DNA of 49,827 bases from an uncultured Bacteroidales bacterium (GTDB taxonomy: Bacteria; Bacteroidota; Bacteroidia; Bacteroidales; Paludibacteraceae): NCBI GenBank assembly GCA_900320865.1, contig ONTT01000013.1, positions 1 through 49,827 of the forward strand, written 5' to 3'. The position numbers were made by a program, and so were the translations under genes. How positions within the stretch are numbered: position 1 is the first letter of the stretch; each line of letters begins with the position of its first letter. The notes under the pieces are model-generated. The model saw only the letters and a list, made by a program, of their open reading frames with translations, was not told where the DNA came from and did not search any database. Below are positions 1 through 49,827 of the stretch, piece by piece.

Positions 1-2851
<2,851 letters not shown>

Positions 2852-2900
2852 AAAATTAGAAATTCTACACCTTTCGGCATGAATTTTTGAAAATTTGGCG

Positions 2901-2932
2901 CAAAATTACTGCTTTTTTTTTAATTTTGCAAT
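2901..2932 (-). promoter_or_regulatory. Bacteroidetes-type promoter for the AAA ATPase gene
   Basis: On the minus strand TAATTTTG (2901-2908) is the -7 box and ATTG (2929-2932) lies exactly 20 nt upstream as the -33 box. Transcription would start near 2894, about 40 nt before the ATPase start codon. Confidence 0.6.
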
Positions 2933-3020
2933 AGTTTAGTGCATTTTTTACAAAAAAATGAGGAACTACATGACGTAATTCCTCAAAAACTGTCTTTTTT
3001 ATTAAAAAAGAGAACCTTTT

Positions 3021-3188
3021 TTAGAGGCTGATTGCTCCGGTGGGGCAAACATCCGCACAGGTGCCGCACTCAGCGCACACTTCGGGATCGATAGAATAGT
3101 GTTCTTCACCCTCATGAATAGCGCCCAGCGGGCATTCATCAATACAAGTACCGCAAGCGATGCAGTCGTTAGAAATTTTGTAAGCCAT
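3021..3188 (-). CDS. 2[4Fe-4S] ferredoxin
   Basis: This 55-residue electron carrier has two CxxCxxCxxxCP clusters: Cys9, 12, 15 and 19 (ending in P20), and Cys38, 41, 44 and 48 (ending in P49). This is the classic clostridial-type bacterial ferredoxin of anaerobes, a low-potential cytoplasmic partner for enzymes such as pyruvate:ferredoxin oxidoreductase. The start ATG at 3188 gives MAYKISNDCIACGTC and the stop is TAA at 3021-3023. It has its own promoter at 3237-3268 and an 8-nt repeated leader between the promoter and the start. Identity as a ferredoxin is clear. Pairing with the nearby nifJ product is inferred from position only. Confidence 0.95.
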   Translation of the reverse strand: MAYKISNDCIACGTCIDECPLGAIHEGEEHYSIDPEVCAECGTCADVCPTGAISL

Positions 3189-3190
3189 GG

Positions 3191-3222
3191 TTATAATGTT
3201 TTAATGTTTTAATGATTCAATG
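3191..3222 (-). repeat. Octamer tandem repeat in the ferredoxin leader
   Basis: Four 8-nt units lie between the ferredoxin promoter and its start codon. On the plus strand they read TTATAATG, TTTTAATG, TTTTAATG and ATTCAATG. The repeat makes up most of the 5' untranslated region. Confidence 0.7.
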
Positions 3223-3236
3223 ATGATTTTCCGCTG

Positions 3237-3268
3237 CAAAATTAATACTTTTTTTTGAGACTACCAAA
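3237..3268 (-). promoter_or_regulatory. Promoter for the ferredoxin gene
   Basis: Minus strand TAATTTTG (3237-3244) is preceded by TTTG (3265-3268) with a 20-nt spacer. This is a full match to the Bacteroidetes -33/-7 consensus, with a run of A residues in the spacer. Confidence 0.75.
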
Positions 3269-3293
3269 TTTTAGGGATAAAAAATTAAAAAAT

Positions 3294-3364
3294 TTAGTAG
3301 AAAGTAGAAAGAACGCTTCGCTCAAAGTAGAAAGAACGCTTCGCTCAAAGTAGAAAGAGAAAAG
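3294..3364. repeat. GTAGAAA-type repeat element, intergenic copy 1
   Basis: A 23-nt unit (GTAGAAA followed by GAACGCTTCGCTCAAA) occurs twice in tandem at 3304-3326 and 3327-3349. It is preceded by TTTAGTAGAAA and followed by a partial third unit. It fills the gap between ruvC and the ferredoxin promoter. Related copies lie in the infC leader (19551-19601) and inside engB (30532-30574). Confidence 0.85.
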
Positions 3365-3374
3365 ACAAAAGAGA

Positions 3375-4004
3375 TTATTTCTTTTTCTTGGCCGTAGCAA
3401 GGGCGGCAAGAAGTTGGGCGTTCGGACCCGTTAACTCTTTGTCCGTCAGTCCTTTACGCTTGGCGTAGGTGGTCCAATCTTTCGCTCCACCCGAAGAAAC
3501 CGGCATCCCTAATTGAAGGTAGTGACAATAGGCAATCGCGAGTGCATCAGTGGCATCCAATTTCTTGGGCATCTGCTCATCCGGGATGTGCAAGAATCGT
3601 TGGAGCATGCCGGCTACCTGTTGTTTGGTAGAGTGTCCGTTTCCCGTGATCGCCATTTTGATTTTCATCGGCGAGTATTCATAAATCGGCACGTCTTTGC
3701 TGAGCGCAGCGGCAATCGCCACTCCCTGCGCATGAACGATTTTAATCATCGTCTGCGGGTTCTTATCCACGAACTGCGTTTCGATAGCGAGACAAGAGGG
3801 CTTGTACTTATCAATCAGTTCCTGCAAAAAGAAAAATTCTTTTTGTAACCGCGGATATTGCCCTTCCAGTTTATGCACGTCGAAGGCACCAAAATCGAGA
3901 ATCTCGACCTGTTGACCGACGGTATGCAGGAGGGCGTAACCCATGAACAAGGTGCCCGGGTCGATACCTAAGATAATATGTTCGGATCGATTGCGATCGA
4001 TCAT
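3375..4004 (-). CDS. ruvC: Holliday junction resolvase RuvC
   Basis: RuvC cuts Holliday junctions made by RuvAB during recombinational repair. The 209-residue protein shows the RNase H-like fold signatures: ILGIDPGT with catalytic Asp15, LAIETQF with the acidic Glu, and KLDATDALAIAYCH with the C-terminal Asp pair. The C-terminus has a longer basic tail (ending ATAKKKK) than E. coli RuvC, which has 173 residues. The start ATG at 4004 is followed within a few codons by the catalytic motif. It is the last gene of a minus-strand cluster after the DivIC-like and small membrane protein genes, separated from the latter by an octamer repeat. Confidence 0.95.
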   Translation of the reverse strand: MIDRNRSEHIILGIDPGTLFMGYALLHTVGQQVEILDFGAFDVHKLEGQYPRLQKEFFFLQELIDKYKPSCLAIETQFVDKNPQTMIKIVHAQGVAIAAALSKDVPIYEYSPMKIKMAITGNGHSTKQQVAGMLQRFLHIPDEQMPKKLDATDALAIAYCHYLQLGMPVSSGGAKDWTTYAKRKGLTDKELTGPNAQLLAALATAKKKK

Positions 4005-4038
4005 TGGGTTAGTGGATTAGTGGGTTAGTGGATTAGTG
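4005..4038. repeat. Octamer tandem repeat upstream of ruvC
   Basis: Two alternating octamers, GGGTTAGT and GGATTAGT, occur twice each. The array starts directly upstream of the ruvC start codon and contains the stop codon (4033-4035) of the small membrane protein gene. Confidence 0.8.
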
Positions 4039-4200
4039 GTCATCTTTCTCGTGATTACGGATAAATCCGCGGATGATGACGACGACGGCTCCAGCGATGA
4101 GGACGTAGTCACCCCAGGGTTCAATATCCGCTACGCTAAGAGCAGCACCTACGGCCAAGATAACAAGGCCTATGATTAAAATTATTGAGGATAATTTCAT
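4033..4200 (-). CDS. Small membrane protein, unknown function
   Basis: A 55-residue ORF starts at ATG 4200 with MKLSSIILIIGLVILAVGAA and ends with a charged tail, FIRNHEKDDH. It has two hydrophobic stretches (about residues 4-24 and 34-46) joined by an acidic loop containing EPWGDY, so it should span the inner membrane twice. It sits between the DivIC-like gene and ruvC on the same strand, with repeat-filled gaps of about 30 nt on both sides, and its stop codon lies inside the octamer array. I do not recognise a named family with certainty. Conserved position in an apparent operon is the main reason to believe it. Confidence 0.6.
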   Translation of the reverse strand: MKLSSIILIIGLVILAVGAALSVADIEPWGDYVLIAGAVVVIIRGFIRNHEKDDH

Positions 4201-4227
4201 TGGTGATTGGTGATTGGTGATTGGTGA
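4200..4227. repeat. Heptamer tandem repeat TTGGTGA x4
   Basis: Four perfect TTGGTGA units fill the gap between the DivIC-like gene stop (4230) and the start codon of the small membrane protein gene (4200). Confidence 0.85.
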
Positions 4228-4229
4228 TT

Positions 4230-4532
4230 TTAGGGTTCTTCTACTAAATAGATGTCTTCACCTTTCTCATGCATGAAATATTGTTCGCGCGCATAGCGCT
4301 CCAAACTATCTTTGATCATGAGCGTTTTCAATTCGCTCTCGGCTTTCTCAGTCTGCTCGCGATAGATATCGCGCTGCTGTTCCAACGAACGAATCTCTCT
4401 ACCGCGTTTGACGAACTGCAGCATGCTCTGATCACTCACGAAAAGATAGATGATCAAAAAGACCACCAGTGTGATGACATATTTCGCCCATTTGCGAATT
4501 TTAATCTTATTCCAGAGTTCAGAAAAGTTCAT
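4230..4532 (-). CDS. Septum formation initiator, FtsB/DivIC family
   Basis: This 100-residue bitopic membrane protein has a short cytoplasmic N-terminus (MNFSELWNKIKIRKW), one membrane helix (about residues 17-33, YVITLVVFLIIYLFVSD), and a coiled coil from about residue 43 (RGREIRSLEQQRDIYREQT). It ends with the ERYAREQYFMHEKGEDIYLVEEP region typical of FtsB/DivIC proteins. These proteins join FtsL and FtsQ/DivIB in the divisome. Length and layout fit the family. It is the first gene of the cluster leading to ruvC, with a -7-like box at 4562-4569 upstream. Confidence 0.88.
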   Translation of the reverse strand: MNFSELWNKIKIRKWAKYVITLVVFLIIYLFVSDQSMLQFVKRGREIRSLEQQRDIYREQTEKAESELKTLMIKDSLERYAREQYFMHEKGEDIYLVEEP

Positions 4533-4561
4533 TAGCGACTAAATATGGATAAAATCGGGTG

Positions 4562-4569
4562 CAAAGATA
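4562..4569 (-). promoter_or_regulatory. Possible -7 box for the DivIC-ruvC cluster
   Basis: Minus strand TATCTTTG followed by C matches the -7 consensus 30 nt upstream of the DivIC start. No clear -33 TTG is found 19-21 nt further upstream, where a heptamer repeat lies. Confidence 0.4.
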
Positions 4570-4578
4570 CAAAAAATA

Positions 4579-4610
4579 ATTTAAAATTGAAAATTTAAAA
4601 TTGAAAATTT
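4579..4610. repeat. Heptamer tandem repeat ATTTAAA/ATTGAAA
   Basis: Alternating ATTTAAA and ATTGAAA occur twice, followed by ATTT, between the divergent DivIC-like and nuclease-like genes. The array ends in the -33 box of the plus-strand promoter. Confidence 0.75.
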
Positions 4611-4639
4611 GCATAATTCGTTAATTTTTTGTACTTTTG
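4608..4639 (+). promoter_or_regulatory. Promoter for the secreted nuclease-like gene and probably the ligA operon
   Basis: TTTG (4608-4611) and TACTTTTG (4632-4639) are separated by 20 nt, a full match to the Bacteroidetes consensus. The start would be near 4646, which excludes the upstream in-frame ATG at 4609 and supports the ATG at 4663. Confidence 0.75.
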
Positions 4640-4662
4640 TAGCCGATTTAATATTAATACAT

Positions 4663-8334
<3,672 letters not shown>

Positions 8335-8338
<4 letters not shown>

Positions 8339-8880
8339 AACTGAAACAACGTATATTTGAATATTTGCGGAGTAAGCAGGAAGCACGCGATCCACGTTTT
8401 CCGCATTTAGACCGACCGCTCAAGGTGATGATTATCTATGAGAGTGACCTGCTGGAACGAAATGATGCGATTAAGACCATTCGTCAGGATTTGTTACGCA
8501 GACAGATGGATGTGACCATGTGGGGGTATGTTGAGAAGAAAGAGATCCAAACGCTCATTCTTCCTCAAAGTCGTATTCTGGGTGTGAATGATTACAATTT
8601 TCTGGGCAAGCCACGCGATTACGTGTTGACGGATTTAAAGGCAGAGCACTATGATTTGATGATTGATCTCACGACACGTCCTTTACTGCCTTTGCGCTAT
8701 CTGGCGATGTACACGGATGCAGACTTCAAAGTGGGTATGAACCTCGGAGAAGGACTGCACGACATGTTGATTTCCCTACCCGATTTCACACCGGAACAAG
8801 GAGATGAGGCTGCTATTGAAACCTCGTGGTTATACCATCAAATAATGAGTTATTTAGTGACTATTAAGAGCAATGATTAA
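8335..8880 (+). CDS. DUF6913-like conserved Bacteroidetes protein
   Basis: This 181-residue cytoplasmic protein has no signal peptide or membrane helix. It opens with a basic helix (MKLKQRIFEYLRSKQEARDP), followed by alternating beta-alpha segments (LKVMIIYESDLLERNDAIK, HYDLMIDLTTRPLLPLRYLA, FKVGMNLGEGLHDMLISL). It matches my memory of a Bacteroidetes-only family of unknown function (DUF6913) found upstream of dapA. Position between ligA and dapA, with an 8-nt overlap with dapA, supports co-transcription. The biochemical function is unknown. Confidence 0.75.
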
Positions 8881-9799
8881 GGGATTAGGCACAGCGCTTA
8901 TAACGCCGTTTGATGCAAATGGTAAGGTAGATTACGAAGCACTTGCACGGTTGTTAGACACACAACTGACGGGTTTTGTGGATTACCTCGTAGTACTCGG
9001 AACAACCGGTGAGGCAGCCACGATGACGGAGAAAGAGCGTGCGGAAGTGCGGACGTTTATTCGCCAATATGTAAACGGTCGCATCCCCTTGGTGTTGGGT
9101 GTTGGCGGGAACTGTACTGCAGTCGTCTGCGAGAGTCTGAAGACGATAGACCTGAGGGGATATGAAGCGATCTTGAGTGTATGTCCGTATTATAACAAAC
9201 CGAATCAGGAAGGGTTATACCAGCATTTCTGCGCAGTAGCGGAAGCGAGTCCTATACCTGTACTACTATATAATGTACCCGGGCGCACAGGCGTGAACCT
9301 ACTACCGGAGACCGTCATGCGGATTTATGAAGCACAGCCCGACAAGATCCTCGGCATCAAAGAGGCGAGCGGCAATATCGAGCAGATTAAGAGGTTAATA
9401 AAAATGAGTACAGAATACAGAGTACAGAATACAGACCAAATCAGTCCGTACTCTGTCAGCGAAGCGGTCTGTACTCCGTCAGGCAAAGACGGTCTATTAG
9501 TCATCTCCGGCGATGACGGCATTGCGTGCGAAGTGATGGAAGCCGGAGGAGCGGGATTGATCAGTGTGGCAAGCAATGCTTTTCCTGAGGACTTCTGGCA
9601 TATTGTACATGACAAGGATGCTGCTTTACAGGCGAAGTTCGACGAGATGGTCAAACTGCTCTTTGCCGAAGGCAATCCTGTCGGCATCAAAGCCGTCCTC
9701 GCACAAAAAGGCATCATACAAAACATTCTCCGTCTGCCTTTGGTTCCTGCAAGCGAAGGGTTGCAACAAGCCATCCGCAAAGAGATACAGACACAATGA
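8873..9799 (+). CDS. dapA: 4-hydroxy-tetrahydrodipicolinate synthase DapA
   Basis: DapA condenses pyruvate with aspartate semialdehyde in the lysine and diaminopimelate pathway. The TIM-barrel signatures are present: LGTTGEAATM, YNVPGRTG with Tyr133, and GIKEASGN with the Schiff-base Lys163. The family is usually about 295 residues and this one has 308. The excess lies in a segment after IEQIKRLI (STEYRVQNTD through CTPSGKD) encoded by a 7-nt repeat and its inverted echo, placed before the conserved LLVISGDD. The ATG at 8873 overlaps the preceding gene, and the TGA overlaps the next ATG (ATGA). Confidence 0.96.
   Translation: MIKGLGTALITPFDANGKVDYEALARLLDTQLTGFVDYLVVLGTTGEAATMTEKERAEVRTFIRQYVNGRIPLVLGVGGNCTAVVCESLKTIDLRGYEAILSVCPYYNKPNQEGLYQHFCAVAEASPIPVLLYNVPGRTGVNLLPETVMRIYEAQPDKILGIKEASGNIEQIKRLIKMSTEYRVQNTDQISPYSVSEAVCTPSGKDGLLVISGDDGIACEVMEAGGAGLISVASNAFPEDFWHIVHDKDAALQAKFDEMVKLLFAEGNPVGIKAVLAQKGIIQNILRLPLVPASEGLQQAIRKEIQTQ
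9406..9485 (+). repeat. Heptamer repeat with inverted echo inside dapA
   Basis: GAGTACA and GAATACA alternate twice (9406-9433). They are followed by GACC and a region with complementary words (GTACTCTG, GTCTGTACTC) around AGCGAAGC. The RNA could form a hairpin. The stretch is translated in frame as an insert in DapA. Confidence 0.75.
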
Positions 9800-11274
9800 A
9801 ACGGATATTGTCCATATGGCTCGTTTTGATTCTCGCCGCTTTCGGGGAAACTATGCGGGCGGATAGTATATCTCCAACTGATTACAACAGATACGCGCTG
9901 GATAGCATAGGTCGTATGATAAAGCAATCGGAAAATGCTCCTGCAAGCAAAGAGAAAGCGCACAATTTCCGCAACTATGCCTATACCGCCGACAAACTCG
10001 GCATGACAAAAGAAGCGCAGGAATACGCGCAGCGGGCGTACGACATGTATATATCGCTGGGCGAACCTTCCTGGGCTTCGCTGTGCCTGTACGAGCGGTG
10101 CATTGCCTACCATTCGATCGGAGACACGCTGCACATGAAGGTGTTGCTTGACGAATTGCAATCATTGGCAAAGCAGGACACTTCGGCTCTGACGCAGTAC
10201 AATTATTATTCGATTTTGTTTGCATGGTACATGTCCCACGAGGCGCGTGAGCAGGCAGAGGAAGCCGGTCGCCGGAGTATTGCGTACATGGAGCAGATTG
10301 AGAACTTGAAAGCATACGACATCTTACCTGCATGGAATTATTACAATCAGGCTTTAGTGTATGACCTGTTGTATGATTCTCCTCAGACAGACAGCATCGC
10401 CCATTACCTTGACCTCGCTGAACAGAGCACACGTATTGAAAAAGAGGTGGATTATCAGGAAGTAATGATCAGCATAAACGACCTGCGCGCGTGGTTATAT
10501 TATTATAAAAAGGAATACGTGCGCGCGGAAAGACAGATGATGCAGGTGTTGGCACTCATTGACACAATAGCACAAGTATCTCCGGCAACCGTCATTACGG
10601 AACGCGGCGAGGCGTATGCTTTTTTGGTGATGCTATACCAAGAGCAAGGCAGATTCTCCGAGGCATTGCATTATCAACAGTTACTGACGGAGAACGACCA
10701 GGAACGCTATAGTATCGAGCGTCAGCGGGTGCTGGACGATGTGCAGACCAAATACGAGGTGGCGCAGAAAGAACTGGCTTTGGAGAAAGAGCGTTCGCGT
10801 AGCCATACATTGCGTTTGCTGCTGATTATCGGTGTGCTGGTGTTGGTGGCTGTTGTAGCGGCGATGACGGCTATATGGTATCGCAAGAAACGGACGGAAG
10901 AGGAGTTGTACGCAAAAGCGCTGGAGGCGGAGAACATACACAACGAACTCGTCAAACTGCGTGCAAACAATGCCGTAGAACCACTGGAAGTGCTGCGCGA
11001 GGGGCTGCTCCGGCAGATAGATGAACTGCCGGCACGGACACCGTTCAAGACGGAGGCACGCCGCCGGATGCAGGAACTCAACCTGTCTGTTTTTAAACAA
11101 ATGATTGTAGATGCAGCAGAATTATCTGTCATGGACAAACGCTATCTCATGTGCTTTGCAGCAGGTCTGACCGCCGAACAAACAGCCGACATTTTCTGCA
11201 TTTCCCCTGCCAGTGTCTATACTGTACGTTACCGAATTAAGAAAAAAAACGGCTCTATTAGGGGGCTTTTCTAA
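9796..11274 (+). CDS. TPR membrane protein with C-terminal helix-turn-helix
   Basis: This 492-residue protein has a signal peptide (MKRILSIWLVLILAAFGETM), TPR-like helical repeats (about residues 25-330) outside the membrane, a membrane helix (about 338-358, LLLIIGVLVLVAVVAAMTAI), and a cytoplasmic coiled coil. It ends in a LuxR-like HTH segment (AAGLTAEQTADIFCISPASV, then YTVRYRIKKK). Such proteins in Bacteroidetes may sense extracytoplasmic signals, but the ligand is unknown. The C-terminal end is related to the stand-alone HTH protein encoded next. The 3' end contains an A8 tract (at about 11244), and the C-terminus after it (NGSIRGLF) differs from the paralogue's LFPQQTVLPF. Confidence 0.75.
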   Translation: MKRILSIWLVLILAAFGETMRADSISPTDYNRYALDSIGRMIKQSENAPASKEKAHNFRNYAYTADKLGMTKEAQEYAQRAYDMYISLGEPSWASLCLYERCIAYHSIGDTLHMKVLLDELQSLAKQDTSALTQYNYYSILFAWYMSHEAREQAEEAGRRSIAYMEQIENLKAYDILPAWNYYNQALVYDLLYDSPQTDSIAHYLDLAEQSTRIEKEVDYQEVMISINDLRAWLYYYKKEYVRAERQMMQVLALIDTIAQVSPATVITERGEAYAFLVMLYQEQGRFSEALHYQQLLTENDQERYSIERQRVLDDVQTKYEVAQKELALEKERSRSHTLRLLLIIGVLVLVAVVAAMTAIWYRKKRTEEELYAKALEAENIHNELVKLRANNAVEPLEVLREGLLRQIDELPARTPFKTEARRRMQELNLSVFKQMIVDAAELSVMDKRYLMCFAAGLTAEQTADIFCISPASVYTVRYRIKKKNGSIRGLF

Positions 11275-11294
11275 AAAAAATCTATATTTGTCTA

Positions 11295-11325
11295 TATGTC
11301 ATGTGCGCAAAAAGCAGTACCTTTG
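11295..11325 (+). promoter_or_regulatory. Promoter for the small HTH gene
   Basis: TACCTTTG (11318-11325) is a good -7 box. The best -33 is TATG (11295-11298) with a 19-nt spacer, weaker than other promoters in the window. It may drive the HTH gene and the large surface protein gene. Confidence 0.5.
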
Positions 11326-11346
11326 CAGTCGATTTGAAAAAGGCAC

Positions 11347-11664
11347 ATGCAGACGCAACATGTTTACATAGAAGCACAGATAGAGCAATTACGCATTTTG
11401 CTCCATTCTTCCTCTCTTAACCCGGGCATGAAGGATGAGTTGTTAAAACGTTTGAACGAACTCCGTTTGGAGCGCGTTGAGACCCTATGCAATGCGGCAC
11501 AGAAACCGCTTACTCCCACCAAACTCAGATATATACTGACCTTTCTGATAGACATGGAAGTGTGCGATGTCGCCAAGATTTTCCATGTCGATGCACAATC
11601 GGTATATAGTGTCCGCTACCGTCTAAGGAAGTTGTTTCCGCAGCAAACGGTATTGCCTTTTTAA
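11347..11664 (+). CDS. Stand-alone LuxR-like HTH protein
   Basis: A 105-residue soluble protein. Its first half is helical (MQTQHVYIEAQIEQLRILL), and its second half repeats the HTH at the end of the upstream TPR protein: YILTFLIDMEVCDVAKIFHV, then DAQSVYSVRYRLRKLF. Compare VYTVRYRIKKK in the neighbour. It has no receiver or sensor domain. With its own promoter and its place between the TPR-HTH gene and the giant surface protein gene (52 nt downstream), it may regulate that surface protein; this is inference. Confidence 0.7.
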   Translation: MQTQHVYIEAQIEQLRILLHSSSLNPGMKDELLKRLNELRLERVETLCNAAQKPLTPTKLRYILTFLIDMEVCDVAKIFHVDAQSVYSVRYRLRKLFPQQTVLPF

Positions 11665-11690
11665 TGCGCACGCGATTTCCGCGCGCGCTG
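11663..11690 (+). terminator. GC-rich hairpin after the HTH gene
   Basis: GCGCACGCG and CGCGCGCGC pair around a short ATTTC loop with one mismatch, followed by TGTTTATATAA. It could act as a weak or partial terminator before the surface protein gene, or as an RNA-stability structure. Confidence 0.4.
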
Positions 11691-11716
11691 TTTATATAAT
11701 GAGTAAATAAATTTCC

Positions 11717-14700
11717 ATGAATATGAAAAAGATTCTTTTTATTACATTGGCACTCCTGTCTGTAGTGGCGATGCAAGCACAAACGTACTGGAACGGTACA
11801 AGTAACAAAGTGTTCAGCGGTTCGGGAACGCAGGCTGACCCGTATCTGATTTCCACGCCGGAGCAGTTAGCGGGACTTGCCGAACGGACGAATGTCGATA
11901 AAGAAGACTTCGCCGGCAAGTATCTGAAACTGACGGCGGATATCTATCTCACCAATTTCAACGACCCCGACACTGCCAATTGGAAACAATGGGAGCCGAT
12001 TGCACACTCACTTATGCAGTGGGGCGAAGAAACCGACTACGGCTATTTCCGCGGTCATTTCGATGGCAATGGTCATACCGTATATAACCTGTATTACGGC
12101 AAGGGCATGAACTGGGCGGACGACTGGAACCCGCAGGACTTGGATTTAGACTTGAGCAGTTACGATTTCTCTGTGATGAACAAGGCGTTGTTTGTCAATT
12201 TAGACGGCGGTACCATTGAGAACCTGAATATAGCAAATGCCAAGATGGCTGGTGTTAACCAAGCCCTGTTGGTACTGAATGCAGAGGCCAATTCGGTCAT
12301 TCGTAATTGTCACGTAGAAGGAGTACTTCGCGGTACGCAAAGCGGTTGTAACGGCCTTGCTCATACGAATAAAGGTCTGATTGAGAACTGTTCGGCAACG
12401 GTGAATACGAACCTGCAAGGCGGGGGCGCTTTTGTGGGCACGAACGAAGCGACCGGTGTCATCCGCAACTGTACGAGTGATGGTTTTATGCGCTGCACGA
12501 TGGGAGCCGGCGCAGGATTCGTAAGTTCGAACACCGGTCTTATAGAGAAATGTACGGCGAACGTGCATATACAGGCATTGGGTGGACCTGATGCACAGAC
12601 GAATGCAGTAGGTGGTCACACGTTCAATTACCGCAGCGGTGCAGGTTTCGTATTAGAGAACAGCGGTACGGTTCGTGAGTGTGCTGCGTTGGGTGGTGTG
12701 GACGGAGAAGGCACAAGCACCAATTATGTATGGGCAAGTGCTATCGCCGGTTTTGCTTATCGGAACTGGAACGGACGAATTGAATCCAGTTACTGCACCG
12801 GCGCTCTGCGCGACGTAAGTGATAGCACAGGTGTAGGCGGCGACCCGACGATAGCGATGTTCTGTTACAACAACGGTGAGAATGCACAGCATCAATCTGA
12901 CGATGCGTATCGCGGTGATATATTCAACTGCTACACCACCAGCACGATCCGTCATCATGACGCCAATTATTACCGTAATTCCATTCATCCGTTCATCGGC
13001 AAATATCACGATTTCGGTGGATTCAATACGGAATACCAAGGCAATGTAGAACCGTCCCAACAGATCGGTTGTTTCTTTGCTAATGAGGGATTGCCGACTA
13101 TCTCCGAGCAATCCGGTGCATCTTGGAACGGTATCGGCATGCCGCTGGCAGATATGAAGACGCAGGCTTTTGTGAACAAACTGAATCAATTAGCAGCTTT
13201 CTTTGGAACGAGTCAATGGGAGTTGCGTGACGGTCTGCCTCGACCGTCCGGTGTTTATCAACCCGTTACGGCAGGACTCCTTGGTGGTGGAGACGGAACG
13301 AAGAATAATCCGTATTTGATCAGCACGAAAGAGCACCTGGAGAATTTGGCGCTACTCAGTAGCATGGGTATGACGTTCTTTAATCAGTATATCAAGCAGA
13401 CAGCGGATATTGCACTCAATGCACCGTTTGCCGAATGGGAATATACGGCGCCGACTGCGTGGACGCCGATTGCTGCCAAGAACACTCATCCCTACTATTC
13501 GACGGCGATAGAGAACTGGTTCCGTGGTACCTATGATGGCGATTTCCACAAAGTGGAGAATATGTACATCAACTCGCTTACAAGCGGTAACTATGGTCTG
13601 TTCAGTTATGTGGGAAAGAATGCGGTAGTGCGCAATCTCAAGGTGACCGACGCTTATATCCGCGCGGATGGCAATATCGGTATCTTGACCGGTTATTTGG
13701 CCGAATCGGCACGTATCATCCAATGTCATACGTCCGGTGATGTAGAATGGAAAACCAATAACGGAGCCAGTATAGGTGCTTTCACCGGCGAGTTAGGCGC
13801 GTATGTTTTGGTGCTTAACTGTTCGTCAGAAGCCAAGATGGTAGGCGGTGGTGCCTACAACGGCATCGGTATCGTACATGGTTCGTCTTTCCATGTATGG
13901 TCACAGGATACCTGTATCAACTTCCTCTTCACAGGAAACATCAATAACGGCGAGAGATGTATCGTTGGTTCTTCCTACGCGGGATTCCAATACAATGAGA
14001 ACGAGTTCATCGATAGAGACAAACACCCTGGGTTGAACTGTGGCAAAGACGGCTTCCACGGACGTGAAACCACTCAATGGTTGCAATCGAAAGAGTTTGT
14101 CAACCTGCTGAATTACGGTGTGAGCCGTTGGAATGCCCGTCACGACGCGGATTTGCAACTGAATTATTGGCAGTTTAACGAAGGTGAGTATCCTACTATA
14201 GCTGTGGATGCCGCATGGCGTCCGGAAGTAGCCATCGCGTTTAACTCCAATGGCGGGGCTGCTGTTCCAACTAAGTATGTCTATGCAAATAGTGAGGCAT
14301 TGGCACCACAACGCCCGTTGCGTGACGGGTATCTCTTCGCCGGTTGGTATAAAGATGCCGGGCTCACGCAGTTCTATGAATGGAAAGCCGAACGTCCAAC
14401 GGCGAGTATGACGCTGTATGCCCGTTGGCGTGAAGATCAACGTTGGGATGTAGATATAACGCCGTTCCAGAACGATTTTGCCAAGACCTATCATATCCAG
14501 ACAGCCGCTCAACTGCGTGGTCTGATGGCTTTGCAAAACGGTTTGTACGATTGGGGTGAGAAGAACGATTGTAATGGAAACTCCAACAAACTGATGTATC
14601 CGACAAATCCGATTTCGCAAACGTTAGCGCCTATCAGTTTCGCCGGCAAGACCATTGTGTTGGATAACGATATCATATTGTGTGACACTACCGATTGGCA

Positions 14701-17700
14701 GTATTGGGGACGCGGCGCGTTTGGTCTGCCTTGGAAATCCATCGGATCGAACTACGGTGTAGAAAACGAAAGCGAACACCGGTTCCAAGGTACCTTTGAC
14801 GGTCAAGGACATGTAATCTACGGTTTGTACCAAGAGAACACCGGTATGCCTATGCGTGACGGTTACGGAGGTTTCTTTGGATGGGTCGGTGACGGCGCGG
14901 TCATCAAGAATGTCGGTATTGCGGCTTCCTGTCTGGACTATCAGAATTACGATACGCGTGGTGTCTATGACGATGCTACCAAATACTGGTTGCAATGCGG
15001 TGTGGGAACACAAGGCAATCCGAGTCGCGTTGGTATGATGGCGGGCTTCGTAGTCGATTCTGTTACATTCGACCAGTGTTATACCGAGGGAAATATCTTC
15101 GTGCAATCGGATGGCTTTTACGGCTTAGGCGGATTTATCGGACAATTGGGTGATGAGTTCTATTATAATATCGCCAAAATCACCAACTGCTATTCGCGCG
15201 TCAATATTCATAACACCAGCCCTGTGGATACGATCGATTACAATCCTCAGGGATATGGTTTCGCGGTATTTGGCAAACAAATTCCTATTACGAAAAGCTA
15301 CAGTGCGGGACATACCCATCACTCGTTCGCCAATGCCAATAACTCGTACGGTGATGAAGTGGCGAATTGCTATTATGACAAGGAATTAGTCAACGTAATG
15401 GATTCCTATTCGTGGGGCGGAGTTCACTATATCGGTGGCCCGAAGACCACGAACGAGATGCACGCGAAAGCGACATTCGTTGATTGGGACTTTGAGAATA
15501 TATGGGGACGTAACGAAGCCATCAATGACGGCTACCCCTACTTGCGCGTCTTCTATGAAGGAGCACCCGCAGATAGCGAAGATCCGATTGTGGTAACAGG
15601 TATCACGCTCAACGTAACGGACACGACAGTCATAGGAGGAAGCAGTTTCCAACTCATTGCAACGATCTTGCCTGAGGATGCCCAAGATAAGCGTCTCTCA
15701 TGGTCAATAAGTGACAGTCCGTCATGGTACACGATAGACGAGAATGGCTTTGTTACTACGTATCTGGTTGAGAACCAATTAGGTTATGCAAATACATATA
15801 CCATTACGGTTACTTCCCATGAAGGAGACTACAAAGCAACCTGCAAACTGAAGATCGTGCAACCTCGCCCGTATATTGAACCGATGGCTTATCGCCGTAT
15901 AGGTGAGAGCGAATGGGTATATAAGAAACAAAGCGTATTCTTTGAGAACTTCGAATATATGATGATTGCTTATACGACGCCTGATGCCACCAATCATGGC
16001 TTCAACTGGTCGGTAAGCGACGAACAAATCCTTTCTGTTACCCCGATGGCAGACACAACGTGTTATCTGGCCAGTGTGTATGGCACCTACCATTGTGCGC
16101 GTGCCATTGTTCGGGCTAAACAACAAAGCGAAACGGCAGCACAGGTGTATGCCTCCCTTCCGAGTGGTTTGAGAGCCGACTATGGTATAAAACCGTATTT
16201 GGCAGAGTTGGCGTGGATCAGTATCTATCAGCCGCCCACATACGAAGCGTATTATGGAACCGTTTATCCGGAACCCGAAACGGAGATGGAAGGCGGAAGT
16301 ACGCGACAGTTGGGTGTTCAGGTGAAAGCATCTTATATGTATAACGGAGGACTCAACTACACCGACAATATCTCTTATCTGCCGACGATCCAATGGTCGT
16401 CATCCAATACCAACGTATTGACGGTGGATCAAGAAGGCTTGGTAACGGCAGTCGGTGCTGGTTCTGCCACCATCACAGCAACGGCTGTGGGAACGGAGAT
16501 TAGCAGCACTACGGCTCAGATTACTGTTCAGGCGGTGGAAGCACAGAGCATTACCATCAATGAGTACACCGGTTCCAATATCGAAATACGCGAAGGAGAG
16601 ACCTTCCAACTCACGGCAACCGTCCTGCCGGAGAACACCACCGACAAGACTGTCACATGGGAATCAAGCAACACCAATTATGCGACAGTGGATCAAAATG
16701 GTTTAGTGACCGCAGTGAAGGGTAGCAGTTATGGTAATAGCGTGACTGTTTATGCACGCTCAAGCAAACAATATGTTGAAGCATACGCGTACTTCAAAAT
16801 CAAAGATATCCCCGTCGAGGATGTGATACTCAATACCCATGAGTTGGTGGTGTATATTGGCGAGAGTCTCCAATTAGAAGCAACGGTACTGCCGGAGAAT
16901 GCATCGAGTAAATCCATATATTGGTCAACTACCAATTATTCGGCGGTAGAGGTGGTATCCGGTACGGGAGTCATTACTGCTAAAGCGGCAGGTACAGCAG
17001 ATATCGTCGCTCGTGCTGGCGACTCAAGCAATGGTTACCACTATGACACCTGTCACGTCACTGTCAAACCGCACGAGTTGATTTTGAGCGAACACGAACT
17101 GACCCTGTATGTAGGCGAAACTTATCAGTTGGAAGCAACGACTATTCCAGAGAGCAATCTGAATGTTACCTGGATTACCAAATCGTCCATTATCGCGAGT
17201 GTAAAAAATGGCTTGGTAACCGCCAAGAAGGCAGGCAACACGCAAATCATCGCCCGTATAAGCAGCCGCGGAACGTATGTGTATGACACCTGCGAGGTGA
17301 CCGTCAGACTACACGAACTTATTTTGAGCGACCATGAACTGAGCATGTATGTAAGTGACACCTATCAGCTGGATGCGATGATTATTCCGGAGAGCAATCT
17401 GAGCATTACCTGGAGTTCAAAATCTACCGCTATCGCGAGTGTAAGCAATGGCTTGGTAACCGCCAAGAAGGCAGGCAACACGCAAATCATCGCCCGTATA
17501 AGCAGCGGCGAAACGTATGTGTATGACACCTGCGAGGTGAGTGTGCTCAACAATGAGCCGCAGCCGACAAGTTACACCATCCGCTTCCTGAACTACGACG
17601 GCACGGAGTTACAGAATACGCAAGTGCTGGAAGGAAATGTACCAACCTATAACGGAACTACTCCTACCAAACCGCAAGATGAGCAATATATCTACACGTT

Positions 17701-18157
17701 TATCGGATGGCAAGATACAAATGGAGTGGATTATACGTATTCCAACATGAATAATCTACCGGCAGTATCTTCCAATATGGATTACACGGCGCAATATCGT
17801 TCTGCCGAAATCCCGAAACCGAGTTATACGATTACGTTCGTTAATTGGGATGGCGAATTGTTGGAAGAATACTTGTTGGAAGAGGGGACAATGCCTGTTT
17901 ATACGGGTGTCACCCCGACTCGTCCGGAAGATGAAGATTATACTTACGAGTTCTGCGGTTGGTTGCCGGAGATTGTAGCCGCCGTAGCCAATGCAGACTA
18001 CACCGCACAGTTCACGGCTACGGAGAAATCGCATGAAGGCATAGAGGACATCCCTGCTTCCGATACCGCCGCTCCGCAGGAAATCCTCATCAACGGCACT
18101 ATCTACATCCTCCGCGGAGAACACATCTTCACCATTCAAGGACAGAAAGTGAGGTGA
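11717..18157 (+). CDS. Giant secreted surface protein with GLUG-like, InlB-like and BIG2 repeats
   Basis: The chain has 2146 residues with a signal peptide (MNMKKILFITLALLSVVAMQAQ). Residues about 25-830 and 910-1285 hold beta-helix-like GLUG-type repeats (for example GLFSYVGKNAVVRNLKVTDA). Around 835-900 is a Listeria-Bacteroides repeat (FNSNGGAAVPTKYVY ... GYLFAGWYKD ... LYARW). About 1290-1950 contains several BIG2 Ig-like domains, and two of them (17079-17558) are near-identical. Two more InlB-like modules follow. It ends in the short tail INGTIYILRGEHIFTIQGQKVR, split here as INGTIYILRG and EHIFTIQGQKVR, shared with three other secreted proteins of the window. A role in adhesion or surface binding is likely; the ligand is unknown. 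Confidence 0.88.
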   Translation: MNMKKILFITLALLSVVAMQAQTYWNGTSNKVFSGSGTQADPYLISTPEQLAGLAERTNVDKEDFAGKYLKLTADIYLTNFNDPDTANWKQWEPIAHSLMQWGEETDYGYFRGHFDGNGHTVYNLYYGKGMNWADDWNPQDLDLDLSSYDFSVMNKALFVNLDGGTIENLNIANAKMAGVNQALLVLNAEANSVIRNCHVEGVLRGTQSGCNGLAHTNKGLIENCSATVNTNLQGGGAFVGTNEATGVIRNCTSDGFMRCTMGAGAGFVSSNTGLIEKCTANVHIQALGGPDAQTNAVGGHTFNYRSGAGFVLENSGTVRECAALGGVDGEGTSTNYVWASAIAGFAYRNWNGRIESSYCTGALRDVSDSTGVGGDPTIAMFCYNNGENAQHQSDDAYRGDIFNCYTTSTIRHHDANYYRNSIHPFIGKYHDFGGFNTEYQGNVEPSQQIGCFFANEGLPTISEQSGASWNGIGMPLADMKTQAFVNKLNQLAAFFGTSQWELRDGLPRPSGVYQPVTAGLLGGGDGTKNNPYLISTKEHLENLALLSSMGMTFFNQYIKQTADIALNAPFAEWEYTAPTAWTPIAAKNTHPYYSTAIENWFRGTYDGDFHKVENMYINSLTSGNYGLFSYVGKNAVVRNLKVTDAYIRADGNIGILTGYLAESARIIQCHTSGDVEWKTNNGASIGAFTGELGAYVLVLNCSSEAKMVGGGAYNGIGIVHGSSFHVWSQDTCINFLFTGNINNGERCIVGSSYAGFQYNENEFIDRDKHPGLNCGKDGFHGRETTQWLQSKEFVNLLNYGVSRWNARHDADLQLNYWQFNEGEYPTIAVDAAWRPEVAIAFNSNGGAAVPTKYVYANSEALAPQRPLRDGYLFAGWYKDAGLTQFYEWKAERPTASMTLYARWREDQRWDVDITPFQNDFAKTYHIQTAAQLRGLMALQNGLYDWGEKNDCNGNSNKLMYPTNPISQTLAPISFAGKTIVLDNDIILCDTTDWQYWGRGAFGLPWKSIGSNYGVENESEHRFQGTFDGQGHVIYGLYQENTGMPMRDGYGGFFGWVGDGAVIKNVGIAASCLDYQNYDTRGVYDDATKYWLQCGVGTQGNPSRVGMMAGFVVDSVTFDQCYTEGNIFVQSDGFYGLGGFIGQLGDEFYYNIAKITNCYSRVNIHNTSPVDTIDYNPQGYGFAVFGKQIPITKSYSAGHTHHSFANANNSYGDEVANCYYDKELVNVMDSYSWGGVHYIGGPKTTNEMHAKATFVDWDFENIWGRNEAINDGYPYLRVFYEGAPADSEDPIVVTGITLNVTDTTVIGGSSFQLIATILPEDAQDKRLSWSISDSPSWYTIDENGFVTTYLVENQLGYANTYTITVTSHEGDYKATCKLKIVQPRPYIEPMAYRRIGESEWVYKKQSVFFENFEYMMIAYTTPDATNHGFNWSVSDEQILSVTPMADTTCYLASVYGTYHCARAIVRAKQQSETAAQVYASLPSGLRADYGIKPYLAELAWISIYQPPTYEAYYGTVYPEPETEMEGGSTRQLGVQVKASYMYNGGLNYTDNISYLPTIQWSSSNTNVLTVDQEGLVTAVGAGSATITATAVGTEISSTTAQITVQAVEAQSITINEYTGSNIEIREGETFQLTATVLPENTTDKTVTWESSNTNYATVDQNGLVTAVKGSSYGNSVTVYARSSKQYVEAYAYFKIKDIPVEDVILNTHELVVYIGESLQLEATVLPENASSKSIYWSTTNYSAVEVVSGTGVITAKAAGTADIVARAGDSSNGYHYDTCHVTVKPHELILSEHELTLYVGETYQLEATTIPESNLNVTWITKSSIIASVKNGLVTAKKAGNTQIIARISSRGTYVYDTCEVTVRLHELILSDHELSMYVSDTYQLDAMIIPESNLSITWSSKSTAIASVSNGLVTAKKAGNTQIIARISSGETYVYDTCEVSVLNNEPQPTSYTIRFLNYDGTELQNTQVLEGNVPTYNGTTPTKPQDEQYIYTFIGWQDTNGVDYTYSNMNNLPAVSSNMDYTAQYRSAEIPKPSYTITFVNWDGELLEEYLLEEGTMPVYTGVTPTRPEDEDYTYEFCGWLPEIVAAVANADYTAQFTATEKSHEGIEDIPASDTAAPQEILINGTIYILRGEHIFTIQGQKVR
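17079..17558 (+). repeat. Recent tandem duplication of a BIG2 domain
   Basis: Two 240-bp units encode HELILSEHELTLYVGETYQL... and HELILSDHELSMYVSDTYQL.... Their 3' parts (about 17205-17300 and 17445-17540) are almost identical at DNA level, including synonymous positions, which points to recent duplication or gene conversion. Confidence 0.8.
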
Positions 18158-18172
18158 TTGGATGCCGAACAG

Positions 18173-18207
18173 GTAAAAAAAAAGAGACGGCCTAATGGTC
18201 GTCTCTT
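18173..18207 (-). terminator. Intrinsic terminator of the infC-rpmI-rplT operon
   Basis: An 11-bp stem (AAGAGACGGCC at 18182-18192 with GGTCGTCTCTT at 18197-18207) with a TAAT loop is followed on the minus strand by a long U run (plus-strand A run 18174-18183). It lies just after rplT and may also help end the surface protein transcript from the other side. Confidence 0.85.
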
Positions 18208-18224
18208 GGTTTGTAAGATTAACC

Positions 18225-18590
18225 TTACTTAGCTTTCTCAGCTTTCTTTTTCGCCTGATCAACGACTGCTTTGAATGCAGCGGGTTGATTCATAGCGAGG
18301 TCAGCGAGGGCTTTGCGGTTGATAACGATACCTGCTTTCTTGAGGCAACCCATCAACTGGCTGTAGCTCAGACCTTCGAGGCGAGCGGCAGCGTTGATAC
18401 GCTGGATCCAGAGTGCACGGAATGTACGTTTTTTGTTCTTACGATCGCGGTAAGCATACTGCAAACCTTTCTCCCATGTGTTCTTTGCAACGGTCCATAC
18501 ATTAGCACGACCACCAAAGTTACCACGGGTGAGCGACATGATCTTCTTGCGACGGTTGCGCGAAGCAACGTGATTTACTGATCTTGGCAT
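18225..18590 (-). CDS. rplT: 50S ribosomal protein L20
   Basis: L20 binds 23S rRNA early in 50S assembly. The 121-residue protein begins [20 protein letters not shown] and contains [20 protein letters not shown], a hallmark of L20, with the usual family length plus a short basic tail ([10 protein letters not shown]). It is the last gene of the infC-rpmI-rplT operon, 31 nt after rpmI, and is followed by a strong terminator. Confidence 0.98.
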
Positions 18591-18621
18591 GTTTCTGTCC
18601 TTTCACTTTAATGGTTAGTAC

Positions 18622-18819
18622 TTAACGAAGCAACAGCATCTCCCGTACGGAGCGCAGGTTCGTTTGATCTACGAGCGCAACATGGGTCAAGTTGCGTTTT
18701 TGCTTTTTAGTCTTCTTCGTCAGAATGTGACTTTTGTAAGCGTGCTTACGCTTGATTTTACCGGTTCCGGTAAGCGTGAAACGCTTTTTAGCACCGGAGT
18801 TCGTTTTTACCTTTGGCAT
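18622..18819 (-). CDS. rpmI: 50S ribosomal protein L35
   Basis: The 65-residue basic protein begins [20 protein letters not shown] and continues with [20 protein letters not shown], matching the L35 family in length and sequence. L35 is part of the 50S subunit. The gene lies between infC and rplT, the normal order. The gap to infC is 159 nt, much longer than the gap to rplT, and holds repeats and a possible structured leader. Confidence 0.98.
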
Positions 18820-18978
18820 TTTGTTTTGAATTTAAAATATTAATACTAAAGTCTCGGGCAGCCACGCGTACTCAGACGCGGTAAAAAGGTAGGCCCTACG
18901 ACTTGTTTTTGGGCTTTACAGGAGTCTAACATCAGCCTTGACCGTCGCTTGACCGTCGTTCGACTGTCGTTCCAATCC
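18820..18978 (-). promoter_or_regulatory. Structured spacer between infC and rpmI, possible ribosomal-protein leader
   Basis: After the infC stop the RNA has an 11-nt repeat, then segments able to pair: CGCGT with ACGCG around CTGAGT, inside GGGC...GCCC. In many bacteria L20 represses its own operon through a leader structure upstream of rpmI. The position fits, but I cannot show that L20 binds here. Confidence 0.35.
18937..18969. repeat. 11-nt tandem repeat after infC
   Basis: On the plus strand CTTGACCGTCG occurs twice, followed by the variant TTCGACTGTCG. The array lies 10 nt after the infC stop on the minus strand. Confidence 0.75.
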
Positions 18979-19527
18979 TTATTTTTGACTCTTGGGGCTA
19001 ACGAACATTATCATTCGTTTCCCCTCGAGGTTTGGTACGTTGTCTGCTTTTCCGTATTCCTCGAGATCAGCGGCGAAGCGCGCCAGAAGCAGTTCGCCTT
19101 GCTCTTTGAACACGATGGAACGTCCGCGGAAGAAGACATATGCTTTCACTTTGTTGCCTTCTTTGAGGAATTCCTGCGCGTGCTTGAGTTTGAAGTTGTA
19201 ATCGTGATCGTCGGTTTGCGGACCGAAACGAATCTCCTTCACTTCCTGCTTCTTTTGGTTGGCCTTCGCCTCTTTTTGCTTTTTCTTCTGGGCGTAGAGG
19301 AATTTCTGGTAGTCTATCACACGGCAGACAGGCGGATTCGCCGTAGCGGCAATCTCGACGAGGTCGAGGTTCTGGTCATCCGCTATTTTCATAGCCTGTT
19401 GAAACGAGTAGATACCCTGCTCTACATTATCGCCAATAAGGCGCACTTGTGCGACACCGCGGATCTTATCGTTAATACGATGCGGGTCTTCTTTAATAAC
19501 TCGACCGCCACGCGGTCTGGGAGGAAT
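18979..19527 (-). CDS. infC: Translation initiation factor IF-3, probable AUU start
   Basis: IF-3 binds the 30S subunit and proofreads the start codon and initiator tRNA. The conserved chain includes [38 protein letters not shown] and [20 protein letters not shown]. The only in-frame ATG (19707) overlaps the -33 box of the promoter at 19677-19708. Downstream of the predicted transcript start (about 19670) I find no in-frame ATG, GTG or TTG before the conserved region. I propose the ATT at 19527 (giving 182 residues, [14 protein letters not shown]); ATA at 19536 and ATT at 19500 are alternatives. A rare AUU start is the known autoregulatory feature of E. coli infC. The leader contains the GTAGAAA repeat. 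Confidence 0.9.
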
Positions 19528-19550
19528 AGTTGCTATAGTTTTAGCCTTTA

Positions 19551-19601
19551 GTAGAAAGTAGAAAGTAGAAAGACCGCTTTGCTCAAAGTAGAAAGACCGC
19601 C
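19551..19601. repeat. GTAGAAA-type repeat element, infC leader copy
   Basis: Three GTAGAAA units (19551-19571), then GACCGCTTTGCTCAAA, another GTAGAAA and GACCGCC. It lies in the 5' leader of infC, between the promoter and the start. Confidence 0.85.
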
Positions 19602-19676
19602 TCCCGCCTATCCCTTTCTTGTTAAACCTAACGCTTTCCGCGCGGGCACAATTTGCCCTACCATCGAAAAAGCGGA

Positions 19677-19708
19677 CAAAATTACAACAAATAATTGATA
19701 TACGCAAG
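19677..19708 (-). promoter_or_regulatory. Promoter of the infC operon
   Basis: Minus strand CTTG (19705-19708), a 20-nt spacer, and TAATTTTG (19677-19684). It sets the transcript start near 19670 and so rules out the ATG at 19707 as the infC start. Confidence 0.65.
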
Positions 19709-19765
19709 AAAATTCGAAGAATAATTGTGCTTTTGATAATTTTTTTTCACTTTTTTTACTATTTG

Positions 19766-19797
19766 CTTGCGCGCGTAAAATATTTTTCGTATCTTTG
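19766..19797 (+). promoter_or_regulatory. Promoter for the OB-fold-like lipoprotein gene
   Basis: CTTG (19766-19769), 20-nt spacer, TATCTTTG (19790-19797) followed by C. It is divergent to the infC promoter, giving a leader of about 60 nt. Confidence 0.65.
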
Positions 19798-19864
19798 CAC
19801 GCTAATTTGAATAAATGTGTAGCACAGTGAACCTCGAATATAATATCTTAAATACAATACAGTT

Positions 19865-20776
19865 ATGAAAAAGAGCATTTTAGTATTGACCGCAGTGGTC
19901 GCAATGGTATTTTTTGGTTGCAAGGAGAGTCCGTATATCAACCAGCCGGGTGACAATAGTTTCAACTATGACTCCATCCCTAGCATAGCGGATCCAGATC
20001 CCACACCCGATCCTGAAGGAGTGGTAATTCCTGAGGGTACAATCAACGTAAACGAAGCAGTAAAGATTGGCAAAAAACTACCAGCCTCAAACAAGGACAA
20101 TAAATATCCTTCTGAAAAAGTTTACTACATCAAAGGTTGGGTAGACCATTTCGATGCAAAAGAACGCGCAAAAGAAGACTTTGAAGAAAAGTTTGCACAA
20201 TACGGAAACGACTACATTTATTTGAAAGCTCGCAATGATGGCAGAGGAGCAAAAGAGTTCTACTGCTACCGCGTTTTAGGGCGTGCAGGTGCAAAGTTGC
20301 CGAGTCACGATGTGCTGCAAATTGGCGATTTTGTAGTCGTAAAATGTAATATTCTGAACTTCGGAGGAACAACTATTGAGAATGGAGGCACATGTTCAAT
20401 TGAGGTTTCTAATAATGTGGCATACAACGAAGCGTTCCCTATTCCAGACACTATTCACGCAACCTGCGCCGAAGCAGCAGCAGCAGCATTGGCATTGCCA
20501 GGAAATAATACTCCTAGTAAGGATATATATATTGTCGAAGGATATGTACAGAGCGCGGGCTACTCTGCTACCGTAAGTAGTGGTCAACAGATTTTCTGGG
20601 TTGATGATACACCTAATGGAACTAAGAAATTTGAGGCTTATTACTGCAACGTACCGAATGGTGAGGCTGTTCCTGTAGGTGCAAAAGTACGTCTAACCGG
20701 AGTGATAATGAAATATAACACAACACCGGAAATGAAAAATGGTGATGTGGAGATTCTCGAAGCTCCGCAAGAGTAA
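19865..20776 (+). CDS. Lipoprotein with two OB-fold-like domains
   Basis: The 303-residue protein has a lipoprotein signal with a lipobox near Cys19 (VVAMVFFGCKESP) and a proline/aspartate-rich linker. Two similar domains follow: one around VYYIKGWVDHF...GNDYIYLKARN...LQIGDFVVVKC, the other around IYIVEGYVQSAG...QQIFWVDDTPN...VGAKVRLTGVI. The pattern of a strand, a GYV turn and a later GD/GA-V-V strand fits OB-fold-type domains found in Bacteroidetes lipoproteins, but the ligand is unknown. It has its own promoter and lies 35 nt upstream of the PpiD-like gene. Confidence 0.7.
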   Translation: MKKSILVLTAVVAMVFFGCKESPYINQPGDNSFNYDSIPSIADPDPTPDPEGVVIPEGTINVNEAVKIGKKLPASNKDNKYPSEKVYYIKGWVDHFDAKERAKEDFEEKFAQYGNDYIYLKARNDGRGAKEFYCYRVLGRAGAKLPSHDVLQIGDFVVVKCNILNFGGTTIENGGTCSIEVSNNVAYNEAFPIPDTIHATCAEAAAAALALPGNNTPSKDIYIVEGYVQSAGYSATVSSGQQIFWVDDTPNGTKKFEAYYCNVPNGEAVPVGAKVRLTGVIMKYNTTPEMKNGDVEILEAPQE

Positions 20777-20811
20777 GAAACAAATAAAAATAAATATTTC
20801 AAATACAAAAA

Positions 20812-22842
20812 ATGGCAAGTTTACAAAAGATCAGAAATCATGGCGCCCTGTTGATTGTGATTGTGGGTGTAGCCATGTTAGCATTTATCCTTGGCGACTT
20901 CTTGAGAGATGGAAGTTCGCTGTTTCATCGCGACCGCGATAAAGTAGGCATCGTTGCCGGCGAGGCACTGTCCTACGCTGAGTATGAAGCAGAAATCAAA
21001 CAAATTGAGAGTTTCTATCCCGATGCACAAAAAGCAGAGATTCATGCGCAGATTCGTGACCAGGTATGGAATAGTTTCCTTCAGGAGCGTCTTTTCCGTA
21101 CGCAGGCTGAGAAGATCGGAATGATCGTAAAGGCGGACCGTATCGGTGAGGACGAGGCAGCAGAGTTGACGGAGTTGTTCCTGGGTGCTAATCCGCACCA
21201 TTACATCAAAGAGAATCCGTCTTTATTGGATGCCAACGGCGATGTGAACCGCGAAGGTATCATTCAGTTCATCAACAGCCTGAATGATGCAGATCCGGAG
21301 ATGCTTCAAAACCCGGAGTACGTACAGCAAGTAGCATCTTGGATGAACCTGGAGAAGACGGTTCGTAACATGTATCTGCAGGAGAAATACTACAAGCTGC
21401 TCCAGAGTCTGGTTCGCGTGAATTCGTTAGAGGCTGAGTTCTCGTTCAACAACCGCCAGCACGGCGTGAGTGCAGAATTTGTTATGCAGCCTTACTATGC
21501 GATTGCAGACAGTTTGGTCAAGGTGAGCGAGAGCGACATCAAGAAATTGTACAAGCAGAACTTATATCGCTACAAACAAGAGCCGACGCGTACCATCAAA
21601 TACGTCAGTTTTGCGAAAGCCCCGAGTGCAGAGGACTTCGAGGCAGCCAAGGCAGCTATGGAGCGCGTACAGGAGGAGTTCCGTACGACGGACGACGTGA
21701 TGCTGGTTGTTCAGCAGAACTCGGAAACCGTATACGACGGTCGCGACTATTCGCAAGAGAACGTACCTGCTCAGTTCAAGGATTTCGCTTTTGCGAAAGG
21801 AGCGAAAGAGGGTGATTGCACGGACTTGCTGTTCGACGGCGAGACCTATGCAATGGCTCGTATCATGAAAGCCGGTTATTCGCTGCCTGACTCTGTAGAG
21901 TTGAAGGCAATCATCGAAGGCGGTGAGGATCGCGAGCTTGGATGGGTTACCGAGGAGCAGTTGATTCGCGGTAATGCGCCGAAGGCGTTGATCGAGAAAG
22001 CCTTTGCCGGCAAGCGCGGCACGCAGTTTACCATTCCGGTAGGTATGGGTGAGATGACCTATGAGATCATGGAGGTTAGCAAAGCCACTCCGAAAGTGAA
22101 GTTGGCTATTCTCTCGCACACAGTGATTGCGTCCAGCAAGACCGAGTCCGCTATCTACAACAACGCATCTACTTTTGTCGTTGATCATAACAACGCAGAG
22201 GCTTTTGAGGCCGGAGCACAGGAAAACGGTTGGGTAGTTACCCCGCAATATGGTTTGAAGGCGCTGGCCGAAAAAGTAGGCAATATCAAAGACAGCCGTC
22301 AGATCGTTCGTTGGGCATTCGAAGCCAAAGAAGGTGAAGTAAGCAGTACCGTATATGATTGTGGCGACCAATATATCATCGCTACTTTAACCGACGTGAA
22401 CGAAGAGGAATACCGTCCGTTGGAGATGGTACGCGGCGAGTTGACTTATCTGGCCACCAACAAAGCGAAATACGAGTATGTAGCCGGTTTGATCAAGAAT
22501 GCTACCTCCTTGGAGGAAGTAGCTGAGATCCTGGCTCAACCGATTCAGAGCACGGAGCGCGTAGCGCTGAGTGACTATCGCTTTGCGAATACCGGTTTTG
22601 AGCCCGCTGTGATTGGTGCGACGCTCGCATTGGACGAGAATCAATTGAGCGAGGCCATCCAAGGCAACACCGGCGTCTTTGTAGTCAAAGCAGGTGCAGC
22701 CAACAACAGCACAGATGAGTTCCAACCAGCTCTTGAGAAAATGCAGTTAGGTTATAGCAGTTCTCAGCAACACATCGGTCAAGCTATGCAATTGATCGAA
22801 GAAGAGACTGAGATTACGGATAACCGCGCGAACTTCCAATAA
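20812..22842 (+). CDS. PpiD/SurA-like peptidyl-prolyl isomerase
   Basis: This 676-residue foldase is anchored by one N-terminal membrane helix (about residues 13-30, LLIVIVGVAMLAFILGDF) with the bulk in the periplasm. The SurA_N-like region covers about residues 45-240, and a parvulin-like rotamase segment follows (TIKYVSFAKAPSAEDFEAAK ... RELGWVTEEQ). A long C-terminal part resembles PpiD. These proteins assist folding of exported and outer-membrane proteins. The gene stands at the start of an envelope-related run, just before the transporter and pssA. Confidence 0.85.
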   Translation: MASLQKIRNHGALLIVIVGVAMLAFILGDFLRDGSSLFHRDRDKVGIVAGEALSYAEYEAEIKQIESFYPDAQKAEIHAQIRDQVWNSFLQERLFRTQAEKIGMIVKADRIGEDEAAELTELFLGANPHHYIKENPSLLDANGDVNREGIIQFINSLNDADPEMLQNPEYVQQVASWMNLEKTVRNMYLQEKYYKLLQSLVRVNSLEAEFSFNNRQHGVSAEFVMQPYYAIADSLVKVSESDIKKLYKQNLYRYKQEPTRTIKYVSFAKAPSAEDFEAAKAAMERVQEEFRTTDDVMLVVQQNSETVYDGRDYSQENVPAQFKDFAFAKGAKEGDCTDLLFDGETYAMARIMKAGYSLPDSVELKAIIEGGEDRELGWVTEEQLIRGNAPKALIEKAFAGKRGTQFTIPVGMGEMTYEIMEVSKATPKVKLAILSHTVIASSKTESAIYNNASTFVVDHNNAEAFEAGAQENGWVVTPQYGLKALAEKVGNIKDSRQIVRWAFEAKEGEVSSTVYDCGDQYIIATLTDVNEEEYRPLEMVRGELTYLATNKAKYEYVAGLIKNATSLEEVAEILAQPIQSTERVALSDYRFANTGFEPAVIGATLALDENQLSEAIQGNTGVFVVKAGAANNSTDEFQPALEKMQLGYSSSQQHIGQAMQLIEEETEITDNRANFQ

Positions 22843-22845
22843 TAT

Positions 22846-24186
22846 GTGCGCACGCGCGTAATAATTATAAGGAGTAAACAATACATATCGCCGTGGGTGT
22901 GGGTACCGACGTTGTACTTCACGGAAGGTATACCCTATTTTTTAGTAAACAGCATCTCCGTGATGCTGTTTGCTAAAATGGGAGTGCCCAATGATCAGTT
23001 GGCCTTTTTTACGACACTTCTATATTTTCCTTGGTTTTTAAAGGGTTTATGGAGTCCGTTTGTAGATATCTTGCGCACTAAACGATGGTGGATTATTGCG
23101 ATGCAGGTTCTATTAACTGCATTGTGCGTATTGCTTACCATCAGTCTGCCGCACCCGGCCGCAGAGACGATTGCCGAAAAGGCTACTTCGGTTAGTACAT
23201 TCCGATTCACGCTCATCTTATTTATCATCGCCGCTTTTGCTTCTGCGACGCACGATATTGCAGCGGATGGTTATTACATGCTGGCCCATGACAGTAAGAG
23301 TCAGGCGGCTTTTGTGGGTATTCGCTCGACGTTCTACCGTATCGCGGCTGTGTTCTCGCAGGGCGTGCTCGTGTATATCGCCGGGGCTATAGAGAACAAG
23401 ACGGGGAATATCCCGCTTTCGTGGCAAGTGACCTTAGGTGCGACAAGCGTGGTGATGCTGCTGGTGACAGTTTACCATTGTTTCTTTTTACCGAAGCCGG
23501 AGGAAGACCAACCGCGAGAAGAGGTGAGTGGTGCACAGGTATGGCATGAACTGGGCGAATCGTTCGCTACTTTCTTCACCAAGCCGGGCGTAGGCTTAGC
23601 TATCGGTTTCATGCTCCTTTACCGCTTGAGCGAAGGATTTTTGGTGAAACTGAGCCAACCGTTCTTGGTAGATAGCAAAGCGTGTTTTATACGCGACGGA
23701 CAAGTCTTCGGCGGAGGTCTTGCGTTAAACACGGACACCGTAGGTTTGCTGTATGGCACGATTGGAGTAATCTTTTTGCTATTAGGCGGAATCTTAGGTG
23801 GCATTTATATATCACGCAAAGGCCTGAAAAAGTCCCTTTGGATCATGGCAGCCGCGTTGACCTTACCGAGTTTTGTGTATTGTTACCTGAGTATGGCTCA
23901 ACCGGAGTCACTTTGGTTGATTGGCACAGCCGTCAGTTTTGAGCAATTCGGTTATGGCTTTGGTTTTACGGCCTATATGATGTATATGATGCATTTTTCG
24001 GAAGGTAAATACAAAACCGCACACTATGCTATCTGCACCGCTTTTATGGCGCTGAGTATGATGATACCGGGATTTGTAGCAGGCGCATTGGAACTGGCTG
24101 TCGGTTACTCGACTTTCTTCTGGATTGCGAATGCATGCAGTATAACGACCTTTATAATAACCTATTTTGTATATAAACGATTATGA
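22846..24186 (+). CDS. MFS transporter, AmpG-like
   Basis: The 446-residue protein is mostly membrane helices (about 12). It shows the family opening SPWVWVPTLYFTEGIPYFLV and the loop SPFVDILRTKRWW, seen in the AmpG / muropeptide-type MFS branch. The substrate cannot be fixed; muropeptides or another small solute are possible. No ATG lies in frame near the N-terminus, so I use GTG at 22846. An ATG at 22844 in another frame opens a five-codon ORF ending at 22861. An AAGGAG-like site at about 22869-22874 suggests the real start could be later. The end overlaps pssA by 4 nt. Confidence 0.78.
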   Translation: MRTRVIIIRSKQYISPWVWVPTLYFTEGIPYFLVNSISVMLFAKMGVPNDQLAFFTTLLYFPWFLKGLWSPFVDILRTKRWWIIAMQVLLTALCVLLTISLPHPAAETIAEKATSVSTFRFTLILFIIAAFASATHDIAADGYYMLAHDSKSQAAFVGIRSTFYRIAAVFSQGVLVYIAGAIENKTGNIPLSWQVTLGATSVVMLLVTVYHCFFLPKPEEDQPREEVSGAQVWHELGESFATFFTKPGVGLAIGFMLLYRLSEGFLVKLSQPFLVDSKACFIRDGQVFGGGLALNTDTVGLLYGTIGVIFLLLGGILGGIYISRKGLKKSLWIMAAALTLPSFVYCYLSMAQPESLWLIGTAVSFEQFGYGFGFTAYMMYMMHFSEGKYKTAHYAICTAFMALSMMIPGFVAGALELAVGYSTFFWIANACSITTFIITYFVYKRL

Positions 24187-24884
24187 CGAAACGAATTATT
24201 CCCAATACAATCACCAGTTTGAATTTGCTCTGCGGCAGTATCGCTGTTTTTCTGGCTACGCAGAACGCTTTTCTTTGGGCGTTTGTATTCATTCTGGCCG
24301 GTGCATTCTTTGATTTCTTCGACGGATTAAGTGCACGGCTTCTGAAGGCACCGAGTCCTATCGGTATTCAATTGGACTCGCTGGCAGACGATATCACGTT
24401 TGGTCTGGCTCCTGCGATGATGCTTTTCTGTTGGCTTCGCCCGATTCTGGGATGGTGGGCAGGCTTGGCTTTAATCATGGCGGCTTTCTCGGCCCTTCGT
24501 TTGGCGAAGTTCAATGTCGATGAGCGTCAACATGATTCGTTTATCGGTTTGGCAACTCCTGCGAATGCGATCTTCTGGGGCGGTTTATGCAGTCTGCCGA
24601 TTTCGGTGATTGCTTATGACTGGGTGGCATGGGTGCTGATTGGTGTTTCGTTCTTGAGTTGTTACCTGCTGAATGCCGAGATACCTTTCTTCAGTTTCAA
24701 GAGTTTTAAACGCGAGAAAGCGCTGATTATCAGTTTCATATGCGGATGTCTGATTCTGATTGGTTTCTGCGTATTCAAGGCTGTCAGCGCCCATATATTG
24801 GCTTTCGCATGCCTCAGCGGAACGGCTTGTATCATATGGTATGTCACGCTGAATCTGCTGCTGGCTGTTATTCCGAAGAAATAA
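24183..24884 (+). CDS. pssA: CDP-diacylglycerol-serine O-phosphatidyltransferase
   Basis: PssA makes phosphatidylserine from CDP-diacylglycerol and serine in the inner membrane, the step before phosphatidylethanolamine. The 233-residue protein carries the CDP-alcohol phosphatidyltransferase motif D-G-x2-A-R-x8-G-x3-D-x3-D as DGLSARLLKAPSPIG then IQLDSLAD, flanked by several membrane helices. It overlaps the transporter gene by 4 nt (ATGA) and lies 19 nt upstream of the endonuclease I gene. Confidence 0.92.
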   Translation: MTKRIIPNTITSLNLLCGSIAVFLATQNAFLWAFVFILAGAFFDFFDGLSARLLKAPSPIGIQLDSLADDITFGLAPAMMLFCWLRPILGWWAGLALIMAAFSALRLAKFNVDERQHDSFIGLATPANAIFWGGLCSLPISVIAYDWVAWVLIGVSFLSCYLLNAEIPFFSFKSFKREKALIISFICGCLILIGFCVFKAVSAHILAFACLSGTACIIWYVTLNLLLAVIPKK

Positions 24885-24903
24885 AAAAAACACATTCTAT
24901 ATC

Positions 24904-26391
24904 ATGAAACGACTTATCTCACTCAGTATCGTTGCGATGTTCGCACTCAGCCTGATGGCCGAGGCGATTCCCGCTAATTACTATGATGCCATTGACGGCA
25001 AACAGGATTCTGTGCTCAAATCAACACTCAGTCTGCTGGTACGTGGCGGAGTACGCTATGAGTATGGAACGAACCAATACCACTCGACCAACAACCCTCC
25101 TGAGTGGATGGCCGGTGATTTGAAAGCCTATGGTACATGGCAGGCGTTACCCTTCACAGACATGCATCCCGACGGTATTGTTTGGGATATGTATTCGAAT
25201 TGTGTGCGCTATTATCCGAATAAGTTAGGTGATTCGGGTTGTTCACTCAACATAGAGCACTGCCTTCCCAAGAGTTGGTGGGGCGGAGACGTAAATGACG
25301 CCTATAAAGATTTGTACCATCTCAACCCATCCGATCAGCGGGCTAACGGACAAAAGAGTAATTATCCTCCGGGACATGTAGTAAAGGGAGATAAGTTTGA
25401 CAATGGTTCATTCCGCATGGACTCCAAGGCGAAATCGCAATATGGATTTATCTGTTTCGAACCTTCCGAGGAATACCGTGGTGATTTCGCACGCGCCTAT
25501 TTCTACATCGCCACGGCATACGAAGACTTCACATGGAAAAGCGGCACTGCTCCTTTTGATGCCGCACTCGCCATGGATAACACCTCTTATTTGGAATTCA
25601 AACCGTGGTTGATTGAGGTCTTACTCGACTGGCATCGTGCCGATCCGGTGAGCGACAAAGAGATATGCCGTGCAGACCAGATATCCAATATCCAGCACAA
25701 CCGTAACCCGTTTATTGACTATCCGGAGTTGGTGGAATATATATGGGGCAACAAAAAAGGCGAGGCGGTTGACCTTGCATCCCTCACCTGTACAGCGGGA
25801 ACGGGTATTTGTCCCGAACCGATTATCCCGACGCCGGAACCGCAATTATACGACACGCTGATTAATCTCCCGGCAATCCCCAAAAACGCTGCCGGCACGT
25901 ACGTCAACGGCAATATCAAAGGGGCAGAGACAGCCGTTCAGAGCAACGGTACCTCCTCGATTACCATGGGGAATGGTTCCAATAACGGCGAGATCTCGTT
26001 CACAGGCATCGAACTGGCGGACACGGCGGTATTAGCCTTCCGGGCATCGCCTTACAACACCGCCACCTCTATGCAACTGGATGTTTATGCCAACGAAACA
26101 CTGGTTAAGTCCATCGAAGTGGAAGTAATGAACGAGACCCGTAATGAAGTGCGTTACCGGATCACTATACCGCAAAACACTACATCTATCCGGATGGTTT
26201 CAGTAGGCGGAAGTACATCTAAGCGCGCATGTATGCAAGAATTATACCTGCTGAGTCCGAAGAAAGATACCACTCCTATTGCCACGCCTGAGGTAGAGAA
26301 GGAAACGGCAACAAAGGTGCTTCGCGATGGACAGTTGGTTATTATACGCAATAATGAGACGTATTCCCTGCAAGGGCAGCGGATTCAATAA
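24904..26391 (+). CDS. Secreted endonuclease I family protein
   Basis: The 495-residue protein has a signal peptide (MKRLISLSIVAMFALSLMAE) and an EndA/NucM-type nuclease domain with NIEHCLPKSWWGGDVN and AYKDLYHLNPSDQRANGQKS, the His-metal nuclease motif. A linker then leads to a beta-rich C-terminal domain (about residues 335-455), ending in the tail TKVLRDGQLVIIRNN and ETYSLQGQRIQ. It probably degrades extracellular DNA. Export by a C-terminal signal (the shared tail) is inferred. Neighbours are pssA and another tail-bearing protein. Confidence 0.85.
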   Translation: MKRLISLSIVAMFALSLMAEAIPANYYDAIDGKQDSVLKSTLSLLVRGGVRYEYGTNQYHSTNNPPEWMAGDLKAYGTWQALPFTDMHPDGIVWDMYSNCVRYYPNKLGDSGCSLNIEHCLPKSWWGGDVNDAYKDLYHLNPSDQRANGQKSNYPPGHVVKGDKFDNGSFRMDSKAKSQYGFICFEPSEEYRGDFARAYFYIATAYEDFTWKSGTAPFDAALAMDNTSYLEFKPWLIEVLLDWHRADPVSDKEICRADQISNIQHNRNPFIDYPELVEYIWGNKKGEAVDLASLTCTAGTGICPEPIIPTPEPQLYDTLINLPAIPKNAAGTYVNGNIKGAETAVQSNGTSSITMGNGSNNGEISFTGIELADTAVLAFRASPYNTATSMQLDVYANETLVKSIEVEVMNETRNEVRYRITIPQNTTSIRMVSVGGSTSKRACMQELYLLSPKKDTTPIATPEVEKETATKVLRDGQLVIIRNNETYSLQGQRIQ

Positions 26392-26412
26392 AAGAGAGTT
26401 AAAACACAAGAT

Positions 26413-27732
26413 ATGAGAAGATTCTTCTTATCTTTATTATGCGGCCTTCCCTTGTTGGGACTGCATGCTACTACGATTACGTTGAATGGCACGCTCATCA
26501 ACGCGGGGGACACGTACGTTCAACCGTTCTGCGTAGACCAGGACTTGGTATTCGAAGCATCCGATTTAGGTGATTGCGTTGAACGCATCGAATGGAATTT
26601 CGGCGATGGCACTACGGCTACTTCCACCACTGCTACGGGTTGGGCAGTAACGCATTCCTACACCGTTACGAACTGGTACCCGCTGGAAGCACGTTTCTAT
26701 TGCGCAGATCCTACGCAGTACGAGGAAATATATAGCTTCACTTTCCGGGTTATTCGTCCGGACACCGTGGTAGCAGAAGCCCAAAAGGAGTGCTTCACCG
26801 TCGATTATTATGCGGCGCATAAAGCGGAGTGCGATGAACTGATTGCGAATGGAAAGAGTTGGAGCGAGCAGGAGAACTGCTGGGAAACGGTTTATACGTA
26901 CCATATGTTCTATGGTGTGGAGACAGCAGAGCAGATTGGTCCCTTTGCCGGAGTGGACAGCGTAACGGTATTCGGTAAGACCTATTATACCGACGCGGAT
27001 GTTGAAGATACGCTGGTGAATGAGCAAGGCTGCAATCACTATCGCCGCTATCATGTAACAGTCACCAGTTGTTTGGACATGAGTCTCTATTATCCCTATG
27101 AAGCAGAACCCTACTTTGCTTGTTTTGGCGAAGACATGGAGGTCAATTATGAGAAGAAAAGAGGAACGATTCATGGTGCTCGTTTTAAAGTGCCCGGAAC
27201 GCTGAACGTACCGATTACCATCAGCAACGAGGATGTTACCATGGGGACGATCACTTTGCCGACCAGCCAAATCAAGAGACCTGGAAGATATCACGGTTTT
27301 GTAGCGGTAGCCGATGAATATTGCGATTCGCTCTTCTTGCCCTTGGATTTCGATATCTACTATCCGGAGAATATCTTCAAGTTAAAATTTAATGACGTAC
27401 TGGCCGTTTATCAGAAGGGACATGGCGGTAATACCGGCTATGAGTTCACGGCCTACCAGTGGTATGTGAATGGTAGTGCGGTAGAAGGTGCGACCGAATC
27501 GGTTTATTATCATGGCAAATCGTTCTCTGTTGGCGATGAAGTATGGATCGTACTGACGACCCCGGATGGCATGACGTTACGTTCCTGCCCGAAGACCATC
27601 AAAGAGGAGGATCTTCGTGATTACACGGCAAAACCGACTCAAGCAACGGCACGGAAGATGATTTTGAACGATCGTATCGTTATTCAGAAAGGCGAGCACA
27701 CTTTTGATATCTACGGTCAACGCGTACGATGA
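26413..27732 (+). CDS. Secreted PKD-domain protein of unknown function
   Basis: The 439-residue protein has a signal peptide (MRRFFLSLLCGLPLLGLHAT) and a PKD-like Ig domain around ERIEWNFGDGTTATSTTATG and HSYTVTNWYPLEARF. The middle part is rich in Tyr, Glu and Cys and I do not recognise it. It ends in RKMILNDRIVIQKGEHTF then DIYGQRVR, matching the tail of the giant surface protein. A surface or secreted location is likely. It lies 21 nt after the endonuclease I gene and overlaps the PAP2 gene by 4 nt, suggesting co-transcription. Confidence 0.72.
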   Translation: MRRFFLSLLCGLPLLGLHATTITLNGTLINAGDTYVQPFCVDQDLVFEASDLGDCVERIEWNFGDGTTATSTTATGWAVTHSYTVTNWYPLEARFYCADPTQYEEIYSFTFRVIRPDTVVAEAQKECFTVDYYAAHKAECDELIANGKSWSEQENCWETVYTYHMFYGVETAEQIGPFAGVDSVTVFGKTYYTDADVEDTLVNEQGCNHYRRYHVTVTSCLDMSLYYPYEAEPYFACFGEDMEVNYEKKRGTIHGARFKVPGTLNVPITISNEDVTMGTITLPTSQIKRPGRYHGFVAVADEYCDSLFLPLDFDIYYPENIFKLKFNDVLAVYQKGHGGNTGYEFTAYQWYVNGSAVEGATESVYYHGKSFSVGDEVWIVLTTPDGMTLRSCPKTIKEEDLRDYTAKPTQATARKMILNDRIVIQKGEHTFDIYGQRVR

Positions 27733-28394
27733 TTAAACGAAACGGTATATTTCTGGGGCTTAGCCTACTATTTATCCTGGTATTAGGCGGCGCCTTGTTG
27801 ATGGTAGCCAAGGGAGATTTGCACCTCTTCCTTTGTGATCGTCATACACCATTCGGAGATATCTTCTTCCGCTATTACACGCATATCGCGGAGTGGTTTC
27901 CGTATATAGTCTGCATCAGCTTATTGCTCTTCGGTCGGTTAGGCGATGGGGTGTTTGCTTCATCGGCGATGTTAGGAACGACGCTTGTCACCCAGATCAT
28001 CAAACATATCGTCGTGGCACCGCGTCCTTTGACATGGTTCGGACAACACTTCCCGGATATACAACTGCCCTTGGCGGAAGGAGTTAAGATGAACTTCTGG
28101 TACTCTTTCCCTTCCGGACATACCACCAGTTTCTTCGCTCTTTCGTTTGTGGTATGCTATGTTGCAACCCAGGAACTGAAAGACAAGCCGGTTTGGAGTG
28201 CGGCTGTGCAAGTGATGTTGTTCTGCTTAGCCGTATTAGGCGGATACAGCCGCATCTATCTGAGTCAACACTTCGCTTTTGATATCTTCGGAGGCACGTT
28301 AGTGGGCATTCTTGTTTCTTTGCTTTGTTATGCCATTTTGCATCGATATGAGGACCAAAAATGGTATAATTACCGCGTTTTAGCAAAAAAATGA
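27729..28394 (+). CDS. PAP2 family membrane phosphatase
   Basis: A 221-residue inner-membrane protein with about six helices and the three PAP2 motifs: KHIVVAPRP, FPSGHT and SRIYLSQHFAFD. Family members remove phosphate from phosphatidic acid, undecaprenyl pyrophosphate or lipid A. Which substrate is used here is unknown; placement after pssA and secreted proteins fits envelope lipid metabolism. The ATGA overlap with the PKD gene supports co-transcription. Confidence 0.85.
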   Translation: MIKRNGIFLGLSLLFILVLGGALLMVAKGDLHLFLCDRHTPFGDIFFRYYTHIAEWFPYIVCISLLLFGRLGDGVFASSAMLGTTLVTQIIKHIVVAPRPLTWFGQHFPDIQLPLAEGVKMNFWYSFPSGHTTSFFALSFVVCYVATQELKDKPVWSAAVQVMLFCLAVLGGYSRIYLSQHFAFDIFGGTLVGILVSLLCYAILHRYEDQKWYNYRVLAKK

Positions 28395-28423
28395 GGGGTA
28401 AAGTGCATTTTTTTTCAAAAAAA

Positions 28424-28455
28424 TTTGGTCATATCAAAAAAAAGCAGTACCTTTG
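28424..28455 (+). promoter_or_regulatory. Promoter of tRNA-Val
   Basis: TTTG (28424-28427), 20-nt spacer, TACCTTTG (28448-28455). It has extended similarity to the tRNA-Ser and small RNA promoters: an ATAT, then an A run, then GCAGTACYTTTGCACC. Confidence 0.8.
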
Positions 28456-28485
28456 CACCCGCTTTCGAAAAAGAAGCAACTTTGA

Positions 28486-28560
28486 GGGCGTTTAGCTCAG
28501 CTGGTTTAGAGCATCTGCCTTACAAGCAGAGGGTCTGCGGTTCGAATCCGTAAACGCCCA
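28486..28560 (+). tRNA. tRNA-Val (anticodon TAC)
   Basis: The 75-nt cloverleaf has a GGGCGTT/AACGCCC acceptor, a D-arm, an anticodon stem TCTGC/GCAGA with loop CTTACAA (anticodon TAC), and T-loop TTCGAAT. CCA is not encoded. It has its own promoter upstream and a terminator directly downstream. Confidence 0.97.
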
Positions 28561-28569
28561 CACAAAAAG

Positions 28570-28595
28570 AGGATACCGAAAGGTATCCTTCTTTG
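28570..28595 (+). terminator. Intrinsic terminator after tRNA-Val
   Basis: AGGATACC and GGTATCCT pair around a GAAA tetraloop, followed by TCTTT. Confidence 0.8.
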
Positions 28596-28660
28596 TTGTG
28601 GAAGGCGCTACGGCCTTCTCTCCGCAGTACCGGTCTGGGTTCTCCGCCGCTGCGCTCTGT

Positions 28661-28711
28661 CGATGTCCGGTCCGGGTTCTTATCTCGCTTCGCTCGAACG
28701 ATTATTGCAGT
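28661..28711. repeat. Dispersed hairpin element, copy near tRNA-Val
   Basis: The region reads GTCCGGTCCGGGTTC, then TTATCTCGCTTCGCTCG, then AACGATTATTGC. The same words, in reverse orientation, occur in the three 32-nt units at 39931-40026 and in a diverged copy at 45962-45989. The rest of the 28597-28741 gap holds an AAGGC/GGCCTT hairpin and no gene. Confidence 0.7.
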
Positions 28712-28747
28712 AAACTGCAATGCTCGAATCCGATTTTTTTCTTTTTT

Positions 28748-28779
28748 CTTGCATATGTCAAAAAAAAGTAGTAATTTTG
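28748..28779 (+). promoter_or_regulatory. Promoter of cstA
   Basis: CTTG (28748-28751), 20-nt spacer with an A run, TAATTTTG (28772-28779). The leader to the cstA ATG is only about 15 nt. Confidence 0.7.
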
Positions 28780-28801
28780 CAGTCGCAAAATTGTTTTTGG
28801 C

Positions 28802-30340
28802 ATGATTACTTTTATAGTAGCATTAGTACTTTTGGTCGTAGGTTTCTTTACTTACGGCGTGCTGGTAGAAGATATTTTCGGGATAGAGCCGGATCGGAAA
28901 ACTCCGGCGTTGACGAAAACGGATGGTGTGGATTTTGTACCGATGTCGCCTTGGCGCATCTTCTTGGTGCAGTTTCTGAATATTGCCGGTTTAGGTCCTA
29001 TCTTCGGAGCGATTATGGGTATCTGTTTCGGTCCTGCGGCGTTTTTATGGATTGTGTTCGGTACGATCTTCGCCGGCGGTGTACACGATTACCTGAGTGG
29101 TATGCTCTCTATTCGCAAAGGTGGTGTCTCGCTGCCGAATATTATTGGAGACGAGTTAGGTAAAGGTTCGGGTCTGAAGATGTTTATTCGTCTGTTGACC
29201 TTGGTGTTGCTTATTCTATTAACGACCACATTTCTCAGCGGTCCGGCTTCGTTGCTTCAAGGGCTCGCCCCCCTTAGCACACTGGATTTTCATGGTACAA
29301 TGATTCCTATCGCGTGGGTGCTGATCATCTTCGGATATTACGCACTGGCGACGGTGCTGCCGGTAGATAAACTGATCGGTCGGTTCTACCCTATCTTCGG
29401 CGGTATTCTGCTCTTTATGGGTCTGGGCATCATGGTCGTGATGTTAGGCTGGCACAGCAGCGAGATGCCGGAGGTTTTTGACGGTCTTCAGAACAGGCAG
29501 ACGAACGGTTTGCCTCTCTTCCCGATGATGTTTGTGAGCATTGCATGCGGCGCCATCTCGGGTTTCCACGGCACGCAGAGTCCTATTATGGCACGGTGCG
29601 TGACCAATGAACGTCAAGGTCGATGGATCTTCTACGGCGCGATGGTGGCAGAAGGTATCCTGGCGCTTATCTGGGCGGCCGCAGCGGCTACCTTCTTTGC
29701 TGATCCGGAAACGGGGACCGGCGGCATCGAGAACCTGCAGGCCTTCTTGCATGAACATAAAGACAACCCCTCGGCGGTCATTGATATCGTCAGCCGCAAC
29801 TGGCTGGGAACGGTAGGAGGTATTCTGGCTATCATCGGCGTCATTGCGGCGCCTATCACCAGCGGTGACACGGCTCTTCGCTCGGCACGACTGATTGTAG
29901 CGGATTTCCTGAAATGGGACCAGCGTCCTATTCCCAAACGTCTGATTATCGCTGTGCCTTTGTTCCTTTGCGTGTTCGGCATGGTATTCGTGAATTTCAA
30001 TGTCGTTTGGCGTTATTTCGCATGGACGAACCAGACGCTGGCATGCTTCACTCTTTGGGCGGGCGCGGTCTGGCTCTTCAAGAAAGAGCATGCTGCCAAG
30101 AGCCAAACGCCCGCAACCGATAACCATACCCGTATCTTCAATCCTAAAAACGGCTACCTCGTCGCGCTCATACCGGCGTTGTTCATGACGATGGTATGCA
30201 GCAGTTATATCCTCATTGCTCCGGAGGGTCTGCATATTGCGCCCGAGAAACACGCGACCGGTTATATCTTTGCCGGTCTGTTTACCCTCGGATGCCTGTC
30301 CGCGTTCATCACATGGATAAAAAAACACAAGTTTCAATGA
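28802..30340 (+). CDS. cstA: CstA-family carbon starvation transporter
   Basis: The 512-residue polytopic membrane protein begins with a helix ([20 protein letters not shown]) and contains the CstA signature regions ([67 protein letters not shown]). E. coli CstA is 701 residues; this shorter form is common in Bacteroidetes. Known members import peptides or pyruvate. It has its own promoter and overlaps engB by 4 nt. Confidence 0.9.
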
Positions 30341-30975
30341 TCAAATCCGCCACCTATATCATCTCCTCTCCGGATGTGACGAGTTGCCCGCAGAGCGGGC
30401 TGCCTGAGTACGCCTTTATCGGTCGAAGCAATGTAGGCAAGTCGAGTCTGATCAATATGCTATGCCACGACCCGAAGTTGGCGAAGACGAGTCAAAAACC
30501 GGGTAAGACACTGTTGATCAACCACTTTTTAGTGGAAAGTAAAAAGTCGAAAGACCGCAGCGAAGCTGCTCAAAGCCAGACCTGGCACTTGGTGGACCTG
30601 CCGGGTTATGGCTATGCGCAAGCGGGCCAGAAGCAACGCGAAGCGCTGAAACGAATGATCGAACGGTATTGCCTGCTGCGCGAACAATTGGTATGTCTTT
30701 TCGTGCTGGTGGACTGTCGGCATGAACCGCAGAAGATTGACTTGGAGTTCATTAATTGGTTGGGCGAGAATGGTGTTCCTTTTGCGATCGTTTTCACCAA
30801 AGGAGACAAACTCGGGAAAGTGCGGTTGAAAGAGAACGTGGAGGCATATAAAGCGCGCCTGTTGGAAGAATGGGAAGAACTGCCGCCGGTATTTGTCACT
30901 TCCGCAGAAACGGAGTTGGGAGGAGAAGAGTTAACAGCGTATATTGAGCAACTGAATCAAGAGGTAAAATCTTAA
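30337..30975 (+). CDS. engB: Ribosome biogenesis GTPase EngB (YsxC/YihA)
   Basis: EngB is an essential GTPase for 50S assembly. The 212-residue protein has G1 [10 protein letters not shown]2/G3 region [13 protein letters not shown] and VDLPGYGYA, and G4 TKGDK. I chose the ATG at 30337 ([20 protein letters not shown]), which overlaps the cstA stop as ATGA; an ATG at 30313 lies inside cstA. Between INHF and WHLVDLPG the protein has about 15 extra residues ([17 protein letters not shown]). The DNA of this insert is the same GTAGAAA-type repeat found between genes elsewhere. Confidence 0.95.
30532..30574 (+). repeat. GTAGAAA-type repeat element, copy inside engB
   Basis: GTGGAAA, GTAAAAA and GTCGAAA follow in heptamer register, then GACCGC, AGCGAAGCT and GCTCAAA. 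Compare the infC leader copy, (GTAGAAA)3 GACCGC TTT GCTCAAA. It lies in frame in engB at a surface loop position between G2 and G3. Confidence 0.85.
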
Positions 30976-31004
30976 TAATCGTGTATATTTTGGCATAGGT
31001 ATTA

Positions 31005-31037
31005 ACCAGTACAAAACCAGTACCTAACCACGTAATA
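31005..31037 (+). repeat. Short 11-nt repeat upstream of the TonB receptor
   Basis: ACCAGTACAAA, ACCAGTACCTA and the diverged ACCACGTAATA follow in 11-nt register between engB and the receptor gene. Confidence 0.5.
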
Positions 31038-31055
31038 AGTACGTTCACTCTACAA

Positions 31056-33488
31056 GTGGGTAAAATCTTAAAAATAGTAAACTTTTTGTTGTTGTGCTCG
31101 TGTAGCATTTTTGCCTACGCGCGCAGCGCTCGTGTGTACGGTTACGTCGTGGACCAGGATAATATTGGTATCGAACTGGTGAACGTAGCGGTACTTAATA
31201 GCGATGTGCCGTTGGGTACAGCCACCAACAAAAACGGTTACTACGAGTTGATTTTGGACGAAGCGGACACGGTGGTTCTCTCCTACTCGATGATCGGTTA
31301 CACCTCGGTGCAGCAACGGATTATCGACTTACACGACGTCATCAACGTCAATGTTCAGTTGCTGACAGATGAGCAGTTGCTCACGGAGATCGAAGTGCGC
31401 GGAATCAAGCATACACAGGGTACAATGGATTATATCGATGCGGGTGCTACGCGCATCATGCCTGATGCTACAGGCGGTTCGATAGAAAGCCTGCTGATTA
31501 CTTTTGCGGGTGTGCATCAGAACAACGAACTGAGTTCGCAATATAACGTTCGCGGAGGTGCATTCGACGAGAACTCGGTTTATGTCAACAGTATTGAGGT
31601 CCATCGTCCGTTGCTGATTCGCTCCGGCCAACAGGAGGGTTTGAGTTTCGTCAATCCGGAGATGGTAGAGAATGTGAAGTTCTCGGCCGGCGGTTATGAT
31701 GCGCAGTACGGCGATAAGATGTCGTCCGTTTTGGATATCACCTACAAGCGTCCGCAGGCTTTTGAAGCCAGCCTCAGCGCCAGTTTATTGGGTGCTCAAG
31801 TCTATGTGGGGCACGGCGACAGCACATATTCTCAAATGCATGGATTGCGATATAAGACCTCGAAATATATGTTGGGCGGCCTGGCCACCTCCGGCAATTA
31901 TCAGCCTACGTTTATCGACTACCAGACCTATATCACGTGGAAAGTAGGCGGCAAAACAAAAGCACAACGGGCCAAGAGTCCCTGGTCGATGGCGTTCCTG
32001 GCGAATGTGAGTCAGAACGATTACCGCTTTACCCCGGATTCGTTATCCGAGTCCTTCGGCGGACAGAATGCCAAGAACCTGACCATCTATTATGAAGGTC
32101 AAGAGAAAGATAAGTTCCTCACCGCTTTCGCAGCGCTCAGCACCAAGGGACAAGTGAGCAAAGAAGTGGAGATCGGTTTTGACCTATCAGGCTTCTACAC
32201 CAACGAGCGGGAGAACTTCGATATCACAGGCGAATACGTCCTGTCGAATGCGCCCAGCGGGGAAGTGACTGATGCTATAGGTACGGGTATTTTTCATCAG
32301 CATGCACGTAACAGCCTCGAAGCAGGTGTGATTACCTTGGCCCACAACGGCTCATGGAAACATAACGCTAATACACTCCGATGGGGCGTGAGCGGTCAGG
32401 CGGAACTCATCTCGGATCATATTTCCGAATGGGAATGGCGCGACTCTGCAGGTTATTCGTTGCCTAACGACGGCCAAACGATGGAACTTTATTATGCCAT
32501 GCGAGGCGACAGTTCGATGAAATCCGCGCGAGTGCAAGCGTACATCCAGAACGAACATAAATGGAACACCGCCTCGGGCCAATGGATCTTCACTATAGGT
32601 GGTCGTCTACAGTGGTGGAGTTGGAACAACGAAGTGCTTCCTTCTCCTCGTGCCTCGGTAGAATGGATGCCGGGATGGAAGCGGGATTTCTGTTTCCGTT
32701 TGGCGACAGGTCTGTATTACCAAGCGCCTTTCTACAAGGAACTGCGCGACACCGTGACCGATGCCTTGGGTATCACACGTATCGTATTGAATCGCGACCT
32801 GAAAGCGCAGCGTTCGGTGCATGTGGTGTTGGGCGGCGATTATTATTTCCGCGCATGGGGTCGGCCGTTCAAACTCACCGCCGAAGCGTATTATAAATAC
32901 ATCGATCGAATGGAGAGTTATACCGTGGATAATGTGCGTGTACGCTATTCGGGTAAGAATGACTCCCAGGGCTATGGCGCAGGTCTGGACCTGAATCTTT
33001 ACGGCGAACTTGTGCCGGGTGCAGACTCCTGGATCTCCTTCAGCACGATGGTAGCACGGCAACGACCGATTAATGGCGGAGCGTGGATACCCAGCCCGAC
33101 AGAATCGCGTTATAACTTCTCTATGCTATTTCAGGACTACCTGCCGCAACTGCCGCAGTTGAAGTTTCACCTGAAGATGCTGTTTGCGGAAGGTCAACCG
33201 TACTATGCGCCTCGTAACAGTCAGGCTTGGGGAAGAATGCCGATGTACAAACGTATTGACCTGGGTGCAACGTATATCTTCAACGCTCAAACGGCCAAGT
33301 TCATGCGCGCCGCTTCGGCCAAGCATGTCAAGCAATGGGCCATTCAATTTGAGGTGTTTAACCTCGTCGGATGGAAGAACGTGAACTCCTATTTCTGGGT
33401 GGCCGATGCGTATAATAACCAGTGGGCGAGTCCCAACTACCTGACAGGACGTCGATATAATTTAAAAGTAACAATTGATTTGCGATAA
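31056..33488 (+). CDS. TonB-dependent outer-membrane receptor
   Basis: The 810-residue protein starts at GTG 31056 with a signal peptide (about residues 1-22). A carboxypeptidase-regulatory-like domain follows ([20 protein letters not shown] ... NKNGYYEL), then the plug with [20 protein letters not shown] and a beta barrel. The C-terminus, [10 protein letters not shown], ends in alternating hydrophobics and an aromatic-poor strand. It imports an unknown ligand using TonB energy. No SusD-like partner is adjacent, so it is probably not a glycan SusCD pair. It lies between engB and mutS; the last bases nearly touch the mutS start. Confidence 0.88.
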
Positions 33489-33489
33489 T

Positions 33490-36126
33490 ATGGCAGAAAA
33501 AATCGTGCCGAACGGCAAAGAAGAGTTAACCCCGATGATGAAGCAGTTTCGCGACATCAAGACGCAGTATCCTGATGCGATGCTGTTGTTCCGTTGCGGC
33601 GATTTCTATGAGACCTACGCTGAAGATGCTGTCAAAGCAAGTAAAATACTGAACATCACCCTGACGCACCGTTCCAACGGAGGCAGTTCGGCTACTCAAG
33701 CGCTGGAGATGGCCGGTTTCCCTTTTCACGCTCTCGACACGTATCTTCCGAAGTTGGTGCGGGCCGGGTTGCGCGTAGCTATATGCGACCAGTTAGAGGA
33801 TCCCAAACTGACGAAAAAACTGGTAAAACGCGGTGTGACCGAACTGGTGACACCGGGCGTCAGTTACTCCGATACCACCTTAACGCAGAAAGAGAATAAC
33901 TGGGTTGCCTGTCTGCATTTTGATAAGCATCAGATAGGTGTCGCTTTTCTCGATATCTCCACAGGAGAGTTTGTGACCGGACAAGGCGACAGCGACTATA
34001 TCGACAAACTGCTGACGAACTTCGCACCCAAGGAAGTGCTGCACCTGCGTGGACGCAAAGCGGAACTCGAAAACCTCTTTGGCTCGAAATTCTTTACCTT
34101 TGAACTCGAGGACTGGATGCTCGTCGAGTCCACAGCTCGGGAGCGACTGCAGAAGTTATGGGGCGTCTCTTCGCTGAAGGGCTTTGGTTTGGAGAAGATG
34201 CCGGCCGGTGTAACCGCAGCAGGAGGTATATTGATGTACCTCGATATGACGCAGCACCTGCAAACAGGCCATATCCAGCACCTCAGTCGCATTGAAGAAG
34301 ATAAATACGTGTGGTTGGATCGATTTACGATTCGTAACCTCGAGTTGTTAGGCGGTCAGACGGAAGAGAGTCGTACGCTATATGATATCATCGATCGCAC
34401 AATCACGCCGATGGGCGGACGTCTGTTGCATCGTTGGATGGCCTTCCCGCTCAAGGAAGTGCGACCAATCCGCAATCGGCAAACTGTGGTGGAATACCTC
34501 TTCAAGCACCCTGAAGCGAGAGAGACGCTGCAAGAAGCGCTGAGCCAAGTAGGCGACCTCGAGCGCATCGTCAGCAAGGTCTCAACGGGTCGTATCGGCC
34601 CACGCGAGATGGTGCAACTCGGCAGGGCACTCCGAGCTATCAAACCCATTAAGACTATCTGCGACGAGGCGCGCGACAATACCTATCTCAGCATGTTGGG
34701 CGAAGAACTTGATCCCTGCGTAGAAATGCGCACCCGTATCGAACGGGAGATTGTTCCTGACCCGCCTTTGGCGCAAGGACGCCCGAACATCATCGCTCGC
34801 GGCGTGGACACCGAATTGGACGAACTGCGCGCTATCCAATCGGATGGCAAGGACTACCTTTTGCAGATTCAGCAACGCGAGATAGAAGCGACGGGCATCA
34901 CGAGCCTGAAGATCGGTTATAACAACGTCTTCGGCTATTACCTCGAGGTGCGCAACACCTACAAGGACCAAGTTCCCGCAGAATGGATTCGTAAACAGAC
35001 GCTCGTGGGCGCAGAGCGCTATATCACAGAGGAACTGAAGACCTATGAAGAGAAGATTCGTACGGCCGAGGAACGCATCCAGATCATTGAGAACCGCATT
35101 TATCAGGAACTGATGCTCGCCCTCAGCGAATGGATGCCGCAGTTGCAACTCGATGCTCGCGTACTGGCGCAACTCGATTGCCTGCTCTCCTTTGCCGTGG
35201 TCGCTGCTGAGAACCGCTATGTATGTCCTGATGTGAACGACAGCCTTATCATCGACATCCGTCAAGGTCGTCACCCGGTCATCGAACAACAACTGCCACC
35301 GGGGGAACAGTATATCGCCAACGACGTGCTACTGGATAACAACAGTCAACAGATTATCATCATTACCGGACCGAACATGGCCGGTAAATCCGCCCTGCTT
35401 CGCCAAACGGCACTGATCGTACTGCTCGCCCAGATGGGTTCGTTCGTACCCGCAGAGAGTGCGTCTATCGGTGTGGTGGATAAAATCTTCACCCGCGTCG
35501 GAGCAAGCGATAACATCTCGCTGGGCGAATCGACTTTTATGGTGGAGATGAATGAAGCCGCATCCATCCTGAATAACCTCTCCGAACGCAGTCTCGTCCT
35601 CTTCGACGAACTCGGACGAGGAACCAGCACCTACGACGGTATATCCATCGCTTGGGCAATCGTGGAATATATCCATGAGAACCGCGGACACGCCAAGACG
35701 CTGTTTGCTACCCACTATCATGAACTTAACGAGATGGAGAAGACCTTTGAGCGAATTCGCAATTACAATGTGTCCGTCAAAGAACTGAACGGCAAAGTAA
35801 TCTTCCTGCGCAAACTCGTTCGCGGCGGTTCGGAGCATAGTTTTGGTATTCACGTGGCCAAACTGGCTGGTATGCCGACTTCTATCATCGAGCGCGCCAA
35901 TCATATCCTGACCGACCTCGAACGCGCGGCAAAAGACGGGTCTATCTCCAAGCCTACTGCCCAAATCGGCGAGACAAGAGAAGGAATGCAATTATCGTTC
36001 TTCCAACTCGACGATCCGGTGCTGGAGCAGATACGAGACGAAGTCAAATCAATTGACATCAATAATTTAACGCCGCTTGAGGCGCTCAATAAACTATCCG
36101 AAATAAAGAAATTGGTAGGAGGCTAA
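33490..36126 (+). CDS. mutS: DNA mismatch repair protein MutS
   Basis: MutS recognises mismatches and recruits MutL. The 878-residue protein has the mismatch-binding loop in [18 protein letters not shown], and a C-terminal ATPase with Walker [15 protein letters not shown] (about residue 625), [15 protein letters not shown], Walker [17 protein letters not shown] and the ATHYHEL switch. I chose [20 protein letters not shown] at 33490, just after the receptor stop; an in-frame ATG at 33475 lies inside the receptor gene. Length and motifs are normal for the family. Confidence 0.98.
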
Positions 36127-36130
36127 AACG

Positions 36131-37180
36131 ATGCGATTCAAGAAACGATACATCTTCCGCGCAATTCTGTTCCTTATCTGCGGAATAACGGTAGCTATTT
36201 GTGGTATTTGTGCGAAGCATTATTACCACCTGACAGTTAGTAACTTCCGCTCCCATGACAATGCGGAGCATAGTTATAACATCTATCCGGGTACCACCAT
36301 CGATGACGTGTTGAACATGTTGGACGAAGACTACGATATTGGTAGCCATCAGGACTTCATGCTCCATGCGCGACTCATGCACTTTAACTATCCCGAACCG
36401 GGGCATTATACCTTCGATTCAAAAATTAGTAACCGCGAAATGATAGACCGCCTGCGATTAGGTAAACAGACGCCGGTGAACATCACTTGGAATAATGCCG
36501 TCTTCACACGCGAACAACTGGCGGGTAAAGTGACGAATAACATCATGATGGATAGCGTTACTCTGCTCCAATACCTGGAGAACGAAGACTTCCTGAAGCA
36601 GTACGGACTCAATAAAGAAACCAGCCGCTGCCTCTTCATTCCCAATACCTATCAGGTCTTCTGGACCATCACACCGGAACAACTCTTCGCCCGAATGAAG
36701 TATGAATACAATGCGTTCTGGAATGATGAACGACGCGCCAAAGCGGAAGAACTCGGACTCACACCCATCGAAGTAACTATCATCGCTTCGATTATCGAAG
36801 GTGAGAGCCGCAGCAAGACGGAACTACCAATCATCGCCAGCCTCTATCTCAACCGTGTCAAGAAAGGCATGCCGCTGCAGGCCTGCCCGACCATCAAATA
36901 TGCCGTGGGCGATTTCAAACTCAAGCGAATCCTCTATCGGCATTTGGCGGTCGATTCGCCGTATAACACGTACAAGAACCCCGGTTTGCCACCCGGACCG
37001 ATTCGATGTCCGAATCCCCAATCGATCGACTACGTGCTCAATGCCCCGAAGACGAATTACCTCTATATGTGTGCGAATCCGGCGCTGGACGGAACCCATA
37101 TTTTTTCCTCCACCTATAGCAATCATGCCGCCGCTGCTGCCCAATATCGCCACACCATGGATACGATACAATGGAATTAA
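36131..37180 (+). CDS. mltG: Endolytic transglycosylase MltG
   Basis: MltG cleaves nascent glycan strands and ends their elongation at the inner membrane. The 349-residue protein has an N-terminal membrane helix (about residues 10-30), a LysM-like region (YNIYPGTTIDDVLNMLDE), and the YceG/MltG catalytic domain with IASIIEGESR (catalytic Glu), LYLNRVKKGMPLQACPTIKY and SPYNTYKNPGLPPGPI. It starts 4 nt after the mutS stop. Its stop is followed directly by a heptamer repeat. Confidence 0.94.
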   Translation: MRFKKRYIFRAILFLICGITVAICGICAKHYYHLTVSNFRSHDNAEHSYNIYPGTTIDDVLNMLDEDYDIGSHQDFMLHARLMHFNYPEPGHYTFDSKISNREMIDRLRLGKQTPVNITWNNAVFTREQLAGKVTNNIMMDSVTLLQYLENEDFLKQYGLNKETSRCLFIPNTYQVFWTITPEQLFARMKYEYNAFWNDERRAKAEELGLTPIEVTIIASIIEGESRSKTELPIIASLYLNRVKKGMPLQACPTIKYAVGDFKLKRILYRHLAVDSPYNTYKNPGLPPGPIRCPNPQSIDYVLNAPKTNYLYMCANPALDGTHIFSSTYSNHAAAAAQYRHTMDTIQWN

Positions 37181-37208
37181 TCTGAATACTGAATTCTGAA
37201 TACTGAAT
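37181..37208 (+). repeat. Heptamer repeat TCTGAAT/ACTGAAT
   Basis: TCTGAAT and ACTGAAT alternate twice from the base after the mltG stop. The last unit overlaps the ATG (37207) of the next gene, so the whole spacer is the repeat. Confidence 0.85.
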
Positions 37209-37791
37209 GATCTGGGAGAATAACGAAGATATCAAACTCATTGAATGCGCGAATGAAAAACGCACTATTCAGCGCAATCTCAACGAGAGTCGCGAAGAGA
37301 GACGGCCATATGTGTTTATCACCTCTACGATGACCGTTAAACCTCTGCGTCGACTCCTTGTACCCGTCTCTATGCTGGAAGAAGAGACCTACAAAGCGGA
37401 GATATGCACCTATATCGCTCGTAAAACCGGCGCCCATATCATCCTGCTGCAGGCTAATGACTACGGTTCGCACGCGCAGCAGAACGTCAATCGTATCATT
37501 ACGCATATCGAGGCGGTCAATAAACGAATTCAAAATTCAGAGTTCAGCGAACAGAATGCAGAGATCTCCTACGAAGTAGTTCTTGCCCGCAAAGATTCCT
37601 TCAAACTCATGCAAGAGGCCTCGGAGCGACAGCGAGATTTCCAACATGACCTGCTCATTCTTACCGCAAGTCGTGACTATGGCTTGGATGACATCCTGTT
37701 TGGTCCGCCCGAACGAAAAGCCATCCAACGAGCACTCGTACCCGTCATGCTCGTCAACCCAAGAGAAGATCTTTTCTCATTATGCGACTAA
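37207..37791 (+). CDS. Universal stress protein-like protein
   Basis: The 194-residue soluble protein contains RRLLVPVSMLEEETYKAEIC, ARKTGAHIILLQAND, a middle helix, then HDLLILTASRDYGLDDILFG and ALVPVMLVN. This resembles the alpha/beta UspA fold, but the usual G-x2-G-x9-G-S/T ATP loop is not clear, so it is a divergent member. About 35 N-terminal residues precede the fold; an internal ATG at 37330 is an alternative start. A degenerate heptamer array (37527-37561) encodes RIQNSEFSEQNAE in the middle. Confidence 0.6.
   Translation: MIWENNEDIKLIECANEKRTIQRNLNESREERRPYVFITSTMTVKPLRRLLVPVSMLEEETYKAEICTYIARKTGAHIILLQANDYGSHAQQNVNRIITHIEAVNKRIQNSEFSEQNAEISYEVVLARKDSFKLMQEASERQRDFQHDLLILTASRDYGLDDILFGPPERKAIQRALVPVMLVNPREDLFSLCD
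37527..37561 (+). repeat. Degenerate heptamer repeat inside the Usp-like gene
   Basis: AATTCAA, AATTCAG, AGTTCAG, CGAACAG and AATGCAG follow in 7-nt register and are translated in frame. Confidence 0.6.
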
Positions 37792-37865
37792 AACCGAAGG
37801 AAATATGCCATTTTGTCAACCGAACTTTACAAAAAATAGATTTTTAACACTTTTTTCGTAAAACA

Positions 37866-37897
37866 TTTGGCTATATGGTCAAAAAGCAGTACTTTTG
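37866..37897 (+). promoter_or_regulatory. Strong tRNA-type promoter for a putative small RNA
   Basis: TTTG (37866-37869), 20-nt spacer, TACTTTTG (37890-37897). The stretch around the -7 box (AAAAAGCAGTACTTTTGCACC) is nearly identical to the promoters of tRNA-Val and tRNA-Ser. Confidence 0.8.
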
Positions 37898-37903
37898 CAC
37901 CGT

Positions 37904-37970
37904 GTTTTTCATGGTATTAGATTTAAGGTTAAATGAAAAGGTTGGGTTGTCGTGAGACAACCTTCTTTTT
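37904..37970 (+). ncRNA. Putative small RNA, about 67 nt
   Basis: The transcript would start near 37904, after the tRNA-type promoter, and end at an intrinsic terminator (GGTTGTC, GTGA loop, GACAACC, then TTCTTTTTT at 37945-37970). No plus-strand gene follows; the next gene is convergent. A 14-codon ORF (ATG 37911 to TGA 37955, MVLDLRLNEKVGLS) runs into the terminator loop and could be chance. I do not recognise an Rfam family from sequence; the Bacteroidales-1 motif, also described as bounded by a promoter and a terminator, is worth comparing. Promoter and terminator are seen; function is unknown. Confidence 0.65.
37945..37970 (+). terminator. Intrinsic terminator of the small RNA
   Basis: A perfect 7-bp stem with a GTGA tetraloop followed by a U-rich run. 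Confidence 0.85.
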
Positions 37971-37978
37971 TGCCCAAA

Positions 37979-39349
37979 TTAGTGTACTCTTACTCCCGTA
38001 ATGCTATACATGGCGCCATTACGGAGAATGAGAATCTGTCCGTCTTTTAGAATCTTTTGACTCTTGATTGGCTGTTCTTCACCGGAAAGCAGTTCGATAT
38101 CCCACGTCGCCGGTTTCGTGCCTTCGCCCCATTTCGAGTAGAGCCACTGAATACGCCAATCATAGCGACGGAAAAAACGGTCGCGTACATCCGCGTAATT
38201 ACTGTTATCATTATAGTTTTGCGTTCCTCGCCATACCTCCGCATCTTTCTGTGCCGCAGTCTCAATACGGTCCGCAAACTCACGAATAGCATTGCGCACC
38301 ACATCCTTTTGTGTATGATAATAGATCCACCATTCCTCTTTCACTGCCGCTTGAAAAACCGGCCAAGAAGCCAACTGACCTATCCAATACTGCGCAAACG
38401 TCGGGTTGTCGTATATCCAGGTCTCCTGACGCCGATGATACGCATTGCCGAAATCCCATACGGGACCGAATTTCCAAGGGTCGGTCATACCCAGACTATC
38501 GCGATCCTTGTATAGCATACAACTGCCGTGATAACTCTCGCAATCCTCCATGATCTCTTGCACCAGATAGTACTTCGCCGCCTCACGGATATCCAGCGCC
38601 TGCATCAAGGCTGCGGCAGACGAGCCATACAGCACCTCGTTGAGGTGATTCATCTGACCTTCGATATACGCGCGTTGCTGCGATGAGAGTGAATCCGGTT
38701 CGCGGAAGGTAATTACCATATGTTGTCCGTTGCCTTCGTTAAACTCAATACAACCGGACTCCCAATAGTTATTGATTTCCACTAACCATCCGCCGTTAAT
38801 CGAATCATTATGCGTTTCGCCATTCTCCTGCTCGTGGATCTTCACGCGATGCGACGCGATACGCACGTGTTCCGTTAAGAAATACAAACCCTGATATTGC
38901 CCGTTCAACACCAGTTCCACCGGTACGACATGAGGCGTCCAACGTAAACCGACACCCTCACTCACCATAAATCCACCCGGATTGCGCAAGAAACCCAGGT
39001 TATCATCCGCGCCGGCCAATAGGCACCAGTGCCGATTCTTCGGCATTCCCAGCACTTTGTGCTTCGTGTCCAACTTAATCTTATAGGGTTTCTTCGCGAA
39101 GTCCTTCCATGTGTAGTTACCGCGCCCCTTGATGGTACATCGAAGCGGTGCATTCTTTGTGCCTAACGAGTGATATTCCGGTAAAATAGAATCGATATAA
39201 ACCGAAGCAGGCACCTGGGTCTCAGTGTCCGATATCGAACGGTTGTTATCTGTATTCACATAGACGATGGGTAAGGTCTTCGTCGGCATTGCCGCCCACA
39301 TCCCCCATCCTACAACCATCATCCATCCTATGAAAAAGAACCTCTTCAA
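37979..39349 (-). CDS. Secreted CotH-kinase family protein
   Basis: The 456-residue protein starts at TTG 39349, giving a signal peptide (MKRFFFIGWMMVVGWGMWAA); an ATG ten codons in is an alternative. The CotH fold is shown by IKGRGNYTWKDFAKKPYKIK, a conserved GLYFLTEHVRI strand, and the catalytic-type WKFGPVWDFGNAY motif. In other bacteria CotH proteins phosphorylate spore-coat or surface proteins, or bind cellulosomes. The C-terminus (SQKILKDGQILILRNGA then MYSITGVRVH) is the short tail shared with other secreted proteins. It follows the CYTH gene across a heptamer-filled gap. Confidence 0.85.
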   Translation of the reverse strand: MKRFFFIGWMMVVGWGMWAAMPTKTLPIVYVNTDNNRSISDTETQVPASVYIDSILPEYHSLGTKNAPLRCTIKGRGNYTWKDFAKKPYKIKLDTKHKVLGMPKNRHWCLLAGADDNLGFLRNPGGFMVSEGVGLRWTPHVVPVELVLNGQYQGLYFLTEHVRIASHRVKIHEQENGETHNDSINGGWLVEINNYWESGCIEFNEGNGQHMVITFREPDSLSSQQRAYIEGQMNHLNEVLYGSSAAALMQALDIREAAKYYLVQEIMEDCESYHGSCMLYKDRDSLGMTDPWKFGPVWDFGNAYHRRQETWIYDNPTFAQYWIGQLASWPVFQAAVKEEWWIYYHTQKDVVRNAIREFADRIETAAQKDAEVWRGTQNYNDNSNYADVRDRFFRRYDWRIQWLYSKWGEGTKPATWDIELLSGEEQPIKSQKILKDGQILILRNGAMYSITGVRVH

Positions 39350-39350
39350 C

Positions 39351-39399
39351 TCTAAACGTTAAACTCTAAACGTTAAACTCTAAACCTTAAACTTTAAAC
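39351..39399. repeat. Heptamer repeat TCTAAAC/GTTAAAC
   Basis: Seven heptamers: TCTAAAC and GTTAAAC alternate twice, then TCTAAAC, CTTAAAC and TTTAAAC. They fill almost the whole gap between the CYTH and CotH genes. Confidence 0.85.
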
Positions 39400-39406
39400 A
39401 TTATAC

Positions 39407-39862
39407 CTACATATTGGCATTGTAATATTGCGGCAAGCCGGTTACTTCATCCCCCAGCCATGCCGGCTTATCGAAACGCTCGTTCTCATCTCCCAACTCA
39501 ATCTCAGCCAGTACCATTCCTTCTTTATGACCATGGAACACATCCACTTCCCACTTGCGATCCGCGTTAATAGGGATAATATAGCGCGTCTTAATGATCG
39601 GATTAGGCAAACAAAGTTGCATCAGTTCGCGGGCATCTTCCAACGCAATCTCCTTCTCCCATTCGAACTTCGCCAAGCCTTCACGCAGTTTACCGGACTT
39701 GATTGTCAGAAACGCCTGATTATCACGAATCCGTATTCGAATCGTTTTACCTGCCTCTTTGCATAGATACCCCTGCACTATCTCGTAATGACATGTTGCC
39801 TGAGCCATAAACGCATCAGACGCCACTAAAAACTTCCGTTCAATCTCTGTGTTCTTTGCCAT
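39407..39862 (-). CDS. CYTH-domain protein (triphosphate tunnel metalloenzyme)
   Basis: The 151-residue protein begins MAKNTEIERKFLVAS with the ExExK signature (EIERK) of the CYTH superfamily. Further conserved charged strands follow: TIRIRIRDNQAFLTIKSG, KFEWEKEIAL, RKWEVDVFHGHKEGMVLAEI. Family members act on triphosphates such as tripolyphosphate, thiamine triphosphate or ATP. I chose ATG 39862 because an upstream ATG at 39883 lies inside the -7 box of the promoter at 39881-39912. Confidence 0.88.
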   Translation of the reverse strand: MAKNTEIERKFLVASDAFMAQATCHYEIVQGYLCKEAGKTIRIRIRDNQAFLTIKSGKLREGLAKFEWEKEIALEDARELMQLCLPNPIIKTRYIIPINADRKWEVDVFHGHKEGMVLAEIELGDENERFDKPAWLGDEVTGLPQYYNANM

Positions 39863-39880
39863 AATCGTAGTATTTGGCTG

Positions 39881-39912
39881 CAAAATTACTATAAAAATTG
39901 CATATACGCAAG
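39881..39912 (-). promoter_or_regulatory. Promoter for the CYTH-CotH pair
   Basis: Minus strand CTTG (39909-39912), 20-nt spacer, TAATTTTG (39881-39888). The resulting leader is only about a dozen nucleotides. Confidence 0.7.
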
Positions 39913-39930
39913 TTTTAATTCATTTTTTTT

Positions 39931-40026
39931 AGCAATAATCGTTCGAGGCCTTTGCCGAGATAAGCAATAATCGTTCGAGGCTTTTGCCGAGATAAGCAAT
40001 AATCGTTCGAGGCCTTTGCCGAGATA
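39931..40026. repeat. Three tandem 32-nt units of the dispersed hairpin element
   Basis: The units (39931-39962, 39963-39994, 39995-40026) begin AGCAATAATCGTTCGAGGC and end TTTGCCGAGATA, with one difference (C to T) in the middle unit. They are followed by AGAACCCCCGACCGGGGGT. No spacers exist, so this is not a CRISPR array. It lies downstream of tRNA-Ser on the minus strand. Confidence 0.85.
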
Positions 40027-40063
40027 AGAACCCCCGACCGGGGGTGAAGAACCCCGCTCTTTA

Positions 40064-40094
40064 CGCAAAAAGGCACCATTTCGGTGCCTTTTTG

Positions 40095-40096
<2 letters not shown>
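40064..40096 (-). terminator. Terminator after tRNA-Ser
   Basis: CGCAAAAAGGCACC pairs fully with GGTGCCTTTTTGCG (14 bp) around an ATTTC loop. The symmetric U run makes it able to work in both directions. Its right arm touches the tRNA 3' end. Confidence 0.8.
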
Positions 40097-40181
<85 letters not shown>

Positions 40182-40272
40182 TCAGAGCTGTGTCTGAAAT
40201 GTGCTTTTTTTCAAAAGCGGTTAAGTAAACCGTTTTTCTCGAGAATTACACTCTCTCGATTAAAAGCGGGTG

Positions 40273-40304
40273 CAAAAGTACTGCTTTTTTTTGATATACG
40301 CAAA
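40273..40304 (-). promoter_or_regulatory. Promoter of tRNA-Ser
   Basis: Minus strand TTTG (40301-40304), 20-nt spacer, TACTTTTG (40273-40280) followed by CACCCGC. It closely resembles the tRNA-Val promoter over the whole region. A leader of about 85 nt precedes the tRNA. Confidence 0.8.
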
Positions 40305-40319
40305 TTTTATCGCATTTTT

Positions 40320-40351
40320 TTTGCATAATTCGTAAAAAAGTTGTACTTTTG
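40320..40351 (+). promoter_or_regulatory. Promoter of the DUF2059 gene
   Basis: TTTG (40320-40323), 20-nt spacer, TACTTTTG (40344-40351), divergent to the tRNA-Ser promoter. Confidence 0.75.
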
Positions 40352-40388
40352 CAGCGAATTGCTATTAACCTGTTAATTTATTTGCCAT

Positions 40389-41276
40389 ATGAAAAAGTTC
40401 TTTCTGCTTATCGCCTTCTGCTTTGGGGCGCTCTCTATGTCCGCTGATTCGTATCGCGACCTGCTTACGCAATACATGCAAGTCGGCAATCTGGTGGACA
40501 AAGGTACCTATTCGGAAATGTTGAAACCGCTGGCTACCAGCGCCTTCCCGAACGACGCACAAAAAGGAATGGATATCGTCGGTCAATATGCTTCATCGCA
40601 GATGATAACGGATATCATCGACCTCTTCGAACCCGCCTTCCGCAACCATGTTTCCGAATCCGAACTACAGCTACTCGTTACCATCATGCAGGACCCGAGA
40701 ATGCAGGAGATTCAGGCTAAATCGGTGGAACTGGCTTCGAACTTCAACCAATCTCCGGATTTTCAGGCCTTCATGCAGCAATACCAAGCGGCTATGATGC
40801 AGATCTTGCAGGGCCAGAAACCGCAAGAGATCCCCACTCCCGCCGGTGTGGATAAGGAATACGAGGAATTGTTCAACACCTATTATACCAACTCGCGCGC
40901 AGGCGAGGTGGCCATGGGCGCTTTCCGCTCGATGTCGGGGATGATCACCAATGCCCTCAAGCAGCAAGGCGTAGCCAATGCCGACGAAATCGTCAAAAAC
41001 CTCATCCAATATACCGAGCGCAACATGTCCAAAGTGCTCATGTCACACTTCAGTAAAAGTTTTACCATAGAGGACCTTCAGACACTCAATCGACTGACCT
41101 CCCTTCCGGCTTATACCCATACCATGGATGCCGTTGTAGAGATGTCCGGCGACCCGATGAAACTCGGGCTCTCACTCATGGATAAAATGGCAGATTGGAT
41201 GAATAGCGATTATCCGAATGAAGCAGAAGCCCTCAAGCGCTCCATCAAAGAGGTTCAACGCTCCCTCGGAATGTAA
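40389..41276 (+). CDS. Exported DUF2059-like protein
   Basis: The 295-residue protein has a signal peptide (MKKFFLLIAFCFGALSMSAD) and is otherwise mainly helical. A DUF2059-type stretch appears near QMITDIIDLFEPAFRNHVSE and ELQLLVTIMQDPRMQEIQAK (about residues 62-105), and a second similar helical region is near the end (TIEDLQTLNRLTSLPAYTHT). It probably works in the periplasm, function unknown. A strong promoter lies just upstream, and a small lipoprotein gene follows after 32 nt. Confidence 0.7.
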   Translation: MKKFFLLIAFCFGALSMSADSYRDLLTQYMQVGNLVDKGTYSEMLKPLATSAFPNDAQKGMDIVGQYASSQMITDIIDLFEPAFRNHVSESELQLLVTIMQDPRMQEIQAKSVELASNFNQSPDFQAFMQQYQAAMMQILQGQKPQEIPTPAGVDKEYEELFNTYYTNSRAGEVAMGAFRSMSGMITNALKQQGVANADEIVKNLIQYTERNMSKVLMSHFSKSFTIEDLQTLNRLTSLPAYTHTMDAVVEMSGDPMKLGLSLMDKMADWMNSDYPNEAEALKRSIKEVQRSLGM

Positions 41277-41308
41277 CATAGAGTTCTATTAACCCAATTA
41301 TAATTATT

Positions 41309-41560
41309 ATGAAAAAGTTCTTTTTTGTAGCAGCTGCGTGCTGCTTGATGACGCTCTGCGCAGTTATGGTTTCGTGCGACCCTAATAAGGCACAATGCTG
41401 GAAGATGTATGTAGGCTATCCCTCCGGTCAGACTGAGACTTTCTATTTCTACGGCACCGGTGTAGAAGCCGATGCGCAGTTGGAACTCTATGTGAAGGCC
41501 GGTGCAAACTCCACTCGTCGCGAGCAGACCTTCCTCAGCGAGAGCAACTGCCACGAGTAA
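41309..41560 (+). CDS. Small putative lipoprotein
   Basis: The 83-residue ORF has a lipoprotein-type signal (MKKFFFVAAACCLMTLCAVM then VSCDPNK) with the likely acylated Cys in VSC near residue 23. The mature part has two further Cys and a YPSGQTETFYFYGTG motif; I recognise no family. It starts MKKFFF like the upstream DUF2059 protein and lacks its own promoter, so co-transcription is likely. Confidence 0.6.
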   Translation: MKKFFFVAAACCLMTLCAVMVSCDPNKAQCWKMYVGYPSGQTETFYFYGTGVEADAQLELYVKAGANSTRREQTFLSESNCHE

Positions 41561-41585
41561 TTCGTCCCGCTTTTCTTGCTTTATA

Positions 41586-41655
41586 GCCGGGCATGGATAC
41601 GAATCATCGCCCATGCCCCCGGCTGTAAGACCCCGCCATAATCATAATAGCGGGT
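41586..41655 (+). terminator. Pair of hairpins after the DUF2059-lipoprotein unit
   Basis: First, AGCCGG-GCATGG pairs with CCATGC-CC-CCGGCT with a CC bulge. Second, CCCGC pairs with GCGGG, followed by TGTTTG. The second may terminate transcription; the first could be a stability structure. The 215-nt gap (41561-41774) otherwise holds only the next promoter. Confidence 0.5.
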
Positions 41656-41714
41656 GTTTGATTACTACATTTTTTTCAAATTCACAAGCCATTTGCTGAA
41701 AAAAAGAAAAAAAA

Positions 41715-41746
41715 TTTGTATATGTGTATTTTTTGTAGTACCTTTG
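41715..41746 (+). promoter_or_regulatory. Promoter of the hydrolase-ligase operon
   Basis: TTTG (41715-41718), 20-nt spacer, TACCTTTG (41739-41746). The start near 41753 supports the ATG at 41775. Confidence 0.75.
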
Positions 41747-41774
41747 CAACTTGTATTTATATCTTTGTGGAAAA

Positions 41775-43172
41775 ATGACAGCAAAACGAAAGACAGCGCA
41801 ATGGGAACTGGCGCGGCAGAGTCTGGTAAGTATCCTTTCCGAGAATCATTATACACCCGGTGAGTTTGCCGCTTCTTTGGGCTCGCCTTCTTTCACTAAA
41901 CTACTGAAGAGCGTAAAGTCCTATGCCCCTTGGGGAGTAAAGACACTTTTCAAAGCAGCCGTTTTCTCGCACGTACCTCGTCTGAACAGGCGTTTTGCAA
42001 AAGAGTGCGGTCTGGGCAGGTTTGCCAAGCGCTGTTGGGAAATCCAGAGTTATACCTTTACTTACCGTAGCCGGACGGTAGACGACCGTGACGTCGTTTT
42101 ATCCGGTCGTGTCACGTTCCTTCACCATAAAGAAGCAAGCATTCCCCACCAAGCAAAGACGATTTCACTACATACCCACCAGGCTTTCTTCGACCCCAGC
42201 TGGGCGCCGCTTCATAACTTGATGTACGTCCCGCTCAAAGTGATGTGGGATTCTGTTGTTATAGAGCCCGATCTTCAGAAATGGGGTATCACCCACGGAA
42301 TAGAGTTTGACGGCGGCGGATCGGCTATGCACATGGCCCGCCAACTCGCCGATTGCACCGTTGCGGCCTTGGAGATTATGCAGCAACACGGCGTATCTCT
42401 TGCGCCGGACGGCTATACCACCAACTGGGGCGGTTCGCAAGGCTCAATGCCTACGCTCTACTTCGACAAGTGGTACGACACCGAGGCACCGCAATGGTTC
42501 AAGGACGCCCTGCGGTTGCGGTCTTCCTTCATCGTAGAGGGAGTATCCATAGTACCGGAGGTAACGAAATATATCTATCAGGATGCGAAAGATTTTCATT
42601 TGAAGCCTGTGACGGTGGTGGGCTATCTCAAAGCCTTTACGGCGGAGCAGTTAGGCGGATATAAACCAGAAGAGTACGTTCCCCAGTGGTGGTTGGATGC
42701 GAAATTCCAAGTGAACGGACGGGAGATATCTTTCATTGAAGCCGTTTGTCATTATATCCCGGAGGCCATGCATCCCCTCTCCGAGACAATCGATTCGTTC
42801 GCAGGCTTGGTTGCACCGGATATGCTCATGGATGACGGCCAGGTGGATCTGGATTGCCCGAAGATACAGGCTTGGTTGGCTTGCCTCAAGAAATACAATG
42901 ACATGGAAGGCTGGACTCCGGCGCACTCCATATATATCGCCCATAGTCCGGTGGACGACATGCTTCCCTTTAAATATGCCTATGACCAGTACCGCGCCAT
43001 CAGCAACCAGGGACAAAATCCGTTGGTTCACATGCTCGCTGTTCCTTCTATGCGGTTCGTACCGCACGGAGGTATGAATCCGCATTTTATTATCGCCTTT
43101 ATGGGACTGATGATGATGGCATTTGTCGAGAACCCCGAAGATATGAAACGGTTTTATAAAACAGTAAAATGA
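41775..43172 (+). CDS. Alpha/beta hydrolase-like protein
   Basis: The 465-residue protein has no signal peptide and is probably cytoplasmic. The nucleophile elbow is GGSQG (Ser about 221). A late acid (SPVDDMLPF) and His (VPHGGMNPHF) complete a plausible catalytic triad. The long N-terminal part before the fold is basic and helical. Its lipase- or esterase-like substrate is unknown. It starts the operon with an adenylating enzyme 3 nt downstream, which suggests that acyl or aryl acid released by the hydrolase is activated by the ligase. That pairing is inference. Confidence 0.68.
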   Translation: MTAKRKTAQWELARQSLVSILSENHYTPGEFAASLGSPSFTKLLKSVKSYAPWGVKTLFKAAVFSHVPRLNRRFAKECGLGRFAKRCWEIQSYTFTYRSRTVDDRDVVLSGRVTFLHHKEASIPHQAKTISLHTHQAFFDPSWAPLHNLMYVPLKVMWDSVVIEPDLQKWGITHGIEFDGGGSAMHMARQLADCTVAALEIMQQHGVSLAPDGYTTNWGGSQGSMPTLYFDKWYDTEAPQWFKDALRLRSSFIVEGVSIVPEVTKYIYQDAKDFHLKPVTVVGYLKAFTAEQLGGYKPEEYVPQWWLDAKFQVNGREISFIEAVCHYIPEAMHPLSETIDSFAGLVAPDMLMDDGQVDLDCPKIQAWLACLKKYNDMEGWTPAHSIYIAHSPVDDMLPFKYAYDQYRAISNQGQNPLVHMLAVPSMRFVPHGGMNPHFIIAFMGLMMMAFVENPEDMKRFYKTVK

Positions 43173-43175
43173 CTT

Positions 43176-44861
43176 ATGATAGAAGAAAAAAAAGATATGA
43201 ATCTTACCTTATGGCAATTCCTCGAGCAGGGTATCCTGGCCGATCATAACCGCCATGATGCGTTGGTCTATTTCGGTCGCCGCATCAGCCGGCAAACCCT
43301 CCTCGAGCAAGTGGAGACGTGGGCACGTGTCATCCGGGGAATGGGTCTCCAACCGGGCGATGAACTGCTGATCTTCGGACCCTGTCTGCCCGAGTTTGTC
43401 TATATCATGCTCGCTGCGGATAAAACGGGAGTGACGGCTAACCTGCCTAACCTCATGGCCAAACCCGAAGCACTTGAGGACATGGTCGGAAAGAGCCGCG
43501 TCGCTTTTGTCTTCGATGGACTCGAATCCACGCTGCGACATGCACTCCAACGCAAGCAGTTCGAGCAGGTCGTCCTCATCTCGGCTACCCGATCCATGGG
43601 ATATCCGCTCAAACTCATGGCGGCACCCGTCAATACCCTCAAGCATCTGTCCCTGCGCGGACGAGACAAATACATAACGGCCGATGCGGCTATCCGGCGA
43701 TTCGGGCGTTTTACAGGTCCGCTGGACACTCCTGCAGTCAAGGACAAGACAGCCTTTGTCTTCTGCTCATCCGGTACATCCAAACGAGGAGTGGCAAACC
43801 AGATCAGCATGAGCGATGAGGCGATGATCGCTATGTGCCGCAATGCGCTGGTCTTCAACGAAAAAGGAGAACCCTTCCGCGAAGGAACAATCTCCTATTG
43901 GCATCTGCCGCCTTTTGTCTGCACGGGTATGTTTGTCGAGGTCGTCGCACCTCTGTTTAAAGGCATGACCGTTTATATCGACCCGCGCGTGGACGTGAAG
44001 CGCTTCATCAAGAATGTCCTCGCTTTCCGCCCTCAGGTCGTCTTGACGCCTGGTGGCAACTGGATCCATTTCATCCAACATATCGATCAACTCATCCAAC
44101 GCGGGCAACGTCCCGACCTCAGTTTCTTCCGCTTCCCCGTCATGGGAGGAGAAGGATGTACTCCCGACGCACTCAAGCATATCAACGAGGTGCTCGAGGC
44201 ATGTGGCAGTCCCGTGGCACTCACTTCCGGGTATGGACTGAGTGAGACCTTCTCGGTCTGCACGGTCGATTATGAACCCACCGGTTTCGATAAGGACTAC
44301 TCCCGTCCTGTGGTCTCTGTAGGACCGCCCTTCCCGGGTGTCACCGTCGGGATCTTTGATGCCAACGGAAAACAACTGGAGCCTAACCAACGCGGAGAGA
44401 TTCGTGTCAAGACCGATGCGCTCACCATGGGCTATGTCAATAACCCCGAACTCACGCAAGAGCGACTCCAAGACGGTTGGCTGCATACACATGACCTCGG
44501 CGAACTGGATAGCAACGGCAAACTCTTTGTCTATGGCCGAATGGCCCAGTTTGTCGAGTCCCAAAGCGGAGAGAAAGTGTACCTCTTCGATATCGCAAAT
44601 AAACTGCGCGAAGATGCGGCGGTCAAAGAAGCACTCGTCTGCCGCGTGGAAACCGGCAAACAACCGCTCGTGGCATATGTCATCCTGAAGGATGAACTAC
44701 GGGAAACGGAAGAAGAGATACGACGTCGCTTGGAAGCAAGCATGGCGACCTTCCTACCTGCCGGTCTGCGCATCGACAACTACCGCTTCGAGCACGGACA
44801 TCTCCGTATTAACCTCGTCGGTAAGATCGACCGTCATTACTACCTCCATCCGCTAACCTGA
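43176..44861 (+). CDS. ANL-superfamily acyl- or aryl-activating enzyme
   Basis: The 561-residue AMP-binding enzyme activates a carboxylic acid with ATP to an acyl-adenylate and probably a thioester. The ANL motifs are present: P-loop FVFCSSGTSKRG, YGLSET (A5), HTHDLGELD (A7), GRM, and the C-terminal Lys in NLVGKIDR (A10). The start may be ATG 43176 or 43197. It is fused to no carrier or reductase domain. The tight link to the hydrolase gene (3-nt gap) and to yqeY downstream (27 nt) suggests one transcript. The specific acid cannot be named. Confidence 0.82.
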   Translation: MIEEKKDMNLTLWQFLEQGILADHNRHDALVYFGRRISRQTLLEQVETWARVIRGMGLQPGDELLIFGPCLPEFVYIMLAADKTGVTANLPNLMAKPEALEDMVGKSRVAFVFDGLESTLRHALQRKQFEQVVLISATRSMGYPLKLMAAPVNTLKHLSLRGRDKYITADAAIRRFGRFTGPLDTPAVKDKTAFVFCSSGTSKRGVANQISMSDEAMIAMCRNALVFNEKGEPFREGTISYWHLPPFVCTGMFVEVVAPLFKGMTVYIDPRVDVKRFIKNVLAFRPQVVLTPGGNWIHFIQHIDQLIQRGQRPDLSFFRFPVMGGEGCTPDALKHINEVLEACGSPVALTSGYGLSETFSVCTVDYEPTGFDKDYSRPVVSVGPPFPGVTVGIFDANGKQLEPNQRGEIRVKTDALTMGYVNNPELTQERLQDGWLHTHDLGELDSNGKLFVYGRMAQFVESQSGEKVYLFDIANKLREDAAVKEALVCRVETGKQPLVAYVILKDELRETEEEIRRRLEASMATFLPAGLRIDNYRFEHGHLRINLVGKIDRHYYLHPLT

Positions 44862-44888
44862 TTTTTGCCTAAAAAATTGTTTGATAAT

Positions 44889-45335
44889 ATGAAGAATAAC
44901 ATCAATGCCTTGATCATGGAGGCAATGAAAAACCATGATTCCGTGCGCACAGAGTCCCTGCGCGCCATCAAGAGTGCTTTCCTCAACTGGTCTACCAGCA
45001 AAGAGAATGCAGGTAAAGAAATGACCGAAGCGGACGAGATCCAGATCATCAAAAAGATGGTCAAGCAACGTCAAGAGTCCGTCGAGCAATATGTCGCTGC
45101 CGGTCGCCAAGAACTGGCCGATGCCGAGCAGGCGCAGATAGACGTGCTGGAGACCTTCCTGCCCAAAGCAGCAAGCGAAGAAGACATCGTTCGTGCCTTC
45201 AATGCCGCCAAAGAAGCCAACGGCTGGGAAGCTGAGAAGAAGAACATGGGTCTCTTCGTCAAAGCCATCAAAACTGCCCTACCCAATGCCGACGGCAAGA
45301 TGGTAGCTCAAGTGGTACAAAGCCAATTAGCATGA
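44889..45335 (+). CDS. GatB/YqeY domain protein
   Basis: The 148-residue soluble protein matches the YqeY family in length and in sequence (ESLRAIKSAFLNW, VKQRQESVEQYVAAGRQELA, ETFLPKAASEEDIVRAF). This family resembles the tail of GatB, which binds tRNA in the amidotransferase; the role of stand-alone YqeY is not settled. I chose ATG 44889 (MKNNINALIMEAMKNHDSVR), since the upstream extension starts at a TTG with a spurious sequence. Its stop overlaps the Nudix gene start (ATGA). Confidence 0.88.
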   Translation: MKNNINALIMEAMKNHDSVRTESLRAIKSAFLNWSTSKENAGKEMTEADEIQIIKKMVKQRQESVEQYVAAGRQELADAEQAQIDVLETFLPKAASEEDIVRAFNAAKEANGWEAEKKNMGLFVKAIKTALPNADGKMVAQVVQSQLA

Positions 45336-45757
45336 GTTCAATAAAAACCATCGAGGTGGTTGCCGCCGTTATCGTTGATGAACAAGGACGGATCTTTGCT
45401 ACGCAACGTGGTTACGGCGAGTGGAAAGACTGGTGGGAATTCCCCGAAGGTAAGATAGAAACCGGGGAAACGCCACAAATGGCCTTAAAACGCGAAATTA
45501 AGGAAGAGTTAGACGCGGAGATTGAGGTCGGCGAGTTATTGCGGACTATCGACTACGATTATCCGCAGTTTCATTTGACGATGCATTGCTTCAAGTGCAA
45601 ACTATCTGATAGCCACATGACCCTCCGCGAACACGAAGCCGCCAAATGGCTCAAAGCCAAAGACTTAGACTCGGTGAAGTGGTTGCCGGCAGACGAAGAG
45701 ATAATTGACGAACTAAAAACAAACACCATGATTACTATCCGACACACTGAAACGTAG
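45332..45757 (+). CDS. MutT-like Nudix hydrolase
   Basis: The 141-residue enzyme has the Nudix box GKIETGETPQMALKREIKEE followed by LDAEI (pattern Gx5Ex7REUxEE), and opens VVAAVIVDEQGRIFATQRGY like the MutT branch that removes 8-oxo-dGTP. The Trp-rich GEWKDWWEFPEGK segment fits that branch. The exact substrate is not proven. It is the last gene of the run and is followed by a strong terminator. Confidence 0.88.
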   Translation: MSSIKTIEVVAAVIVDEQGRIFATQRGYGEWKDWWEFPEGKIETGETPQMALKREIKEELDAEIEVGELLRTIDYDYPQFHLTMHCFKCKLSDSHMTLREHEAAKWLKAKDLDSVKWLPADEEIIDELKTNTMITIRHTET

Positions 45758-45782
45758 AAGAGGTAAGGGAGACGGCACTTTG

Positions 45783-45818
45783 AGAACCTCTAAGATTCGT
45801 CTTGGGGGTTCTTTCTTT
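45783..45818 (+). terminator. Intrinsic terminator after the Nudix gene
   Basis: A 13-bp stem (AGAACCTCTAAGA with TCTTGGGGGTTCT, including two U-G pairs) with a TTCG tetraloop, then TTCTTTG. Confidence 0.85.
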
Positions 45819-46034
45819 GTATAGCATGTCCGGCGATGCAAGCGGTAAGCCGACCCCATCCTATAAAGAAATTTTGCAGAGCAAAGACAAAGCCGTGAGC
45901 GAAGCGAACACCTTTTTTCGGGGGAAAGAAAAAAATCGTTAAACCAGCCATGAGTGAAACGGAATAATCGTTCGACCGAAGTGAGATAAGAGATTCTTAT
46001 GAAAAAAGAAAGGAAAAAGGTCGACTAGTTAGAT
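45819..46034. other. Intergenic region at the island edge, no gene seen
   Basis: This stretch holds no convincing ORF. It contains GTGAGCGAAGCGAAC (about 45894-45908), related to the GCTTCGC core of other repeats, and a diverged copy of the dispersed hairpin element at 45962-45989. The change from typical to AT-richer sequence starts here. Confidence 0.6.
45962..45989. repeat. Dispersed hairpin element, diverged copy
   Basis: AATAATCGTTCGA, CCGAAGT and GAGATAAG follow in the same order as in the 32-nt units at 39931-40026 and, reversed, at 28661-28711. Confidence 0.6.
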
Positions 46035-46069
46035 AAAAAAATGTGAGCCACTCATGTCAAGTGGTTCAC
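46034..46069 (-). terminator. Likely terminator of the Panacea operon
   Basis: GTGAGCCACT and AGTGGTTCAC pair around a 7-nt loop. On the minus strand one pair is A-C, but a U7 run follows (plus-strand A run). The gene at 46113 ends 44 nt upstream. Confidence 0.55.
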
Positions 46070-46112
46070 TATGAAAATTATATTATTACCTTGTTTTGGA
46101 AAGAACAAATCT

Positions 46113-46565
46113 TCAGTTTACATGAAAACGTTCTAATGTCGCGCTATCACTGAAAGGACTTTGGATTACCAACATTGTAATAATATCCAAATCCTCCTCT
46201 TGAATGTTACCGAGAAATTCACCTGATAGCAATTGCTCCAATGATAGAGTTTTCAAATTGACACAATTCACAAAACTATCATCATCCAGAAATGCATACT
46301 TGCTCTTTGGGATAGGATGATGTAAGTGTTGTTTCTTTGGTGATATATTGGGATTTATTGCATGATTTATGACAACCCCACCATAGATAGTTCCATCATC
46401 ATCGACTCCTAAAACGACAAAGTACTTTCTTCTATCCCTCAGTCCATCTTTGGGAGTAATGCCGTTCGTCTCATCCATACGAGACGCGTACACATTACCT
46501 ATCTCCACATGTGCTTCAGCAAGCAAAGCCAAAGTGTCTCCAGATATGCAATCACCTATGCGCAT
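46113..46565 (-). CDS. Putative toxin, MazF/PemK-like, partner of a Panacea antitoxin
   Basis: The 150-residue protein shows RRKYFVVLGVDDDGTIYGGV, a second strand (VVINHAINPN), then KYAFLDDDSFVNCVNLKTLS and a final helix (EEDLDIITMLVIQS). The order of a first R-x-V-V-V-like strand, a D-S-F-V strand and a late L-x-T-L-S helix resembles the MazF/PemK/CcdB-like fold, though identity is too low to be sure by eye. It overlaps the Panacea gene by 10 nt, as expected for a toxin-antitoxin pair. The low GC content suggests horizontal transfer. Confidence 0.5.
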   Translation of the reverse strand: MRIGDCISGDTLALLAEAHVEIGNVYASRMDETNGITPKDGLRDRRKYFVVLGVDDDGTIYGGVVINHAINPNISPKKQHLHHPIPKSKYAFLDDDSFVNCVNLKTLSLEQLLSGEFLGNIQEEDLDIITMLVIQSPFSDSATLERFHVN

Positions 46566-47101
46566 TGAAAAGCCTGCTTGAAAGATAAATCATTTTGAAT
46601 ACTTTCAAGTGCTTCTGAATTCGCACCTGCTTCACGAGCGATGTCATACGGGAGCATTTCTTTTCCTCCGGCATTAAACGCCTCTTCCCAAACTTTCGTA
46701 TGACTTTCATCTTTCAATTGGTTAAATGTTTTTGGGAAGTAGTTATCATACGCCCAATCGATTGTGTCACGAGCCGCTTGAGAAATATATTTCAAATCTG
46801 CTTGACGAGTTGGTATAAGCATATAGAAAGCATCGTCACTTCCTTTTACAACCGCCTCATTTAATGTTGTAGTAATAGGGGTATACTGACTTTGCTTTAT
46901 AGCGTCATACAACATAGATGGCGCAGGCCCATTGGGTAACGCACAGAATTTATCGGGGAATATGCTTAAACCATACTCCTTGAGATATGAGCGTTGGGCA
47001 AAATACATTATTTTGAAGAGCTTATAATAATCTAACCCTCCTGCCTTGTTCAATATATAAAGCACATGCTCTACATATTTTTTAGCCGTAAAATTGTCCA
47101 T
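46556..47101 (-). CDS. Panacea-domain (DUF4065, SocA-like) antitoxin
   Basis: The 181-residue protein begins MDNFTAKKYVEHVLYILNKA and continues KLFKIMYFAQRSYLKEYG, the conserved Panacea start, with FCALPNGPAPSMLYDAIK. This domain serves as a general antitoxin that can neutralise many unrelated toxin folds. The gene comes first in the pair and overlaps its partner. A short inverted repeat (AAGAC-AA-GTCTT at 47159-47170) upstream could be an operator. The 190-nt upstream gap holds no clear promoter. Confidence 0.8.
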   Translation of the reverse strand: MDNFTAKKYVEHVLYILNKAGGLDYYKLFKIMYFAQRSYLKEYGLSIFPDKFCALPNGPAPSMLYDAIKQSQYTPITTTLNEAVVKGSDDAFYMLIPTRQADLKYISQAARDTIDWAYDNYFPKTFNQLKDESHTKVWEEAFNAGGKEMLPYDIAREAGANSEALESIQNDLSFKQAFQCA

Positions 47102-47158
47102 AATAACCTATTATTTCCACGCGATAAAGCAACTTCTTTTTGACTTATAAAATTTTCA

Positions 47159-47170
47159 AAGACAAGTCTT
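47159..47170. promoter_or_regulatory. Candidate operator upstream of the Panacea gene
   Basis: AAGAC and GTCTT form a palindrome around AA, 58 nt upstream of the start, within a longer imperfect inverted repeat (TTTTCAAAGAC and GTCTTCAAAAG). This is only a structural suggestion. Confidence 0.3.
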
Positions 47171-47292
47171 CAAAAGAAATATAACTTTTTCACGAATTTT
47201 ATTGTGTCTGGTATTCTGATAACAATGGGTTTCTTTGGAATCTCATATTTATAAATGCTTCCATTATTGTTCCCAAACAAAATAACCCAATG

Positions 47293-47586
47293 TTAAGAAT
47301 TACTTTGATGATTAGTTGGTTGCTCTTTTAGCCATCCCCATAAATTACTCTGCATATAGCCAAAATAGTCTGTTCTGTCAATCTGCATAACCATCATCAA
47401 TTTTGTACTAAATTCTTCTGCAGATATTGATGAATATATCTCTCGAGTTGTTGAGCTGCTTTTCAGCAGTACAATATTTCCATCTAATAAATAGAACGAG
47501 TCACCTAATCTATTTATTCTATCTTGAAAAACTTGGTTTCCGACCAATTCTTTGTCAAAGATTATAATGTAATAGTTTATATTCAT
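47293..47586 (-). CDS. Small Cas2-like (SinR-like) protein
   Basis: The 97-residue protein reads NYYIIIFDKELVGNQVFQDR, then DSFYLLDGNIVLLKSSSTTR, EIYSSIS, TKLMMVMQIDRTDYFGYMQS and NLWGWLKEQ. The predicted beta-alpha-beta-beta-alpha-beta order and the SSTT-x-I-Y turn match the small ferredoxin-fold group that includes Cas2 and SinR-like proteins. No CRISPR array or Cas1 is near. It overlaps the 2-TM gene by 4 nt (ATGA), so the two act as a unit. It may be an accessory or toxin component; this is inference. Confidence 0.55.
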   Translation of the reverse strand: MNINYYIIIFDKELVGNQVFQDRINRLGDSFYLLDGNIVLLKSSSTTREIYSSISAEEFSTKLMMVMQIDRTDYFGYMQSNLWGWLKEQPTNHQSNS

Positions 47587-48314
47587 AGTAACTCTATCTT
47601 TATAAATTGTTCCATTTCTTCTTTATTTGCAGACCATTGCCCATTATAATTAATTTTTATTGTCTTACGGACTGGTTCTGATGTTGAGATAGAATATACT
47701 GCGATTGTCACAGCAATTTCATTATTATACCAATCTCCCTGGGCAACCATTCCTGTCAACCACAATTGCCCTCTTAAATTATTCACCTGAGAATCAGGTT
47801 CTACGTCATCGCTCTTAATATAATCGGGAGTTGGTTTGATTTCTAAAAGATCCACCGTCCTATGACCGCCTGCGGGGATATAAGTACGTTCTAAATTACT
47901 ATTCCATTTAACAACAACATCTTCCTTTACTATCCTATTTGCAATCTTAATACTCTCTATATACAACTCACATTCAGAAGCTTGTACATCTCCTCCATTT
48001 TTTATACAAATATTACGATAATATTTATTTACTTGTAATTGTTGTCCTTGAGTCTGAGTATCACTACCAAGTGTTGGTGGTGTTAACTCTATTGCTATGG
48101 CAGGACGATGATATAATTTTTGCAAATCGTTACTAAAAAGTGCTATAATGACTGCATACAATGTTCCTACGCCACCTACAATTTCAAAAGTGTAATATAT
48201 TAGAGTAGTCTTGGAATCGGTACTATCTATTAACCATAAGAAACAGATAGGAATCACTATAATAACCAAGCCTATTGCAAGCCATACCCAATATTTTTTT
48301 ATGATTGTCCACAT
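47583..48314 (-). CDS. Two-TM membrane protein with a beta-rich soluble domain
   Basis: The 243-residue protein has two N-terminal membrane helices (about residues 9-29 and 38-60; VWLAIGLVIIVIPICFLWLI and TFEIVGGVGTLYAVIIALF). A soluble domain of about 175 residues, rich in beta strands, follows (RPAIAIELTPPTLG, ICIKNGGDVQASECELYIES, RGQLWLTGMVAQGDW, IKINYNGQWSANKEE). I do not recognise the family. Many small 2-TM proteins act as membrane effectors in phage defence, which is why the pairing with the Cas2-like gene is notable. A promoter lies at 48429-48460. Confidence 0.6.
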   Translation of the reverse strand: MWTIIKKYWVWLAIGLVIIVIPICFLWLIDSTDSKTTLIYYTFEIVGGVGTLYAVIIALFSNDLQKLYHRPAIAIELTPPTLGSDTQTQGQQLQVNKYYRNICIKNGGDVQASECELYIESIKIANRIVKEDVVVKWNSNLERTYIPAGGHRTVDLLEIKPTPDYIKSDDVEPDSQVNNLRGQLWLTGMVAQGDWYNNEIAVTIAVYSISTSEPVRKTIKINYNGQWSANKEEMEQFIKIELL

Positions 48315-48428
48315 ATTTCAAGACTAAACAAAAAACAAGTATACTCTACCATTAATTATTCATAAAGATACCGACGTTTACAATATCAAATCAAAACACA
48401 GCATATCATTCTATTCTTTTTATGGCCG

Positions 48429-48460
48429 CAAAGTTACAACTTTTTTTTCAATTGCGCAAA
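48429..48460 (-). promoter_or_regulatory. Promoter of the 2-TM/Cas2-like operon
   Basis: Minus strand TTTG (48457-48460), 20-nt spacer, TAACTTTG (48429-48436) followed by CGGCC. The segment AAAAAAAAGTTGTAACTT also occurs in the promoter-like site at 49069-49100. Confidence 0.75.
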
Positions 48461-48563
48461 TAGAAAATGAAATTTTCTACTAAAATATCATATTAATTAT
48501 AATAATCCATCATTTTTTTTTTGCACTATCCTACTAAAATCTCCTATAATTCTATAATAAATA

Positions 48564-48594
48564 CCGACAACAATCGCATTACGTTTGTTGCCGG
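48564..48594 (-). terminator. Hairpin terminator after the tRNA-like RNA
   Basis: On the minus strand CCGGCAACAA pairs with TTGTTGTCGG through a G-U pair that would be A-C on the other strand, followed by TATTTATTAT. Confidence 0.6.
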
Positions 48595-48600
48595 TAAAGG

Positions 48601-48734
48601 GTGGTCAAGGCAGGAGTCGAACCTGCTACAGTATGACGGATGTATTTATACTAATGCTCTACTCACCATAATAGTGTTAGATATGCGCACTTAGGAAATA
48701 CATGTCATGAAACGTTGACTTGGCACCTGACCAC
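48601..48734 (-). ncRNA. tRNA-like structured RNA, non-canonical
   Basis: The minus strand has a perfect T-arm (GCAGG, loop TTCGACT, CCTGC), followed by CTTGACCAC. This pairs with GTGGTCAGG at 48726-48734 (9 bp including a G-U pair) as an acceptor-like stem. About 95 nt lie between, with an AGTAT/ATACT hairpin in an anticodon-arm position but a 13-nt loop. No canonical anticodon arm or D-arm is found and CCA is not encoded. It could be a tRNA-like regulatory RNA, a tRNA with an insertion, or a 3'-tRNA remnant left by an integrated element. A terminator-like hairpin follows at 48564-48594. Confidence 0.55.
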
Positions 48735-49013
48735 ACTGTAAGCTACGCACCGGCTCGCTTCTGCCCCACCACATGTAAAGGAATTCGTTGTCGTTGTTTT
48801 AATATTCGATAGTTTCATACAAACCTCCTCTTTAATTAGATGAATAAATGAAAAACCGTCAACCACTATATCCCACAAAGTAGGCAGGGCGAAAACGGCA
48901 CAATCAGGGACAAGAACATTTCCTATGATTAGCAACATTACCATAAATCCAAAGAACGTCCGATATAATTTATCTATAAATATTACGACAAATTCTATGC
49001 CAAAGCCATGCAT
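48705..49013 (-). CDS. Possible small membrane protein or short Cys-rich peptide
   Basis: Minus-strand ORF of 102 residues from ATG 49013 with a hydrophobic stretch (FFGFMVMLLIIGNVLVPDCA). An inner ATG at 48818 preceded by a clear AGGAGG at 48824-48829 (5-nt spacing) would give a 37-residue peptide with three Cys (FTCGGAEASRC, VAYSVVRCQ). Shine-Dalgarno sites are otherwise almost absent here. The 3' end overlaps the tRNA-like RNA, so the ORF may be partly chance. I do not recognise a family. Confidence 0.3.
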   Translation of the reverse strand: MHGFGIEFVVIFIDKLYRTFFGFMVMLLIIGNVLVPDCAVFALPTLWDIVVDGFSFIHLIKEEVCMKLSNIKTTTTNSFTCGGAEASRCVAYSVVRCQVNVS

Positions 49014-49068
49014 TTTCCATTTTGGCAGTTCATTTTTCGTACTATTACTACGGTCCAAAAATAAGATT

Positions 49069-49100
49069 CTAAGTTACAACTTTTTTTTGACATAAACAAA
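49069..49100 (-). promoter_or_regulatory. Variant promoter upstream of the small ORF and tRNA-like RNA
   Basis: Minus strand TTTG (49097-49100), 20-nt spacer, TAACTTAG (49069-49076, TTAG in place of TTTG). It shares AAAAAAAAGTTGTAACTT with the promoter at 48429-48460. Confidence 0.5.
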
Positions 49101-49213
49101 TAAATCTTTAGATTTGGAAGAGAATGCACAAGAAGCAACGCGGAAAGAACGAGGAAAGCAACACAAATATCAACTCAAATATCAAAACATTCCCTATCAA
49201 AATCAAAATTTTA

Positions 49214-49245
49214 TTAGCATATCTCGAAAAAATATTGTACCTTAG
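49214..49245 (+). promoter_or_regulatory. Weak promoter-like site for the last gene
   Basis: TTAG (49214-49217), 20-nt spacer, TACCTTAG (49238-49245). Both boxes have an A in place of the third T. Confidence 0.35.
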
Positions 49246-49352
49246 TGGTATATTTTTTGCAAGAGAAAATGAACGATTGACAAGTATCGGTGTATGCAGT
49301 AGTGAGAGCGCACTCAGAAAGCAGAATATTAACCGATAAAATTTCAACCGAA

Positions 49353-49827
49353 ATGGATAAAAAGTATTTGATTATTGCAGTAGCAGTATTAGCACTGGGC
49401 TGCATCGGGACTCTCCAAGCGTTTACACATTTGGAAACGCAAGAACCCCAAGAAATCCGCGGTATTGTTGTAGATGAGCACGATGCCGCATGGTACGAAC
49501 AACAGCAAACATTGTGGTTAAAGAAGGCACAAGCCAATCCTACTGACGAGCACGCATGGGAACAGTGCTTCAGCGCAGCACGATACGCGGATATGCTCAA
49601 CGAGCAGTATGGGATGACCGATCGCAAAAAGGCTGTATTGGACGAAATGGCAATGCACATTCCCAATTCGTTCACCTTTAACCTCGCCATGTACCAAACA
49701 AAACGCGATATGTACGGCGAGGACGCAAGTCCGTGGGCAGAAAAGGCATTGCAACAGATTCCGGAAAACATCGGTCGTCAAGATGCATCCATGCTTATCG
49801 CTTATCTGGAGATGAGCGGCAAATGCT
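49353..49827 (+). CDS. Exported TPR-like protein of unknown function, partial
   Basis: The reading frame from ATG 49353 stays open to the window end (158 codons). It begins with a signal sequence (MDKKYLIIAVAVLALGCIGT) that includes a Cys (ALGC), compatible with but not proof of a lipoprotein. The mature part is helical with aromatic and Ala-rich helices (AAWYEQQQTLWLKKAQANPT, DEHAWEQCFSAARYADMLNE, YGEDASPWAEKALQQIPENI), suggesting tetratricopeptide-like repeats. Its codon use looks like the core genome again, so the island ends near 49.1 kb. Confidence 0.65.
   Translation, partial: MDKKYLIIAVAVLALGCIGTLQAFTHLETQEPQEIRGIVVDEHDAAWYEQQQTLWLKKAQANPTDEHAWEQCFSAARYADMLNEQYGMTDRKKAVLDEMAMHIPNSFTFNLAMYQTKRDMYGEDASPWAEKALQQIPENIGRQDASMLIAYLEMSGKC

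Follow-up and report, generated by a model that had tools for sequence, protein, structure and literature searches.

Arrays in the Window

The window, that is, the whole stretch of 49,827 nt analysed here from an uncultured Bacteroidales bacterium, carries short tandem arrays at 14 distinct sites, with periods of 7, 8, 11, 14, or 16 nt in a scan with match +1, mismatch -3, and a score of at least 9. An octamer array (TAATGTTT) at 3191..3224 lies between an AAA_14/DUF4143 gene and ruvC, a short heptamer array of AGTAGAA (3296..3311) runs into a 23-nt repeat (3301-3358), and a second octamer array, TGGGTTAG/TGGATTAG, starts one base past ruvC (4005..4039). A perfect array of ATTGGTG, with 31 nt or 4.5 units, adjoins a divIC-like gene at 4199..4229; its word is the most frequent one of the own-genome sample, and the tandem pattern GATTGGT gives 98 + 55 matches in the whole genome. 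A 33-nt array of AATTTAA/AATTGAA (4578..4610) lies between the divIC-like gene and the one that follows. Two arrays are intragenic, namely a short one of GGGTTAC (6492..6508) within ligA, a gene identified by Pfam, and GAGTACA/GAATACA (9406..9435), in frame within dapA, where the DHDPS match falls into two stretches and the better one stops at residue 178, at the start of the array. Further along, an 11-mer array lies at 18937..18972, a heptamer array of AGTAGAA lies at the end of orf200 (19550..19572), and a second 11-mer array (31004..31023) is flanked by a GTPase gene and a TonB-dependent receptor gene. The yceG-usp gap is filled by TCTGAAT/ACTGAAT (37181..37208), which begins just past the stop codon and runs into the start codon, and the CYTH-cotH gap by a 14/7-mer array of TCTAAAC/GTTAAAC (39348..39403), which is detected at period 14 over 39348-39399. 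The arrays named in a preliminary description of this DNA were all found where it had placed them.

Abundance and Position

Against 20 dinucleotide shuffles, the window contains eight arrays of period 7 with 0.05 expected, three of period 8 with 0.2 expected, and two of period 11 with 0.1 expected, both 11-mers being individually weak. The comparison with shuffled sequence had been proposed at the outset, and period 7 lies far above it in the genome as well: with a score of at least 11, 43 arrays were counted in 271,948 b of the own genome (G000, completeness 82.65%) and 0.0 in three shuffles, this length being made up of 17 stretches after exclusion of 3 of the 20 drawn that were all N. The larger own sample (38 sequences and 689,402 b, window included, with 3 of 40 genome stretches excluded as all N) holds 125 arrays of period 7, besides 11 each of periods 8, 9, and 11, and 4 of period 6. 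In having tandem 7-nt units beyond chance, the arrays agree with heptanucleotide long simple sequence repeats.

The arrays had also been described as filling gaps between operon genes, and this was borne out, since 32 of the 64 co-directional gaps of 30-60 nt contain one, covering the gap to medians of 84% and 61%; the two arrays inside ligA and dapA depart from it. The mean fraction of an array lying within an ORF is 0.56, with a simple ORF caller reading through the arrays, and such spacers affect how start codons and reading frames are annotated. No array was found in the 136 gaps shorter than 15 nt, but the overlap criterion accounts for part of this zero, which is not taken as evidence.

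Words, Relatives, and Orthologous Sites

The 143 arrays comprise 52 consensus words, which have a period in common and not a sequence, and a single mobile sequence (MITE or REP) was rejected because no conserved sequence runs through the copies. Nevertheless, the earlier claim that words are unrelated between loci did not survive, given that exact word identity between loci reaches 4.4%, against 0.46% with the letters shuffled inside words, an approximately tenfold excess that reveals a restricted and shared lexicon. Words without G or without C make up 124 of 142 array words compared with 38% of gap 7-mers, and perhaps they prevail because they are unable to fold. GGG or CCC is present in 12 of the 143 arrays and in none of the commonest words. 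Strict alternation of two words, taken earlier as the general layout, turned out to be one of several (11/98 four-unit arrays in the own sample, 11/94 in relatives). Array length has its mode at 31-33 nt, or about 4.5 units.

As a side observation, the G/C sign agrees between neighbouring arrays in 84 of 121 cases (64.6 when permuted). Overall, it does not match the direction of the nearest gene (56/137); by word class, it tracks coding direction, with GATTKKT on the template strand (37:10), GAAAGKT on the coding strand (17:4), and other words on the coding strand (23:12, with 5 ties). A replication bias of the chromosome strands is at most a possible reading; on contigs, the direction of replication could not be set.

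One comparison of relatives covered 33 genomes, composed of 28 genus handles and 5 named bins picked by MutS identity; the bins may overlap with the handles or fall outside the genus. The whole-genome collections hold one genome per species. The leading periods in the genus sample are 7 and 11, and one relative yielded nine period-11 arrays in 100 kb but no array of period 7. In G011, period 7 is not wholly absent, with one array at period 14 and two AAATGGT-type matches genome-wide. The record of Xylanibacter brevis ATCC 19188 (L040) shows short arrays of 19 nt in two places and none in three further 20-kb stretches of its genome. Array densities in relatives are not unbiased, owing to how stretches and species were picked: 20 orthologous stretches surround a gene that has arrays next to it in G000, half of another 20 stretches from the genus (10) are from contigs for which GATTGGT matches had been listed, a further 20 stretches came from bins picked for arrays at MutS loci, and one set of species was picked after the counts were known. 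All-N stretches were dropped from two sets of 20 (1/20 and 2/20).

Orthologous gaps in relatives often carry arrays built of different words, and not the random non-repeat sequence that would have spoken against the pattern, though in some relatives the gap or the array is missing. One junction measures 4-8 nt or overlaps in some species and contains array units in others. The yceG-usp gap has AAATGGT-type units in L008 and L010 and is without a heptamer array in L007, L009, and L062; the GTPase-TonB gap has different 11-mers in L008 and L062, and in L011 an 11-mer stands immediately before the TonB gene. For a second orthologous region, the search of 41 genomes gave 24 of 41.

Inside genes, the word differs while the length remains constant. 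In the coding window of an SBF-like gene, 9 of 13 cases reach a lag-7 match of at least 16/21, and all nine encode exactly 40 aa with several words; in that of a PcrB-deaminase gene, the same level is attained in 10 of 14 cases, of which 8 encode exactly 23 aa and the remaining two 27 and 28 aa. Encoded length is thus constant in 17 of 19 array-bearing cases, after exclusion of 2/15 SBF-like and 6/20 PcrB-deaminase orthologues without both flanking motifs, whereas among 3000 draws of random coding segments of the same lengths, 1.5% and 0.6% come up to 16/21. A single step of +7 or -7 shifts the frame here, and therefore, net-zero changes need coupled events. We consider the arrays inside genes as candidate contingency loci for phase variation.

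Mechanism and Alternatives

Most probably, at about 60% in our estimate, these are heptanucleotide simple-sequence repeats that come from 7-nt replication slippage or template switching, become homogenised unit by unit, and are tolerated in gaps and permissive loops. They would arise and persist through replication errors with a 7-nt step, either by slippage or by short template switching where there is microhomology of a few nt. Loops of about 7 nt should escape mismatch repair. Such an escape has been argued for loops of this size (PMC4060949). The same process would overwrite neighbouring units with one unit, so that the period is kept and the word drifts, as in concerted evolution, and arrays would persist at sites where the damage is small, namely in operon spacers, before start codons, and in permissive protein loops; the mRNAs of Bacteroidetes naturally lack Shine-Dalgarno sequences (PMC6847099). 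Like the mechanism itself, the homogenisation that would follow from it is inferred, and so is whatever may lie behind the 7, the 11, and the 31-33 nt mode.

Several points count against slippage by itself, which predicts neither the length mode nor the scarcity of periods 5, 6, 10, and 13, nor a relative in which nine period-11 arrays stand against none of period 7. The coupled events required in coding windows weigh against it as well. Decaying arrays would also be expected, yet gaps without a called array have no residual lag-7 signal (0.292, against 0.285 at lag 6 and 0.301 at lag 8). As for the copying enzyme, the earlier suggestion of a locally acting copying process still stands as the best reading in its 7-nt-step form, but a templated polymerase of the reverse-transcriptase type is not needed and has no support as the source: RVT_1 was detected in 11 of the 41 genomes, and the array-rich G035 (97% complete), G034, and G006 gave no match, bins being incomplete. 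A Y-family polymerase may not be a requirement either, as it is present in 32 of 41 genomes and was not found in G000 or the array-bearing G022, a weak result given incomplete bins.

The alternative that survives best, although we regard it as unlikely, is an exchange of words between loci, by short template switching or gene conversion from arrays of the same genome, giving species-specific word sets. Whole-genome counts of GATTGGT-type against AAATGGT-type matches are 153 to 2 in G000 and 19 to 88 in G035, where reversed-pattern controls for AGTTGAC and AAATGGT are uninformative, each read backwards being its own rotation (by inspection), and one further control is not negligible (37 against 93 in G035, 25 against 16 in G012). 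These species preferences, which count against purely local slippage, suggest that loci exchange words or that a trans-acting factor is at work. Within the genomes of relatives, pairs with the same word are also more frequent than under label permutation (3.9% vs. 1.8%; 0/300), and arrays at most 500 b apart have the exact word in common in 16.7% of 36 pairs, against 4.3% across different contigs. However, orthologous sites of different species agree even more (P0 7.1% and P<=1 24.6% in 211 pairs) than loci within one genome (P0 3.9-4.4%), so that local descent is visible, and the lexicon is partly genus-wide, with a between-species P0 of 1.6% against 0.15% for random G000 gap 7-mers.

More doubtful is a role as functional cis elements in translation initiation, coupling, or protein binding, with selection on the period and not on the word. 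The filled operon gaps would fit, as would a divergent gap beside a gldD-like gene with arrays in 13 species and the 11-mers recurring with differing words upstream of the TonB gene, but arrays also lie within unrelated genes, and the same junction has no gap or no array in other species. Coding-strand A-richness is similar in gaps with arrays (40:15) and without (57:19), and it was consequently discarded as a specific translation signal. More speculative still, and improbable in our view, would be a copying activity peculiar to the lineage, whose step is built in at 7 nt for most species and at 11 nt for some. It would write and rewrite permissive sites in blocks of 31-33 nt, or about 4.5 units, and replace the old word at constant length, even in genes. 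An assembly artefact is hardly credible. In its favour, G000 is incomplete, most named relatives are bins, and de Bruijn assembly could shorten perfect arrays. Against it, most arrays of 31-33 nt are imperfect (29/40 own, 26/35 relatives), arrays were seen in many bins independently and, as short versions, in the Xylanibacter brevis record, and Xanthomonas heptamer arrays with a four-unit preference are published (PMC4692102).

Comparison with Known Heptamer Repeats

The preliminary description knew of no account of this pattern for Bacteroidales, and this holds in part. In two papers, the excess of heptamers in bacteria is credited to a 2007 study of Mrazek and co-workers, which proposed a slippage tied to the DNA length contacted by the polymerase (PMC4679880, PMC4692102); fixed-length word replacement in coding windows and the 7-versus-11 contrast between relatives had no report among the matches listed in the open-licence literature. 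TAACTGA arrays have been reported from five Bacteroidetes, some with other heptamers alongside, often stand immediately before start codons like ours, and differ between two Cyanothece strains mostly by indels in 7-nt steps (PMC4679880). That system has one word and ours a shifting lexicon, and neither TAACTGA nor any rotation or complement of it figures among the 52 consensus words that the own sample gave.

The heptanucleotide repeats of the cyanobacterium Calothrix are called STRR. They resemble ours in having several heptamers in one genome (PMC4692102). Xanthomonas GGGAATC and Nostoc GGGGA(T/C)T are, like ours, dispersed heptamers with a four-unit preference and with length and sequence varying between related species; they are mostly intergenic, and their flanking genes are for the most part shared by two related species (PMC4692102). 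They form one word family capable of G-quadruplexes, whereas G-tracts of at least three are confined here to the 12 of 143 arrays with GGG or CCC; with a length peak of about 4.5 units in arrays so poor in G-tracts, the preference for four to five units need not stem from quadruplexes, which speaks against these as its general cause.

In summary, the arrays of this gut Bacteroidales genome and its relatives enlarge a known, unexplained class of bacterial repeats. Many species of the genus keep the period and often the site but differ in the word, and some show 11 instead of 7, and therefore, the source of the period becomes comparable between relatives. Compared with the 2007 repeats, as the two later papers present them, period 7 is over-represented in both, and the present arrays add a multitude of words in each genome, orthologous coding windows whose words differ at fixed length, and species that differ in the word and, within our sample, in the leading period of 7 or 11.

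Array Abundance in the Window and Its Genome

The arrays named in the preliminary description were confirmed in the window by both Tandem Repeats Finder and a simple period scan, the latter giving 14 distinct array sites. At a score of at least 9 there were eight arrays of period 7 versus an average of 0.05 over 20 dinucleotide shuffles, three of period 8 versus 0.2, and two of period 11 versus 0.1. The period-7 excess over shuffled sequence also held in the genome bin containing the window (G000; Bacteroidales, 1.97 Mb, 65 contigs, 82.65% complete), where 20 stretches, less three all-N ones dropped, left 271,948 b with 43 such arrays at a score of at least 11 and zero in three shuffles. Adding the window and another 20 stretches brought our own sample to 38 sequences (689,402 b), with 125 arrays of period 7 and 11, 11, 11 and 4 of periods 8, 9, 11 and 6, respectively; when periods 7 and 14 are merged there are 143 arrays, or one in about 4.8 kb.

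The window also holds other repeats. At 3301-3358, a 23-nt direct repeat, AAAGTAGAAAGAACGCTTCGCTC, links a heptamer word to a GC-rich module, with six matches in the genome at up to two mismatches; its core, ACCGCTTCGCT, occurs nine times in the 689 kb sample, once adjoining the dapA array. A 32-nt unit in 3.1 copies (39931-40028) lies near tRNA-Ser(gct) (40094-40181), with related letters in the matching gap of L062, a MutS relative, and a 240-nt tandem repeat of 2.1 copies (17042-17540) lies within a 2146-aa open frame.

Placement in Gaps and Genes

The claim that arrays fill operon gaps was upheld among 376 co-directional gaps scored with arrays masked from the ORF caller: 32 of the 64 gaps of 30-60 nt contain one, covering a median of 84% of the gap at 30-45 nt and 61% at 45-60 nt. 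In the window, array 37181-37208 begins one base past yceG and ends within the usp start codon, array 39348-39399 fills the CYTH-cotH gap, and two others are located within genes, ligA and dapA. Co-directional gaps without a called array showed no residual lag-7 signal, and thus a gap in this sample either has an array or lacks one, with no fading forms in between. Bacteroidetes naturally lack Shine-Dalgarno sequences (PMC6847099).

Words and Species Lexicons

The words were said to be unrelated between loci, and this did not hold: with rotations and strands pooled, the 143 arrays reduce to 52 consensus words, a poly-A run among them, ATTGGTG being the commonest (21 arrays), and 4.4% of array pairs have an exact word in common, versus 0.15% for random 7-mers of gap DNA and 0.46% after shuffling letters within words (maximum of 15 trials, 0.61%). 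Words without G or without C make up 124 of 142, versus 38% of gap 7-mers. Nor is the A-B-A-B layout general, being found in just 11 of 98 four-unit arrays, with A-A-A-A in 18.

Whole-genome pattern counts (both strands, up to two mismatches, long arrays counted several times) show that species prefer particular words. In G000, G003, G035 and G009, respectively, GATTGGT-type matches number 153, 73, 19 and 0; GATTTTT-type, 108, 87, 2 and 0; AAATGGT-type, 2, 1, 88 and 47; and AAAGGTG-type, 53, 11, 93 and 7, with 195 in G015. Reversed-pattern controls in G000 gave 6, 1, 2 and 4 in the same order of words, the AAATGGT control being uninformative because this word is its own reversal, and the AAAGGTG control in G035 gave 37 versus 93 matches. 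With G000 excluded, exact-word sharing within genomes was 3.9% versus 1.8% under label permutation, and 0 of 300 permutations reached the observed value. As a separate observation, a Prevotella-labelled bin (G067) has 519 whole-genome matches, at up to three mismatches, of the mirror-symmetric AGTTGAC in tandem.

Orthologous Sites and Coding Windows

The nearest named MutS relatives (L007-L010 and L062) are 89-92% identical and belong to bins that carry the label Bacteroidales or Paludibacteraceae; goat rumen is named in one record, and RUG stands for rumen genomes. One locus, picked for its arrays since it adjoins arrays in G000, was compared in 20 relatives, and many of them carry arrays with other words in the orthologous gaps, while some have no gap or no array there. 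The divergent gap beside a gldD-like gene has 15 arrays in 13 species, with words including AATTGAA, AATTAAA, AATTCAA, CTTTCAA and AAAGGTG. At the 7TM-HD to dus junction, the gap is 52 nt long in G000 and ends in ATCATCA-type units; the units in L167 and L183 are of the AAATGACCAAATGGT type, and the junction is only 5 nt long in L169, L171 and L180. Between species, words at orthologous sites are identical in 7.1% and at most one change apart in 24.6% of 211 pairs, versus 1.6% and 10.3% in general, so that local descent is visible. Separately, gaps of the type that arrays occupy also hold an element, roughly 190-260 nt long, whose two ends are alike (one gap in L120, where it separates genes 13308 and 11997, three in L174 and two in L175); an exact-motif check recovered only some of these.

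Most telling among the orthologous evidence are two coding windows, in which orthologues without a flanking motif were dropped (2 of 15 for the SBF-like gene, whose Pfam match is slightly under cut-off, and 6 of 20 for the PcrB-deaminase window). In the SBF-like window, the best lag-7 match is at least 16/21 in 9 of 13 cases, and all nine encode exactly 40 aa, although their words are of several types (AATTTCA, CTTTCAC, AATTACA, TTCATTA and ATCTATC); of the four cases under 16/21, three encode 40 aa and one 47. The arrays of L175 and L171 sit 15 nt farther into the window than those of most others. The PcrB-deaminase window reaches at least 16/21 in 10 of 14 cases, eight encoding exactly 23 aa and the other two 27 and 28. 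Random coding segments of matched lengths (3000 draws each) reach this level in 1.5% and 0.6%, respectively. Thus, the words differ in step across the units, with the frame kept and the length mostly kept.

Period and Length

In 33 genomes (28 genus handles plus five close bins that bear names; 1,109,806 b in all, with some sampling bias), a score of at least 11 gave 136 arrays of period 7, 57 of period 11, 26 of 8, 17 of 9, 10 of 10, 9 of 12, 6 of 6, 1 of 5 and 0 of 13. Some genomes favour 11 in the sequence sampled: G011 (100 kb) has nine arrays of period 11, two of 10, one of 12 and none of 7, and G009 (71 kb) has 11 of period 11 and six of period 7. Among the MutS neighbourhoods beyond close relatives (73 of 80 used; 1,015,652 b), 29 period-7 arrays occur in 17 loci, with 18 of period 8; no period-7 arrays were found in 11 loci (174,271 b), ten labelled Bacteroides, Phocaeicola or Mediterranea and one Bacteroidales only. 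Order-level stretches (20 fetched, two all-N) have period-7 arrays in 2 of 18, and period 7 leads again in stretches from bins picked for having arrays. As a side observation, 11-mer arrays with differing words recur upstream of one and the same TonB-dependent receptor gene (window 31004-31023; L008 5365-5405; L062 5394-5438; L011 10686-10761), their unit being about one helical turn.

Array length has a mode at 31-33 nt: this class takes 40 of 142 arrays in our own sample, against 19 at 28-30 and 8 at 34-36 nt, and in relatives 35 of 156, against 21 and 12; beyond close relatives, the peak is broader and the tail longer (20 of 122, with 15 and 7). Assembly collapse of perfect repeats does not explain this mode, since 29 of the 40 and 26 of the 35 arrays are imperfect.

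Proposed Copying Mechanism and Polymerase Candidates

The period, the sites, the lexicon and the differing words at one site are direct observations, and the local copying process proposed earlier is partly supported. Slippage or brief template switching would produce the 7-nt step, with units copied over neighbouring units. Such a process agrees with words that differ by a single change and with loops of a size that mismatch repair handles poorly, a point also argued in PMC4060949; it accounts for neither the 7, nor the 11 of some species, nor the 31-33 nt. Words passed from one locus to another may contribute as well. No reverse transcriptase need be involved, as RVT_1 is present in 11 of 41 genomes and was not found in array-rich G035; the single one of G000 is a 485-aa open frame (contig C18, L108 11166-12623) best matching PADLOC reverse transcriptase models XI and XII, which we take to be retron types. 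A Y-family polymerase (PF00817) was not found in G000, an incomplete bin, and is present in 32 of the 41 genomes searched.

Comparison with Known Heptamer Repeats

Among the open-licence literature matches listed, we found no account of orthologous coding windows that keep their length while their words differ, of species word lexicons, or of the 7-versus-11 period contrast. The heptamer repeat class itself is already known. In PMC4679880, TAACTGA arrays are described in Beggiatoaceae, Thiocystis, cyanobacteria and five Bacteroidetes, adjoined by other heptamers, with indels between two Cyanothece strains mostly of 7 nt, and a 2007 study is credited both with a polymerase proposal and with finding that heptanucleotides were, in most genomes, the commonest class. 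PMC12699852 gives a high repeat density for Bacteroidota, with units of 7 among those plotted and a main text that does not use "hepta". In Xanthomonas, according to PMC4692102, most repeats sit between the same genes in two species while varying in length and sequence, and the GGGAATC repeats prefer four units, a preference that is tied there to G-quadruplexes; in contrast, just 12 of the 143 arrays described here contain GGG or CCC.
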